Below, in pieces: positions 1-64,000 of a stretch of 64,000 nucleotides of DNA. The notes under the pieces were generated by a model. That model saw nothing but the letters and a program-made list of their open reading frames with translations, did no database searches and was not told the DNA's origin. The stretch is from Auricularia sp. M13. Taxonomy: Eukaryota > Basidiomycota > Agaricomycetes > Auriculariales > Auriculariaceae. Made by a program: the position numbers and the translations under genes. Location: NCBI GenBank assembly GCA_037042915.1, contig CM073196.1:2976001-3040000 (forward strand). The letters run 5' to 3'. Each line of letters opens with the position of its first letter. Within the stretch, counting starts at the first letter, position 1.

Positions 1-1345
1 TCCCAGGGTGCGTTTTTAATCAGCGCACTCACCCAAGGCTATAGGCTCTGAAACCGCAACCCGATACTTTATGATCAATAGCGCGCTGCGCGAGCGATCA
101 CAGTCCTGGAGGTGAGGGAGGGCCCCAGAAACAGCCGTACCTACATAGTAAGTGATATGATTAATATGAGAGTGCGTTTCTGATCAGACCTCGTATCCAA
201 GGCTATAGTCTCTGAAAATACACTCTCTGGTTCTCTTATTAAGGTTGTGCTCAGAAATCAATCGCGCCGCAAGAAGCAAGTAAGTGCAACTCAAGTGATC
301 AATTCGTACGCAGCGGAGGATTACTGATCTGAGAGCATGAGAGCTGATTCACTCTCGAATCGCGATTGAGCAGAACAGCTTGATATTAATCACATCTCAC
401 CCAGCGTTTGTACATACGGCAGCCTGTATGTCTTAACTAGCTCTGATCAATCGCATGTGCACACTTTTATTTGCTATTATTAATACTCTCTCCTGGTACG
501 GGTGCCAAATAAGACTCATACTCCAGACAGAAGAGCTTGGGCTTGCTTCATCTTGCCCAGCGATACTCTTTGCTCTCTCTATCTCCATTGCTTTGAGACC
601 TGCTACAGGCGGATCTGTGTTGAGCCCAGATTTCTCTGGCTTTTGCGCTGTGCGTGTACGGGGGTACTTTGCTATGACCGGCCGTGCTGGGGAGCACTTG
701 CAATCTGTTTTCTACACTTTCAAAGCTTCTATGCAGCAGAAATCGGGCGTCAAGGTCATTTCACTGCCCTCTGCTGCTGGTTATGCTTGCGTCCACACTT
801 CAAAATCTTTTTAGCTGCTATGCAACGCAATTACAGGTTGGCCTGTTCTGAAATGAGACTTGCGGAAGCCTCAGTGACAGCCGTTATGTGCTTTCTGAGC
901 CGCGTGGTCAGCTCCCTATAGTGAGCGCTCCTCGTAGCGACTGACTGGCGGGTTCGGCGTATGGTGCCAAAATTTGATGGGATCCTCTGCTGCCGTCGAG
1001 TGCAATTCGATAGGCTAGAAGTGGGCGAAAAAACCAAAATTCTGCAGCTGCTATGCTTGTATTGGGCAAGTGGCTTTTGGCAACCATTACCTTCCCGTTG
1101 TCAGGGTCCGACCCCTTTTCCGCCCTTCTCCGCCTATTACGCTCTTTTCCGACCTCCGCTTCTGCCGCCGCCGCTCCGACTCTATCTCCGCACGTCAGAC
1201 GTCCGCGGAGTTCCGCTTTCCGCTCGCGCACGCGAACCCCGCCGCTCTCCTCGCTCCGACTGGTCGGAGCTCGTCGGACTTTGTCGGACTTCCGCTTCTC
1301 GCTTGGCTGCTGTGCATTGATTGACAGATTGATTGCTTCGCATGT
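1..1345. other. Unassigned sequence
   Basis: I see no convincing gene here. The open frames between about 455 and 1320 overlap each other in different frames, have low-complexity composition and match no family I recognise. The first 450 bases are AT-rich with many near-repeats of short GATCA and CTCTGA words, which looks like decayed repeat sequence. Confidence 0.4.
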
Positions 1346-1395
1346 ATATATACTAGGATAGCGGGTAGCGGTGATCCCCAGTCTCGTTCTCTCAG

Positions 1396-1466
1396 GATCC
1401 CCGCTACCCAGGTGCGCGTGTATATTCCCCTTTTCTCCTCAATGTACTCAGGATCCCCGCTACCCA
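1396..1466. repeat. Short direct repeat (CAGGATCCCCGCTACCCA)
   Basis: An 18-base word ending in GCTACCCA occurs twice about 50 bases apart. A related inverted word, GCGGGTAGCGGTGATCCCC, lies just upstream near 1358. Function unknown. It could be remnant LTR or promoter sequence, since a TATAAAG string follows near 1600. Confidence 0.45.
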
Positions 1467-1792
1467 GCGCGCTTCCCCTCGGATCCGGACTGTTACCTCG
1501 GGTGGTGCTGGCCTCGCTCGCCTATTCCGACTTCCTCCCCTCGTCTCCGCTCTCTCGGCCGCGCGCTCTGCAGAGTCGCCCTGACACCCGTGTCCCGGGG
1601 TATAAAGTCGGCAGGGGGGATTTACTTAGCTGCCCTCGCTTGCCCCACTTCTTGTAAAGGCAGTTTGCATCGCCGACTCACCCACATTGTGGCCACATAT
1701 TTAAAGCTGCTGCTCGCTGTAGCACCGACGATGTACTCAGGTGCCGCGACGAGCTTGATTATATCCGGCTTGGGCCTCGAGCACATGATCAG

Positions 1793-2563
1793 GAACGGAA
1801 TTGACCAGACCAAACCTAGGGTACACGCATCTACACCCCACAACCTATATACCCATCCCCCAAGAGCTGCTGATCCGGCCTAGTGTGATCCTGGAGCTAA
1901 GGGACACTCCTCTCATCACCTCCCAGGACGCCAACTCCCCGCCAGACCTCTGGTCGAGCACGGTCCGAGGCGGGACTAAGGTGCCAAGATACACCCTACA
2001 CACCGAGGACACAAACCGAGGAGGAGGGCGTCACACGAGCGCATAGGGATGGCGCCGAGCGACTGAGAGCCAAAGCCGAGAGGCCGAGGGTGTAGCCAAG
2101 CTTGTACCCGGCGAGAGTAGCCTCAATACTATCCGTCCGAGAGATAGCGCGCCGGTGGGAGGTCCAATAGAGGCGTTCCCGAGCCCCCGGGGCTGCACAG
2201 GGTGTCCAGCCGAACCCGTCCGAGGTCCGAAGAGGGGCCTAGAGTCTGTCCCGAGCGTCACAGCGCCCGTACTCGACGCATACAGCGAGATGAGAGCAAC
2301 CGAACCATGGTCCGAGGGTAGGAAACCTCCACCGAGCCGAATTGGGGTATGCGCCGAGGTCGTCTCACCCCATAGACCAATAGAGAGCGGCGCATAGATC
2401 ATATCCCGAGCCGTTCAGCCCGAGGTCTACAGCCCTGACCGAGTCTCAGTCCGAGGGTAAACAGTGCGCGGACTGTATGCAGCAGCGACCGAACGCTCGG
2501 TGAAGCAGCGTAAAACCCGCGGACGAACGGACAGAGCTCACGACGGCCGTGATGACCGCAACA
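1793..2563 (+). repeat. Partial solo LTR, family S
   Basis: From TTGACCAGACCAAACCTAGG at 1801 to the terminal GACCGCAACA at 2563, this matches the two complete solo LTRs at 17262-18108 and 20656-21512. It lacks the first ~85 bases of the family (the TGTCACGG end), so it is 5'-truncated, and I could not find a target duplication. The family has the TG...CA ends of an LTR. No internal retroelement genes are attached, so this is a relic. Confidence 0.7.
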
Positions 2564-3229
2564 GTTCGAGTTTGTTGGATGATTGGACAGTCAAGACAAA
2601 AAACTGTGCTTAAGTCTGAGGGCGTGTTCAACGCTCGGTCGTCGCAGAGCACCACGCGGTCTGCTGCTGGCTGACTGTTACTTGCGAAGGAGAGGCCTGC
2701 TCGTTGGCGCCCTGTTCGCGCAGTGTGCATAGCTGGCGATCTGGTGGCCTTGTTCACTGAAGGTGTGCGTGCCTGCGTGTTTGCAAACATGTCAACAGAG
2801 CAGAAAAAAACTCGTATTTGCGTCTGCCGATGCCGATACTAGCAACTGCGCGCTAGGGGCTTCTCACGTACAAAGGGTGGGCGAGGGGGGGCATAGGTGA
2901 GCTTCCGCTTGGTGTAGCTTACCGAACATGGTGGTTCGGGAGAAAGCGCCCCCGTTTCCATATATTAAACCTAATTGATTGGAGAAGGGATTGAGGTGCT
3001 ACTATGCTCACATTTTGGAGGCATTGTTTGACTTACTGCACACCTTCCAGGCACTCCAGGCACATGAGAACTCTGTGTGAATCGTCGCCTGAGTGAGAGA
3101 ATACGCGAGACAGGGAGAGAGAGAGGGTGTATGGGTGAGGCGGATTGATTGCCGAGGCCCGTGCACTCTCTCGACCCGCAGAGGGGGGCCGATCAAGCGA
3201 ACCAAGGCGGGAGAAGGTCGGGAGGACCG
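2564..3229. other. Unassigned spacer between LTR relic and DIRS relic
   Basis: No supported gene. The minus-strand ORF at 2446-2790 is mostly translated LTR sequence. Bases 3090-3229 on the minus strand are the low-complexity trailer after the tyrosine recombinase of the neighbouring DIRS relic. Confidence 0.4.
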
Positions 3230-4300
3230 GGAACAGCGCCGAGCGGGGCCACCCAAAAGTGGAGTCTTCGCGATACTTCCAGCGCGCGCAGAAGGGCGAC
3301 GTCGATGTACAGCAAGTAAGCGTTGGATTTCCAGCGACCCAGCCGTTTGATCTTGACACCGAGCGCGCCCGCAGCTGATGCGGTGGTGGCAGTGCCACGA
3401 CGGAAACTGTGGCCAGAGTACTCAGCTGGGTCAATACCGATCGCGACCAGCTGTGCCTTGAGCGCGGAGATGAAGCGTGAGCGCGTGAGGGGGGAATTGA
3501 CGTCGTCTTAGAAGAATAGCGGCACGCTTGAATCAGCGGGGAACGTGCGGTAGTAGTCTTGAAGTGCAGCAACCAGGCAAGTGTCTTCACCCGGTGCTGC
3601 GGCAATATGAACGCGGACTCCTGCATGGAAAGGGTCAGTTTTGGAAGCAGGAATGGTGAGAACGATGTGGGAAGCGTCATCAAAGGAGGGATGGAACTCA
3701 ATGCTATCCCAGGTCAGGCAGAACTGCGAGCTGAAGTCCGCGGCCTTTGCCACGGTGAACTCGCCGCATCGCAGAAATCCGGAGAAAGCCAGACAAAATT
3801 GGGCACGAAGCTGGCAGCCGTCGCGCGTAGTGGTGTCGAGAGAGCCGACAAGCTGCCTGAGAATGTCGATAGTGATTGGCATCTTGGGGCGGCGGCCGGG
3901 TTCCCCGTGCGCACGCTTGATGCCGCGGCAGACGTGCTCGACAATGGGATTGTCGAGTCCTTCTAGCGAGGCGCCGGACTCCCTGTGGAGGGAGCGGACG
4001 TGGGTGAGGAGGTATGACTTGATTGATGGTCGCGACCTTGATGCGGCAAGTAACGGCGAGCCAGGTGACAAACTCGGCGGCAGCGAGTGGGGAGGCCGGT
4101 AGCATGCTGCCGTCGGCTGTGCGGAACTGTGGGCATTGCTGCATGAAGTCTGAGTACGCTCGTTGGCCCGTCTGGTAGGTTGATCGTGTGGATGGGGCAA
4201 GAGACAACCAGAGGAAGCGGACAAGGTCAGCGGAGTAGCCAGAGTGCGCCGCAAGGAACCAAGCCGGGGGTTGCATTTCGTCTGGGTGCGGGAGAGCCAA
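3230..4300 (-). pseudogene. DIRS-type tyrosine recombinase, broken
   Basis: This is the C-terminal half of a DIRS-type retroelement read on the minus strand. The N-terminal region reads in one frame (4300 to about 4015) and the catalytic region in another (to 3508). A stop codon follows PLFF at 3508-3510, and reading continues in frame to about 3250. The tyrosine-recombinase boxes are visible: Arg in GFLRCGEF, HSFRRG (HxxR) near 3435, and Tyr in GRWKSNAYLLYID near 3320. These enzymes integrate circular cDNA without target duplication. At least one frameshift and one nonsense codon make this copy inactive. It follows the RT/RNase H pseudogene directly, in the normal DIRS order. Confidence 0.85.
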
Positions 4301-5615
4301 GGGGCGATCTGAAACATGCGTGAGTAATCAAAACGAGACACGGCGTCAGCAATGGCGTTGTCAGAAGAGGATAGCCAGGAGGAGGAGAAAGTGAAGTGAA
4401 GGCAGGCCGCGAGCGAGAGGATGATGCACAGCAGGTGGAGGAGGTCCGCTGAATCTGTGGTATGGTTCAGTAGAGCATAATACACATCCTGATTGTCGAC
4501 ACAGAAGACAACGTGACCCCCGCGCCAGGACTCTCCCTAGCGCAGGATGGCCTGCAACACCGCGTACATCTCCTTGACATGGATGTCTTTGGAGTGCATG
4601 CCCTGCGGGCAGCAAGATGAGAACCATTTGGTCTCATGCCACCCGCCGAGGCCCTTGGTGCCGCTGGCGTCTGTATGGACGGTGAAAGTAGCACGCAGTG
4701 ACTGCAGGAGGTGCACACCGTTCCATGTTCCAACGTAGGTGATCCACCATCGAATGTCGGCGCAGACGGATGAGGGAATGCGGTGGCGCGCAAAGGAGTT
4801 TGGGAACGATCCCTCGAACGAGAACATGCGTCTGAGGAATGCGCGTGAGTAAGGGATGACCTGAGAAATAAATTGAAGATAGCCAGCAAGGGATTGCAGT
4901 TCTGGCAGTGTGCAGAACATGCGGCGCGCCCAGTCGGTGAGCAGCGAGTAGACGAAGTTGTGCTTGTCTGCAGGGACGCGGGCCTCCATGGCGACAGAGT
5001 CGAGCTTGAGGCCGAAGTATTCGATGGACGTCGACGGCCAGACTGTTTTCTCAGGCTGGAATCGGAGACCGAGGAGCTGGCCGAGGGACATTATCCACTC
5101 GACGGCAGCTGTGGCAAGGGCTGAGTCTGTGCCAGGGGCGAAGAGCTGCAGGAAATTGTCTAGATAGTGCTGGAGCCAAGCTGGGATATGGCGCTGTATT
5201 ATCCAATGAAGCGCTTGAGCAAAGAGGTTGAATATATAAGGAGCAGAAATTAGCCCGAAAATTAGCATGACGGCGTGGTAGGACTCGTCGTTCCAGTGCC
5301 ATCCCATGAGGTGCCAATCGGCGGGCCATATGGGAATGTGGTGAAACGTGCTCTTCAAGTCGAGTTTGGACATAAGTGTGCTGGGCCCAGAGACGCAGAG
5401 GTCTGAGACGGCCTTGTCGAAGGTGTCGTAGACAATGTGGACCTGATCCTTGGAGATGCCATTGTTGACGGAAGCGCCGGCCGGCCAAGACAGGTGGTTG
5501 ATCATACGTAGCTTGCCGGAGTGTTTGCGTGTGGCGCAGCCGAGTGGCGATGCGCAGAACCCCAGGATCAGCAGTGCCGGGAAGGGGCCATGGGTGGTGC
5601 CGTTTGCAGTGTGCG
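4301..5615 (-). pseudogene. DIRS-type reverse transcriptase-RNase H, broken and 5'-truncated
   Basis: The frame 5694-4537 carries DIRS-type RT blocks: LRMINHLSWP, then SKLDLKSTFHHIPI, FGLISAPYIFN and the catalytic loop YLDNF. RNase H (TVHTDASGTKGLGGW) follows. The second catalytic Asp of YxDD is Asn here, so the polymerase would be dead. A TAG near 4537-4539 breaks the RNase H frame, and the tail (DNAIADAVSRFDYSRMF) continues in another frame. The 5' end is cut at 5615 by the Gypsy-A LTR, so the gag-like ORF and left terminal repeat are missing. The lesions suggest an old copy. Confidence 0.88.
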
Positions 5616-6339
5616 TGTTAAGCCTGCTGTGCCTTGGGGTTTTGGTTGCAAGGATAGTCGAACGTCCGGGCGCAGAGAACACTCGAACGAACAACTAGAG
5701 CCTTCGGTGCGTTATTGAGCACACCGGCTACGTCGAGTAGCACGACCGAGGGGACCGCGAGCAACAGAGAACTCAGACGAGTAAATCGGGCGAGGGAAGA
5801 ATCCAGAGGCGAAGTCGAGAGAGAGGGATAGAGTGTGCGAGGGGCACAACTATGTTGATTTCGTAACTGGGGAGCTAGATACAAAGTCGAGGGTCTTTTA
5901 TACCTGGGGAGGTGATCCAATGTAATCGGAGTGTATCCTAGAGACGAGGGAGAGGGAGCCACAGATCAATAGAGATCTTCATCATCGGCCGATAGGATGA
6001 GTAAGAGCGAGTGAGTAAGGTATCAGGGGATTGGGCGGATGACGAGAGGCGAATGAGTAAGACGAGTGGAGCGAACCGGATATGAACACTATCGATACAG
6101 TAGAGACAAGGCGAGTTAGGAGGATGTATGCGAGTAAGGAGAGAGGCTAGAGATGAGAGGGAGAGGTCTAGAGGTAGAGGACGATGAGGAGAACATATCC
6201 CGAGCGTATGAACACGAGAGGAGATAAGCCGGGTATTTGGGAGCTTGTCCGAGTTGACCGAGTTGGCCGAGTGATGTAGAGTGACGCCGAGTGGTGCTGA
6301 GAGCACGTGGGATCCGCGGACCGGGGCACAGGCGTAACA
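5616..6339 (-). repeat. 3' LTR of Gypsy-A
   Basis: 724 bases, closely similar to 14862-15573. On the element strand it begins TGTTACGCC right after the purine tract and ends GGCTTAACA. The last ~190 bases on the element strand (5616-5805 here) are also about 95 percent identical to the Copia LTR at 52923-53110. Confidence 0.9.
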
Positions 6340-6353
6340 GTATCCCCCCTTTA
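6340..6353 (-). promoter_or_regulatory. Polypurine tract of Gypsy-A
   Basis: On the minus strand TAAAGGGGGGATAC abuts the TG of the 3' LTR. This is the expected plus-strand primer for retroelement DNA synthesis and fixes the direction of the element. Confidence 0.8.
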
Positions 6354-6471
6354 CGTCCTGAGCCCATGAAGGACTGCAGAAACGCAAGGTGAATACGAGA
6401 AATGAGATAGTACGCACTCGAGTCCGAATGGGGCCAAAAATCGGGTCGGGTCGGAATGGGTCGGACTCAGA

Positions 6472-6570
6472 TTAGAAGTGGTTGGGTCGGGAGTCGAAAA
6501 CATTGAACCACTCTTGCCTTCGCCCCACGACCCAGATGCCCAAGTTCGAGTCGCTCGAGGACGTCACCAC
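6472..6570 (-). pseudogene. C-terminal end of Gypsy-A chromodomain
   Basis: About 30 codons on the minus strand (WVVGRRQEWFNVFDSRPNHF then a stop) have the spacing and aromatic tail of a retroelement chromodomain end. They lie between the inserted DNA element and the polypurine tract. They continue the reading frame interrupted at 8441, so the insertion left no extra frameshift beyond a possible 5-bp duplication. Confidence 0.6.
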
Positions 6571-8440
6571 GGACCCCTAGAAAAACGTGCGCAGGGTGCG
6601 TGCGCACACGTGCGCAGAATTTTGCGTGCGCACACGTGCGCAGAATTTTGCGTGCGCACAACTTGCGTGCGCAGTTTTCAAAATGCGTGCGCATGGTTTT
6701 CACTTGCGTGCACAGGGTCCAAAACTCTGAACGCACGCTTTTCCTCATGCGTGCGCAGGTCATGGGTGTGCGTGCACAGGTCAGAAGTATGTGTGCGCAA
6801 GTCACAAGTATGCGTGCGCAAGTCTGAGGTTGCTAGTGTATTGTATTATTCTTGATGGATAACACACATTCAAAGTCAGCGGTATACTAAAGCTCATTTT
6901 ATATTTAGCATACACATTAGAAGCCGCAAGCGTAATGAACTAGAAACCACGTTACTGTCGAGGAAGTCATCAGCAGTGTGGATTACAGAGCTTGCAATGC
7001 ATGTTAAAGTGATCAGTTGGAGATTACATTAGGCCCAAAGATTAATGCACACTAGATATCACAAGTGTAATGAATTAGAAGTTGTGTTACACTCAAAGGT
7101 TAATGCACACTTGAAGTTGCAAATGTATTCGATTGCCAATTAACTTTCATCCATTCTTGCATCCCACAACAAGATGACAGTAGCTGAAGCTTGGGATCAG
7201 TACCAAGTTCAGTATAAAGGTCCCAAGCAGCAGGTTGACCTGGACGTGTTTGTGTTGTCCATCCTAGAGGACTTGACGCTTGATCAGTCCTGTGACCTAG
7301 GCTTATCTGCTTTGTCACAATGGGGCCTTGATGCTGGTCACCACCAGCATCACTGGAATCCCTATGTGCATGGTCCAACGGAGGATAGACATGATGAAGC
7401 AGGATGGGACATAGAGTCTGAGGAATATGATTTGGCTATCACAGTAAGTCATTCATTTTTGCTTTGCAGAAGTTGATTCAAACACAACAATGCACAGCGT
7501 GGACCAGACTATAGGGAAGATTCACCCAAAAGACCACCCACCCCCGAAATGTCAAATGCAGAAATGCGAGAAACACAAAGTCAAAAAAAGTTAAGTTTTT
7601 GGTGTCATCAAATTTAGCAAACTTGCTGACCTGCTTTTACAGACAATTCTTTGCAGAAATGGAAATGGAGGAGGAGGAACAGGAACGGGCTGCAGCAAAG
7701 CGCCAGAAAAGCAAAACAGTGGCAGTTGCAACAAAGCCTGTCAAAAAACCAAAGACACGTAAAAGAAAGTAGCACTAGGTCTGATGTATATTCATGTTGA
7801 GATGCACTAATGTAATAACCACATGGGCTTTGCTTCATTGGAGATTAGTACTTAAGGGCTGGTCAACCAACTATAACTTTGGTAAACCAGACCTGTCTGT
7901 CAGAATGTAATGTTCTTGATAACGAACAAGACGTGAACTCAGAACATGTGATCCTTGTCCAGTAATTGAACACTCATTTATGAGGGGTGCATGTAGGCTT
8001 AAGAAGAGCTTGTGTACATTTCTTCAACAGCATGCGCAAAGTCCAAGTGAGCGTGCGCAACAATTACGACTGCGTGCGCATGTTCCAACAGTGCGTGCGC
8101 AAGGTTCCAACTTGCGTGCGCAGAGCGTGAGCATCTTTGCGCACGCATTTCAATAGCGTGCACATCTTGCAAACTTGCGTGCGCATACTTGCAACATGCG
8201 TGCGCAGGCGCACGTTAGTTTTGCACACGTGCGCACGTGCGCACGCAAGTTGAAATGTGTATATCAACAATATCTCTGTGGCTATTTAAGGTTTGATGAC
8301 TGTTGTTGGATAATCACATGCAATGGTATCATAGCTACCACAATCACCTTCAACGATGACAATATTTTATCTAAATTGGCTTCTATGGTTGAATTAATGT
8401 TGTGCACGCACCTTGCGCACGTGCGCGCGTTTTTCTCATG
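6571..8440. mobile_element. DNA element with TGCGTGCGCA subterminal repeats, copy 1
   Basis: Both ends are packed with variants of TGCGTGCGCA(G). About 15 lie in 6578-6830, and about 15 in 8030-8260 plus 8400-8435. The outermost bases are inverted: CTAGAAAAACG on the left and CGTTTTTCTCAT on the right. GACCC stands on both sides and may be a 5-bp target duplication, although copy 2 also has GACCC next to its right end. The insertion splits the Gypsy-A chromodomain: reading resumes in frame across it. Dense subterminal repeats are typical transposase-binding sites of cut-and-paste elements. No transposase domain is recognisable inside. Confidence 0.75.
7174..7772 (+). CDS. Hypothetical spliced gene inside the subterminal-repeat element
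   Basis: An ORF from ATG 7174 (MTVAEAWDQYQVQ...) runs to about 7443, where GTAAGTC is a good 5' splice site. A T-rich stretch ends in TTTTACAG at 7642. The downstream segment has an acidic run (EMEMEEEEQE) followed by a lysine-rich tail (KKPKTRKRK) ending at the TAG at 7770-7772, but that frame is not in phase with the simplest splice. I do not recognise a family. It may be the C-terminal end of a degraded transposase. The second part is repeated almost exactly in copy 2 (15720-15857). Confidence 0.4.
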
Positions 8441-10355
8441 ACCCTGCCGATGTGACCGATCCAGCGAATGCAAAAACAAAGGCGTGAGTGACGATAGCGA
8501 TTGTCGATGAGTACGCTGAGTACTTCGAGCTCGTACTCCTGTTCGCTGTTGACGACGACGGGCCGAGGAGGTTCTTGACGTTGGCCAGGGAACGCCTCTT
8601 GAGGTGAGGTTCAAGCTGCGAGATGTGAAAGACCGGGTGTACGCGAGCGAGGTAGTTGGGTAGGCTGAGAGTGAACGATTGCGAGCTAGGTTGATCGACG
8701 ATCAGGAATGGGCCTAGGTATCTATCGGCGAGCTTGCGAGTGGGCTGCGTCGTCTTGATGTGCTCCGAGAGGACGTAGGCCATGTTGCTGACCTTGAAGT
8801 CAGGCGGGGGAGTGCGTCGAGCATTTGCAGAGGCGGAGTAGCGTTTCTGAGCAGCAGCGATCTGTTCCTTCAGAACGTCCTGCAACTCGTGAATGTCGAC
8901 AGCGAAGTCACGAGCGCGAGCAGAGGCAACGTCGCGCTCGGGGTAGACGGAGATGTTTGGGTGAAAGCCCTTGTTGGCGAAGAAGGGCGAGACACCAGTC
9001 GAGTCGTTCGGGGTGTTGTTGTACGTGAACTCGGCGAGAGGAAGAAGCTCAGACCAGTTGTCCTGCTCGTAGTTGCAGTAGAGACGGAGGTACTGCTCGA
9101 GCATCTGGTTCGTGCGTTCGACCTGGCTGTTCGCCTCCAGGTGGTGACCTGAGGTGAAATGCATGGTCATGTTGAGGAGCGAGCCGAGTGTGCGAAAGAA
9201 GCAGGAGACGAATTCAGAGCCGCGGTCAGTGGAGACGTGCGAGGGAGCGCCCTGCTTGGCGAAGACGTGGGTGAGGAAGAGACGTGCGAGTTCTTCGGAG
9301 GTGATCTTGCCCTTGGTCGGGACGAAGATACCCTGCTTCGAGAGGCGATCAATAATGACAAGGATCGCAGTGTAACCATTGGACTCAGGGAGTTGTTCGA
9401 TGAAGTCCATCGAGATCGAGTCCCAGTTGCGAAGCGGAATCGGGAGCGGTTGAAGTCGACCGTACGGCTTGTGTCGTCGAGGTTTGCTGCGCCCACAGGT
9501 GACGCAGGCCTGGACGTAGGTACGAATCAAGTCGCGCAGGTCGGGCCAATAGTACTCGCGGGCGACCATCTTGAGTGTCTTGTTCTGACCCGGATGGCCA
9601 GCGAGCGGGTGATTGTGCTTTCCGCGAAGGATACGAAGGCGACAATCGAGAGCGTTCAGTACGTAGATCCTGCCCTTGAACAGCAAGAATCCATCGTCCG
9701 AGGCCAACCAGTTGATCGCGTCGTCGGTGCTGAGCTTCGAGCGAATGTTGAGAGCGAGTTCGTCCAAGTCGTACGAGGCGCGAATGTCATCACGAATGGA
9801 CTGGGTATCCATGATCGTGGCTGCGCAAAGGAAAGTCTCTTCAGCATACGTCGCGCGAAGGGAAGCGGCGAACTGTTCCGAAATAAAAACGGGTCGGAAG
9901 TTCTGTGGGTTTGCGCTGGCGTAGCCACCATTCCCCCTTTTGAGATAGACGTCGTGGCGGCGAGTGAGAGCATCGGGTTTGCTGCCGAGTCGACCGGGTC
10001 AAAAGCGAATGAGGAGGTTGAAGGTAGAAAGGTACTCAGACCAGCGAGCTTGCCGACGAGTGAGCATCTTCGTGGTAGAGAAATACTCGAGGTTCTTGTG
10101 ATCCGTGACGACGTCTATTGGGGTTTCGGCCCCTTCGAGGTAGTGTCGCCATAGTTCGAACGCCTTGAATATCGCGAGTAGCTCCTTGTCATGCGTGTCG
10201 TAGTTGAGCTCAGTGGGAGTGAGCGTGCGCGAATGGAAAGTGACGGGTGAACAGAGCCGTCCGGGAGGACGTGCGAGAAGATCGCCGCGATCGCGTAGTC
10301 GGAAGCGTCAGTCTCGACAACGCGAGGGAGAGCGGGATCGAAGTGGTGAAGGACG
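8441..10355 (-). pseudogene. Gypsy-A pol, RNase H-integrase-chromodomain part
   Basis: On the minus strand, RNase H ([13 protein letters not shown]...) is followed by an integrase. The integrase shows an H2C2 zinc finger (HPLAGHPGQNK...CVTCG near 9600-9500), then catalytic D in SMDFIEQL, D in STDRGSEF and E in NSQVERTNQ, all present in the long frame 9812-8436. A frame change near 8500 leads into a chromodomain-like stretch (VNSEQEYELEVLSVLIDNRY). That stretch stops at 8441 at the inserted DNA element and resumes at about 6565 (GSVVTSSSDSNLGIW...), ending at a stop near 6472. The chromodomain would direct integration to chromatin marks. The polyprotein is disrupted by insertions and small frameshifts. 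Confidence 0.88.
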
Positions 10356-10360
10356 GGAGC

Positions 10361-10740
10361 TGTAACAAGACCGGGTTTTAGCTAGTTTATTCCAGTGTAT
10401 TCCCAGTTGTTCTCAAAGGTTCTCATTTCTTCCTGTCTTGATTCATTCCCGGCTCCGATGACTCCATCTCACATGTATAAAAGCCTTAGCTAGTTAGCAT
10501 TATTGAATCTGACTCTTGCTCTGCTACGCCTTTGACGCTGGCACGAAGCCGGCTACGCCTGATCACCGTAAGTTAAGTCCACTTTCTATTGTCTGTCGCC
10601 GGCCCCCAAGACCTGCCAGGCAGAGAACCGGCGATCCTAGGCGCCGGTTCTCACGTATTCCACTTGCCCGTAGGCCGCTCGAGGTTGAACCTGCGCCGCG
10701 CACTTCGGAATTACGTCCGTAAGGTGCGCGTTTCCTTACA
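10361..10740 (+). mobile_element. Solo LTR, 380 bp, in Gypsy-A pol
   Basis: It starts TGTAACAAGACC and ends GTTTCCTTACA. The perfect 5-bp duplication GGAGC flanks it at 10356-10360 and 10741-10745. A TATAAAAG promoter string lies near 10475. No retroelement genes are present, so it results from LTR-LTR recombination. It interrupts the region between RT and RNase H of Gypsy-A. Orientation is uncertain and is taken from the TATA box. Confidence 0.88.
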
Positions 10741-10745
10741 GGAGC

Positions 10746-12450
10746 GCAAGTGAATGCCTTCTTGAGCTCGTTGAACGCAGCGAGGCATTGCGGAGTGAAG
10801 TTCCACGTGGCGGTCTTTCAAGTGAGACGAGTGAGCGGGACGACGATATCGGAGTAGTCGTAGATGAATCGTCAATAGAAGTTTGCGAAGCCGAGGAACG
10901 ACCGGATGTCGTGAACGTTGCGAGGAACGAGCCACTCAAGGAGGGTGACAATCTTCTTCGGGTCCATGCTGATGCCCTCGGGGCTGATGATGTACCCGAG
11001 GTACTCGATGGTGTCAGCATGGAACTCGCACTTCTCGGGCTTACAGAAGAGGTCGTTCTTCCGCAGCCGTCGAAGGACCTCTCAAACGTGTTCCTCGTGC
11101 TTCGAGGGATCATCCGAGTAGAAGAGGATGTCGTCGAGGTAGACGGTGACCGTGACGTCGAGGAGGTCGGAGAAGATGTTGTTCATGAAGCGCTGGAAAG
11201 CGGCTGGAGCATTCGTGAGTCCGAAAGGCATGACGAGATACTCGTAGGTGCCGTAGCGCGTTTGAAAGGCAGTCTTCCACTCGTCGCCGGCTGCGATGCA
11301 AACCTCGCTGTATCCGACACGAAGACTGAGCTTGGTGAACTTCTTGGCGGTGCGAAGGCGGTCGAGCGTGGACGAGATGAGCGGGAGCGGGTACTTGTCC
11401 TTCCGAGTGATCTTGTTGAGCCCACGATAATCGACGCATAGGCAAAGAGAACCGTCGGCCTTCTTGACGAAGAGAACCGGGGCGCCACCCGGGGACGACG
11501 AAGAGTGGATGTGTCCTTTGCTGAGGTTATCCTGAATGTACTCCCGAAGCGCGAGTTGCTGGGGCTCAGAGAGCGAGTAGATCGGACCGGACGGGAGAGG
11601 CTTGCCTTCTTCCATGTCGATCTTGAGAGCTTGCCTTCTTCCATGTCGATCTTGAGATCGTACGGCCGATGTTCAGGGAGTCGATTCGAGGCCTCCTTTG
11701 AGAAGACGTCGAGGTACTCGTGATAACACTTGGGGATGCCTTCGCCGGTTTCCGAAGCCGGGTTGGCAGACGCAGAGCGAGCGGGCACTGATGGGTCTCG
11801 AATGTAGATGGCCGAGACGATTGAGCCGCGAAGTCGACGAGAGGTGTCGAAGGCTGCGGCGCCGATGATCTTGATGTCGACGCGAGCAGCAGCCACACGA
11901 AGGGCGGTTTCGTCCATCGGCGGTTCGGCAGGCAGAGTATGTGACGCGAGAGGAGGTGACGATGCAGTCGGAGGATCCGAGTCGAGCGAGAACCCAGGGA
12001 CAAAGCCTGAGGGATCTGAGGGCGAGACAGGAGTGGGGAAAGAGATGCGGTGATGGAACCAGTCATCCGAGGATTGTAGCGGGCCAACCAGCGGTATCCC
12101 AACACTGCAGAGCAAGTCGGTTCTAGAGTGGTGAGGAGGAAGTTGATGATCATCGAAGTTCCGCAAGGAAAGGAGACGGGGACCGACACGTATTTGGAGA
12201 TAACACCGCAATAGGAGCTGTCGAAGAGCCGAAGGCGGAGCGGTTGATTGAGAGACTTTTGAGGGAGTCAAAGACTCTCAGCGAACTGAGTATCGAGGAA
12301 CTGATCTTCGGAGCCGGAGTCGACGAGTGTGCGAAAGGATGGGACAGCGTCGGAGGAGAGGACGACGATGAGAGCACAGCGTCAGAGGAGAGGACGACGA
12401 TGAGAGCATCTTGATCGGTGAGCGCGGCAGCGTTCAGCCAAGTGTAAGGC
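10746..12450 (-). pseudogene. Gypsy-A pol, protease-reverse transcriptase part
   Basis: The aspartic protease signature TLVDSGSEDQFLD is near 12330 in a shifted frame. The RT frame 11615-11082 shows [40 protein letters not shown] and an intact YLDDILFYS active site. Two small tandem duplications disturb the frame. One is ~27 bp at about 11603-11656, next to the MEEGK motif before RT; the other is ~32 bp at about 12348-12411, before the protease. Both look like replication slippage in an element no longer under selection. Function: cDNA synthesis and polyprotein cleavage. Confidence 0.88.
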
Positions 12451-12454
12451 ATCT

Positions 12455-12819
12455 TGGGCTTGACGCAGTTGGCCCTAGATGCCCGTGGGGAACTGCCCGT
12501 TAGTTTTTCGTTTTCGCTTCCGCCGTGGCAGAAGCGGCGGCGCCCGAGGGAGCAGGAGCCAGCGTCGAGGAAGTCGCGGGTTGAGCCTTAGCGGCGCGAC
12601 CCTTTGACTCGCGATTGTGAGCGGCCTTGCGGCACTCGGACGCGGTGTGACCGGCGTGGCCACAGTAGAGGCAGAGGTTCTTATCGAGGTGACAGCATCG
12701 TTGAGGTTGCTGTTCGAGTTGAGGTTCTTCGCGACATCGTCCTTCGACTTGGTCGTGGTCTTTGAAGACGAGCGGGCCGAGGTCGAGGACTGACCCTTTG
12801 AGTTCGAGTGGTTGTTCGA

Positions 12820-12859
<40 letters not shown>

Positions 12860-14829
12860 GAGCATGCGGAGCCCGATTGTGGCGTCGCGGTCGAGGTGGT
12901 CTTCTGCGCTTTGCGTGGTTCGTTTGCGTGCTCGAGAGCTTGCTCGTCCTTGTCGATCCAATAGTTGGTGTCGATGCTGAGGGCGAGTGCTGCGAGCGGT
13001 GTCAGCTGAAACGGGCGTTGAGCTACCTGGGCAGCGAAGACAGATTTGATGCGGCGAGGGAGTCCGCGATAGAATTGCGACGCGAGAGCAGCGTCGCCCC
13101 AGCCGAGTTAAGGCTCCAACCCTTTCCTTTAATTACTCTTTATAATGGGTTATCACCCATTACCCATTACCTTTACATTACACATTCATGTAATTTTGCT
13201 GTAACTGGTTATAACTGGTTATATCAAGTTGCAATTATTGACCACCTACAGGCTCACCTTAGGCTACTCCTGGACTGTAATGAGTGTCTGATAAATCTTC
13301 AATATGTCATAGGTGGTATGAAAAGATTGTGAGATAGCACTTGAGGAGCATGGGGTATGGTTTCCTGATTGCAGGTGCTGTTCATTTTACTTCCGGATCC
13401 ATATCGGACCCTGAGACATGTCCTGAGCATCGAGTGAACACTGTAACCCCCTAAGGATGGTAATCAAGCACTGTACATGTGCCTAAACAGTGTTCCTCAA
13501 TATCCCCAAACTCTCTATCCCTTGTCTCAGCAGTAGCATCTGCAGTGCCTGATATAACTAGTTATAACCAGTTATTACCCTTTACATTACCCATTCCAAT
13601 TGCATTATGCTCCAGAGTAAAGGTAATGTAAAGGGTTGGAGCCTTAAGCCGAGTAGTTTTGCGTATTCGTCGAACTGGAGCTTGTAGCGGGCGACCTTGC
13701 CGTTGTCGGCCATTTGCAGTTGTCGAATCTTGACTTCGGCGTGTTCGCGTTCGTTCGTGACGCCGAAGGTGATCGTGAGTTCGTTCTTGAATTCGTTCCA
13801 GTCTTCGAAGAACTTGTAACCAGGGGGCGGATTCGGGACGAGAGGGACGTAGCCGCCCCACCATTCCTTCGCCCGACCCGAGAGATAGGTCGCGGTGAAG
13901 AGAATCTTCTCGCGGGACGTCTGGTACTTCCGAGGGTTGGCGAGGAAGTAGGTCTCGCAGTCGATGAGGAATTCGCGAAGTTTGTTGGCGTTTTCGCTGT
14001 CAAATTTGTCGGGTTTGGCGGCGTTGATGCGAGAGCCGCTGTCGCGGTCGACGAAGTAGACACGGGGGACTTTGTCGTGTTGATCGTGGAATTGTCGTTC
14101 GCGATCGACGTCCGAGTCGTAGCCGTCCAACGGAGGGTCGAAGGGAGGTCCTGGAGGTCCTGGAGGATCGTTACCGCCACCACCGCCACCACCGCCGCCA
14201 CCTCTGGGAGGAGGGTTCGGGGGTTGCGAGCCGTGCGAGTGGTGCGAGTGGTGCGATGAGGGCGAGGGTGCACCTCGGCGACCACCACTGCCGCCACCGC
14301 CTCCGCCGCCTCCGCCTCCACCGCCCCCACCTCTGCTGCCACGCCGAGGTGTGTCAGGGGTGCCGGACGGGTAGAAGCCGCGGAACGACGAGGAGTGCTG
14401 CGAAAGACAAGGAGTCGAGCGAGAGCCGGTGTATGGGACGAGCGCAAGAGGGTGTCGAGAGCCGAGCGAGTGAGTCGAGGGATGCGAGGGCGATCGCGTC
14501 GTGTCGCTTGAGGGAGGGTAGGAACTGCTCGGGTCCACATGTAGTGTGGACTGGGCCGGCGAGAAACGCGAGGTTCGAAGCGAGCCGGAAAGAGTATGTT
14601 GCGAGAGGATTTCGTCATCATCGTTCGGCGGTTGCGAGTGCCGAGATGATCCGAAGCGGCTAGTGCCTGACATCGAGACTGATGGCGAAGGCGTAGCCGG
14701 CTGAGGAGGTTGTTGGTTGCGAAGACGAGCCTGACGACGAGCTTCGCGAAGGATAGCGTCGGGGGAGCCGAGTAGAGGATGAGGTTCTTCTTGGCTTCTT
14801 CTGAGATTCTGTCGAGTTCCAAAGACCAT
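12455..14829 (-). pseudogene. Gypsy-A gag, split by a MITE
   Basis: The gag frame opens at ATG 14829, 33 bases inside the 5' LTR. Its N-terminus is disordered, with a polyglycine stretch (14160-14340) and Pro/Ser runs. A capsid-like region (INAAKPDKFDSENANKLREF...WWGGYVP) follows. The MITE 13112-13643 interrupts it after KLLG; capsid sequence resumes at about 13107 with WGDAALASQFYRGLP. An asparagine-glycine run from a 9-bp tandem repeat (near 12830) and a CCHC zinc knuckle (CLYCGHAGHTASEC near 12650) close the protein. This is the usual Gag layout. The insertion makes this copy non-functional. Confidence 0.85.
13112..13643. mobile_element. piggyBac-like MITE with TTAA duplication
   Basis: 532 bases bounded by inverted ends GGCTCCAACCCTTT...AAAGGGTTGGAGCC. 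TTAA stands on both sides (13108-13111 and 13644-13647). TTAA is the hallmark target of piggyBac-type transposases. Inside, near-palindromic words (TAACTGGTTATAACTGG and its inverse) lie toward both ends. No coding capacity, so it depends on a transposase elsewhere. Confidence 0.85.
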
Positions 14830-14861
14830 ACAACTCGAGCTCTGCTCGAGTTACAAAATAC

Positions 14862-15573
14862 TGTTAAGCCTGCTGTGCCTTGGGGGTTTGGTTGCAAGGA
14901 TAGTTGAACGTCCGGGCGCAGAGAACACTCGAACAAACAACTAGAGCCTTCGGTGCGTTATTGAGCACACCGGCTACGTCGAGTAGCACGACCGAAGGGA
15001 CCGCAAGCAACAGAGAACTCAGACGAGTAGATCGGCCGAGGGAAGAACCCAGAGGCGAAGTTGAGAGAGAGAGAGATAGAGTGTGCGAGGGGCACAACTA
15101 TGTTGATTTCGTAACTGGGGAGCTAGATACAAAGTCGAGGGTCTTTTATACCTGGGGAGGTGATCCAATGTAATCGGAGTGTATCCTAGAGACAAGGGAG
15201 AGGGAGCCTCAGATCAATAGAGATCTTCGTCATCGGCCAATAGTATGAGTAAGAGCGAGTGGGTAAGGTATCGGGGGATCGGGCGAATGAGTAAGACGAG
15301 TGGAGCGAACCGGATATGAACACTATCGATACAGTAGAGACAAGGCGAGTTAGGAGGATGTATGCGAGTAAGGAGAGAGGCTAGAGATGAGAGGGAGAGG
15401 TCTAGAGGTAGAGGACGATGAGGAGAACATATCCCGAGCGTATGAACACGAGAGGAGATAAGCCGGGTATTTGGGAGCTTGTCCGAGTTGACCGAGTTGG
15501 CCGAGTGATGTAGAGTGACGCCGAGTGATGCCGAGAGCATGTGGGATCCACGGACCGGGGCACGGGCATAACA
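14862..15573 (-). repeat. 5' LTR of Gypsy-A
   Basis: 712 bases matching 5616-6339 with a few small gaps. The gag ATG follows 33 bases inside it. Immediately outside (15574 on) the sequence is the interior of the subterminal-repeat element copy 2, with no matching target duplication to the other LTR. Confidence 0.9.
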
Positions 15574-16518
15574 AATGCACAGCGTGGACCAGACTATAGG
15601 GAAGATTCACCCAAAAGGCCACCTACCCCCGAAATGTCAAATGCAGAAATGCGAGAAACACAAAGTCAAAAAAAGTTAAGTTTTTGGTGTCATCAAATTT
15701 AGCAAACTTACTGACCTGATTTTACAGACAATTCTTTGCAGAAATGGAAATGGAGGAGGAGGAACAGGAACGGGCTGCAGCAAAGCGCCAGAAAAGCAAA
15801 ACAGTGGCAGTTGCAACAAAGCCTGTCAAAAAACCAAAGACACGTAAAAGAAAGTAGCACTAGGTCTGATGTATATTCATGTTGAGATGCACTAATGTAA
15901 TAACCACATGGGCTTTGCTTCATTGGAGATTAGTACTTAAGGGCTGGTCAACCAACTATAACTTTGGTAAACCAGACCTGTCTGTCAGAATGTAATGTTC
16001 TTGATAACGAACAAGACGTGAACTCAGAACATGTGATCCTTGTCCAGTAATTGCAGACTCATTTATGAGGGGTGCATGTAGGCTTAAGAAGAGCTTGTGT
16101 ACATTTTTTTAACAGCGTGCGCAAAGTCCAAGTGAGCGTGCGCAACAATTACGACTGTGTGCGCATGTTCCAACAGTGTGTGCACAAGGTTCCAACTTGC
16201 GTGCCACGCTTTGCACACACATTTTAATAGCGTGCGCATCTTGCAAACTTGCGTGCACATACTTGCTACATGCGTGCGCAGTGCGTGCACAGGCGCTCGT
16301 TAGTTTTGCGCACATGCGCACACAAGTTGAAATGTGTATATCAACAATATCTCTGTGGATATTTAAGGTTTGATGACCGTTGTTGGATAATCACATGCAA
16401 TGGTATCATAGCTACCACAATCACCTTTAACAATGACAATATCTTATCTAAATGGGCTTCTATGGTTGAATTAATGTTGCACATGCACCTTGCGCACGTG
16501 CGCACATTTTTCTCATGA
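15574..16518. mobile_element. Subterminal-repeat DNA element, copy 2 (left part missing)
   Basis: From AATGCACAGCGTGGACC this copy matches 7490-8440, including the lysine-rich tail segment and the right-hand cluster of TGCGTGCGCA words (16110-16330, 16480-16510). It ends in TTTTTCTCATGACCC, as copy 1 does. The left half, with the upstream exon and left repeats, is absent because the Gypsy-A 5' LTR abuts it. Confidence 0.8.
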
Positions 16519-16740
16519 CCCGTCCTAGAGGGAGGGCCAGGGCCAGAGGTGGGGCCAGGGGCAGTGGTGGGGGCTGGAGTGGCCAGGGCAGGTTGGGCTG
16601 GAGCATCCCAGGGCAGGCCCCACTGGGGAGCCATGAGCAGGCTGGAGCCACTCTTTGGAGGGCCAGGGGGACCCCTGGGCCCCTAGGAGGGCCAGTAGGA
16701 CGAGAGGTAGAGGACAGAGTGTGCCAGAGGTAGACTGACT
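16519..16740. repeat. G-rich unassigned segment
   Basis: Strongly G-biased on the plus strand, with many GGGCCAGG and GGGCAGG words. It sits between the subterminal-repeat element and the broken end of Gypsy-B. No ORF of note. It could be a minisatellite-like or unclassified insertion. Confidence 0.35.
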
Positions 16741-17256
16741 CTGACCAGGTGGTGGTAAGAGTCCAAGAAGCTTGCCCCTTTCGCCACAGGCCCACCCCCT
16801 TTTGGGCGCTCAGCGCGAACATCTCTCGTCAAGTCCGTGAGCAGGCACGCGATCCGCGCGTAGTCTTTGATGAGCGAGCGAAAGTGCCCCGTCAGACTGG
16901 TGAACCCGAGTACTTTGTGCGCATTCTGTGGGTCCGGCCAGTCCAGTACTGCCGCAATCTTCGCGAGAACCGGCTGAACGCCTGCCGCGAAAATCTGCGC
17001 GCCTGCGAAATTGGCCTCAGTCGTGAAGAGCTCTGACTTCACTGCCGAGAGCGAGAGCTTGCGCTCTCAGCAGCGTGTCAGGAATTGGTGCATCTTGCCC
17101 ATGAGCACCGTGAAGTCGTCGTCCCACAGACAACAATCGTCCACCCAAGGCTCGACAATGTCGCCGTGAGGCCTTCCATCGTGGTCGCAACGATTTCCCC
17201 GAAGGTATTTGGCACGCCAGTGAGCCCGAAGCACATACACGGCGTCACGTACATGC
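16741..17256 (-). pseudogene. Gypsy-B pol, RT C-terminal part
   Basis: On the minus strand from 17256, CMCFGLTGVPNTFGE is the RT 'FGL.N/GAP' block. A frame change leads to EPWVDDCCLWDDDF, which holds the catalytic VDD, and to LSLSAVKSELFTTEANFAGAQIF, the RT thumb. HFRSLIKDYARIACLLTDLT marks the connection. The frame ends at the G-rich junction near 16741. It continues directly from 18114 if the solo LTR is removed. Confidence 0.82.
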
Positions 17257-17261
17257 CTCGC

Positions 17262-18108
17262 TGTCACGGCAGGGCGCTCGTCACTCGCCGAGACTGACGC
17301 CCAAAGGAGGAGAGAGGGACAAGGAAGAACGGACAAGCGGTACAATTGACCAGACCAAACCTAGGGTACACGCATCTACACCCCACAACCAATATACCCA
17401 TCCCCCAAGGGCCACTGATCTGGCCCAGGATGATCCCAGAGCAAATGGACACACCTCGCACCACCTCCCATGGCGCCGGCTCCCCGCCAGACCTCCCGTC
17501 GAGCACGGTCCGAGGCGGGGTTAAGGTGCCAGAGTATACCATACACACCAAGGACACGGACTGAGGAGGAGGGCGTCACACGGGCACATAGGGATGGCGC
17601 CGAGCTTCTGAGAGTCAAAGCCGAGGGTCCGAGGGTGTAGCCAAGCTTGTACCAGGCGAGGATAGCCCCCATACTATCAGTCCGAGATGGAGCGCGCCAG
17701 CGGGAAGTCCAATAGAGGAGTTCCCGAGCCCCCGGGGTTGCACAGGGTGTCCAGCCGAGTCCGTCCGAGGTCCGAAGAGGGTCCTAGAGTCTGTCCCGAG
17801 TGTCACAGCGCCCGTACCCGACGCATACAGCGAGGTGAGAGCTGCCGAACCATGGTCCGAGGGTAGGAAACCTCCACCGAGCCGAATTGGGATATGCGCC
17901 AAGGTCGTCTCACCCTCTAGACCGATAGAGAGCGGCGCGTAGATCATATCCCGAGTCATTCAGCCTGAGGTCTATAACCCTGGCCGAGTCTCAGTCCGAG
18001 GGTAAACAGTACGCCGACTGTATGCAGCCGTGACCAAACACTCGGCGAAGCGGCGTAAAACCCGCGGACGAACGGACAGAGCTTGCGGAGACCGTGAAGA
18101 CCGCAACA
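17262..18108 (+). mobile_element. Solo LTR family S, copy 2 (847 bp)
   Basis: Ends TGTCACGGCAGG...GACCGCAACA with the perfect 5-bp duplication CTCGC at 17257-17261 and 18109-18113. It splits the Gypsy-B RT between YTAFAIPG and MYVTPCMCFGL. Same family as 1793-2563 and, inverted, 20656-21512. No internal genes. Confidence 0.93.
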
Positions 18109-18113
18109 CTCGC

Positions 18114-18265
18114 CCGGGTATTGCGAATGCCGTGTACGCAATGTCTTCTTGCACGACCGCGATGGCATTGAAGCCCGCCATGAAATCCAGGACACAGACG
18201 TAGTGGTGGCCCGCCACACGCTGCTGTTTGGCTGCGAGATCTCCCATGGGAAAGCTGGCATGCTG
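18114..18265 (-). pseudogene. Gypsy-B pol, RT middle part
   Basis: The minus-strand frame reads LNCVSQHASFPMGDL...HHYVCVLDFMAGFNAIAVVQEDIAYTAFAIPG. This contains the RT block with the first catalytic Asp (VLDFMAGF). It is bounded by the LINE insertion on its upstream side and the solo LTR on its downstream side. Confidence 0.82.
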
Positions 18266-18280
18266 GCTAACACAGTTGAG

Positions 18281-19954
18281 AGAGAGAGAGAAATTCTTGA
18301 ATTTTAGACAGCGTAAGCAGGCTACAAATACAGAGCCAAGACGCTGTGGTCTGTACAAAGTACATTCCAATGGGTCAACATGGGGCAGGCAAGGGGGCGT
18401 CGTAACAGGGGTGTAGAGGGATCTAGTGCAAACTGGTGTGGATTCTGGGTGTAACAAAGTTGTGAGCGCAGTTTTAGGGCATGGGGGTATAGGGGCATAG
18501 GGGCATAGAATAAAATAAAATAAAATAATCAAACATACCATAACTTCATGTGCCTCATCAGCACATGAAGTGACCAGCTCGCTAATAAGCAAGCAGATGT
18601 TAGCAAGTAGGCAGCTGCATGTGGCCCTTTAGGGCCACTATGAGTGTATCTCTTGAGACACTCAAGAAAAGTATCTTAGAGACTGATAGAGGGTAGAGGG
18701 CAGAGTCTGGATGGGTGGGGATGTAGCCTACAGACAAAAGCGCACCGCAACATGGTCAAAGCCATGTGGAGCCACAGCGCAGCTCATGGTCCTCCCGACC
18801 CATTGTATGAATGGTTAAGGGTCCTGCGGCGGTGGCTCACCAGTTTTGGTGAACGCACCCGACGAGTGGATGAATTTGGCCAAGGCAGAGATGCCCTTGC
18901 GCGTGCTGAGTAGCGCATGCGTCCCAAGCAAGTCAGGCTTGAAGGAGGCAAAGTGGTGATAGTGCTCGTCATGGCGCTCGCAATCTCTAAGGATGTGATC
19001 GCGTGTCTGCAAGTGGTGTCCACAAGGGCAAGTCACATCTTCAGTGGGAACATGGCGCTGATAGTACTCGCCCATGAACGCATGTCCAAGGCGGCACTGC
19101 ATGACCAGTCCATAAAGACGGCGAGGCAGCTCACCAAAGTGAGGTGGAGGGCGCCTTTTGGGTGGCCCATAGGCTGCCCTGGCATACAAACCCCGAGGAG
19201 GTGACTCTGCCCACTCCTCTATCCAAGTCTCCATGACACGCTCCTTGGCACGTCTTTTGAGGTGGGACACAGTGGCCCATGAGGGACCTTGCATGCGAGC
19301 TGCCTCCTTGGCTAACGTATCTGCACGCTCATTGCCCCTTATGCCAATATGGCTGGGGACCCAAGAGATGGTCACCTCATGAGAAGCATCAGCAGCAAGG
19401 AAGTCACGAGCATGCTCGCAGAAGGAAATGGAAAACTGCTGGGCAGAAGCAGGACGCTCCTTGACAATGGCCTCAACAGCTGAAGAGTTGTCAGCAAAGA
19501 AGTGAAGGTGGGAGGCCGAGCCCATGGGCAAGTCCATGTAATGGGCAACATGGTCCATGGCAGCAGAGAGGGCATGCATCTCAGCATCATAGACCTCAGT
19601 CTGGGACCCCATAGGGATGCGACCGCAAGACTGCTCCTGACCCTCCAGGTAGGTCACAAAAGCTGCACCAGTCCTGCGACCAGTTGGAGTGTCTAAAAGG
19701 GAACCATCAGTGTAGATCAGCAGGTTTGCAGAACTGAGTTCCAGCATCTGCACAAGTCTGACATGGGACTCTGCAGCATCAGCTTTGCTCACACCCTTTG
19801 GCACAGGCCTGAGGTGGATGCGACCTGGAAATGCTGCAAGCAGAGAAATGGCCCATGGGGCAATGTGGAAGGGCTCAATGCGCTCATTGCCAGCTGAGGT
19901 GAGCTTGGCAAGGTAGCGAAGAGAGGAGCGAGTTTGACCACGCTTGTGAACCAC
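18281..19954 (-). mobile_element. 5'-truncated Tad1-like LINE with 15-bp target duplication
   Basis: The segment matches the 3' part of the full-length LINE at 24776-32313: RNase H domain, 3' UTR and the (CT)n tail on the element strand. The word GCTAACACAGTTGAG occurs at 18266-18280 and 19955-19969, a perfect duplication marking target-primed insertion into Gypsy-B RT. The RNase H frame (20755-18815) stays open and includes LLIYTDGSLLD, DAEMHALSAAM and FADNSSAVEAIV. 5' truncation is normal for LINEs. Confidence 0.93.
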
Positions 19955-19969
19955 GCTAACACAGTTGAG

Positions 19970-20650
19970 TCCGATAAACGAGTGGCACAAGCGCCACTTA
20001 GCTTTTTGCGGGGGGGGGCGGCTGTGCCGTCTCCCCCTAGCTAGGTTGCACGCGTTGCTCCTGGGCGGCCAGCTCCTGCTCCCACATTGGTGGGAGTCCT
20101 GTGCAGACGCACTCTTCGTTCGCGCGCCTGTGTAAGTCGTCCCGCCCTTGTCCTTCGGGGCCAGCGTGATCGCAGAGACCCACTTCGCCGCGCTCGCTGG
20201 GATGCGTTGCACAACGTCGTTGCGCTCCATTTCGTCGAGCGCCGTGTACAGCCATTCGTGCTGCGGCTCCGTCAAGGGTTTCTGGTGTGCGACGCACAGT
20301 CCTTGCGTGCCCTCAGGGACGCCAAGTCGGTGCTCAATGAAGTCGACCAGTTGTACCTCGTCAGCAGACAGAGTAAAGACGTCTGCGAATTCCCTTATCA
20401 GCGTGACTATCTGCTCGTGCTCCTTGGGCAAGACGTCCTTGCCCACACGCACCGCGCCCACTACGCGCTGCACGCGCTCTGGCGCCATGCGCTCCTCCCT
20501 CGTCATGGAAGACCCGCGCGCCAGCACGTGCAGCAACTTGGAAACCGCCTCCTCCCAGCGCTTCATGCCTGCTGGTAGCGTGTCGTCCGCCGCGGTCGTC
20601 TCCTCCGTCCACACCCCCAACAGCGTCTGTCTGCACCTCCTGCTGCGCTG
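19970..20650 (-). pseudogene. Gypsy-B pol, spacer and RT N-terminus
   Basis: The minus-strand frame carries LPKEHEQIVTLIREFADVFTLS...DFIEHRLGVPEGT, the conserved approach to RT in Gypsy elements, then PLTEPQHEWLYTALDEMERNDVVQRI and SAITLAPKDKGG. The next block, KWRLCHSFIGLNCVS, is cut by the LINE and completed at 18265. The upstream side ends at the solo LTR 20656-21512. Confidence 0.82.
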
Positions 20651-20655
20651 CCACT

Positions 20656-21512
20656 TGTTGCGGTCATCACGGCCGTCGCAAGCTCTGTCCGTTCGTCCGC
20701 GGGTTTTACGCCGCTTCGCCGAGCGTTCGGTCGCTGCTGCATACAGTCGGCGCACTGTTTACCCTCGGACAGAGACTCGGCCAGGGTTATACGCCTCGGG
20801 CTGTTCAACTCGGGATATGATCTGCACGCCGCTCTCTACCCACCCAGAGGGTGAGACGACCTCGGTGCATACCCCAATTCGGCTCAGTGGAGGCTTCCTA
20901 CCCTCGGACCAAGCTTCGGCAGCTCTCCCCTCGCTGTATGCGTCGGATATGGGCGTTGTGGTGCTTGGGACAGGCTCCAGGACCACCCTTCTGACCTCGG
21001 GCGGACTCGGTGGGTCACCCTGAACAACCTCGGAGGGTCGGGAACGCCTCTATTGGACTCCTCGTTGGTGCGATACCCCTCGGATGGATAATAGGCCGGT
21101 TATCATCGCCTGGTACAAGCTCGGCTACATCCTCGGACCCTCGGCCCGTGGCCTCAGCAGCTCGGCGCTCTCCCTGTGCACTCGGGAGGTGCTCTCCTTC
21201 TCGGTCCGTGCCCCCGGTGGGAGTGTGCGCGGATAGCATACCTCGGCATCTTCGCCCTGTCTCGGATCAGGTTCGATTGGAGGTGTGGTAGGGTGTTGGC
21301 ATCTTGGGAGACGATGGTGGATGGACCCTTTAGCTCCGGGATCACCCTGGACCGGATCAGCGGACCTTGGGGATGGGTATATAGGTTGTAGGGTGTAGAT
21401 GCGTGTACCCTAGGTTTGGTCTGGTCAATTGTACCGCTTGTCCGTTCTTCCTCGTCTCTCTCTCCTCTCTTGGGCGTCGGTCTCGGCGAGTGACGAGCGC
21501 TCTGCCGTGACA
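20656..21512 (-). mobile_element. Solo LTR family S, copy 3 (857 bp, inverted)
   Basis: It is the reverse complement of copy 2, with ends TGTTGCGG...CCGTGACA on the plus strand. The perfect 5-bp duplication CCACT lies at 20651-20655 and 21513-21517. It separates the Gypsy-B protease from RT. With copy 2 it forms an ~850-bp inverted repeat around 18109-20655, purely by independent insertion. Confidence 0.93.
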
Positions 21513-21517
21513 CCACT

Positions 21518-22051
21518 CTGCGCATCGCGTCCTCAAGCACGAGCCGCTCCAGCTGCGTGGCCTCTGCCTCCACCTTGCGCCGCGCTCCTCGTACTTGCAG
21601 GCGCTTCTCCACAGCGTGCACCTCTGCCACTGCCTCGTCCTGAGTCTCCTTGCCATCCACCACGCGCATCCCCGTCTCGCGCTCCAGCGCGCGATCCAAC
21701 TCCGCTGCCAAAGCCGCTTGGCACGGCGGCGAGGGAGCCTCGCAGGTCGGTGCTGTCGGGGCGGCGCTCGGCTTCGTGCCCAGCGGCGACGTGGCAGTCT
21801 CGTTGCGCAGCACGACCGGCGGCCTTTTGTTGTCCGCCCAGTGTAGCGTGTCGTCGGCGAAGTTGTGGGTGAGCCCAGCCCGGTGTAACCATGGCTTCCC
21901 AAGCAGCATGTCGAAGCTGCCGTGGGAATTGAAGACCTCAAAGCCGGCGGGCATCTCCACTGGCCCCATCTTGACTGTGCCGACCCAACGGCCGATCAAC
22001 TCGACAATGGTGCCCTTTGCCACACGCGCGCGTGCTGCTGATGGACTGTAA
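21518..22051 (-). pseudogene. Gypsy-B protease C-terminal part
   Basis: The minus-strand frame from 22023 reads VAKGTIVELIGRWVGTVKMG...GFEVFNSHGSFDMLLGKPWLHR. This is the C-terminal lobe of a Gypsy aspartic protease-like domain. The N-terminal lobe with the active-site-like VDGSG lies beyond the inserted element, at about 23390-23480. Low-complexity charged sequence follows toward the solo LTR. Confidence 0.75.
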
Positions 22052-22153
22052 GTGACTGTCCCCCACTATTCCACGTGTAATTCCACCTCAAAAATAAAAG
22101 TTGTCAGAAATGAAGTGTAACACCTAAATATGAAAAGTTTCTCAGGTAGAATA

Positions 22154-23016
22154 CAGTGGAGGACATGGACATTTGAACACCCCAATTTTTTACTCCTGTA
22201 AATTTACAATTTCACATCATTGGGTAGTACCTTCCTCCTACCAATGACATGTGTTGATGAAAAGTAGCCAAGCTTTAATTTGGTGGTGGATTCATGTCGA
22301 TTGCATTACTCTGTCACGAGTTATGGTGGCAAAACTGATGTGACCATATGCACACCACACAGCCTGCCGTATTTTATCCAAGCTAGGTACCTCTGAGACC
22401 TGTTGCACATAGGTAGATGAGAAGGTACACTACATGAATACAGTACAGGAATCTCAGTAGCATGCTGCTTCATTGCTCAGAGCGCAGACAACTGCAAAAC
22501 ACAGAATTGGCAAAATTTGAACAATGCACAATCCGCTCTGGAGGAGGTCTAAGGTCATGATGCCTAACAGGCAATGAGATATATGAACATACATTGTGAC
22601 CCCCAAGTGCAAAGTCCAGAAGCTAATCAGTTGGTCTTTGAGAGAGCATACAAATTTTGCACATTCTGTGTTTCACAGTTGTCTGTGCTCTGAGCTATGA
22701 ATCAGTCTGCAAATGAGATTCCTTGAGTGTATTCATGTAGTGTACCTTCTCATCTACCTATGTGCAACAGGTCTCAGAGGTACCTAGCTTGGATAAAATA
22801 CGGCAGGCTGTGTGGTGTGCATATGGTCACATCAGTTTTGCCACCATAACTCGTGACAGAGTAATGCAATCGACATGAATCCACCACCAAGTTAAAGCTT
22901 GGCTACTTCTCATCAACACATGTCATTGGTAGGAGGAAGGTACTACCCAATGATGTGGAATTGTAAATTTACAGGAGTAAAAAATTGGGGTGTTCAAATG
23001 TCCATGTCCTCCACTG
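22154..23016. mobile_element. Palindromic Tc1/mariner-type MITE (foldback)
   Basis: Two arms of about 365 bases (22154-22522 and 22650-23016) are near-perfect inverted repeats around a ~130-base loop. The ends are CAGTGGAGGACATGG...CCATGTCCTCCACTG with TA on each side, the signature of Tc1/mariner-type transposition. No coding capacity. Confidence 0.92.
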
Positions 23017-23111
23017 TAGGTGTAATTCCACGTGGAGATTCCGGCACTTTATTCCACCTAGTTCCACCTATTCCATGTGGAGTAAACACAAATAGTGCCA
23101 TGGCATGCACA

Positions 23112-23322
23112 TCGAGGTTAGGTAGGTTAGGTTAGGGGTTAGGTTAGGTGTCAGGTTAGGTTAGGTTAGGTTAGGTTAGGTTAGGTTAGGTTAGGTTGGA
23201 GAACGTTTTCTTCCCAAATTCCACGTGGAATGCGGACTGATTGAGTTATAACACAGGCATCAGTGTTCGGTTAGGTTAGGTTAGTGTGGGGATGGGTTTG
23301 GGGTTAGGTTAGGTTAATTTAG
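23112..23322. repeat. TTAGG tandem repeats (interstitial)
   Basis: Runs of GGTTA units at 23117-23202 (about nine perfect copies in the longest block) and 23268-23322. The 5-base unit resembles insect-type telomere repeats rather than the TTAGGG usual in fungi. The location inside a transposon argues against a chromosome end. Confidence 0.85.
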
Positions 23323-23389
23323 GTTAGGTCAAATTTTCTTAATTTGGAGGTCACTCCACCTGGAATTCCACCTGGAAAGGTGGGGGAGA

Positions 23390-24103
23390 GTAAGGTTCTC
23401 CTGATGGACGCAGGGGCCCGAGTCGGGTGCGGTTTCCGTCGTAGAATGTCGAGTCCAGGAACCATTCCGCTGCCATCAACCATTGCAGCTGTCCGCGCGC
23501 AACTCCGCCCTCCTCTCGCGTCTGTCATCGCACCCCACACTGTTACTTCATGCTTGAATGGCACGGTTTTGTTGTTTTCTGCATTTTGGATGTCCATGAG
23601 CTGAAAGGGCTCGTTGCACGAATATGAAAAAAGGGATGTATTCAGTGAGCGGTCCCATGGACGTGAGAGACTCGAAACTCCCCTCGAGGGGGTGCACAAC
23701 GCTAACCCCCGGCCAATTCCTACAACTTTTGCACCTGCAGCTTGTGGGCCCGTGGCAACCTTGACGTCGTTAGGCGGATCTGGCGCGCGTGTCGCGTCCA
23801 GCGCACGCGCGTATGAGCGAACAGGGAGAGGCAGCGCATGCTCCGCTACACCGCCTCCTCGCCATTTCCCGGGCCCCCGTCGTCGAACTCCATCTCAACT
23901 TCCTCGTCAACTTCCTCCTTGCATTCCACCTGGTGCAGCAGCGATGGCGTGCCGGCGAGTTTGGGTAGCTGCTGCCTCCGCCGCCGCGCGCGTACCCTCC
24001 CCTGCGCTGTGCAAACAGTCCTCACAGTGCGCCGTACTGCGTGCCCCCCCTCTGCGGCATCCCGTATCCGCGTGGCAAGCCAAGCGTGCCTGGCGTCATG
24101 GGC
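23390..24103 (-). pseudogene. Gypsy-B gag end and protease N-terminus
   Basis: On the minus strand, an acidic low-complexity gag-like stretch (about 24080-23850) leads into NDVKVATGPQAAGAK. KTVPFKHEVTVWGAMTD and AMVDGSGMVPGLD follow; the last resembles the flap and active-site region of Gypsy proteases. The frame ends at RRTLL, where the DNA element is inserted, and continues at 22051 with VAKGTI. Confidence 0.6.
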
Positions 24104-24154
24104 GAGAGAGATTCTTCATTTTTAGACAGCGTAAGCAGGCTACAAATACAGAGC
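24104..24154 (-). repeat. LINE 3'-tail fragment
   Basis: About 50 bases (GAGAGATTCTTCATTTTTAG... on the plus strand) match the 3' terminus of the Tad1-like LINE. They sit exactly between broken Gypsy-B and the left terminal inverted repeat of the KDZ element. Confidence 0.75.
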
Positions 24155-24571
24155 CACCCGAGGGTATATACTCCGAAGCCTAATAAGGCCCGATGTACAC
24201 CGGGGGTGTATCAAGCCGTTTCTGGCTCGCGCCCAGTACAATGAATGACCTGCGGATTTTATCCCAATATCCCAATAGCTCTCGGGCCGGGGAAGCTACC
24301 AAGGAGCAGACGTCAGCGAGGCACGTGTTTGGCACCGTCAGGGTGCGGTCCCTGTCGTCCGGCGGGATTGCCCATCGCCGTCATCGCCGGATCAGCGCTC
24401 CTCGCTGCCGCTGACATGTTTGCTCATCGCCGTCCCCGTCGTCGACGACGACCGCGACCGCTGTCCCATCCGTTTGCCAATTAATTTCGAAAAAAATACC
24501 ATTAGGATCGCATAAAGGAGCTCTATTCAATGGTGCCAATGGCAGAGTATGAAAGCGTGCAATAAAGGCAG
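24155..24571 (+). repeat. Left terminal inverted repeat of the KDZ element
   Basis: It starts around ACCCGAGGGTATATACTCCG and runs to GCAATAAAGGCA. From CCGAAGCC (24172) inward it matches the right repeat almost base for base. The outermost ~17 bases are missing from the right copy but recur at 47873-47905, supporting this as the true end. Confidence 0.85.
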
Positions 24572-24654
24572 AACATGAGGAAAGCTTGACAACTGGGCAA
24601 CATATGGGGGAGGGCATGAGAGCATCAACATAGCGGGGGGTAAGAGGACGGTAT

Positions 24655-24775
24655 CTAGTTGTCGGTGGTTGCGCTGTTCAGTCCGAGCGGCTGCCGCCTG
24701 CGCGTGTTCGCGTTGCTGCGCTTCTTGCGAGGCTGGGGCATGACGTTTTCCCCACGGTCGCAGCGTGCCTCAAGC
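24655..24775 (-). pseudogene. Gene Y, last exon (3' of LINE-A)
   Basis: The minus-strand frame LEARCDRGENVMPQPRKKRS... ends at TAG 24655-24657. With LINE-A removed, this segment rejoins the exon ending HAEFYGG at 32314 in frame. The basic run PRKKRS...TRRRQ looks like a nuclear localisation signal, fitting a DNA-associated accessory protein. Confidence 0.7.
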
Positions 24776-25322
24776 GAGAGAGAGAGAGAGAGAGAGAGAA
24801 ATTCTTGAATTTTAGACAGCGTAAGCAGGCTACAAATACAGAGCCAAGACGCTGTGGTCTGTACAAAGTACATTCCAATGGGTCAACATGGGGCAGGCAA
24901 GGGGGGGTCGTAACAGGGGTGTAGAGGGATCTAGTGCAAACTGGTGTGGATTCTGGGTGTAACAAAGTTGTGAGCGCAGTTTTAGGGCATGGGGGTATAG
25001 GGGCATAGGAGCATAGAATAAAATAAAATAAAATAATCAAACATACCATAACTTCATGTGCCTCATCAGCACATGAAGTGACTAGCTCGCCAATAAGCAA
25101 GCAGATGTTAGCAAGTAAGCAGCTGCATGTGGCCCTTTAGGGCCACTGTGGGTGTATCTCTTGAGACACTCAAGAAAAGTATCTTAGAGACTGATAGAGG
25201 GTAGAGGGCAGAGTCTGGATGGGTGGGGATGTAGCCTACAGACAAAAGCACACCGCAACATGGTCAAAGCCATGTGGAGCCACGGCGCAGCTCATGGTCC
25301 TCCCAACCCATTGTATGAATGG

Positions 25323-28300
25323 TTAAGGGTCCTGCGGCAGTGGCTCACCAGTTTTGGTGAACACACCCGACGAGTGAATGAATTTGGCCAAGGCAGAGAT
25401 GCCCTTGCGCGTACTGAGTAGCGCATGCGTCCCAAGCAAGTCAGGCTTGAAGGAGGCAAAGTGGTGATAGTGCTCGTCATGGCGCTCGCAATCTCTAAGG
25501 ATGTGATCGCGTGTCTGCAAGTGGTGTCCACAAGGGCAAGTCACATCTTCAGTGGGAACATGGCGCTGATAGTACTCGCCCATGAACACATGTCCAAGGC
25601 GGCACTGCATGACCAGTCCATAAAGACGGCGAGGCAGCTCACCAAAGTGAGGTGGAGGGCGCCTCTTGGGTGGCCCATAGGCTGCCCTGGCATACAAACC
25701 CCGAGGAGGTGACTCTGCCCACTCCTCTATCCAAGTCTCCATGACACGCTCCTTGGCACGTCTTTTGAGGTGGGACACAGTGGCCCATGAGGGACCTTGC
25801 ATGCGAGCTGCCTCCTTGGCTAACTCATCTGCACGCTCATTGCCCCTTATGCCAATATGGCTGGGGACCCAAGAGATGGTCACCTCATGAGAAGCATCAG
25901 CAGCAAGGAAGTCACGAGCATGCTCGCAGAAAGAAATAGAAAACTGCTGGGCAGAAGCAGGACACTCCTTGACAATGGCCTCAACAGCTGAAGAGTTGTC
26001 AGCAAAGAAGTGAAGGTGGGAGGCCGAGCCCATGGGCAAGTCCATGTAATGGGCAACATGGTCCATGGCAGCAGAGAGTGCATGCATCTCAGCATCATAG
26101 ACCTCAGCCTGGGACCCCATAGGGATGCGACTGCAAGACTGCTCCTGACCCTCCAGGTAGGTCACAAAAGCTGCACCAGTCCTGCGACCAGTTGGAGTGT
26201 CTACAAGGGAACCATCAGTGTAGATCAGCAGGTTTGCAGAACTGAGTTCCAGCATCTGCACAAGTCTGACATGGGACTCTGCAGCATCAGCTTTGCTCAC
26301 ACCCTTTGGCACAGGCCTGAGGTGGATGCGACCTGGAAAAGCTGCAAGCAGAGAAATGGCCCATGGGGCAATGTGGAAGGGCTCAATGCGCTCATTGCCA
26401 GGTGAGGTGAGCTTGGCAAGGTAGCGAAGAGAGGAGCGAGTTTGACCACGCTTGTGAACCACTGGTGGCTTCTCCATTGGAGACTGGTGCCAGGCAGGGT
26501 GCAGGTGCTGCAAGACAGGACTACAAGGCCCCAACTTGTGCAGGCGAGCAGCAGCAAGGTCATCGGCCTTGTCTAGCACCAAATGAATAGGTGGAATGGC
26601 TGCCTCCAACTCCAGAGCATAAATGGGCGAAGTCTTGAAGACAGCACAGATCATGCGCAGACACAAGTTCTGCACACGCATGAGCTTCTCAGCTTGCCAT
26701 GCCCTTTGCATCCACCAAACTGGTGAAGCATAGAGGAGAATGGGGAGAATGCAGGAGATGTACAGCCTGCGCATGTGTCCCTGGTGGAGACCACGCACAG
26801 TGTTGGCCAGCATGCGCAATCCCATGGCTGCCTTGCGCGCCTTGGCACAGGCCTTGTCCACATGGGCGCGATAGGTCAACTTGGGGTCAAAGAAGATTCC
26901 CAGCCAGCGTACAACTGGGAGAGGGCGCAGGCGAGCAACCTGGCCCTGAGCATCAGTGTAGGCCATGGCCAAGTCATCATTGGCAGCAATGTCAGCAAAG
27001 GAGCCATCCTTGCGACGCCAGGTGTGGTGCATCAGCTCGCACTTGTCCAAGTCAGGCTGAAGACCTGCCAGGTTGAACCACTCCCGAATAATGCAGAAGC
27101 AGAAGCGCAGCTCAGCAGTGTTCAGCTCCAGGCTGTCAGAGTGCACAGTGCATCTCCCATCATCCACATAGAGGAATAGGGTGGGTGCCACAAATGTGGG
27201 ATTGAGCTGGCGCATCTCTGCCTCCCGGGCAGCTCGCCTCTTCTGCATGAACTCAATGAGCCCAGTGGAGTAGAATGCAGAGAGAATGCCAGAGACTGGA
27301 GAGCCCTGAGGCACTCCATTCTCAACTGGCTTACAGCTGCTGACTCTACCATCCAGGCAGATGGATGCCTCTCTGTCCTGCAAGAAGGATGCAACCCACT
27401 GCACAATGGGCAGAGGCACACGCTTCTCTCGCAGGACCAGCAGCAGACGCTGGTGGTTGACAAAGTCCAAGTAGCCCTTGATGTCAAAGGTCAGGGAACT
27501 AGTCACCAAACCCTTGTCACAAGCAGTCTGCACATCATGAGTGTAGCACAAAGCAGCATCCACAGTGGAGGACGCAGGCATGGCCCCAAACTGGTTGGGG
27601 TGCACAAGACCCATGGCAGATGCCATGTAGGTCAAGCGCTTTGCCTGAATGCGCTCCAAGACTTTTCCCAAGCAGACAAGCAAGGTAATCAGTCTGTAAG
27701 ACCTTGGATTAGACCAATCAGTCTTGCCAGCTTTCTTGAGCACATATGCAATGGCTCGTCTCCAGCGGCGAGGGTGGTAGCCCCAAAGAGCACAGCGCGC
27801 AACGAGAAGATAGATCTCCTCCTGTGCCACATCCCAAGCCCAGCGCAACCCAGTGTAGGGAACTCCCTCATCACCAGGCGCTTTCTGGGGGTTAGGTTCA
27901 AAGATGCCTTCTCTCACCTCCTCCAGAGTGACCTCCCTGTAGGGAATGTCTTCTGGGTGTGGTGTGGTCAGGTCTGGCTCGTCCAGGCCCTCTATGTGAG
28001 GAGGGCGCTGGTACAAGGTCTCATGCAGTGCATCACACTTCTCAGCATGAGTGCGTGCAAAGGTACCATCTGGGTGACGAATATCAGGAGAACGGTACCC
28101 CCGACGTCCCTGGGACCACTTGCGCATGTCCCAGATGTCATCCACAGTAGCATCCTCCACTACCTTGTTCCAGTAGTCACGCTTGGTGCGCTTTACCTGG
28201 CGACGATGGTAGTTGCGCTCCCTGGCTGCAGTTGCAGTCAGGACTGCATTGGAGCGGCGCATGCGCCTTACAAAGTCCTGTGCAGCTCTCCCTGCATCTC

Positions 28301-29346
28301 GCATCTTCTGCAAGCTCTGGGTGAGTGCAGGAGTCCACCAGGGCTGCGAGTGCTTAGATGGTCTCCTCTTGGGCACCTTGGCCTGAGTGGCACCATTGAG
28401 AGCGTCATGGAGTGCTGCTGCAGTGCGCTCTAAGAGCCCAGTGTTGCGAGTGTGCTTGGGAGCACTTTGCAGCTCTGCAAACACTGCTGCATGGCCATCC
28501 AGGCGAGAGCGAAACTCTGCCTTGAACTCGGCCTCATCTGCATGCTTGAAGTTGTAGCTGGCTCCAGAACCAAGGTCCACATCCTCAGCACCCAGGTCAA
28601 AGACCCAGGAGACAGTGTGATGGTCAGAGAAGTCATGGACCTTGTCTGACACCGCAAAGTCTTGCAGCAGACCAAGTGCAGCCATTTGGTCATTCTGCCA
28701 GACCAAGTCCAGAACAGAGGACTGAGAGTGGTTGTCCTTGCGCCAAGTGGCCACATCAGGACTGTTGAGCACAGAGAACCCATGCTCCTCCATCCACTCC
28801 AGCATCTGCTCCTCGAGAGGAGTTGGCCGTCAACAAGTCCCACACATGGTGGTGTTCATTTGCATCCATGGCAATGGCAATTGGCATGTCTGGAAGGTCA
28901 ATGAGCTTGAAGTGCGCAAAAGTGCGGCCAAGTCGCTCAGCCCCCTCAGGAGCGTCCTCATTGTACATGAGGACAAGTAAGAACGCTGGGCGCCTCCCTT
29001 GACGAATCTCAAGAATGAGAAAGTCAAGATCTTGGGCAAGGTCATAGCGGTTAAATACTTCAAAGTCACGTCGCGTCGCAGACGCATAGGCAAAGACACG
29101 TGGCCTCTCAAGAGCAGGCACTACTTGAACTGGCAGGATGGGATACATGCCTGCTGGTTCCTTGACAGAGTAGTGTGGCTCGTCTGGTTCATCACCAACG
29201 CTCCACCACGGTTCAGTGACCAGATAAATATCAGATGCAAGAGGGGTCCCATAATGGGAGCCAGGAGTGAAGAGTGCAGACTGCGAGTCATTGAGACGTC
29301 GCACATTGGTCATGGAGACACGAATGGGGCGAGTGGTGTCTCTCAT
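25323..29346 (-). pseudogene. LINE-A ORF2: endonuclease, reverse transcriptase, RNase H (one frameshift)
   Basis: The first part (29346-28756) is an AP-type endonuclease N-terminus: NVRRLNDSQS, then MDANEHHHVWD. A one-base deletion near 28815 (in AACTCC/CTCGAGGAG) shifts the frame. The remainder (28805-25323, 1,160 codons) is open. It holds the endonuclease end (VLDLVW, SDHHTVSW), RT with NGVPQGSPVSGILS and an intact LFLYVDDGR, a Cys/His region, and RNase H (LLIYTDGSLVD, DAEMHAL, FADNSS). A gag-knuckle-like CPCGHHLQTRDHILRDC ends the protein. Endonuclease nicking plus RT drives target-primed insertion. Restoring one base would open the whole frame, so this looks recently dead or a sequencing error. 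Confidence 0.92.
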
Positions 29347-32205
29347 GCAGACTCAGTGTCAGGCGCAGGTGTGCTGGGCTTGTCACGAGTGCTGCTTGCA
29401 GTTGCTGCAGCCTTGGCCGCGGCGTCTGCCTCTGAGCGAGAGTTGGTCCTCAGAGGGATGGCATTGCTGCCAGAAACATTGGCCTTGGGGCCAAGTGCAA
29501 CTCTGCTCTTGGTGCGGCGCAGCTTGGGCGCAGTTGCAGCCTTGGGTGCATCATGTCTGGGCTTGCGCAGCGCCATGCGACGCTGCTGCCAGATCTTGCA
29601 CTGGGAGTCGCGCACAACATGTGCCCCACCACAGTGAGGGCACTTGAGCTGAGTGTGCTCGCAGTGAGTTCCAGGTGCATGTGCAGAGCTGTAGAACTCG
29701 CACTCCATCTGCTCGCAAGTGTGGTTGGCAGTGGTGTGGGTGCTGGCACTGCAGACTCCACAGCGCATGGGCTTGTCGCAAATGCGAGCAGTGTGGTCAA
29801 GGCTGCAACACCTGTCACAGGTGCGCAGACGAGGCGTGTCCTCAAAGTAGCGAACTGAGCAGAGGCGTCCAAAGACACTAACTGCATGCTCAACTGCATA
29901 GCGAGCGTCTGCCTCACTCAGGAATGCCAGAATGACAGAGCCTGAGCTCTTGCCAGCAAGGTCTGCTGCACTTCCCAGCCAGCGTGGCATGGTGGCCCAG
30001 TCAAACTTGTGAGTGTTGAACTCAACAATGTCTGAGAGGAGGTCTTGCCCAGTGGGCAGTCCCTCAATGTCATGAACTCGAGTCGAGACACCATTGACTA
30101 GCACTTGGTGCCAAGGCTCGTCGCGAGACGCCTTGATGAATGAGCCAGAGTCTGGCACAATGGCAGACGCAATTGCATCTCCATGTTCAACCAGATCTGC
30201 TGAAGTCAGTCCATCTGCTGCAACCACCACAATGTTGCCAGAGGCGGTGGTGTCCACACTTGTGACACGAAGTGGGAGCTTGGCAGGCGACTTGCTCTTG
30301 TGAGGAGCAAGCGCATTGTTCACTGCAGCGCGCAAGCGGCTCGCATTGTTGCGCACATGAGCAGTCAGCTCAGGGGTGGCACGGACGCTCAGAATGAGAC
30401 GACCTGGGTGGTGGCGTGCACGACCATTGGTAGGAGGTGGCTTTGGCGCCGCACTGGGACGGGCAGGCACCACACTGCCTTTGGCAGCTGGCTGAGCAGC
30501 ACGTGACGCATAGGAGCGGCCAGGTGCGCTTGCCTTTGCAGGAGCGGCTGTAGGAGCTGCTGCTTCTGCAGGCTGCTGCTGTTGGGCACTTAAAGGCGCA
30601 GAGGCCTGTTGGGCAGTGAGGAAGGCAATGTTGCGCCTGACCTCGGCCATATCCGAGACAAGGGTGTCAAGGAGTGTGGGCTGTGGGCAGGACAAGTACC
30701 CAAAGTGTTGCTCTGCTTCGCCTGCAGCTGCCGAAGAGCACATGACTCTGGCAAGCTCAGTGACGCGCTCTGCTGTCCACAGATCTGCCCAGCGCCAGTA
30801 CTGGTCTTCCTGGTTCCAGACAGCCGCATTGACTGCAGTGGCACGCGCAATGAGATGCTGCAGGTCAGACCTGATGTCATTGACTGCCTCCTCAAGTGGT
30901 GTGCCGTCTGGCAGACAGCCCAAGTTGGCTGGCACATTCTGTGCCCTCCAGTCCTGAACTGAGTGCACAGACTGCATGTCCTCGTCACCACAGACTGACA
31001 TAGTCTCCCCTTGGGGGATTGAGGTGCTAGGGCGAGCATAGGGCAACTTTGTTGCAGCAGAAGACAACTTGGTTGCCTGTGGTTCACCTGGGGCAGAACT
31101 GCCCCAGTTATGCGCCGATTGAGGCTCTCCAGGAGCTGAGTCGACACCCCAGTCATTTCTGACCGAGGGGGCGCGATCTGAGCCGCTGCCATGTGCAGCG
31201 ACTCGAGGAGCGCGTCCAGAAGCGGTGGGAACGAGGCCCTGCATTCTGGATGCTCCCTCAGCCTGTTCTGGTGAGCTAGTGGCTCGATATGCGGCGCCCT
31301 GCTGGAGGACGAGCCCACCCACCTTTCCTGACGCCCCCAGCCGGTCATCGATACCAATGCCCGTTGAACGAGCCGGAATTGTGCCCAGGGCATCCACCCC
31401 AGAGCGCACAGCAGATGTTGTGAGTGCAGCAGGCTCGTCCCCAGTGTGCAGTGCACTAAGGTGGCGAGGAGCAGACACTGTGGGCCGCATTGAAGCGGTA
31501 GGAGCGTGTTCTGAGCGGTTTGGAGTCAGTACAGCCAGCTGCTGCACACCAGAGTGTGCATCTCGAGTTGGGGAGGCTGGAGGGGACTGCTGGGCTCCTC
31601 CTGCGCGTTCCGGCGCTTCCTGGAGGCGGTACCGGTCCGCTCCGGCCGGAGCCGATGGGGCCACGTCACCCTCGCGCAAAAACGAGCCTGGGACATGCAC
31701 AGAGTGCGCTCTGGTGCCAGGAATGGTGTGGAATGCAGGAGGGGATGTGGGAGATGTGTGTGCGTGAAAATCGAGTCCAGAAACGAAGGGGTCGTCCCCA
31801 GGGGCTGCAAAGCGAGCCTCCTGGTTCGTCTCGACACCAGGATGCAAAGAACGAAAGGAGGAGCGTCTATAACGCTTTGGAACTGGCTGGGGCGCACCTC
31901 TGAGTCTAGGAGGGCTGTCAGACCGCTTCCTAGTGAGCTGCCTGCTCTGCTGCTCGTCTCTGGTGCTCCTGCTGCTCCTGGGGCTGAACTGCGCCTTAAC
32001 GAGGTCTTTGGCCTTGCCAAGCCACCCAAAACGCGAGGGGGAGTGCGCAGGACCGGTATCTTGCTCCATGGAAGCGAGGGAAGGAGAAGGGGAGTGGTGG
32101 TGCGCTCTAGGAGTCCCAGTTTTGTCTGGAACTCGCTCCTGCGATTTCTCGCGATCCACCGGCCCAGGAGGGTCGCGCCCGGGCTCGATAGACTCCTGGT
32201 GGGTC
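29343..32205 (-). CDS. LINE-A ORF1 (nucleic-acid-binding, zinc knuckles)
   Basis: The open frame runs from 32360, but MASSWTHQES (ATG at about 32219) is the first Met conserved in the second copy (47531-47868) and is the likelier start. The N-terminal ~450 residues are Pro/Ser/Gly-rich and disordered. An alpha-helical region (VNDIRSDLQHLIARA...), an Ala/Pro-rich linker, and an RRM-like core follow. The C-terminus has several Cys-His knuckles: CDRCCSLDHTARIC, CGVCSASTHTTANHTC and CPHCGGAHVVRDSQC. The product should bind the element RNA. Its TGA overlaps the ORF2 ATG in the sequence ATGA. Confidence 0.9.
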
Positions 32206-32313
32206 CAGGAAGATGCCATGATCGTTAGATCGAAGAGGCGGATGAAGGGGCGCGCTGGAAAAGCGAGAATTGCTCCACTGACTCGGACTTGGTGGAAGTC
32301 GGAGTTCAAGAAG

Positions 32314-33343
32314 TCCCCCGTAGAACTCGGCGTGGTGGTTCTTGAGTGCGTTGTACTCATGGAAAACCGGGCGCGAGTCGCCGATCTTTTCTGCTGCGAG
32401 GATCAGGGCACAGTAAAGGGCGGGCAGCGGGGAAGAACTTACCCCACATTTTCTGGAGCAGCTCGCATGCTTTGGCCTTGAGGGCCTTGGGATCGTCGCT
32501 CTCCACGCCGTCCTGCTCGACAGTGCCCGAGCGGCCGACAGACCAGTCGTCAAAAGCAACGGCCAGTTCGTTTGGCATACAGTTGAGCTTCTGCCGTGTG
32601 AAGCCCTCAACACCGTTTGATATGAAAATCTTCCCGCCGCCGTATGCGCTGCTGTTGCGGTTTGCGACGATGAGCAGGTAATTCACGTTGCAGCAATTTG
32701 CGACCGCCGCCAACTGTTGCCATTGTCAGCGCGTCATATGCAACTGAACATAATCCCACGCACCTCAACACCGATGTTGTCCATTGTCTTGTCCAAGTCG
32801 GTGGCCTGAGCCTTGGCACTGTGGTGCACCACATTGGCCTTGTCCCAGCGGTATTTCTTGAGCTTTTCCACAAGGGCCTCAGTTTGAGCACTTGTGAGTG
32901 CGTCAAATTCAGCCTTGATCTCTGGATCGCGCGTCATAGCGGGAATCTTGCCGCGACCAGTGACTGAGAAATAATGAGATACATAAAGAGAAAGTGAGAA
33001 AGCAGCACTGCTCACCTTTGGTGTAAGTCTTTGAGCGATCGTGGATAAATGCATTGAAAGAGCTGATCTGGTTCTTTCCCTTGCGAGTCAGGCCCACGCG
33101 GTTGAACTTCTTGCGAGCCCATTCATAACGACTGCCTTGCGTCAGAGCAACTACAGCCTATGGTCACACGCCATGGTCCGTAGCAAAGTCCTGGATCTCA
33201 GACTCCTGTCTTTTCGAGAGGTCCTCGATGGCGTCCGCAATGCGCTGCTTGCGCTCCTTCAGGACTTTCTTCTGCGCATACGTGAGCGGCGCCCGCTTGG
33301 TGTAAGGGCGCTGGAAGAGGGTACGCGTGCCAGTGCGTGCCAT
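32314..33343 (-). pseudogene. Gene Y, 5' exons (KDZ accessory gene split by LINE-A)
   Basis: Starting at ATG about 33343 (MARTGTRTLFQRPYTKRAPL), four short introns can be read: about 33136-33170, 32967-33017, 32717-32766 and 32397-32438. They link exons encoding a basic helical N-terminus, SRYEWARKKFNRVGLTRKG, SSFNAFIHDRSKTY, an acidic helix (EIKAEFDALTSAQTEALVEKL), then CCNVNYLLIVANRN and FDDWSVG. The exon ends HAEFYGG at LINE-A and the frame resumes at 24775. I do not recognise the family, but exon order and motif spacing parallel gene Y2 at 56831-61800. It lies on the same strand as the transposase, inside the TIRs. Confidence 0.65.
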
Positions 33344-33602
33344 GACTGCGCAGCGAGGGAGGGCGTAGCGACGAGAAAAAAAGCAACTACCGTCGGATCA
33401 CAACACACAGCCGTTGTATTCCGTAGCACTACCCGAGCAAAGCAGAACTAGAAAGCAAAGGCAAAGGGAGAGCAAGAACAACGGGGGAGAGCAGCGGACT
33501 GGTCATGTGCAATGAGCGGGGGGGAGGGGACGAGGGGCGAGGAGATGAGCGGGAAGACGAGCGAGAGGGAGGTTGATGGGAGGCGGGCAACCGGGGACTA
33601 CT

Positions 33603-35176
33603 CTAGACTGGCCAATCCATCTTGGCAGCATAAATGACCGCGGCACAGTGCACGCAAGCCGCGGTCTCGACAGACAAGCCATACGAGGTCTTGAGCAGGT
33701 GCCACCAATCCGACTCAGGGTGGTGGCTTGGGTCCACGCTTCGCAGCATGCACATGATCGCGCTGTGCGTGTCTGCGGGCACGTTGTCCTAACCTCCCTG
33801 AAGGGTGGTGGACCCCCGTAACGCGCAACCCATGCCTGGCGCTGCCTCATGCGTTCGTTAGCCTTGACGAGAAGCGCCTGCGTTTCTTGGCCAAGCACCG
33901 CGGTTTCGGGGCGCGCGATGTAGCGCCAGGGCTGGATCCTGTTGACAATCGACAGCGCCGGGGCATCCTGCGCGATGTGGAGCACATGGCGGGCGCGCGG
34001 AAAGAACGTCGCCGCGTGCGGCGCCGCGATCCTGTGGTTGATGACCTCGCGAATAACAGCCATAGGTGTGACGTAGCCGCTGGACCCCGGGCACGACAGG
34101 TAACGGGGGTGGTTGAAGCGGACGACCGTGTGCACACCGGGCACAATCGCGCGCCCTGTGTGACCCGGCGGGACTTCTGGGTCGACCTGCGCCACGATGG
34201 TGATCGTGTCCGTGACGCGGTCCACGAGGCAGGCCTTGTAGATGTCAGTACTGAATACAAAATGCATAAATGAATGTTCGGCTTACCAAGTCCTCGATTA
34301 ACTGGAACACCACATGGCGGAAATCGTGTCGCTGGTCGGTATGCGTCCAGAATTCATTGTGCACCAGGCCTGGCCTATCGAGCATGTCCTGACCATCCTG
34401 GCGAGTCGAAAGTGCCCACTCCAGAATGCGGATCGCGCCTTCCTTGGTCCTCGAGTTCGTGAGCATGCTGGCCTTGAACCGCCGAGCATGAGCAGGCGTG
34501 GGAGCTTGCATCGGGGCAGGCGCTGGGGTGGCTGCACGGGGGGGCTGTGCGAGAGCTGCGCTTGAGGTCTGGGGCGCGCTGGGAGCTGGAATGCCGCCTG
34601 CGTTGGGCGCCGACGGGATGGCCGTGTTGTTCTTGAGCGGTGCTGCACGTACAACAGCACGAGCAGGACCAAAGACGTCCTCTTGGTCCTCCTGATCGTC
34701 TCTGACCGCGCCTGCACCTGGAGCGTACTCTTGCAGTTCCTAATCGAAGTCAGACTGAGTAATAAAAGGTGCTGCTGATAACTCACCTGGACTCGCGCAT
34801 CCTGGTCAGACGAACACATCTGCAGCACCTGCATCATCTGTGGAATGGTTGACAAGAGATCCGAGATGTTGGGCTGTCCGCGTGAACGAGTCGGACTGGT
34901 TGGCGGCGAGAGAGCGGGGGTGCGAGGAGTCTGAGAGCCCGAGCGACTTGATCCAGAACCAAGGTGAAAATGGATATGGACCTGCTGCTGCTGCTGCTGG
35001 CCATCCTCGACGCGCATGACGCTTTCCTGGGCCTGATGGTGCGCGAGTCGGCGGGGCGTGCGAGGTGGTCCTTGAGAATGCCCGCTCGAGGTCAGCGGCG
35101 GCCCAGGGTCCTCGTCCTCCTGCTCTGGGAGACCCCTGCCAGCGGAGGTGTAGCCGGGAGGGAGTGGGTGGCGCAT
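33603..35176 (-). CDS. Gene X: KDZ-element accessory protein, unknown function
   Basis: ATG 35176 (MRHPLPPGYTSAGRG). Exon 1 (34787-35176) is Pro/Gln-rich with a polyQ stretch and ISDLLSTIPQMMQVLQM. Intron 34740-34786. Exon 2 (34287-34739) is acidic then Ala/Pro-rich, ending RRFKASMLTNSRTKEG...QLIEDL. Intron about 34235-34286. Exon 3 is a compact, probably folded domain: VDRVTDTITIVAQVDPEV, YVTPMAVIREVINHR, IQPWRYIARP. One more splice or frameshift near 33790 leads to SAIMCMLRSVDPSHHPESDW and a TAG at 33603. About 470 residues. No family recognised, so I assign no function. Intact-looking apart from the last junction. Confidence 0.6.
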
Positions 35177-35887
35177 TTTTGGTGTGCGCGCAGGCGGGGA
35201 GATGGTGCAGGTACGAGAAAGAGAGCAATTGCTGCCGTGTCGGTTCGACGCGATGCTGTCTTATGCATTCTGCTCTTCATTTCCCAATCCTCCCCTGCTA
35301 TATCGAGCACCAGGGAACTGTTTTGTACTAGTATAAGATTTATTCTCTGAAGTATGAGCACAGATAATCAAGAATTGGTGGAGATATGCTTGAAATACGA
35401 GCTGAAGCAGCTTGGAACAGACCTCTCTGCAGCATATTGTCGTCGATGATAAGGAATAGAAAGCACCGTTCACCTCGTAACTTGCACAGGCAAGTTATAT
35501 AGTATACTACATTGTCACACGCGAGTACGAACGCAATCCCCCCAGAACTGCACTCTGTGTGAGGTGATTCAGGACAGACAGTGTTGTTTTGTTACGAGTT
35601 CACCGACCACCATACTGGTCCATTCTCTAACTGCCTACACCCGAATGTCTCAAAACCACCTGAGACCCTTACATATAGTCTCTAAGATATAATTCCAGGC
35701 AGCCATTCGTTTATAAATTTCCTGTAGGACACATTGAAGGCACTTGAATGCAGTTTCGGGCTCTCAGTTCAACGGTCTAAGGCTTCCATACTTTGGTACT
35801 TTGAAGCAATGCACTGATTTCGACTTGGGAAGCATAGTTCATATTCCAAAGATACTCAAGCTACACCTGCGAGCTCCAAGGCCGCAT
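35177..35887. other. Spacer between transposase 3' end and gene X
   Basis: About 700 bases, AT-richer than the flanking exons. No ORF with recognisable content. It presumably holds the 3' end of the transposase transcript and the promoter of gene X. The string TATAAGATTTAT at 35332 is a possible TATA box about 150 bases upstream of the X start. Confidence 0.4.
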
Positions 35888-38137
35888 TTACATGGCACCA
35901 TTGTCCTCATACGACTCAAAGGCTTCGAACCGTTCCGCTGCGTCAAGGAGAGCCTCGTCGTCCGTCCCATCATCATCGTCTTCCATCGAAGCAGCGTGGA
36001 ACGCCTCGTGCGCGTGCATATCGCGTGGCTGCGGGCGGAACAAAGGGCCAACTTGATGGATTCGGGTGCCCGGTCCAGGTGTGCCGGTGAAGCCCTTCGA
36101 TAACTCGAGCCTTTGAAGGCGCACGCGGTGAAGATGGTTGACCTGAGCGTGACGACGAGCAAGGGCTTGAAGCTCTACCGCAAGGGGAGAGCCATCCTGG
36201 GTGGCTTGTTCGACAGCGGCGGCGAGCTGCACGTCCTCGTCGTCGATCCATGTGCGGAGTCAGCGCGCCTCGACGTTACAGCGCGTAAGCTCTTCCCGGG
36301 CGCGCTGCAGCTTGAAATATTGTGTCATAAACGTGCGGTTGGCAACGTTGGCCCAGGGCCTGCCTGCAACGTCGTGCCGAGACATGCGGAGAAGACTGAA
36401 GTCGGAGAGTTCAGTCCATTGGACGACTGTCTCCCATGATAACTGCTCCGCCGCCGGATTGAGCTCTCTGGCAGCTTCGTTGAATTTCGCCAGTGCTGTA
36501 CGGATCGCCTTGGAGCGGGTTTGAAGTGCCTTCGCGATCTGCTGTCGAAGTTTGTAGCCTGAAAAACATGTCAATACCGACCAACCAAAATGTGAACAGA
36601 GGCTTACATATGTCTGACATGTTGGCCTTCATGAGCTCAAAGAGCCGCTCCGCTGCACAACGAGACATTCCAGGTGGTCGAGTGCAAGGCAAACCTTTCG
36701 TTCGCGGATATACACCAGCGTGTCGATCCATATTCCTTACTGGTCGGTAGCCAGCATTGCGCAGGATTGATCTTGCTCTCGTACACGCGCACGTCCCTCT
36801 CGGCCAGCTCCAGATCTCGCACCGCGTCCGCGCGCGCGCGCTCGCGCCTCGCGAGCTGACGCTCGTACGCGGCAACGTTGCCCGTTGTGTACATTTCCGG
36901 CGTCAGGTTCGCGAATTGCGTGTCATGCGTGTCGAACTTGGATCTGCGCAATAGTGTATCTGTCAGTACGTGTGATAGGCAGTAGCTAGGTGTGACGTAC
37001 CGCTTGTCCGCAAGTTTCATGAGAGCCTCAACGTACCGGATAGCAAGAAGATCACCGGCGGGCTCGTGCTTGAGGGCCTCCAGGTACTCGAGCTCCTCCG
37101 TTCTCCACCTCTCAAAATCCTCAGCCCCAAACCCGAGCACGGCGGCCGCGTTCATGGAGGCGTTGCCCTCAGCGATGATCTGCAGGGCCTGCGCGTGGTT
37201 CTTGACGATGAATCGTGCGAGCTCTGCGTACTTCTTGTTGTCCCAATGGTGAAAATGCATGTCAATAAATTGCCGGTAGTGATAGTGCGAGCCAAAGCGT
37301 ATCGTGCGCGCAACGTCGTTCGATTCAGAGAATACGCGCTCGCACGTTTCGAAGTCTTCGAGGCCGACACCGGGCGTATAGATCGGGTGATAGCGCAGCT
37401 GGCAGAGGCGGTTATGCGCGTGCCCGTGAAATGTGTTGACGACGGGATTGAATCCCATATCCTGCACCTGCGGGCCGAGCGTGCTCTTGCTCAGCGTCAC
37501 GGCGAATCCACACCTGATGTCGTAGCCCGCGCGTTGAGCGCCTGGAGCCACCTGCATCATGTGCGACAACAGCGCGAGGCTGTACTTCGCCCTGTTGGAC
37601 GTTAGCTTTCATTTGGGCAATACGAACGGGCTCATGACGCACAGTTCTCCGCTACGTATCATTTCCTGCAGCTTGAGAGTTAGGCCGTGGCGGCAGACAC
37701 CCAGGAAGATGCCTGTCTGCTCGAAAAAATCGAGGGCCACCTTCATGTGCTCGGGCTGCATGTTCTTCCAATTATCCTGGCACGGCGGCGGATCCAGCGC
37801 GCTGTCGCCCGTGTCGCCAGGTTCGGCGCCAGTGACGTGTCTGCGACCCTTAGGATGCGCGGATTGCTTCTTGACTTCGTCCTTGAACTGGTCGGCCGTG
37901 TCGAGGAAGTAGTCGCTGTCGAAGCAGCGAGTATCCGCCGAACCCGCGGCCGCATGTTGTTTCAACGACCCGTTACCGTCCATTGCCCAGAGTCTTGATA
38001 CAAGAAGCTCTGGCTCAGCTGTGAGCTGCAAGAAACAGTTAGCATTGGTTGGCACACTTATAGGCAGCGTACTGTGTAGTTGCACGGTGGACAGGCATTC
38101 AGCACGCGCCAGTCGGCGCCGTCGCGCCCAAGAAATA
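35888..38137 (-). pseudogene. KDZ transposase, catalytic and C-terminal part
   Basis: Downstream of the Ngaro-like insertion the reading resumes with FLGRDGADWRVLNACPPC (cysteine-cluster end). After a short intron (about 38021-38068), LLVSRLWAMDGNGSLKQ and FDSDYFLDTADQFKDEV open the catalytic core. QTGIFLGVCRHG, then YDIRCGF, NTFHGHAHNRLCQLRYHP, GVGLEDFETCERVFSESN and HFHHWDNKKYAEL are hallmark KDZ blocks. Further introns are seen near 37592-37645 and 36955-37010. The C-terminal helices include YKLRQQIAKALQTRSKAI and end in an acidic tail at 35888. The catalytic D/E residues are present. DNA cut-and-paste enzyme, nuclear; non-functional only because of the insertion. Confidence 0.93.
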
Positions 38138-38262
38138 AATGAAGTGTCTCGGTCGAAGAGACACGAGACACGCGTTTTGGGCCAAAGGAGCGGACTTGGA
38201 AAGCCGAAGCCTTCCTGTCCGCTCCGACCACCTCAGCGAAGCGGAGACATCTCCATCTCGCA
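38138..38262 (+). repeat. Split direct repeat A1
   Basis: Begins TGAAGTGTCTCGGTCGAAG and is identical to A2 at 43698-43822 until CATCTCGCA. A short hairpin (GTGTCTCGGTCGAAGAGACAC) lies at the outer end. Confidence 0.93.
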
Positions 38263-38457
38263 GCTTCCCTGGGTGTTTCTTGCTTGTGGGCTACCCAGGT
38301 CTTCTTTCCCTCGAGGTTGTCCTGGCTCTCGCTACGAACACGCGTCAAACGGCTCGTCGCTGCTGCCCCTATCGCCACACCAGACTGCGCGCGCTCCGAC
38401 GCGACTCTGCCCTTGCCGCGCACCTATCGAAGAAACTGCCCTCGCTTGTGACTTGCT

Positions 38458-40577
38458 ATGCCGCCGAGACGTGCGCCCGCCCCCAGCGAGGACGACGATG
38501 CTCAGGAGGAGGGCCAACAGGGGGTCCCCGACGCGCCCGTCCCACCTGTTCGCGTGCCGGTCCCGCGCAAGCGCGTCGTTCCCTTGCCCACCGACCGCGA
38601 GACCAGAAACCAGTCGCGTCGCAGGCAGGACGAGGAGGACGATTCGTCGCCTACCAGGCCGCCGGCGAGACGCTCCAACCCCGAGAAGTTGGCCGAGATC
38701 GTGGCACGGAGCTCTGCGGCGGCCGCGGCGAGGACTGCCGCTGCAACTGCAGCTGCCGCCAAGAAGCGCAAGGAGGCGAAGGCGGCTCACGAGCACGAGC
38801 GCCAGGAGCGCGAGCGCGAGCATGGGCGTCGCGGCTTGGACTTCCTGGTTGACGACGACCAGGACGACGACGGCGAGGAGGAAGAGCCTCTGGTGCCTCC
38901 GGGAGACGTCGACATCGATGACGACGTCGATGACGACGACGACGTCGACGCACGCCGGCGGCAGCCGTCGGACGAGGACTTCTTCAACCAGCCCACCGGA
39001 CGCCAGACAGACTTCGCCCGTCGCCTGCAACGATCCGTGCCGTCTCCCGCTCGTCGCGGCAGAGCTAACGTCCGCATCGTGTCGCCCAGCTTGGGTCCTA
39101 TCGACGAGGACGACGACGACGCGCCGCCTGCTCAGCGCGCGCTAGGCCGGGCTTTGGGAGGCGCGCGTCCGCGCCGCCGCGCAACAGGAGCAGTGCCTTC
39201 TCGCGGCCGCTGAGGCCTAATTCCGTCCCCGACGACGCTCAGCCCACTGAGCCTGAGCTGCCGCTGCAGGATGAGGACTACGAGGACGACTTGCCGCTTC
39301 ACCAGCGCGGGTATCTCTCGGATGAGGGCACCCCTGGACGCGTCACCGGTACGTTCAATTTCGGTGCTTGCATGGCAGCACGAGGCACGCATGGCGGCCG
39401 TTTTTCGAGCGCGTACGCTTGGCGGCGCTGCTCAGAGCACGCATGGCGGCTCGTCCGGACTACGCTTAGCGGGTCTGGGTTGCCTCTTGCGCACGCTTGG
39501 CGGCGCGAGGCGTGGATCCATGCTGTGCGTGGATCCTGGATCGCCGGATCGCTGGTCTGCAATCTGCAGATCAGTCGATCGCCACGCGGCCTCCGTGCTG
39601 CCGTGCTTGCTTGAAGATGCGTGCATGTGCTCACTGGCGCTGCAGGTAGACGTCAGCGCCGCTCGCCTGCGTCCGTGTCGCCCGAGCACAAGAAGGCGCG
39701 CTTCGATCGCTTCGTCGAGGGCAGGACCGTGGAGGCCACGCAAGCGATCATCACGAACGCGGCGGCGAAGATCATTCGCGCGGGCCTCTCATCGTACCTA
39801 CCGCTGCATTACCTGTCGGACGAGGTCTTCGATCAGGAGGAGAATGCGCGCGTCGTCGTCGTTGGGGATCCTGATGCGGCCAAGCCGCCCGTCGTCACCG
39901 TCGTTGAGCGCGAGGCTACGTACGATCTGTGGTGCCAGTGGTCGGACCGCTTGCTCGCCGCACTCTCGGCGCTGCGCGTTCCCTTGGGCCTTTACAGGAT
40001 GGTCTCGCGCCATTTCAAGATCGTGCGCAACAGCAGGCACCTGCGCCAGTCCTGGTCCGTTTGGCGGGCTTATGACATCGCGATGCGCAAGAAGCTCGTG
40101 CTCGCGAAACCACCTGACATCGGCATCTTCGACGAGACGACCTTCAAGATCGTCGACCGCGAGGACTTCGAAGCGCTCCGTCGCGCCGCGTTCGAGCTCA
40201 ATGCGCGCGCAGAGAAGATGCTCAGCGGCAAGACCAGGCCGTCCGCGAGCTCGGCCGCCGTCGCGAAGAGACCTACCGCCGCGCCGACGAAGAAGGCCGA
40301 CGTGTACGAGCGCTGCTTGCTGTGCGGCTCATGGGCTCACGTATTCTCCAAGGAGAAGGGCACGCGACAGGACTGCAAGATCAGCCCCGTATGGCTTGAC
40401 TGGGACGCCGTCGCGCGCGTCTTCAAGATCCCTGGCACCGACGCTGTCGTTTGCTGGGCGTTCAACAGTAAAGGCGGCTGCTCTAAGCCCGCTTGTCGTC
40501 TCGCCAGCAAGGGCCACCGCTGCTCGCTCTGCGGCGACTCCAAGCATGGCTGTCACGGTTGCTCCAAGGTCTCCTGA
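38458..40577 (+). pseudogene. Ngaro-like gag ORF (frameshift and intron)
   Basis: ATG 38458 opens a disordered, highly charged N-terminus (PPRRAPAPSEDDD, polyalanine, Asp runs) to 39213. The acidic sequence then continues in another frame (NSVPDDAQPTEPELPLQDED), implying a one-base frameshift around 39130-39190. A probable intron of ~295 bases (GTACGTTC at about 39350 to CTGCAG at about 39645) leads to EHKKARFDRFVEGRTVEAT. A Cys/His-rich C-terminus follows (CLLCGSWAH, CWAFNSKGGCSKPAC, CSLCGDSKHGCHGC), ending at 40577. The zinc-binding end is typical of Gag-like proteins in these fungal elements. Confidence 0.72.
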
Positions 40578-42438
40578 TCGCGCTATTGCTACGACTACTC
40601 CTGCTCTCGTTCGCTGCCGCTCCGTTTCTCCAATTGCTGCGCGCTCCCTAGACGTTCCCATGCTGCATTCGGTTTCCCCAGCGTTGTTAACGCCCGTTTC
40701 TGCGCGCATCGCGCCACCTGTGTCTTTGTTCGCTGCTTCTGCTATAGACTTGCCCGTGCCTGCTTCTCCAATGACTCCAGACGTTCCTTCCCTGTGCCGC
40801 ATCGTGACGACGTTCATTCCGGACGTTTGGGAGGAGGAGCTCCGTCTCGCCGGCCTTCTTGAGCGTTTTGCGGCCATTCCTGTCGGTATGCGAGAAGGTT
40901 TCGATGTTGGCCTGCCAAGGAATGTTATCGATGAGTTCTTCGCGCGCACTGGCGTCCGCTACAAGATTTACAGAAACCACAACTCGGCTGAGAATCATCC
41001 CGTTGTCATCGACAGCATGATCGCCGACGAGACTGCCGCTGGGAGATTCTCTGACTTTTTCGAACCGGACGAGTTGTTCGAACGAGTGGGCCACTTCCGT
41101 AACGCCCCGCTCACTATTGCGCCGAAGGACGGGTCGTATGACGCGGGTCGTGTTTGCCAGGACTTCTCTCATCCCAGGAACGACCCCGGCGATGTGTCCT
41201 TCAATGCCTCTATCGACCGCGACGCGTTCACGTGCGATTGGGGAACGTTCTCTCAGTGCTATATTTTGGCTGCGAACGCTCCGGTCGGAGCGCAGGTGGC
41301 GGTTTTCGATGTCAAATCAGCTCACCGTCGCGTTCCCATCGTGCCCTGGCAGCAGCCGTTCTACGTCGTGATGTGGCGCGGCAAAGTGGCTCTAGACTTC
41401 TGCTGTCAGTTCGGTGCTGCGTCGTCATCCGGTCTGTGGGGTGCCATCGCCGATGCTTTCAGGTCGATTTTCGCGTTTCGCTTTCCTTCGTCGGACGCTC
41501 TGAATTGGGCCGACGACTTCACCTTCTGGCGCTATCTCAATGGCATGGGCAGCTTTGACGTCTGTGAAGCCGACATTTATGCTCTCGCCGATCGCTTGGG
41601 TTGGCCGTGGAGCGTTAAGAAGACACGGCCTTTCTCTCACCGCTTTCCGTACCTGGGTTTTGACTGGGACCTGCAGCTGCGCACGGTCGAGGTTACGGAC
41701 GCAAAGAAAACAAAGTATCTGACCGCTATTGCGTCTTGGCTACCGGGAGCGTATGTCACGAAGCGCGAGGCTCAGTCTGTGCTTGGGAAACTGGTCCATT
41801 GCACCATGGCGGTTCCCGAAGGACGCTCGCGGCTGCCGGCTATTTCGAAGTTCACGGCTGGGTTCACGACCTCGAACGCGTTTGTGAAACACAAGATTGC
41901 GTCAACCGTGCTCGACGACATTGCTTGGTGGCGCGGCATGCTCAGCAGCACTTTCTGCGGTTCGAAGATTGTCGCTGTCTCCGACCCGGTCGCGCTCGAC
42001 GTGTACGTGGATGCATCCTCCGCCTTTGGTATTGGCCTCGTCATTGGGAACGAGTGGGACTATTGGAGATTTGCGCCCGGATGGAAGGCGGAGGGGCGTG
42101 ACATCGGCTGGGGTGAAATGGTGGCGTTGGAGTTCGGCTTGCGAGCTCTGGTCGAGAGAGGCTTTCGCAACGCTCACATCCGCATTCGCAGTGACAATAC
42201 CGGCGTAGTCGGTGCCTTCGACGCGGGCAAATCGCGGAGCTCACAGACGAATAAGGTGCTGCAACGCCTCGTGACGTGGATGATATCCCACGGGCTGTGG
42301 TTGTCATTGCAGTGGGTCGCTTCCGCGGACAACCTGGCCGATGGCCCGTCGCGAGGTGTCGGGATTTTGGGCATGAACAGGCGTGTGCACGGTTTCCGCA
42401 TTCCGTTTGCTGTCAAGGACCTTGTATTGCGCGTTTGA
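40578..42438 (+). CDS. Ngaro-like reverse transcriptase-RNase H
   Basis: The frame is open from 39271, but coding character starts near 40600, overlapping or following gag in another frame. RT blocks: RVCQDFSHPRNDPGD, then QVAVFDVKSAHRRVPI (first Asp), FGAASSSGLWG, and the active site NWADDFTFWR. WADD in place of YxDD fits this clade, to my knowledge. RNase H: YVDASSAFGIG, GEMVALEFGLRAL, SDNTGVVGAFD and ASADNLADGPSRG, so all four acidic residues are present. The protein copies element RNA into circular DNA for the recombinase. No internal stops are seen. Confidence 0.9.
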
Positions 42439-42539
42439 ATAGATTCCGCGACGCCTGAGATCGGTGATCGCGATTTGCGGATTGTCAGATCTGCGATCAC
42501 GGCTTGAATTAGAGTGCGCCACGTCACTCGTGGCTCTTG

Positions 42540-43546
42540 CTCTTGACCGTGATGCTCCCAAATCGTGTATGGCGCCGCACGATGCGGGTGCACGACTCTG
42601 CGCTGGCGGACTCCACAACGTCAAACTACGCCCGCGCTGTCGAGAGATTTCGCTCGTGGGCTGCTGCAGAGCGCGTCCCACGCTCGTCTTGGTTTCCGAC
42701 GCCTGAACCAGTCGCTGCGCGTATGCCGCGTCGTTTGCCGGCTTCTTCTCAGCGGGAGCGGTGCGCACGGCTATGGCTGCGCTTCGTTTCTATCATGAGC
42801 GTCGCGGTTGGCCTTGGCTTTCGTCGGCGAGGCTGCAGCGTATCATCAAAGCCGTCGATGCTCACGCGCCTGCGTCGGCGACCCGATCTCAACGCCCGCC
42901 GGTCACGCTTGCGATGCTGGACGAGGCCTTATTGCGCTTGAATCTGAACCGGGGATTCGATCTGTGCGTCGCTACCGCAATGCTCGTCTGTTTCTGGGGC
43001 CAAATGCGTCTTGGCGAGGCATTGTCGTCCACTCGAAGATACGACCACTGCCGCATGCCGGCTGTGAAACACGTCACGCTCTGTTCGGAGGCTGGCGGTC
43101 CCAACGAGACGTCCTGCTTGTGGCTTCCTGCAGACGAAAACTGCGAAAAAGGCGATCATGTCTGGCTTGCGCGCCATCATAACGATCCCTCGTTCGCTCT
43201 GCAGCATCACTTCGCCGGCAACCGTTTGCAACCCGACGATCCTTTGTTCTCATATCGCGTCGACAAGTCGGACGAGCTGCGGTGCTTGACAAAGGCTGCC
43301 TTTCTTTCTAGGCTTAACGAGATCTGGCGCGCGGCCGGGATGCAGGAGGTGACGGGCCACTGTTTTCGTATTGGTGGAACTACGGCCTTGCTACGAGCGG
43401 GAGTCCCGCCGGACGTTGTCAAGACTGCCGGTCGATGGAAGTCTGATTCGTTCTTGCGGTATTGGAGAAGCGTAGATGTCATTATCTCCAGTCATGTGGA
43501 CCTGTGCGACTTGTATTGGTCCGGGCCAAATAAGGCTCGTTTCTAA
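42540..43546 (+). pseudogene. Ngaro-like tyrosine recombinase (one frameshift)
   Basis: The N-terminal core-binding region (DSALADSTTSNYARAVERF) reads in one frame to about 42715. AYAASFAGFFSAGAVRTAM then continues in another, so a single frameshift or unrecognised splice is present. The catalytic boxes are intact in the second frame: Arg in QMRLGEAL, HCFRIGG (HxxR) and Tyr in GRWKSDSFLRYWR. It ends at the TAA near 43546, about 50 bases before repeat B1. The enzyme would integrate the circular cDNA. Confidence 0.88.
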
Positions 43547-43595
43547 TCAATTATGTTTGCGTGTTTGGGCTTCTCCCTTCGGTTGGTTTCGGGGT

Positions 43596-43983
43596 TTTGG
43601 GTTCCAACCTCATTCTCACTATGTCTGTCTCACAAAGGGATCGACACGCCCACACTCTATCTAGAACTCTCGCCATCAGAGCGGAAGAAGGGCCCAAAAT
43701 GAAGTGTCTCGGTCGAAGAGACACGAGACACGCGTTTTGGGCCAAAGGAGCGGACTTGGAAAGCCGAAGCCTTCCTGTCCGCTCCGACCACCTCAGCGAA
43801 GCGGAGACATCTCCATCTCGCACCCACCGTCCCATCCCTTCAAAGTCTTCTTTGTTGTCTTTTGTTCTAGAGTCGTGAGTTTGGGTTCCAACCTCATTCT
43901 CACTATGTCTGTCTCACAAAGGGATCGACACGCCCACACTCTATCTAGAACTCTCGCCATCAGAGCGGAAGAAGGGCCCAAAA
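43596..43983 (+). repeat. Split direct repeats B1-A2-B2
   Basis: B1 43596-43699 (TTTGGGTTCCAACCTC...GGGCCCAAAA), A2 43698-43822 and B2 43880-43983, with a 57-base spacer between A2 and B2. B2 ends directly at the resumed transposase coding sequence. Confidence 0.93.
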
Positions 43984-44972
43984 TTGATGCGGCGGTCGAT
44001 CTTGCGACGCATCATGAGATACACGTCGAATGCGTCTGTGAGCTGTCGCCGAAGTTCGGGCCGGTATGGGACCTCGGCGATGGCTGCGAGGGCGCACGCG
44101 AAGGGCTGAAAGCCCAGGCGAGGGTGGTGTGCTGGAAGCTGCCGGTACAGCTCGAGCATGCGCATGCTGACGCCCAGAGCAGGCTGGAGCGGCGTGCAGG
44201 GCATGAATCCGTATCGTAGCAGCATGAGCACTGCATCCTCGTTCGCATCCGCGCGAACGAATAATTGCTCGCGAGGGCAGTCTATTATACTGTCAGAATA
44301 AGTCCAAATCTCCACAGGGGATCTAGACGCACCGAAAATATTCATGACTTCAATTGCAAAGCAGGTGCTGTTGCCGTTCGGCTCAGTGGTGTCGAGCTCA
44401 AGCCCTGCCGTTGTGCGCCACTTCCAGTCGAGATAAATGTCGACCATCTGCGGCATGAGGTCCTTCCAGGCTGTATGGTGCATGGCCGCGCGCTCCTGAC
44501 GCGTACGATAGCTGGATGTCATACGGTAATATCTACAAGATGTGAGTATCAGCCATGGATCCCGAACGGCATCCACTTACTTTTTGGCACGCGCCAAACG
44601 TACTACAGGGGTCTCGTCCTTGGCCACAGTCTCCCACGAGTCGTCGTCTGCAAGCCCCATGCCCTCGTTGTCGTGGTCAAGCAGGTCGTCGTCGCGGTCT
44701 TCAAAGCCGTGCGGCACATTTGGCAATTCTTCTCCTTGCAACGCAGCCCGTTCAGAAGCTGAGGGCATTACTGTAGAAGAAAGCATTAGTATAGTCCACA
44801 TCTGCAAGGTGTATGATATTTACCATGTCAGATTCGTCGTTCTTCATGCAATATTAACTGGCGTCGGGTGCCGCTAACAGCAGTAGAGACACGGCCGGTC
44901 TGGGACACAACCTGCACCATTCTACGCTTCTTGGGTGCGTTGCTGGTCTGCTGGAAGGTCGTGCGGCGCATT
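43984..44972 (-). pseudogene. KDZ transposase, N-terminal CxC part
   Basis: ATG 44972 (MRRTTFQQTSNAPKKRRM) is followed by a short intron (to about 44806) and the acidic exon SERAALQGEELPNVPHGFEDRDD. After another intron (about 44527-44578) comes SYRTRQERAAMHHTAWKDL and YLDWKWRTTAGLELDTTE. The CxC-type region follows: TYSDSIIDCPREQLFVR, RYGFMPCTPLQPALGVSMRML, then FDVYLMMRRKIDRRIN at the Ngaro junction. Such cysteine-cluster N-termini are characteristic of basidiomycete KDZ transposases and probably bind DNA or chromatin. The start lies 80 bases inside the right TIR. Confidence 0.88.
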
Positions 44973-45051
44973 GTGAACCGCGCTGCACCGACGGCAAAGC
45001 AGCGGTGCGGGTGCAGAAGACTGAGTTCAACAACTCCAACCAGCTGACGAT

Positions 45052-45446
45052 ATGCCTTTATTGCACGCTTTCATACTCTGCCATTGGCACCATTGAATAG
45101 AGCTCATTTATGCGATCCTAATGGTATTTTTTTTCGAAATTAATTGGCAAACGGACGGGACAGCAGTCGCGGTCGTCGTCGACGACGGGGACGGCGATGA
45201 GCAAACATGTCAGCGGCAGCGAGGAGCGCTGATCCGGCGATGACGGCGATGGGCAATCCCGCCGGACGACAGGGACCGCACCCTGACGGTGCCAAACACG
45301 TGCCTCGCTGACGTCTGCTCCTTGGTAGCTTCCCCGGCCCGAGAGCTATTGGGATATTGGGATAAAATCCGCAGGTCATTCATTGTACTGGGCGCGAGCC
45401 AGAAACGGCTTGATACACCCCCCGTGTACATCGGGCCTTATTAGGC
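45052..45446 (-). repeat. Right terminal inverted repeat of the KDZ element
   Basis: Inverted counterpart of 24175-24571, differing at only a few bases (for example GGGGGGT for CGGGGGT). It ends at CCTTATTAGGCTTCGG, where a LINE tail begins, so the outermost ~17 bases seen in the left repeat are missing. It probably holds the transposase promoter. Confidence 0.87.
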
Positions 45447-45728
45447 TTCGGAGAGAGAGAGAGAGAAATTCTTGAATTTTAGACAGCGTAAGCAGGCTAC
45501 AAATACAGAGCCAAGACGCTGTGATCTGTACAAAGTACATTCCAATGGGTCAACATGGAGCAGGCAAGGGGGGGTCGTAACAGGGGTGTAGAGGGATCTA
45601 GTGCAAACTGGTGTGGATTCTGGGTGTAACAAAGTTGTGAGCGCAGTTCCATAGGGGTATAGGGGCATAGGGGCATAGAATAAATAAAAATATACAGACA
45701 TACCATAACTTCATGTGCCTCATCCCTG
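45447..45728 (-). repeat. LINE-A family 3' UTR fragment (minus)
   Basis: (GA)n at 45447-45466 followed by the LINE-A 3' UTR in minus orientation. It breaks off at CTTCATGTGCCTCAT. It lies head-to-head with the next LINE fragment. Confidence 0.85.
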
Positions 45729-47160
45729 CTGATCTACACTGATGGTTCCCTTTTAGACACTCCAACTGGTCGCAGGACTGGTGCAGCTTTTGTGACCTAC
45801 CTGGAGGGTCGGGAGCAGTCTTGCGGTCGCATCCCTATGGGGTCCCAGGCTGAGGTCTATGATGCTGAGATGCACGCCCTCTCTGCTGCCATGGACCATG
45901 TTGCCCATTACATGGACTTGCCCATGGGCTCGGCCTCCCACCTTCACTTCTTTGCTGACAACTCTTCAGCTGTTGAGGCCATTGTCAAGGAGCGTCCTGC
46001 TTCTGCCCAGCAGTTTTCTATTTCTTTCTGCGAGCATGCTCGTGACTTCCTTGCTGCTGATGCTTCTCATGAGGTGACCATCTCTTGGGTCCCCAGCCAT
46101 ATTGGCATAAGGGGCAATGAGCGTGCAGATGAGTTAGCCAAGGAGGCAGCTCACATGCAAGGTCCCTCATGGGCCACTGTGTCCCACCTCAAAAGACGTG
46201 CCAAGGAGCGTGTTATGGAGACTTGGATAGAGGAGTGGGCAGAGTCACCTCCTCGGGGTTTGTATGCCAGGGCAGCCTATGGGCCACCCAAGAGGCGCCC
46301 TCCACCTCACTTTGGTGAGCTGCCTCGCCGTCTTTATGGACTGGTCATGCAGTGCCGCCTTGGACATGCGTTCATGGGCGAGTACTATCAGCGCCATGTT
46401 CCCACTGAAGATGTGACTTGCCCTTGTGGACACCACTTGCAGACACGCGATCACATCCTTAGAGATTGCGAGCGCCATGACGAGCACTATCACCACTTTG
46501 CCTCCTTCAAGCCTGACTTGCTTGGGACGCATGTGCTACTCAGTACGCGCAACGGCATCTCTGCCTTGGCCAAATTCATCCACTCGTCGGGTGCGTCCAC
46601 CAAAACTGGTGAGCCACCGCCGCAGGACCCTTAGGGTTGGGAGGACCATGAGCTGCGCCGTGGCTCCACATGGCTTTGACTATGTTGCGGTGCGCTTTTG
46701 TCTGTAGGCTACAGCCCCACCCATCCAAACTCTGCCCTCTACCCTCTATCAGTCTCTAAGATACTTTTCTTGAGTGTCTCAAGAGATACACCCATAGTGA
46801 CCCCAAAGGGCCACATGCAGCTGCCTACTTGCTAACATCTGCTTGCTTATTGGCGAGCTAGTCACTTCATGTGCTGATGAGGCACATGAAGTTATGGTAT
46901 GTTTGATTATTTTATTTTATTTTATTCTATGCTCCTATGCCCCTATACCCCCATGCCCTAAAACTGCGCTCACAACTTTGTTACACCCAGAATCCACACC
47001 AGTTTGCACTAGATCCCTCTACACCCCTGTTACGACCCCCCCTTGCCTGCTCCATGTTGACCCATTGGAATGTACTTTGTACAGACCACAGCGTCTTGGC
47101 TCTGTATTTATAGCCTACTTACGCTGTCTAAAATTCAAGAATTTCTCTCTCTCTCTCTCA
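45729..47160 (+). mobile_element. LINE-A family 3' fragment (plus) with RNase H frame
   Basis: It starts inside RNase H (LLIYTDGSLLDTPTGRRTG). The frame is open to the TAG near 46634, including DAEMHALSAAMDHV, NERADELAKEAA and the C-terminal CPCGHHLQTRDHILRDC. The 3' UTR follows to a (CT)n tail at 47140-47160. The RNase H part is nearly identical to LINE-A, so this is a recent, 5'-truncated copy. Confidence 0.9.
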
Positions 47161-47530
47161 CATATGCAATGGCTCTTCTCCAGCCCTCGTGCATTGTGCG
47201 CCAGAAAAAGGTACACGCTTCGTTACTCAGGTCCCTGTGCTGAATGCCCCGCCAGATCTTCGCATCTGGCATCCTATATTTCAGTAATCTCGCGATCTCA
47301 TTCCTGGTGCGTTCTAGATTCTCCTGAGTTCGAGATCGCGGCTCCATTCTGACGGATGTCGTCATTCTAATGATACGAGTCTCCAGTCTCTGGGAGATGT
47401 TCGCGAGCAGTACACCCGGTGCATCAAAGCTCGCTGGCGCCGTCATAAATGGCACCCTCTGTGTGTCCTCAGACTCCAGCGCAGCCTTCGATTTAGCTAA
47501 CGCCTGTTCGTATTCAGGCTCATTGTCCTC
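47161..47530 (-). pseudogene. Fragment of a basidiomycete RNase H-type retroelement protein
   Basis: The minus-strand frame contains SQRLETRIIRMTT, RTRNEIARLLKYRMPDAKIW and RGIQHRDLSNEACTFFWRTM. The last resembles the 'IW..I.HKD.....FMW...H' block that follows RNase H in an abundant fungal non-LTR group, as I recall it. Only about 120 residues remain between two LINE fragments. Confidence 0.5.
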
Positions 47531-47868
47531 TGCACATACTGAACTGCGCCTTAACGAGGTCTTTGGCCTTGCCAAGCCACCCAAAACGCGAGGGGGAGTG
47601 CACAGGACCGGTATCTAGCTCCATGGAAGCGAGGGAAGCGGAGGGGGAGTGGGGGTGCGCTCTAGGAGTCCCAGTTTTGTCTGGAACTCGCACCTGCGAT
47701 TTCTCGCGATCCACCGGCCCAGGAGGGTCGCGCCTGGGCTCAATAGACTCCTGGTGGGTCCAGGAAGATGCCATGATCGTTAGATCGAAGAGGCGGATGA
47801 AGGGGCGCGCTGGAAAAGCGAGAATTGCTCCACTGACTCGGACTTGGTGGAAGTCGGAGTTCAAGAAG
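47531..47868 (-). repeat. LINE-A 5'-end fragment (ORF1 start)
   Basis: Matches the first ~340 bases of LINE-A in minus orientation, from CTTCTTGAACTCC at 47868 through MASSWTHQESIE to KAKDLVKAQFS. It confirms the position of the LINE 5' end, since sequence identity with 32313 stops at the same base. Confidence 0.88.
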
Positions 47869-47905
47869 CTCTTATTAGGCTTCGGAGTATATACCCTCGG
47901 GTGTA
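47869..47905 (-). repeat. Isolated terminal fragment of the KDZ TIR
   Basis: About 33 bases (ACCCGAGGGTATATACTCCG and on to CCTAATAAG on the minus strand) match the outer end of the left KDZ TIR. They are sandwiched between LINE-A 5' sequence and the LINE-B 3' UTR, showing a further copy of the KDZ family once stood here. Confidence 0.7.
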
Positions 47906-48118
47906 CAGAGCCAAGACACTGTGGAGTGCACAGAGTACACATCCAAATGGTGAACAGGGGGCGAGCAGGGGGGAGGTCAAAACAGGGTTGAAGAGGGATC
48001 AAGTGCACACAGGTGTGAAGTCAGGGGGTCGACAAGAAGGTTCACAGCAAGCATAGGGAGGGGGGTTATAGGGGCATAGAGACCATAAAACACAACACGC
48101 ACTCAGGGGAAAAGCAAA

Positions 48119-49151
48119 TCAAGTCACATACATGGCAGTGGCCACCTGACCACCACCAGATGTCCTCCTAGTTCTTCTGGGACCACCAGCACGGTGAGTC
48201 CAGATGCGGCAAGCTGAGTTGCACATCGCGTGGGACCCAGCACCGTGGGGGCAGCACAAGACAGTGTGTGCACAGCGTGCAAGACCATCATGGACATCGG
48301 CAAAGAAGTCGCACTCACTGCAGCCATGCTCAGAAGTCAAATGACTCTGAGAACACAGACCACAGCGAGGGGCCTGGGTGCAGGCACAGCAGTGTGCTCC
48401 AGACTGCAGCAGTTGGAGCAGGGGCGAGGACAACCAGAGTCGTGGAAGCAACGAGCACGCATAGCGTGGCCAAAGAGGAAGACACCATGGCGAAGGACGT
48501 ACTGCAAGTCATCTTCACGAGTGAAGGAAAGTAGCACAGAGCCAGAGCCCTGCTGGATGATGCGAGTAGGCGGGCCCAACCACATGGGAGGGGCAGCCCA
48601 GGCAAACTGGTGGGCAGTAAACTCCTCCACCTCGGCCTGCAACTCCTGCGATGTCGGCAGGGGCTGGCCAAGGTCAGGAGGCACAACATCAGAGACAACG
48701 GCCTTGAACCAAAGGCTGTCACGAGCAGCACCAGAAAAGGCGGCCTCCTGGGGCAGGAAGGCAGAGGCAATGAGAGCGCTGTGGGGCTCTAAGTCGGCAG
48801 CAGTGAGACCTGGCAGCGCAAAGACAACAACGTTGCCTGAGCGAGTCAGGCCAACACCACTCACCCCAAGCCTGGGATGAGGCGCAGCAGAAGGGGAGAC
48901 GCCGGCGAGGGCAGTGTTGATGGCAGAGCGGGCAGCAGCAGCGTTCTTGACTGCAAGGCGAACAGCGGTACTGGGCTTGACCATGAGGATCAGGCGGCGA
49001 GCGTCGTGGCGGGCAAGAGGAGTAGCTGGGGCTGGCACGCGGGGCACAGCAGGTGGTGGTGCAGCTGACTTGGCAGCGTGAGCAGCATAGGAGTCCTTGG
49101 CAGGACGAGCAGGAGCAGGTGGTGCAGGGGACATGTACTGGCCTTTGCATC
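48119..49151 (-). pseudogene. LINE-B ORF1, C-terminal part
   Basis: The minus-strand frame reads PAPPAPARPAKDSYAAHAAK, a linker like that of LINE-A ORF1, then the RRM-like core RRLILMVKPSTAVRLAV...GSGSVLLSFTREDDLQYVL and CSNCCSLEHTA. A frameshift near 48390 leads to knuckles CGLCSQSHLTSEHGC and CAHTVLCCPHGAGSH, ending MYVT at about 48119. RNA-binding protein of a LINE; inactive because of the frameshift and insertion. Confidence 0.8.
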
Positions 49152-49235
49152 TTGGGAGTTGACTCCCAACTCCCAACTCTCATGTTGGGAAGGGGTCTCT
49201 CTAAGAAACTCCCAAATGCTGGAAATTCAAGATAC

Positions 49236-49322
49236 TCCTTGCAGGGATTGAACCTGCAACCAGCCTTAAACAGCAGGAGCCTTAATCACTATGCAAGCAC
49301 CTTAACCACTGTACCATAGTGG
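49236..49322 (-). other. tRNA-like sequence (SINE-like) with A and B boxes
   Basis: The minus strand contains TGGTACAGTGGTTAAGG (A-box-like) and GGTTCAATCC (a perfect B box) inside GCAGGTTCAATCCCTGC, a proper T-arm. A second A-box-like word, GCATAGTGATTAAGG, lies between them at a better tRNA spacing. The acceptor ends do not pair convincingly, so I regard it as tRNA-derived, not a functional tRNA. Confidence 0.55.
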
Positions 49323-49541
49323 CTTAAACCCCAACTCTCTCTTGCAGCTATACATACATTCTGCAAATCAGATTTCAAGAACCTAATTAAGTTGAATAGG
49401 TCCTGCCTGGTTCATCTCAGTGGTATTAGTGACTTACACAATTGGTTAAATTAGGAACTTGTTCCTAACGTAACCAAATATTCCACTATATGTGACTACT
49501 AGCATAGTAACAGGAGGATTTGAAGACGTTCTACACCTAAC

Positions 49542-49593
49542 CTAACCTAACCTAACCTAACTACCTAACCTAACCTAACCTAACTTAACTAGG
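49542..49593. repeat. CCTAA tandem repeats and nearby G-run
   Basis: About ten CCTAA units, the complement of the TTAGG array at 23112-23322. At 49620-49648 four G-runs (GGAGTTGGGGGTTGGGGGTT and on) could form a G-quadruplex. Confidence 0.8.
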
Positions 49594-50174
49594 CACGTGT
49601 AGAAGCTTTTCATCTCCTTGGAGTTGGGGGTTGGGGGTTGGGGGTTATAATTCTACTTAACAATGTTTTTCTGAAGTACTAATATGGTAATAACAAGTCA
49701 TTTTGTGAGATAAGATCTGAAGTTGGGAGTTGGGGGTCAACTCCCAACTTTCTAAGCTCTAACATATCCCTGGTGCAGACGAAGTTGCAGCAGCAGGCAC
49801 ACCTCCAGGGGCACCCTTAAGCGAGGCTACCATAGCAGAGAGCTTCCCAAGCTCCTCCTGCTGAGCAAGAAGCAGCCTAGTGGTGGAGGACAGCACAACA
49901 GAGTGGCAGAAGTCCTTGATGATGGAAGCAGCCTGTGGAACACGCTCCCTGTAATCAAGGAGCACCTTTAGCATGTCCAGAAGGTTATTGACCAGCTTGA
50001 CAGAGTTCCTGAGGTAGCTGGGAGTCAGGGGTGTAGAGGCCCAATCAGCAGCAAATGCAGCAAGGTCAACTCCATCATAGTCCTCCTCAGAGTCTGAGTC
50101 CATAAAAGGAAACGACTTGACTCGACCCTTCTGCCGTCTGCACCAAAAATCAAGAAGATACGGCCATGCAGCAT

Positions 50175-50567
50175 CTCCCTGGACGCCGTGTATGCACGGT
50201 ATTGCGCTGCACTCGACAAGCACCTTGCATTCCACCAAATTGATGCGCGAGCCTGGGTCGCTGAGCTTTGTGACCTGGACGACAAGAATCTGCCGCCCGC
50301 GGCTTGATGGCATGGGCCGTCATTCGACGAGAGCTGGACGAGGAAAAACGTGTTTCGTACCACTGCAGCTGTCCCGAATACAAGAAGTCCTCGGTTTGTG
50401 TTCATGCGAAGGTGCTAAGCTCTAAGGACTGCCCCAAATCCGTGCCGTTCGCTAAACAAGGTGAGCCTGTGTTCGAGACTGCCTGGTCACCATCTCATGA
50501 TCTCTAGATGATTTCCCCGCTGTCCTGTTCCATCGCAAGCTGGCGACCGATGCCGTCCCAGCCTCGC
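50175..50567 (+). pseudogene. KDZ/Zisupton-type gene, SWIM-like N-terminal part
   Basis: Plus-strand frames show AVYARYCAALDKHLAFHQI followed by WAVIRRELDEEKRVSYHCSC. Then comes CSCPEYKKSSVCVH, a C-x-C...C-x-H pattern of a SWIM zinc finger. The frame DDFPAVLFHRKLATDAVPAS reaches the solo LTR and continues beyond it. The 5' end is lost at the LINE-B junction near 50128. It belongs with the next feature. Confidence 0.6.
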
Positions 50568-51590
50568 TGTCACGGTGTGCTGCATACACCACCGACCTGG
50601 AGGCGTAGCCGACCAGGAAGGGTACTCAGGAGGGGAAGGTCGAACACATAATAGACCAGATCCAACCTAGGGTACATCCGAGGGCAATCGCCGGTACATA
50701 TAGTCCGATCGGAGGCAAACCGGATCCGAACGCTCCGGACAACAAAGGAAGCCAACCAACACCAAAGAGAGGTCCGGAAGCGATGGGAAAGGCATCGGGG
50801 AAGTCACCGAGGGTAATCTGGAGCCAGTGGAAGCAATGGGGGTAAAGGGAGTCAAGGGAGGGTCAAGAAAGAGTGAAGCGTCGCGCCGAAGGCGCAGAAC
50901 GACTCCGGACGAAGGGGATAAAGGATGTCCGTGCCTATGGAGGGTATTGGGCGGGTATCCGAGACAGACCGAGGTGTCCTTGCATGTATGCAGGCACTGA
51001 CACTGGGGGCGAAAGGCGCCGACGCAATGGCGAGCGTAGCGGCGAGCGCAACGCGTCGGCGAGCGAGGTACGAGCGTACCACCCAACAATCAACACTCCC
51101 ACTCCATCCGGACAGCCTCCGGACCATGGACCATGCCGCGCGCGGACCGAGGAGAGTGTGGCGGCCGAGGTCCGAGGTGCCGGAGCGGTCGAGCATCCAG
51201 GGGACAGAGGGTGAAGGATGTACGTCGGCACGATCGTTGCAGCTTCACCTGTACTCCCAGCGCACACCGGCCATACAGGGCAATACCTGAGGTGTGGTGT
51301 GCGGCATCTCCGAAGGTGTAGGCCGTAATGTGACACCGAGAAGACGGACCGACGAACAGATACACGCCGGGTGGAAACCAGCGCAGCGGTGATCGACAAC
51401 AATGGCAATAGCGCGTCGCATCCAAGGACCGAGGTTGACAGGGGTCCGGTGACGCCGAGAGAAGGTAGCCGAGGTGCCAGCGGTCCGGAGAGGCATGCGG
51501 AACGGGTATATTGGTCCGACGGAGCGGGTGAAGCGGCGAAAGAGATCCAACGGAAGCGGCGTATGGGCAAGATCGCCGCGCACCGTAACA
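50568..51590 (+). mobile_element. Solo LTR (1,023 bp) with CTCGC duplication
   Basis: It starts TGTCACGGTGTGCTG and ends GCGCACCGTAACA. CTCGC lies at 50563-50567 and 51591-51595. Its ends and an internal AACCTAGGGTACA word resemble LTR family S, so it is a related, longer family. Removing it plus one duplication restores an open frame (VPAS then HLFLTYAPGHS). Confidence 0.93.
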
Positions 51591-51595
51591 CTCGC

Positions 51596-52922
51596 ATCTG
51601 TTCTTGACCTACGCACCTGGACATTCTCGCGAGATCGTCTCGCATTACGATTGTTCGTCACGGGACGATAGATGGGCTTGCGCGAAGCATACAAGATCGG
51701 TCGAGTGTGCGCACATCAAAATCGCGAAGGAGATGGGCGCTCTTCGGCTCTGCTTTGGCAAACCTGATGGTGCGGCCGATGACAAGGACCACAACGCCGA
51801 GACAGCAGCCGCACGTGTGGACCAGGCTCGGCAAGAACGAAGGTCAGTTGCACACCGGCAGACTGAGCCCGAATGCTAACATAGCGCCATTAGTCAAACA
51901 ACAGAGTATGAAAGACTTGGAAGACGAATGCAGCGTCTCGCACCTCCCATTTGGACCACCAGTGTGGGCGCGGCTCAAGACGGATAACATCGACTCAGCG
52001 CCCGTGGGGGTGAACCTGCCCAAAACGCTTCCCATCGGAAAATGTCCTTGCTGCCGCTGCGGTGGGCTCCCGAGGAGCAGCTCGCCGGTGGACACGGTGT
52101 CGTGTATCATGTACGGCACAAATGAAGCCAAGCCTTGCAGAATCCAAGTTCAGCCGTGCAGTTCTTGCCGTCTCAGCTGTGGCCCAGATCTTCGCGAATA
52201 CAGCCTGTTCAACATGAATAACGAGAGCATCTACTCCCACGAGCTGTTCAACACGTATCAGAGTCACATGAGCACATCCGAGACCCCGATGACCTCGAGC
52301 TTCTGGCCAAGAAAGCCAAGAAACCCGGGCGACGAGGAGCGGCTCCAGGCAAGAGTCGGGCAGGGCCTGACGCGGACGTGCTCTTCAAGCTGCTCTGCAA
52401 TGTCAACAAAGACCTCGCGCTCATTTTTGCCGTACACATTGCAGCGAGCGAACGTCCATTGTGCGAGGACGACGAACGACTCTACTTGGAACTTCTCGAG
52501 CAGGTGTTTGCATACGAATCCGTACTTCAGTTCGCGTCCAAGGCCGCCTGGGTACAACTGCAGCAGATCGCGACTGAGGGCGACAAGAACGCGGTTGAAC
52601 CGCTGCTGCCGATGGTACCGGCATTTGCGCTCGTGGCGCGGGCAGAACTTCGTATTCACGGGAACATCACCAAGGAACTGCAAGGCCTGGCTACCTTTGT
52701 CCTGGATTGAGCGACTACCGTCTGGTCCGAGCTGTCCAAGCATAACCCAGACGACGCACTGCTGAACGAATCAAAGGAAGAAGACTGGTGCGAGGTGAGT
52801 GGGGCCCAGCTCCCTGCATGAGCTTTTTTGTGCTTATCACGTTCATGCACAGACTGCCTGCTTTTACGGGAAGCCTCGTGTTCGTAACCGCCCCGCATAC
52901 CGCACATGGAGAAGGATGGCAA
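51596..52922 (+). pseudogene. KDZ/Zisupton-type transposase, cysteine-cluster part
   Basis: After the LTR: HLFLTYAPGHSREIVSHYDC, then WACAKHTRSVECAHIKIA (second C/H cluster). An intron (about 51842-51893) precedes CPCCRCGGLPRSS, PCRIQVQPCSSCRLSCGPDL and SLFNMNNESIYSHELFNTY. The last resembles the 'GPD..E..LFN.NN...SHELL..Y' block of the basidiomycete CxC/SWIM family near KDZ-Zisupton transposases. A frame change near 52265 leads to a helical region (ADVLFKLLCNVNKDLALIF...), a stop at 52708, and exon ends WCE and TACFYGKPRVRNRPAYRTW. The gene is cut at 52922 by Copia sequence, so the catalytic part is missing. Confidence 0.68.
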
Positions 52923-53394
52923 TGTTAAGCCTGCTGTGCCTTGGGGGTTTGGTTGCAAGGATAGTCGAACGTCTGGGTGCAGAGGACACTCGAACGAACA
53001 ACTAGAGCCTTCGGTGCGTTATTGAGCACACCGGCTACGTCGAGTAGCACGACCGAAGGGACCACGAGCAACAGAGGACTCAGACGAGTAAGTCGGGCGA
53101 GGGAAGAACCCAGAGGCGTAATAGACGAGTATAATGAGTCTCCCGCCAGGTCAAGAATGACAAGACGAATATATTATATACCTAATAGACGAGTATAATG
53201 AGTCTAGTAGGTGTATGAGTATATGTGAGGAATGGAATGATAGAGCCTGTGCGTACCTCCCGCCAGGTCAAGAATGACAAGACGGGAGTCGGAGTGTGTA
53301 ACGGATGCCCGTAATGGGGAGACGGAACGCGGAGTGGTAAATTGGGTAAAGGGATCCACGAGATAAGATAGAGAGGTGTATTACGCGTCTAACA
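52923..53394 (-). repeat. 3' LTR of a Copia element
   Basis: On the minus strand it runs from TGTTAGACGCG at 53394 to GGCTTAACA at 52923, next to a pure G7 purine tract (53395-53401) after the RNase H stop. Its last ~190 bases (52923-53112) nearly match the end of the Gypsy-A LTR. The remainder is unrelated and contains a duplicated ~25-base word (CTCCCGCCAGGTCAAGAATG at 53129 and 53257). Confidence 0.85.
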
Positions 53395-54022
53395 CCCCCC
53401 CTCGAGTGGAGCGCAGCCCCAGGAGTTCAACGAAACGAGAAAACTTCACCGGGGTTAACGGTTTCGTGAAGACATCGGCGAACATATCATCGGTCGGGAC
53501 ATAGTCCAGCCTGAATTCGCCAACATCAACACGATCTTGCAGCCAAGCTGCACGCGTAGCGATATGCTTCGTCTCTCGACTGAAGTTAGGGCTTTTAGCA
53601 AGAGCCAAAGCACCCTGGTTGTCCATGAGCAGTGGACAAGCGTCAAACACTACTCCGAGTTCACGCAGAAACTCTGACAACCAGATGGCTTCTTTGCCAC
53701 CGTCCGTCGCAGCCTGATACTCTGCTTCCACAGAAGACAGAGCCACCGTCTTCTGCTTTCTCGAAGACCATGAAATAAGATCTCCGTTCAGCAGGAAAGC
53801 ATAGCCCGAGACACTTTTACGTGTCTCTGGACACGCCGCCCAATCTGCATCTGAGAAGCAGTGGGGGCCATGCTCTAGGTGGAACTGCGCGGTTTGAGGA
53901 GACACAAGACCTTCTAGTCGAGTCTCAGACTCTTTCGAATGATCGTATGCGAGACCAACGTCCTTCGAGCCTTTGAGATATCTCAGAATCCGCTTCGCAG
54001 CGGTCCAGTGATTCACCCACCA
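53381..54022 (-). pseudogene. Copia RNase H, C-terminal end of pol
   Basis: The minus-strand frame reads NHWTAAKRILRYLKGSKDVGL, then HCFSDADWAACPETRKSVSG, SSVEAEYQAATDGGKEAIWL and DNQGALALAKSPNFSRETKH, and ends in DDMFADVFTKPLTPVKFSRF. This is a textbook Ty1/Copia RNase H and pol terminus. It is truncated upstream at 54022, so integrase, RT and the 5' LTR are absent. It lies directly upstream of the purine tract and 3' LTR. Confidence 0.92.
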
Positions 54023-54550
54023 TGCCCCGCCGCCGCGTACGACCCAGCCCAGACTGTCCAGGAATATGACCTGTTAGGTCCATACCTCCCTATCATGAGA
54101 TGCGCCTTAAAGGCCTTTTTGATACAGGCGCGCCTAGCCGCTCCTGTGGATTGTCGACCTGTACCGCACTATGTGCCATTCGCTGTAGGCGCGACTGCGT
54201 ACAGTGCCACGCACCAGCGCAGGGGCGCCTGCCGCTTTTGCCCTGTGAGCCACCGTGAACTCTCCAAAGTCAGTCGAGCCTGCAAGTCGCCAGCCACCGC
54301 CGTTTCCATCATGTGCACCAAGTCTCGTTGCAGCCTTTTGTCCGAGCCCGTCGAGTCTTACCGTCCTGAACCATTCACATTTCACTCAGAGTCTCTGCAC
54401 TCATCCCTATTCTCGCCGCTCTTGCGACGGGTTTGCAGGCACAATATATTTACCAGCTTCAAACCCTCCCAGTGCAGCATGTGCTAGACAACTCAGCCGG
54501 AATTGTGTATACCGAGTCTATACTTCGTGAATGCTCAGTACAGGAAGTTA
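54023..54550. other. Unassigned sequence with scattered GGCGCGACTGC-like words
   Basis: A plus-strand open frame (53939-54487) crosses the Copia break and has no recognised content. Three words related to the motif of the next region occur near 54125, 54187 and 54221, so this may be the outer margin of that block. Confidence 0.35.
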
Positions 54551-54972
54551 CTACATCCTCATTCCAAGGCGGTTCTCCAGCTTCTCGCAGTAGACGGACA
54601 GCCTCCCAATCTCCTTCAGATTCGTCTTAACCTCCTTCTGCAAGTCGTTGCTGTCGTCGAAATCGTCGCAGAGCTTCTCCCAGTCCTTCTCCCACGCATC
54701 CAGGCTATCTTTGCTGTGCCCCTCCGCAAGCTCGAGGTACGCCTCGCGAAGACGGTCCCATTTGTCGCTCGGTGCGGATTCTGCGTTTGCTGGGTCCTCC
54801 GTGCGACGGGCGGCTTTGGTTGGCGGCGGCGTACTCGGCAGCGAGCTCGCGACACGTTTGCGATTCTTCGCAGGTTGCGACCCGGTTTCTTCAACCTCTT
54901 TTGCAGCAGGTGAGGCTCGCTGGCTCGCAGGCGTCGTCTCCGACGCTGTCGGCGGTGTTGGCTGGCGCTCCA
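54551..54972 (-). CDS. Hypothetical coiled-coil protein (gene A)
   Basis: ATG 54972 (MERQPTPPTASETTPAS) gives 140 residues. The N-terminal half is disordered (Ser/Thr/Pro) with a basic patch, NRKRVASSLPSTPPPTKAAR. The C-terminal half is strongly helical and acidic with heptad-like spacing: DKWDRLREAYLELAEGHS, LDAWEKDWEKLCDDFDDSND, EVKTNLKEIGRLSVYCEKL. The frame is open to 55015. It reads away from the motif-rich spacer 55060-55600, sharing that spacer with gene B. I do not recognise the family. Confidence 0.55.
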
Positions 54973-55059
54973 TAGATTCTGCAACGCTAGAGGGATGCGT
55001 CGGTTGCGACCACAATGAGCAACTCTGATTCTTTTTAAGTAGATCACATTGTCAGTCAC

Positions 55060-55590
55060 CAGGCGCGACTGCGTCTCGGCTATGGTCACTCGGCGCGCCT
55101 GCTGAATGCTATCTTTGGTTTTCTCAGTCGCGCCTGCATCATCATCGCCGTGAAAACTATGGGCGCCCGCGCCAGGCATGCACATCATCATCGGCCTAAC
55201 ACTCCCTGAGCCTCGCTTACTATCATATTGCGATTCATTCCAGCCTTACTGCCCTCCTAGAGACTCGCAGGCGGTCGATACCTTCCTGTACACCTGCGCA
55301 CGCCTGCCTGCGCAGGATACAGACCAGGCGCGACTGCGATCGATGTGTTGATGACACAACCTCTGCAGTCGCGCCTGCTGCAGGTGCAAGCTCCGGCTCA
55401 GGTGCGCCTGCGATTGATCTTTACGCGCGCTGTCATATCTGTAGTCGCGCCTACTCCGTGCGTAACCATCATCGCAGTCGCGCCTGAGACAGAGCTTAGG
55501 CCTCCTGCAGGCGCCCCTACAAAGGTGGCGATATCACATGCAGTCGCGCCTGACTCTCGCACAGGCGCCGCAGTCATGCCTGCAAAGCCT
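55060..55590. promoter_or_regulatory. GCAGTCGCGCCTGC motif cluster 1
   Basis: About nine copies of GCAGTCGCGCCTGC or its reverse GCAGGCGCGACTGC, perfect or with one or two changes. Positions: near 55060, 55090, 55124, 55324, 55365, 55441, 55474, 55540 and 55562. They lie between divergent genes A and B. Confidence 0.8.
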
Positions 55591-55603
55591 ACACGATTCT
55601 CCA

Positions 55604-55610
55604 TATAAAT
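55604..55610 (+). promoter_or_regulatory. TATA-like box of gene B
   Basis: TATAAAT lies 47 bases upstream of ATG 55657, immediately after the motif cluster. Confidence 0.5.
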
Positions 55611-55656
55611 GAGACCGGCTCCTTGGAATCATTCTCTCCTCCCAACAGTTCCAACC

Positions 55657-55932
55657 ATGTCCTCGTCGCCGCCGCCGCCGCTCTTCACCGACACCGTCCC
55701 TTCTCCCTTCAGCTATCAGTTCGTCGTGTTGGTCGACGGGGTCCCGCAAGCTCTCTTTAGAGAGGCCCCCCCCATCACCATGGAGCAATGGCTGGAGTCA
55801 AAGCGCGTTCGCATGTCCAAGGTCCTGGACGAGTGCCCCCTTCTGAAGCGCGTGCTCTTTCCGGTGAGGTTTCGCAGTGAGGCTTCTCAGCTGCAGGCAC
55901 TCATTCTCAATCCTACGCAGTCATTGCGTTGA
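55657..55932 (+). CDS. Small hypothetical protein, 91 aa (gene B)
   Basis: ATG 55657 (MSSSPPPPLFTDTVPSPFSY), stop at 55930-55932. It contains QFVVLVDGVPQALFREAPP and EQWLESKRVRMSKVLDECPL, a compact amphipathic pattern compatible with a small folded protein. A TATA-like box and a dense motif cluster precede it, and another cluster follows. No family recognised, no signal peptide, no membrane segment. Confidence 0.55.
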   Translation: MSSSPPPPLFTDTVPSPFSYQFVVLVDGVPQALFREAPPITMEQWLESKRVRMSKVLDECPLLKRVLFPVRFRSEASQLQALILNPTQSLR

Positions 55933-56109
55933 ACGCCCGTTGCGCGCGAAGTGCTACGCGTTTGTATCAGCAGTTGAGACTATTCTGTACATTGCGAGCA
56001 GTCCTCAATGTCAATCGTATTCGCCGCGTATCGTTAACTGAGTCGTGCTGACCGAGCATGAACGACACGGGACAATGAAGCTCCCATGGGAGAGACACGA
56101 CAATTTTAG

Positions 56110-56330
56110 TACCAGCAGGCGCGACTGCAGAGAACCTGCGGATGCGGCGGGCGCACCTGCATTTGATCGCACAGCTCAGGACCAGTCGTGACTGGCCCTC
56201 GTTAAATGCACGGTGCAGGAGCGACTGCGGGATGCGGACATCAGTCCCAGTCGCGCCTGGTCGTGATGTTGTGCAGGGAGCAGGCGCGACTGCGGTTCAC
56301 AACGCCGTCTTTGCAGTCGCGCCTGCGCTG
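56110..56330. promoter_or_regulatory. GCAGTCGCGCCTGC motif cluster 2
   Basis: Copies near 56115, 56183 (diverged), 56216, 56248, 56280 and 56313, alternating in orientation. The cluster lies just upstream of gene C. Confidence 0.8.
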
Positions 56331-56392
56331 CCGCCATAATTATATCATGCAGCGGCCTGCGAATCTCAGTCTTTTAGTCTTGATCTTATCCC

Positions 56393-56623
56393 ATGTCCTC
56401 AACACCCTCACCCGCTGAGCAGGCAGTCGGCCCAAGCATCCAGTGGGGCGATACCCAGCCTATTGAACAGGCTTTCGCTTCTCTCCGCGCCCTGACTCTT
56501 CCCGCTCTCGCCAACGATGAGACGACATCGAGGTCCTCCAAGGCACAGTACACACGGGTTCATGCCATTCTAGCCGAGCAGACCGTTCTCTTGGTCACGC
56601 GGGACGCTCAGCTCGAACAGTAA
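56393..56623 (+). CDS. Small hypothetical protein, 76 aa (gene C)
   Basis: ATG 56393 (MSSTPSPAEQAVGPSIQWGD) to the TAA at 56621-56623. The second half is a probable helix: QYTRVHAILAEQTVLLVTRD. TATAT at 56341, about 50 bases upstream, and motif cluster 2 form a plausible promoter. Its length and Ser/Pro start resemble gene B, but I see no clear sequence relation. Confidence 0.5.
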   Translation: MSSTPSPAEQAVGPSIQWGDTQPIEQAFASLRALTLPALANDETTSRSSKAQYTRVHAILAEQTVLLVTRDAQLEQ

Positions 56624-56830
56624 ACAACTCCGCATCGTACGTCTGCTCATTGAAGTCGCGGCTTATTCACTGATGCGCATAGTAGCTTAATTTTCTAGTT
56701 GTTTGTTCGGATAGTGCCTCTCCAACGTGTTAGAATACCTCACTCAATCTTCTTGATCACGGGCGCGTTCAATATACGCAGAAGGGCTTCATCTATTACT
56801 TATCGCATCAGAAGAGCGCGCGAAAGACAC

Positions 56831-59800
56831 CTAAGGCCCGGATTGAGACTCGGGAAGATACAAGTTGCCGCCGCCACCAGCAGCGACATCCGCATCCAAG
56901 GCGGATTCCCAATCATGGCGGTCACCACCCTGTTGAAGCATGAGTTGCTGTGGATTCACCGTCCCTCGCCCGCTCGAGCCGCCGTTGTTGCCCCAATAGT
57001 CGACTGATGCCCCACTTGAAGATGGATTGAAGCGCCAGCCGGCGTCAAAATGTTGACCCGTGTGCGGGTCCAACGCAACGCCGGCGTGCGGTGTCGCCAT
57101 TGGCCGCGAGACAGGAAGTCGGTCGCGCGATGATGGGTGCTACGGTGGGTGGGGCAGCTCGCCTAGTCGGCCCAGCGCGCCGTCGAGAGTTGTGCCCGCG
57201 ACGAAATGTTCCACCCCGTGCGGGTCGAATGCAACGCCCGCGTGTGTCGCCATCGGACGCGAGAGGCGGGACGGCTCGCCGAGTCGTCCTAAGGCCCCGT
57301 CAAGGCTGCTGCTCTGCTGCATTCGCAAAGGCAACCAGTCGCGCGCGGGGAGAGTGCTTTGGTGAGTGTGGGCGTCGTCAAGGTGCAGCTGCGAGTTCTG
57401 CTGTCCCATCAGGACGCCCAGGTGTCCGCGCCGTACTGCCGGGTTGAGGGATTCATCCCAGATTCCAGGGTGTGGCGAGAAGCGATCATCGTTCGTGGGC
57501 ATGTCGCTCTGGTAGCCCTGCATGCCATAGGACTCCTGAGGAACGAGCTCATCGTCGCGCGATGACGCGGACTGGTGCGACGGAGCGAGAGAGGATGCGC
57601 GATGGGAGGCGGTGAACACCGTGGACGATGCAGCGAATTGTGACGGCGGCGCTTGGACGTTGTGACGACGCTGCGCGAATCCGAGTGGCTGTATCTCGAG
57701 CGAAGACGCCGTGCCCGCTCCCGAAATCTGTGGCTCTAACGATTGGCGAGCCGTGGGACGAGTATCCTGCGTCAACGACACAGTCGAAGGTGCTGTCGAG
57801 CCACCGGGCGCAGTCGAAGGTGCAGTTGAGCCACCCCGTGCCGGCATATGTGCGTGGCCCGCAGGCGCAGTCGGCAGCGTCAGCCCGTGCACGCGCATGT
57901 GCGAGGGACCTGACACCTGAGTAGGACGGGGCATGCCGGGGGCGCGTGACGACGTCGCGACGGAATCTGACATGCTGTCGCCTCCAGCTGACGATGTCGC
58001 GATCGACTCAGGTAGGCTCGGCGCGCGCATGGAGGTCTGCAATCGGAAGGTTAGCAAACCTCGCCTTGACGGTCAAGCATGTGAAACGTACCGGATCCTT
58101 AGCTTTCCTAGTCTCGTGTCCGCCACCGGTGGCGTTGCGCTTCGATTTGGACGACTTGCCGCCTTGCAGCTTCTTATCCGCAGATGAGTCGACATCTTCG
58201 TCCTCCTCGTCCGTAAAGCCCTCGACCTTCGTCCTCCGCGGCCGTATCATCGCTTCTGGAAACACCGGGTTGCCGTACCGCGAGAGTTGCGTTACAAGGT
58301 CACCCACGCGCAGCAGGACCTTTCCGGACCGCGTTGTCCACACCGGCGTTTCGTACCAAGCATCCCAATCATTGCCCATAAGTGCAAGAGATTCTAGAGG
58401 AAGATTTAGCGCACAGCAGCATACTCTATACGCCAACGCACCTTGCGAGAGATCTTCGAACCGAAGAATCTTCTTCGGGTCGAAATCGGGGCTGTCGCGC
58501 TTGACGACGATCTCTTTCCACGTCGGGAGCCCTGGCCGTCCGTCACGCGACGTGGGCACGCTGAAGATTTCGCTGTCCTCCATCTCCTCGAGCGTGCCGG
58601 TGGAGTGCCGATGTCCTTGGAACAGGAAACGCATGAGCTTTTTTTGTTGAGGGACCGGCCATTTGCCCCTCCCGACGTTTGGCAACGACACATCATCGGG
58701 CCAGCCGACGACGCATTTCCTGGAGAGGAGCACTAATCCAGGAAGTTTCGTCCACGCGACATCGTCCTTGTTGTCCACGGCCTCGCCGCGAAGCTCTTCT
58801 GAAAACGGCTCGAGGTAAGTATACAACGCTGCCAATCGCGCGGCAGGAAACGTACTCTGCCAGAACGAGAACGCGTGCTTGACCGTTTCGCGGTGCAAGT
58901 CTTGCGACTTCCCCCCGAAGATGCGCTGGAAGGCCTCCCGACTCCAATCGCCCTTCTCGGCTTCAGTCAGAAGGTGCACTCTACGCCGAATCAGAACTAG
59001 ACTACAGCATTGCAGCAGAGATGCTCACCCGAATACGTTTGCGAAGTCACCTATCAATGAACGGAAGCTCAGCAACTTCGTGTTCATCCACTTCTGTGCG
59101 ACGTCGGTATTGGAATAACAGCCATTCATGGCGACGGCAGCGGTGTTGGACTTGTCGACGCAGATCATAAATCCGAACGTCGCGATGCGGTAGTTCGTCC
59201 AGTAAGGGCGCGTCTACGATCTCAGGTCAGACGCCGCACACGGAGGCAAGAAATCACATACCATGCCCTCGAGGTCGGTCGACAACCTGTGCATGACCTT
59301 GAAGGTGTCGCCGGCGTCGACAGTCATTTTTGCAAGCTCCTCGTCGCACTTTTCAGCCCAGTCGAGCAGCTCCTGGCGGTACTGCTTCTTCTGTCGCTTC
59401 GTCATGCTATCCGTCTTGAGATGGTAGTCCAAGCTCCGGCGCGCGTGGTAAGCGTTGAGCGTCTCGCCTTGCAGACACGTCAATCAATCGGCCATTACTC
59501 GCGCGATGGACAATGCCTCGCCACTCACCTTCGTTGCGTGGATTTTCCATGCTCCACCACTCCTCGTAGAGGTTCCACAGCGTCCGGTTTCGTTTGAGCT
59601 TCAACTTGACGCGCGCGAGGTTCCACAGATATTCGAGCGACTTGCCCGTTCTGGCCGCAAAGTCCATGACCCATTGCTCCCACTCGCGCATATTCTCCGA
59701 GAACTCGGCAGCCTGGCCCTTCGAAAGGGGCCCCGGCTTCGACGCGCGCTTGACGCGTTGCACCTCCTCCTCGTCGACGTCGGTCCCGCTGTCCTCGTGT

Positions 59801-61800
59801 TCGCCGTCCGGCGCTGACGGTTCAGGCTGCGGAGCTGCCTTCGCCTTCTTCTTCGCGGCCGGCTTTGCAGTCGATTTCGCTGTTGGCTTCGCGGTCTTGT
59901 TTTTCTTCTTGGTTGGCGGCTGGGCGGGTTCGGTATCGTCCTGCTCAGCCTCGCTGCTGTCGACGACGGCCCGGTCTTTTGTCGCCTGGAAATTATCAGC
60001 ACTTGGTGCAGGCCGGGATTCAGGCTTACATACCTTGGGAAGAACACTAGTGTCGGGATTGGCGTGTTCAATCGGCGCGAATGGTTTGTGGGCTGGCGGC
60101 GCGGGAGGTGATACAGGAGGTTCAGGGGCCTCTTCAAACTGGCCATCGGCCTCGACGGGTTCTTCGTCGCCGTCGGCATCCGCGTCTACATCAGACATGT
60201 CCTGCTCCTATGAAGAGTCAGCTCTGTACGGTCTGTCGTGGTCCAGCTGATACGAACCAGTGCAACGAGCCCGCTAGCATTTAGGCCGCGACCGCGTCCG
60301 AAGCCGATACCGCGCGCGCGATCACTGCTGGATCCGCGACCGCGACCGCGCCCGCTGTCGCCCGCGGCGAGCGGGTCGAGCCCGCGTCCACGTCCCCTGC
60401 CGCGGCCTACAGAATGGGCGCTGCCGCGGGGCCCGCCACGCGCGGGCCGTTTGGTGGCAGGTGGTGCCCCGTCCGTATCGTCGACAATCTAAACATGATA
60501 AATGAATTTGTCGAGAAGATTCAGAAATGTGTGCATACCTCGTCGGCGTCCTCGACCTCGTCCTTCTTTCTCTTCCTTGAGCCGCCCTTGGGTGGAGCTC
60601 GTGGCGGCGCAGCATCTTGATGCTCAAGGGCCTGCGCGATCATGAATGAGCTTTCGAACAAAGGGTCTGCGTGGGGGTGCGCACGAACCTGGTTCGCGCC
60701 TTCGTGTTCGTCCTCGCCGTCGTTGTGGTCATCCTCACGCGCGGGCTGCTCCTTTCTAGAGCCACCCTTGCGCTTGACAGGAGCCGGCTTGTTGACTTCC
60801 AGCACGGCGCCTTCATCCTCGTCAACCTTTGCAAGGAAGGATCAGTCGACGAAGCGTGGCGCGGCGTGACAGCAGGCACGAACCTCTTGCGCGTCCTCGA
60901 AGGCTTCATTCGCCTTCTTTCTCGGGAGATTCTTGCTCTTCACAAGGGGCGGCTTGGGGGCTTGCGGAGCGGCGCCAGAATCGCCAGCAGACTATGCGAT
61001 GAAGATGTCAGAAGTCGGAGACGAGCCTGCGCGAGCGCGCATACGAACCTCGTGCGTGTCCGGGTCCTTCTTCCTCTTCTTTGTACGACTCTTCACCACG
61101 ACAGGGTTATCGGCTGAGCCATCCGCGTCGGCAACCTAAGCGATGATAATGAGCGGTCGTGGAAGCTGAGCCTGCAAGCGCGTGCACGAACCTCGTCCGC
61201 ATCTGCAGCTGCAGCCTTCTTCCTCTTTTGCGCGCGCTTGGTTAATGCGGCAGATTCGCTGACGACGTCGCCATCCTCAGCGGCCTGCGCAATGATGCTG
61301 CTGTCAGCGGTCGAAGGAGGTCCTGCACGAGCTCGCGCACGAACCTCGTCCTCGGCCTCCTGCCGGACCTCGTTCTGCTTCTTCTTTCTCGAGCCGATCT
61401 TGCCGCCCTGCCAGTGCCATTAGTGTGTAGTGGAAGATGCAGCTGAATGGGCTTACTTTCGGCGGCGCGGAGGGAGGTCCAGTCGCGCCTGCTGCTTCAC
61501 CTGCCGGCGCGGCAACGCGTTTCTAACAACATTTAGCAAATGTGAAATATCAGAAAGTTGCGAAAGCATGCGTACCTTTCCGCGCGCTGGCCCAGACGGC
61601 GCAGATGTAGACGGCGCAGACGTGGGCTCTGCGCTGTCTCCGCGCTGTTGGTCTCCGTCGTCAGAGGCGTGCTCCGAGGCCGACGTCGTGTCCTCCGCGT
61701 CGCCTGTCGCTTGGCCTTGGCCATTATCTTCCGGCCCACTCTGCGCTGCGGCGTCCGACGTGGAGGTTGCGACGGCGCGCTGCCGGCGAGTGAGGGCCAT
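56831..61800 (-). CDS. Gene Y2: 16-exon gene of ~1,290 codons with a tandem exon array
   Basis: ATG 61800 (MALTRRQRAVATSTSDAAAQ). Exons 3-8 (61345-61407, 61192-61284, 61049-61135, 60884-60991, 60689-60826, 60539-60631) are all whole-codon. Each carries a basic run (GSRKKK, KRAQKRKK, RTKKRKK, LPRKKAN, KRKGGSRK, GSRKRKK), and exons 3-6 and 8 end in an acidic stretch before a 49-60-nt intron. Exon 9 (60258-60488) is RG-rich (GRGRGRGRG). Exons 10-15 (58092-60207) hold acidic sequence, lysine-rich linkers, a helical region (REWEQWVMDFAARTGKSLEY, RNRTLWNLYEEWW), MTKRQKKQYRQELLDWAEK and NYRIATFGFMICVDKS. Those match gene Y in order. The last exon is Ser/Gln-rich and meets TAG at 57140-57142; a diverged repeat of its end stays open to 56831. 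Probably nuclear, function unknown. Confidence 0.7.
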
Positions 61801-61874
61801 AGCAATCAAGATCCCAGGCGCGCGCCTGGGATCTTATAGTCGCCCGTGTGAGCACACGCCGGCAGCGCCATCTC

Positions 61875-62380
61875 TTTGCAGGCACGCCTGCGAAATTTGA
61901 TGCAGCGGCAGGCGCGACTGCTCGCCATGCATGAGAGCGAGCGCGCGGGAGTTTCGGCGTTTGCCGCGATCCATCTGAAAATCGATTACCATTACGATAA
62001 TGCTTTCCTTGTCATCTGATCTAGGCGAGACTGCTTTATCTTGGCTGTGCCAGCGCCACATGCCAGTCGCGCCTGCTGTGTGGGTCGCAGGTATGATTGC
62101 TGCGATGAGCAGTCGCGCCTGCTGATGATGCCAATATAGCAGTCGCGTCTGCTGGTGATCCTCTCCTGCCTGCGTCTGATGCTCATTAGCAGCAGGCGCG
62201 ACTGCTCGAACTGGTTGCCTTGAAAGGAAACGGTCAGGTGAGCTGCAATCATGCGGTGAGTTGATCTGCTGAGCGGGCGCCACATATAGCGTTCAGAGCA
62301 GGCTCGCCTGCTTATCCTTTTGCGCATGCTGCAGGCGCGACTGCAGGCCAATCGGTGCCTGAGGCAGTCGCGCCTGACAC
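61875..62380. promoter_or_regulatory. GCAGTCGCGCCTGC motif cluster 3
   Basis: Copies near 61879, 61908, 62062, 62109, 62139, 62190, 62298, 62331 and 62363, in both orientations. They lie between the divergent gene Y2 and the gene at 62588. One more perfect copy (61480) falls inside exon 2 of Y2. Confidence 0.8.
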
Positions 62381-62587
62381 GCGAAGTGCATCCAATCGCT
62401 GTCTCATAAGCTGACCCTTCTGTATGCGGTCCTCCGTGCGTTCCTATCCCCACGCCGCGATGTCCTCTCCTGTCCCCTCTGAACCGTGCGTTTTTCGGGG
62501 CAATGACACCCTGCGATGAGCTCACGCTGCTTTATAGGAGTGCCGACGATGGCGTACGCGGGGCGCGCTTGAACGGGGTGAACGGGG

Positions 62588-63571
62588 TTGTGCCGACGTG
62601 AGTCCTTACTTTATCTCGCCCGACAAGTTCATGTGCTCAAGAGATACTTCAGACCCAGCCTGCAGCGCGTATCTTCTGGAGCTGCGTGGCAAGAGCCCTG
62701 GCCAGAGCCCGATCCCAACCAGGTCGGGTCTGGTTGGACTGAGGAAGAGTGCGCCGTCTCCGAAGTTATCCTACAGAGACCCCGTGCTGACGGCTGTGTT
62801 AGCATCGCCATCAGTCGCGGTCCTCCGCCATTGGGGGCCTCAGAACTGCCCACCGTGTCCACCTCAACGGCAGCGCCGGAGCGGTCGTCAAGCGCCGATC
62901 GTGATCTTGCGCTGACGTACGACGGGCTCGTGGAGGAGGTGCTCCGCCGCATCCAGCGCGCTGAGACGGAGGACGACAGCAGCAACAGCAGCAGCGGCAG
63001 CCTCCCGGATGATGACGACGACGACGGGGGGCACATGCTCTGGTTCCACGCCTATCTCGACTTCATCCTCCTCCAGCGCCGCTGCGCCGCCGATCGTCTC
63101 GCCGCCGGCCTCCCCGCCGTCCAGTGCACGAGGCACGCGCCGTGCGACAATTGCCGCCAGCACGAAGGCTCCTTTGTTCCGTCGTCTTTCTGGCATACGA
63201 TGAGCGACGCGAACCTCGAGCGGCACCTGGCGCAGTACCTTCGCGTCCGCGATCGGCTGCCAGCGTGGCGGTCTACGGCGCGGTCTACAATGCCTGTCCA
63301 CCGCCTCCCGCCAGAGGAATTGGCTACCATCCAGGCGTTGGCCACGCAATACTGGCTTGAGTTGGAGGAGTACGCAAGGCAGCTCGGCGCGTGGCCGAAC
63401 AACTCGTTGCTCGCGAACGCCCTTGCCCCGCACGCACCGCACGCCGCTCAGTCGTCAGCTCAGCCGCCCTCGTCGAACGCGGACGACTTGAGCGACGACT
63501 CGGACCTTCCGTCGCTCGTGGACCCGGACGAAGACCGCATTGCGCCGTTCTCTGGCTTTGAGGATCTGTAG
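62588..63571 (+). CDS. Hypothetical acidic protein
   Basis: Open to the TAG at 63569-63571 in one frame with strong codon structure. No ATG lies in its first third, so the true start is probably in an unrecognised upstream exon (TTATAGG at 62532 is a possible TATA box). The first part is low complexity. YDGLVEEVLRRIQRAET precedes an Asp/Ser run (LPDDDDDDGG) and then a more ordered part: HMLWFHAYLDFILLQRRC, CTRHAPCDNCRQHE (a possible Cys/His site), LERHLAQYLRVRDRLPAW, ATQYWLELEEYARQLGAW. It ends in an acidic tail (PSLVDPDEDRIAPFSGFEDL). Family unknown; divergent from Y2 across motif cluster 3. Confidence 0.55.
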   Translation: MCRRESLLYLARQVHVLKRYFRPSLQRVSSGAAWQEPWPEPDPNQVGSGWTEEECAVSEVILQRPRADGCVSIAISRGPPPLGASELPTVSTSTAAPERSSSADRDLALTYDGLVEEVLRRIQRAETEDDSSNSSSGSLPDDDDDDGGHMLWFHAYLDFILLQRRCAADRLAAGLPAVQCTRHAPCDNCRQHEGSFVPSSFWHTMSDANLERHLAQYLRVRDRLPAWRSTARSTMPVHRLPPEELATIQALATQYWLELEEYARQLGAWPNNSLLANALAPHAPHAAQSSAQPPSSNADDLSDDSDLPSLVDPDEDRIAPFSGFEDL

Positions 63572-63637
63572 CGTCGTTGTATTTGGGCCCGGTCCGTGTA
63601 CGGTAGTGGAAGAAGTCCTTCCTGTTCTCGCTCTGCT

Positions 63638-64000
63638 CTACGTACACTGCCAAATGAGAGTGCCTGCCTCGTAACTCTCCTGCAGTGCGTCTGGACTCCC
63701 GTCAAAATAGAGTGAGAGCTCAGTGAGACCTTGGTGAATCCGCCTGGCCCTGTGAGCGAGCTTCTCCAAAGTTCGCTGTTGTCGGCGTTCTCGCCGGTAC
63801 CAGGCCTCCCGGCTTGCAGTGTCCGCGTTTTCGACGACTTGATCGACGAGGTGCGACTTGAAAGCAATGTCCGCCAAAACGCCTTTGGAAAGGCGCGGCT
63901 TTCCCTTGACTGCGATCAGCCTGGTGGTGAGGTCTTCCCAGATAGCGGTCTCGGTGTTGCCGGCGGTCCACAGCTCCAAATCGGCCGCAAGTTTCCCGGC
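63638..64000 (-). CDS. C-terminal end of a gene running off the window
   Basis: The minus-strand frame is open from the window edge to about 63638. It reads LTTRLIAVKGKPRLSKGVL, then FKSHLVDQVVENADTAS, RREAWYRRERRQQRTLEKL (a basic helix, approximate) and TELSLYFDGSPDALQESYE. It is helical and basic. I suspect it is the end of a larger, possibly transposon-related protein because of its neighbours, but I recognise no domain. Confidence 0.45.
   Translation of the reverse strand, partial: AGKLAADLELWTAGNTETAIWEDLTTRLIAVKGKPRLSKGVLADIAFKSHLVDQVVENADTASREAWYRRERRQQRTLEKLAHRARRIHQGLTELSLYFDGSPDALQESYEAGTLIWQCT

Follow-up and report, generated by a model that had tools for sequence, protein, structure and literature searches.

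Background

For many cut-and-paste transposons of eukaryotes, a single transposase is regarded as the whole system. That fungal elements of the KDZ superfamily carry accessory genes is already known, and Iyer et al., in PNAS in 2014, reportedly described additional proteins linked to KDZ transposases, including one with a divergent HMG domain.

Among the closest described systems, KDZ1, KDZ2 and KDZ3 of the yeast Cryptococcus neoformans are active DNA transposons of 9-11 kb, with inverted repeats of 241, 139 and 169 bp, respectively, target duplications that measure 8 bp, or 4-8 bp in the case of KDZ2/3, and a transposase containing KDZ and CxC1 domains (PMC12810828). The Zisupton group of KDZ combines an 8-bp target duplication with inverted repeats, the Kyakuja group is TET/JBP-bearing in Agaricomycetes, and Kyakuja-1/2_LB are reported to lack inverted repeats and to have target duplications of 7 bp (PMC12730594).

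The element described here lies in a 64,000-nucleotide stretch of the Auricularia sp. M13 genome, hereafter the window, and is placed in the KDZ superfamily by its KDZ catalytic domain (PF18758) and its defined termini with a target duplication. With Cryptococcus KDZ1-3 it shares an 8-bp target duplication, long inverted repeats and a KDZ transposase, but its terminal inverted repeats (TIRs) are longer (about 350-416 bp across copies in this genome, one copy reaching 1,490 bp). The match to CxC1 (PF18802), a cysteine cluster that precedes the catalytic core, falls below its cut-off of 26.9 bits in the transposases of two related copies (22.2 bits in the copy on C3, 16.6 bits in that on C7). 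The likeness to Zisupton lies in the 8-bp duplication and the clear TIRs, whereas the CA..TG termini found here are those reported for Kyakuja (PMC12730594). Kyakuja is in turn alike in these termini and in being a multi-gene KDZ element in a fungus, but differs in what is described of its ends and cargo: here the duplication is 8 bp, the TIRs are 416 bp, and none of the 19 genome matches to Tet_JBP listed (4 over the cut-off; a lower bound) lies inside the five elements of this type. Very probably, the window holds a multi-gene KDZ cut-and-paste transposon, now dead, in which two further genes, X and Y, encode partners of the transposase; there is good support for counting both genes as part of the element.

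Termini, target site and nested insertions

The boundaries of the element and the retroelements nested in it are as follows.

24155..47903, minus strand: whole KDZ element, 23,749 bp with the three retroelements inserted in it
24147..24154, no strand: left target site duplication, 8 bp, TACAGAGC, perfect against the right copy
47904..47911, no strand: right target site duplication, 8 bp, TACAGAGC, perfect against the left copy
24155..24570, plus strand: left TIR, 416 bp, whose positions 17-416 match the right TIR
45053..45453, minus strand: right TIR, inner part (repeat positions 17-416)
47871..47903, minus strand: right TIR, outer 33 bp (positions 1-33), 100% identical to left TIR 1-33
24776..32313, minus strand: LINE-A retrotransposon inside gene Y (RVT_1 E 2e-20, RNase_H E 9.3e-12)
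38137..43984, plus strand: Ngaro-like retroelement with split direct repeats, inserted in the KDZ gene
45454..47870, no strand: second LINE-A insertion, rearranged (partly inverted), inside the right TIR

The terminus CACCCGAGGG is present at both ends of the element, and the left repeat (24171-24570) aligns with the inner part of the right one (45053-45453) at 98.75% identity over 401 columns. An initial sequence-only reading of this DNA had described near-identical repeats of about 395 bp and placed the right end at 45446. The near-identity stands, while the length is 416 bp and the real end is at 47903, the second LINE-A insertion having cut off the outermost 33 bp of the right TIR from its inner part. 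This insertion, marked by a 17-bp target duplication (45437-45453/47871-47887), had been overlooked. The two inserts that had been named are real: LINE-A at 24776-32313 contains reverse transcriptase and RNase H domains, and the Ngaro-like element shows the split direct repeats of the Ngaro type (38137-38262/43697-43822 and 43589-43700/43873-43984), together with a tyrosine recombinase match below the cut-off; a Pfam search of its long open reading frame returned nothing.

Subtraction of the three inserts leaves an element of about 7.9 kb, the size that had been proposed for a three-gene KDZ system and one in keeping with the copies on C3 (8,051 bp) and C7 (8,163 bp). When its flanks are joined across the element they give LINE-A sequence, the uninterrupted form of which occurs 81 times in the genome; the element is inserted into an older LINE-A copy, where it made the 8-bp target duplication. 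A scan of the 52-Mb genome with a 35-base TIR core motif, allowing up to three mismatches, returned 12 occurrences (11 exact and one with a single mismatch) against 0 for the reversed pattern used as control, which excludes chance.

Three damaged genes between the repeats

As had been read from the sequence, the three genes between the TIRs share one strand, and the outer two begin or end some 80 bp within the repeats (80-83 bases in that reading), with the KDZ start codon near 44971 and the Y stop near 24655.

43986..44971, minus strand: KDZ gene, 5' part, start codon to Ngaro-like insertion (spliced alignment to the C3 copy; tblastn 57-60%)
35912..38132, minus strand: KDZ gene, 3' part with catalytic core (Pfam KDZ at 37240-37596 and 37630-37998)
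33603..35176, minus strand: gene X, 3-4 exons, 5' end tentative; exons conserved in all 5 elements
32314..33343, minus strand: gene Y, first four exons and the beginning of exon 5, as far as the LINE-A insertion; these exons are found in each of the 5 elements
24655..24777, minus strand: gene Y, 3' end of last exon to stop (tblastn of the C3 and C4 Y tails)

The transposase had been recognised as KDZ, and its window exons exceed the Pfam cut-off for that family (PF18758); the same domain is found in the related copies on C3 (E 3.1e-70) and C7 (E 4.4e-72). The description of the element as complete, and of X and Y as intact, has to be given up, as all three genes are damaged. The KDZ gene is interrupted by the Ngaro-like element and further disrupted by two frameshifts (about 36.65-36.73 kb) and a stop at 36260-36262, X is frameshifted near 33790 relative to the copies on C4, C6 and C7, and Y, cut by LINE-A, is missing about 45 codons at the junction. 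A programmed frameshift conserved in X was ruled out because the C4, C6 and C7 genes are single-frame and the C3 and window genes each have an indel of their own. Elsewhere, frameshifts are present in the C3 X and C4 KDZ genes, and others were flagged in the C6 and C7 Y genes along with a stop in the C7 X gene, some of them perhaps errors of the gene models.

Neither X nor Y matched a Pfam family over its cut-off or anything at E<=1 in profile searches of the PDB, and these searches revealed no domain of an enzymatic or chromatin type in either protein. Searches with the C3 models of a protein database with apparently few or no fungi gave no match at E<=0.001 with 7,997 candidates scored per query, a result that says little about the distribution of the two genes since the database is seemingly so poor in fungi. 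AlphaFold2 models of one window exon each, computed without an alignment, were not usable (mean pLDDT 39.4 for 147 aa of X and 45.0 for 90 aa of Y). The earlier view that the two proteins have no recognised family is thus right for the PDB and for Pfam above cut-off, but sits less well with the HMG-type proteins said to accompany KDZ transposases.

Y is a basic protein (pI 9.4-9.8 in four copies) whose best Pfam match is DUF5817_CT (E 4.5e-5, 23.7 bits, below the cut-off of 29); no Pfam HMG match appeared at E<=1. Compared by hhalign with five HMG boxes, Y aligned weakly in the expected region (probability 0.4%, E 0.17), and X, used as control, aligned over one column. Y may, on this weak resemblance, be a distant HMG-like protein. 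Like the genes attributed to Iyer et al. 2014, X and Y are extra genes beside a fungal KDZ transposase, and Y may correspond to the HMG-type protein of that set, weak as its HMG match is. Among open-licence papers, KDZ and HMG were met together in one, where HMG figured solely in the title of a reference.

Further copies in the same genome

Several copies with the same layout and a fixed target duplication had been named as what would support the proposal, and they exist: four further TIR-bounded elements, five with that of the window, have the arrangement KDZ-X-Y with all three genes on one strand.

C3, 3658-3666k: KDZ-X-Y element, 8,051 bp
C4, 2924-2934k: KDZ-X-Y element
C7, 571-579k: KDZ-X-Y element, 8,163 bp
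C6, 1151-1180k: KDZ-X-Y element; the stretch read takes in no more of KDZ than its 3' part

Perfect 8-bp target duplications flank 8 of the 10 two-ended copies checked, the window copy included. The window exons of X and of Y each gave five matches at E<=0.001, at common loci, and a query from C7 raised the X loci to eight by adding three diverged X-Y pairs; two weaker matches, of X at C1:9301k (E 0.21) and of Y at C11:80k (E 1.4), were dropped as chance. Each of the eight X loci is followed, within about 2 kb downstream and on the same strand, by a Y match, that on C8 (E 0.25 in the genome search) being shown by the sequence of the locus itself and by a C8 query. Among 30 KDZ loci fetched, 18 are of the same long type; X and Y lie close by at five of these and are plausibly linked at three, and none was detected at the other 10, which include C2:2829k, C11:2505k, C9:693k and C3:3730k and whose downstream DNA is unread. 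The same TIRs also bound elements of about 2.7 kb in which no KDZ, X or Y match was found; this counts in part against the earlier reading, but these elements look like ordinary non-autonomous derivatives.

Between C3 and C4, the closest pair of copies, dS is 0.61 for KDZ, 0.50 for X and 0.58 for Y, with dN/dS of 0.09, 0.18 and 0.12, respectively; the similar dS and low dN/dS indicate that KDZ, X and Y have diverged in step, with purifying selection acting on each. None of the pairs computed gave a dN/dS as high as 1. Gene X evolves faster than the other two, with dN/dS of 0.36 for C6-C7 and 0.48 for C3-C7, both at saturated dS. Order and strand are kept in two diverged subfamilies. The proposal that the element includes X and Y among its own genes is supported by the five repeat-bounded copies, by Y following X at all eight loci and by the selection shared in C3-C4.

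Discussion

X and Y might be anti-silencing or host-interaction cargo, with the role proposed for the TET/JBP dioxygenases of other fungal KDZ elements, and not transposition cofactors. We hold this to be improbable, though not to be set aside lightly: TET/JBP genes are carried by many fungal KDZ elements, where their proposed role is the removal of silencing marks (PMC12730594), and since the five elements contain none of the Tet_JBP matches listed, another protein could fill that role; the faster evolution of X also fits. Against it stand the lack of any enzymatic or chromatin domain in the Pfam and PDB searches of X and Y, and the dN/dS values, which in the pairs computed give no whole-gene sign of positive selection.

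Much less credible is the capture by chance of two ordinary host genes that do nothing for the element. Gene capture by fungal DNA transposons does occur (PMC12730594), and about 7 kb upstream of the X-Y pair on C8 is free of KDZ matches (9 kb of DNA searched), which also counts in part against the earlier reading. This pair, however, has LINE-A pieces between its two genes and again about 1.2 kb upstream of X, so that it looks like a disrupted remnant, and chance capture is hard to square with a gene order and strand common to two diverged subfamilies, with the common dS and low dN/dS of all three genes in C3-C4 or with the absence of any X locus without Y (0 of 8). That the TIRs belong to a separate, unrelated element into which the KDZ genes were nested, a notion to which the same ends around the 2.7-kb elements lend some colour, is refuted by five KDZ-X-Y copies each lying between its own matched TIRs (about 99% identical within each copy, about 68% between the window and C3 or C4).

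For the preferred reading, a multi-gene KDZ transposon with X and Y as its partners, we envisage that the transposase would bind the conserved outer ~75 bp of the TIRs and catalyse excision and insertion, assisted by the element-encoded X and Y. Y, plausibly a basic HMG-like DNA-binding protein, could help to assemble the element ends, X would act as a partner protein in transposition, and the non-autonomous elements of about 2.7 kb, having the same ends, would be mobilised in trans. More speculatively, and with considerable doubt, this KDZ lineage might be a three-component machine in which X and Y are obligatory, hitherto uncharacterised partners of the transposase, the cassette being kept across subfamilies and serving non-autonomous elements in trans.

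X and Y stay with the KDZ transposase through deep divergence under purifying selection, and this retention makes their role testable. With the elements low in copy number and clear in their ends, this genome can serve as a practical reference for the KDZ-X-Y family. As fungi harbour active KDZ elements, which may bring epigenetic genes with them, partners required for their transposition would bear on how such large elements move.

Copies of the KDZ-X-Y element

The window is positions 2976001-3040000 of contig C4 in a genome of 52.1 Mb and 14 contigs. Its short-intron, multi-exon genes and its content of KDZ, LINE and Ngaro elements suggest a fungus, probably a mushroom-forming basidiomycete. 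Searches of this genome with exon queries for X and Y, the two uncharacterised genes that accompany the KDZ transposase in the window, returned five matches each (E<=0.001), and the loci are the same five for both genes. The tblastn queries were the window's open frames of at least 25 aa from the element region. Besides the window element, four copies were recovered, named here after their contigs:

KDZ-X-Y copies detected by tblastn, with the gene order conserved and all three genes on one strand (k, position in kb)
C3 3658-3666k
C4 2924-2934k
C7 571-579k
C6 1151-1180k (3' part of KDZ in the 20 kb examined)

Each copy is bounded by inverted repeats of its own, with a within-copy identity of about 99%. 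The sequence-only reading had named several copies with the repeat-KDZ-X-Y-repeat layout and a fixed target duplication as what would support its three-gene system; this genome provides five such elements and an 8-bp duplication.

Queries from the more diverged C7 copy added three X-Y pairs (C6 1690k, C1 4215k and C8 3394k), and at 8/8 X loci Y lies downstream of X on the same strand. The C8 Y reached just E 0.25 with the C7 query; queries with C8 X and Y, in turn, matched both the C6 1690k and the C1 4215k pair (E 3e-9 to 2e-11). The C1 and C6 1690k pairs each have a same-strand KDZ gene of the same type upstream, at 14 kb and 30 kb respectively; none was found in the ~7 kb upstream of the C8 pair. 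At a ninth place, C3 3530k, a weak match to the Y tail alone (E 0.0014) lies 5 kb downstream of a same-strand KDZ.

KDZ matches in the genome number at least 149 (150 of 163 candidates were scored), and many are separate exons belonging to a single gene. The long C-terminal part of the window-type transposase is present in 18 of the 30 KDZ loci examined; five of these 18 are the KDZ-X-Y elements, three more are plausibly linked to X/Y, and the remaining ten have no X or Y match nearby among the genome-wide query matches. A same-strand Tet_JBP match (C6:1702977-1703381) sits between the long-type KDZ at C6 1722k and the diverged pair at 1690k; the match may belong to a single large element or be there by chance.

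Ends and target site of the window element

The near-identical inverted repeats first described from sequence are real (98.75% identity across 401 aligned columns), but the right end, previously placed at 45446, lies at 47903, the repeat tail being found beyond an insertion of the retroelement LINE-A. The right repeat is split by this LINE-A copy, the second in the element, which is rearranged and flanked by a 17-bp target duplication, CTTATTAGGCTTCGGAG: the portion at 45053-45453 is without its outermost 16 bases, which together with the 17 duplicated bases make up 47871-47903. Because the outer right repeat was thus displaced, the element is delimited as:

24155-47903, true KDZ element, starting with CACCCGAGGG and ending with the reverse complement of CACCCGAGGG

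The 8-bp target duplication TACAGAGC borders it on both sides. Its flanks, when joined, restore LINE-A 3' sequence, and the genome has 81 occurrences of the uninterrupted 32-base site (reversed control, 0), three inside the window; the pre-insertion site was therefore an older LINE-A copy. The LINE-A insertion at 45454-47870 is partly inverted, with its 3' piece in one orientation and the adjoining piece reversed, as expected from twin priming.

Of the 81 exact occurrences of this LINE-A 3' motif, 79 fall into 14 clusters (~10-63 kb each) spread over 12 contigs; C2 and C3 have two clusters each, the other contigs one. LINE-A copies in the window span 18278-47868. By analogy with the non-LTR elements of Agaricus bisporus, described as centromere-restricted in PMC7473861, LINE-A looks like a centromere-restricted LINE, in which case the window would lie within the putative centromere of C4.

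Genes and their damage

On the minus strand the KDZ transposase comes first, then X, then Y. The transposases of the C3 and C7 copies match Pfam KDZ at E 3.1e-70 and 4.4e-72, and in both the CxC1 match is below cut-off. Exon models predicted with a custom spliced-alignment script give seven exons for KDZ, three for X and five for Y in the C3 copy, and eight for KDZ in the C4 copy.

The window element had been called complete, with X and Y of intact structure; all three genes are in fact damaged. KDZ is interrupted by a Ngaro-like retroelement (38137-43984) and carries two frameshifts and one in-frame stop. X is frameshifted near 33790 through base loss, at a place that the C4, C6 and C7 copies cross in a single frame; X of the C3 copy has an independent one-base indel. 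Y is interrupted by LINE-A (24776-32313), and since ~45 codons of its last exon are without a significant match across the whole window, this insertion was accompanied by a deletion. The window copy cannot work alone. Elsewhere, a frameshift affects KDZ of the C4 copy, frameshifts were flagged in Y of the C6 and C7 copies, and C7 X has a stop flagged within its start, where the alignment is poor; some of the lesions flagged in other copies may be model errors.

Repeat ends and non-autonomous relatives

The core motif of the repeats has 12 matches in the whole genome (11 exact, one with one mismatch; reversed control, 0), ten of which form five inverted pairs, with the other two as single ends. 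Five elements of ~2.7 kb share the repeat ends:

C3 2182k
C3 980k
C9 2518k
C3 811k
C2 4930k

Genome-wide searches placed no KDZ, X or Y match inside any of the five. In the pieces compared, the C9 element is 98.6-98.9% identical to C3 811k and 86-93% identical to that on C2, so the movement of at least two of these elements is recent.

Eight of the ten two-ended copies checked (window, C3 3658k, C7, C6, C3 2182k, C3 980k, C9 2518k and C2 4930k) have, at their CACCC ends, a perfect 8-bp duplication; the count does not include C1 1615k, a further two-ended candidate, or four unpaired ends. No target duplication was seen at the ends of C3 811k. The inner ends of the C4 copy have no 8-bp duplication; instead, one 1.1-kb sequence flanks them on both sides in inverted orientation. 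The outer ends of this larger structure also start with CACC and bear the 8-bp duplication GGCTGTGA. Its inverted repeats (C4:2923622-2934880, covered by stretches L025, L009 and L026) measure 1,490 bp at 99.6% identity and consist of the usual inner ends and, outside them, the 1.1-kb sequence, which has new CACCTCAGG ends; they seem to have been lengthened, acquiring new termini. Around the last X exon of this copy, a ~480-bp inverted pair (6743-7200 and 7941-8422 of the joined stretch L009; 92% alike) contains TTAGG-like runs; its arms may be separate insertions of a single small element.

Selection and possible roles of X and Y

Codon alignments were built on a C3-based reference. Between the C3 and C4 copies, dN/dS is 0.09 for KDZ (967 codons), 0.18 for X (474) and 0.12 for Y (386), with dS of 0.61, 0.50 and 0.58. 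Judged from these substitutions, the three genes are all constrained in this pair and have one common history, so X and Y evolve alongside the transposase. Values are only indicative where dS exceeds 1 and is saturated, as in all window comparisons, in C6 versus C7 (dN/dS 0.09 for KDZ, 0.36 for X and 0.16 for Y; dS 1.14-1.34) and in C3 versus C7 (0.48 for X).

X and Y, which the sequence-only reading could assign to no familiar family, indeed have no Pfam match above cut-off (the best for Y being DUF5817_CT, 23.7 bits versus 29) and no PDB match, and structure prediction gave no usable model of either. Y is basic (pI 9.4-9.8, four rows), and hhalign places its conserved region NAFNAFLH...FDALTDAEK on the HMG box core with a probability of just 0.4%. 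A 2014 PNAS abstract reportedly describes additional KDZ-encoded proteins, a divergent HMG domain among them, and Y may be that divergent HMG protein.

We favour the reading in which X and Y are partners in transposition. The main rival is that they act in anti-silencing, because TET/JBP genes of other fungal transposons have been proposed for that role (PMC12730594) and the five KDZ-X-Y elements are without a Tet_JBP match among the matches listed for the genome. X and Y belong to an element of a kind that is already known: active KDZ elements of Cryptococcus (PMC12810828) have long inverted repeats and 8-bp duplications, both in common with the present family, and CxC1-domain transposases, and fungal KDZ elements are said to carry accessory genes frequently (PMC12477816). 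It is the strict pairing of X with Y that seems the point worth following.
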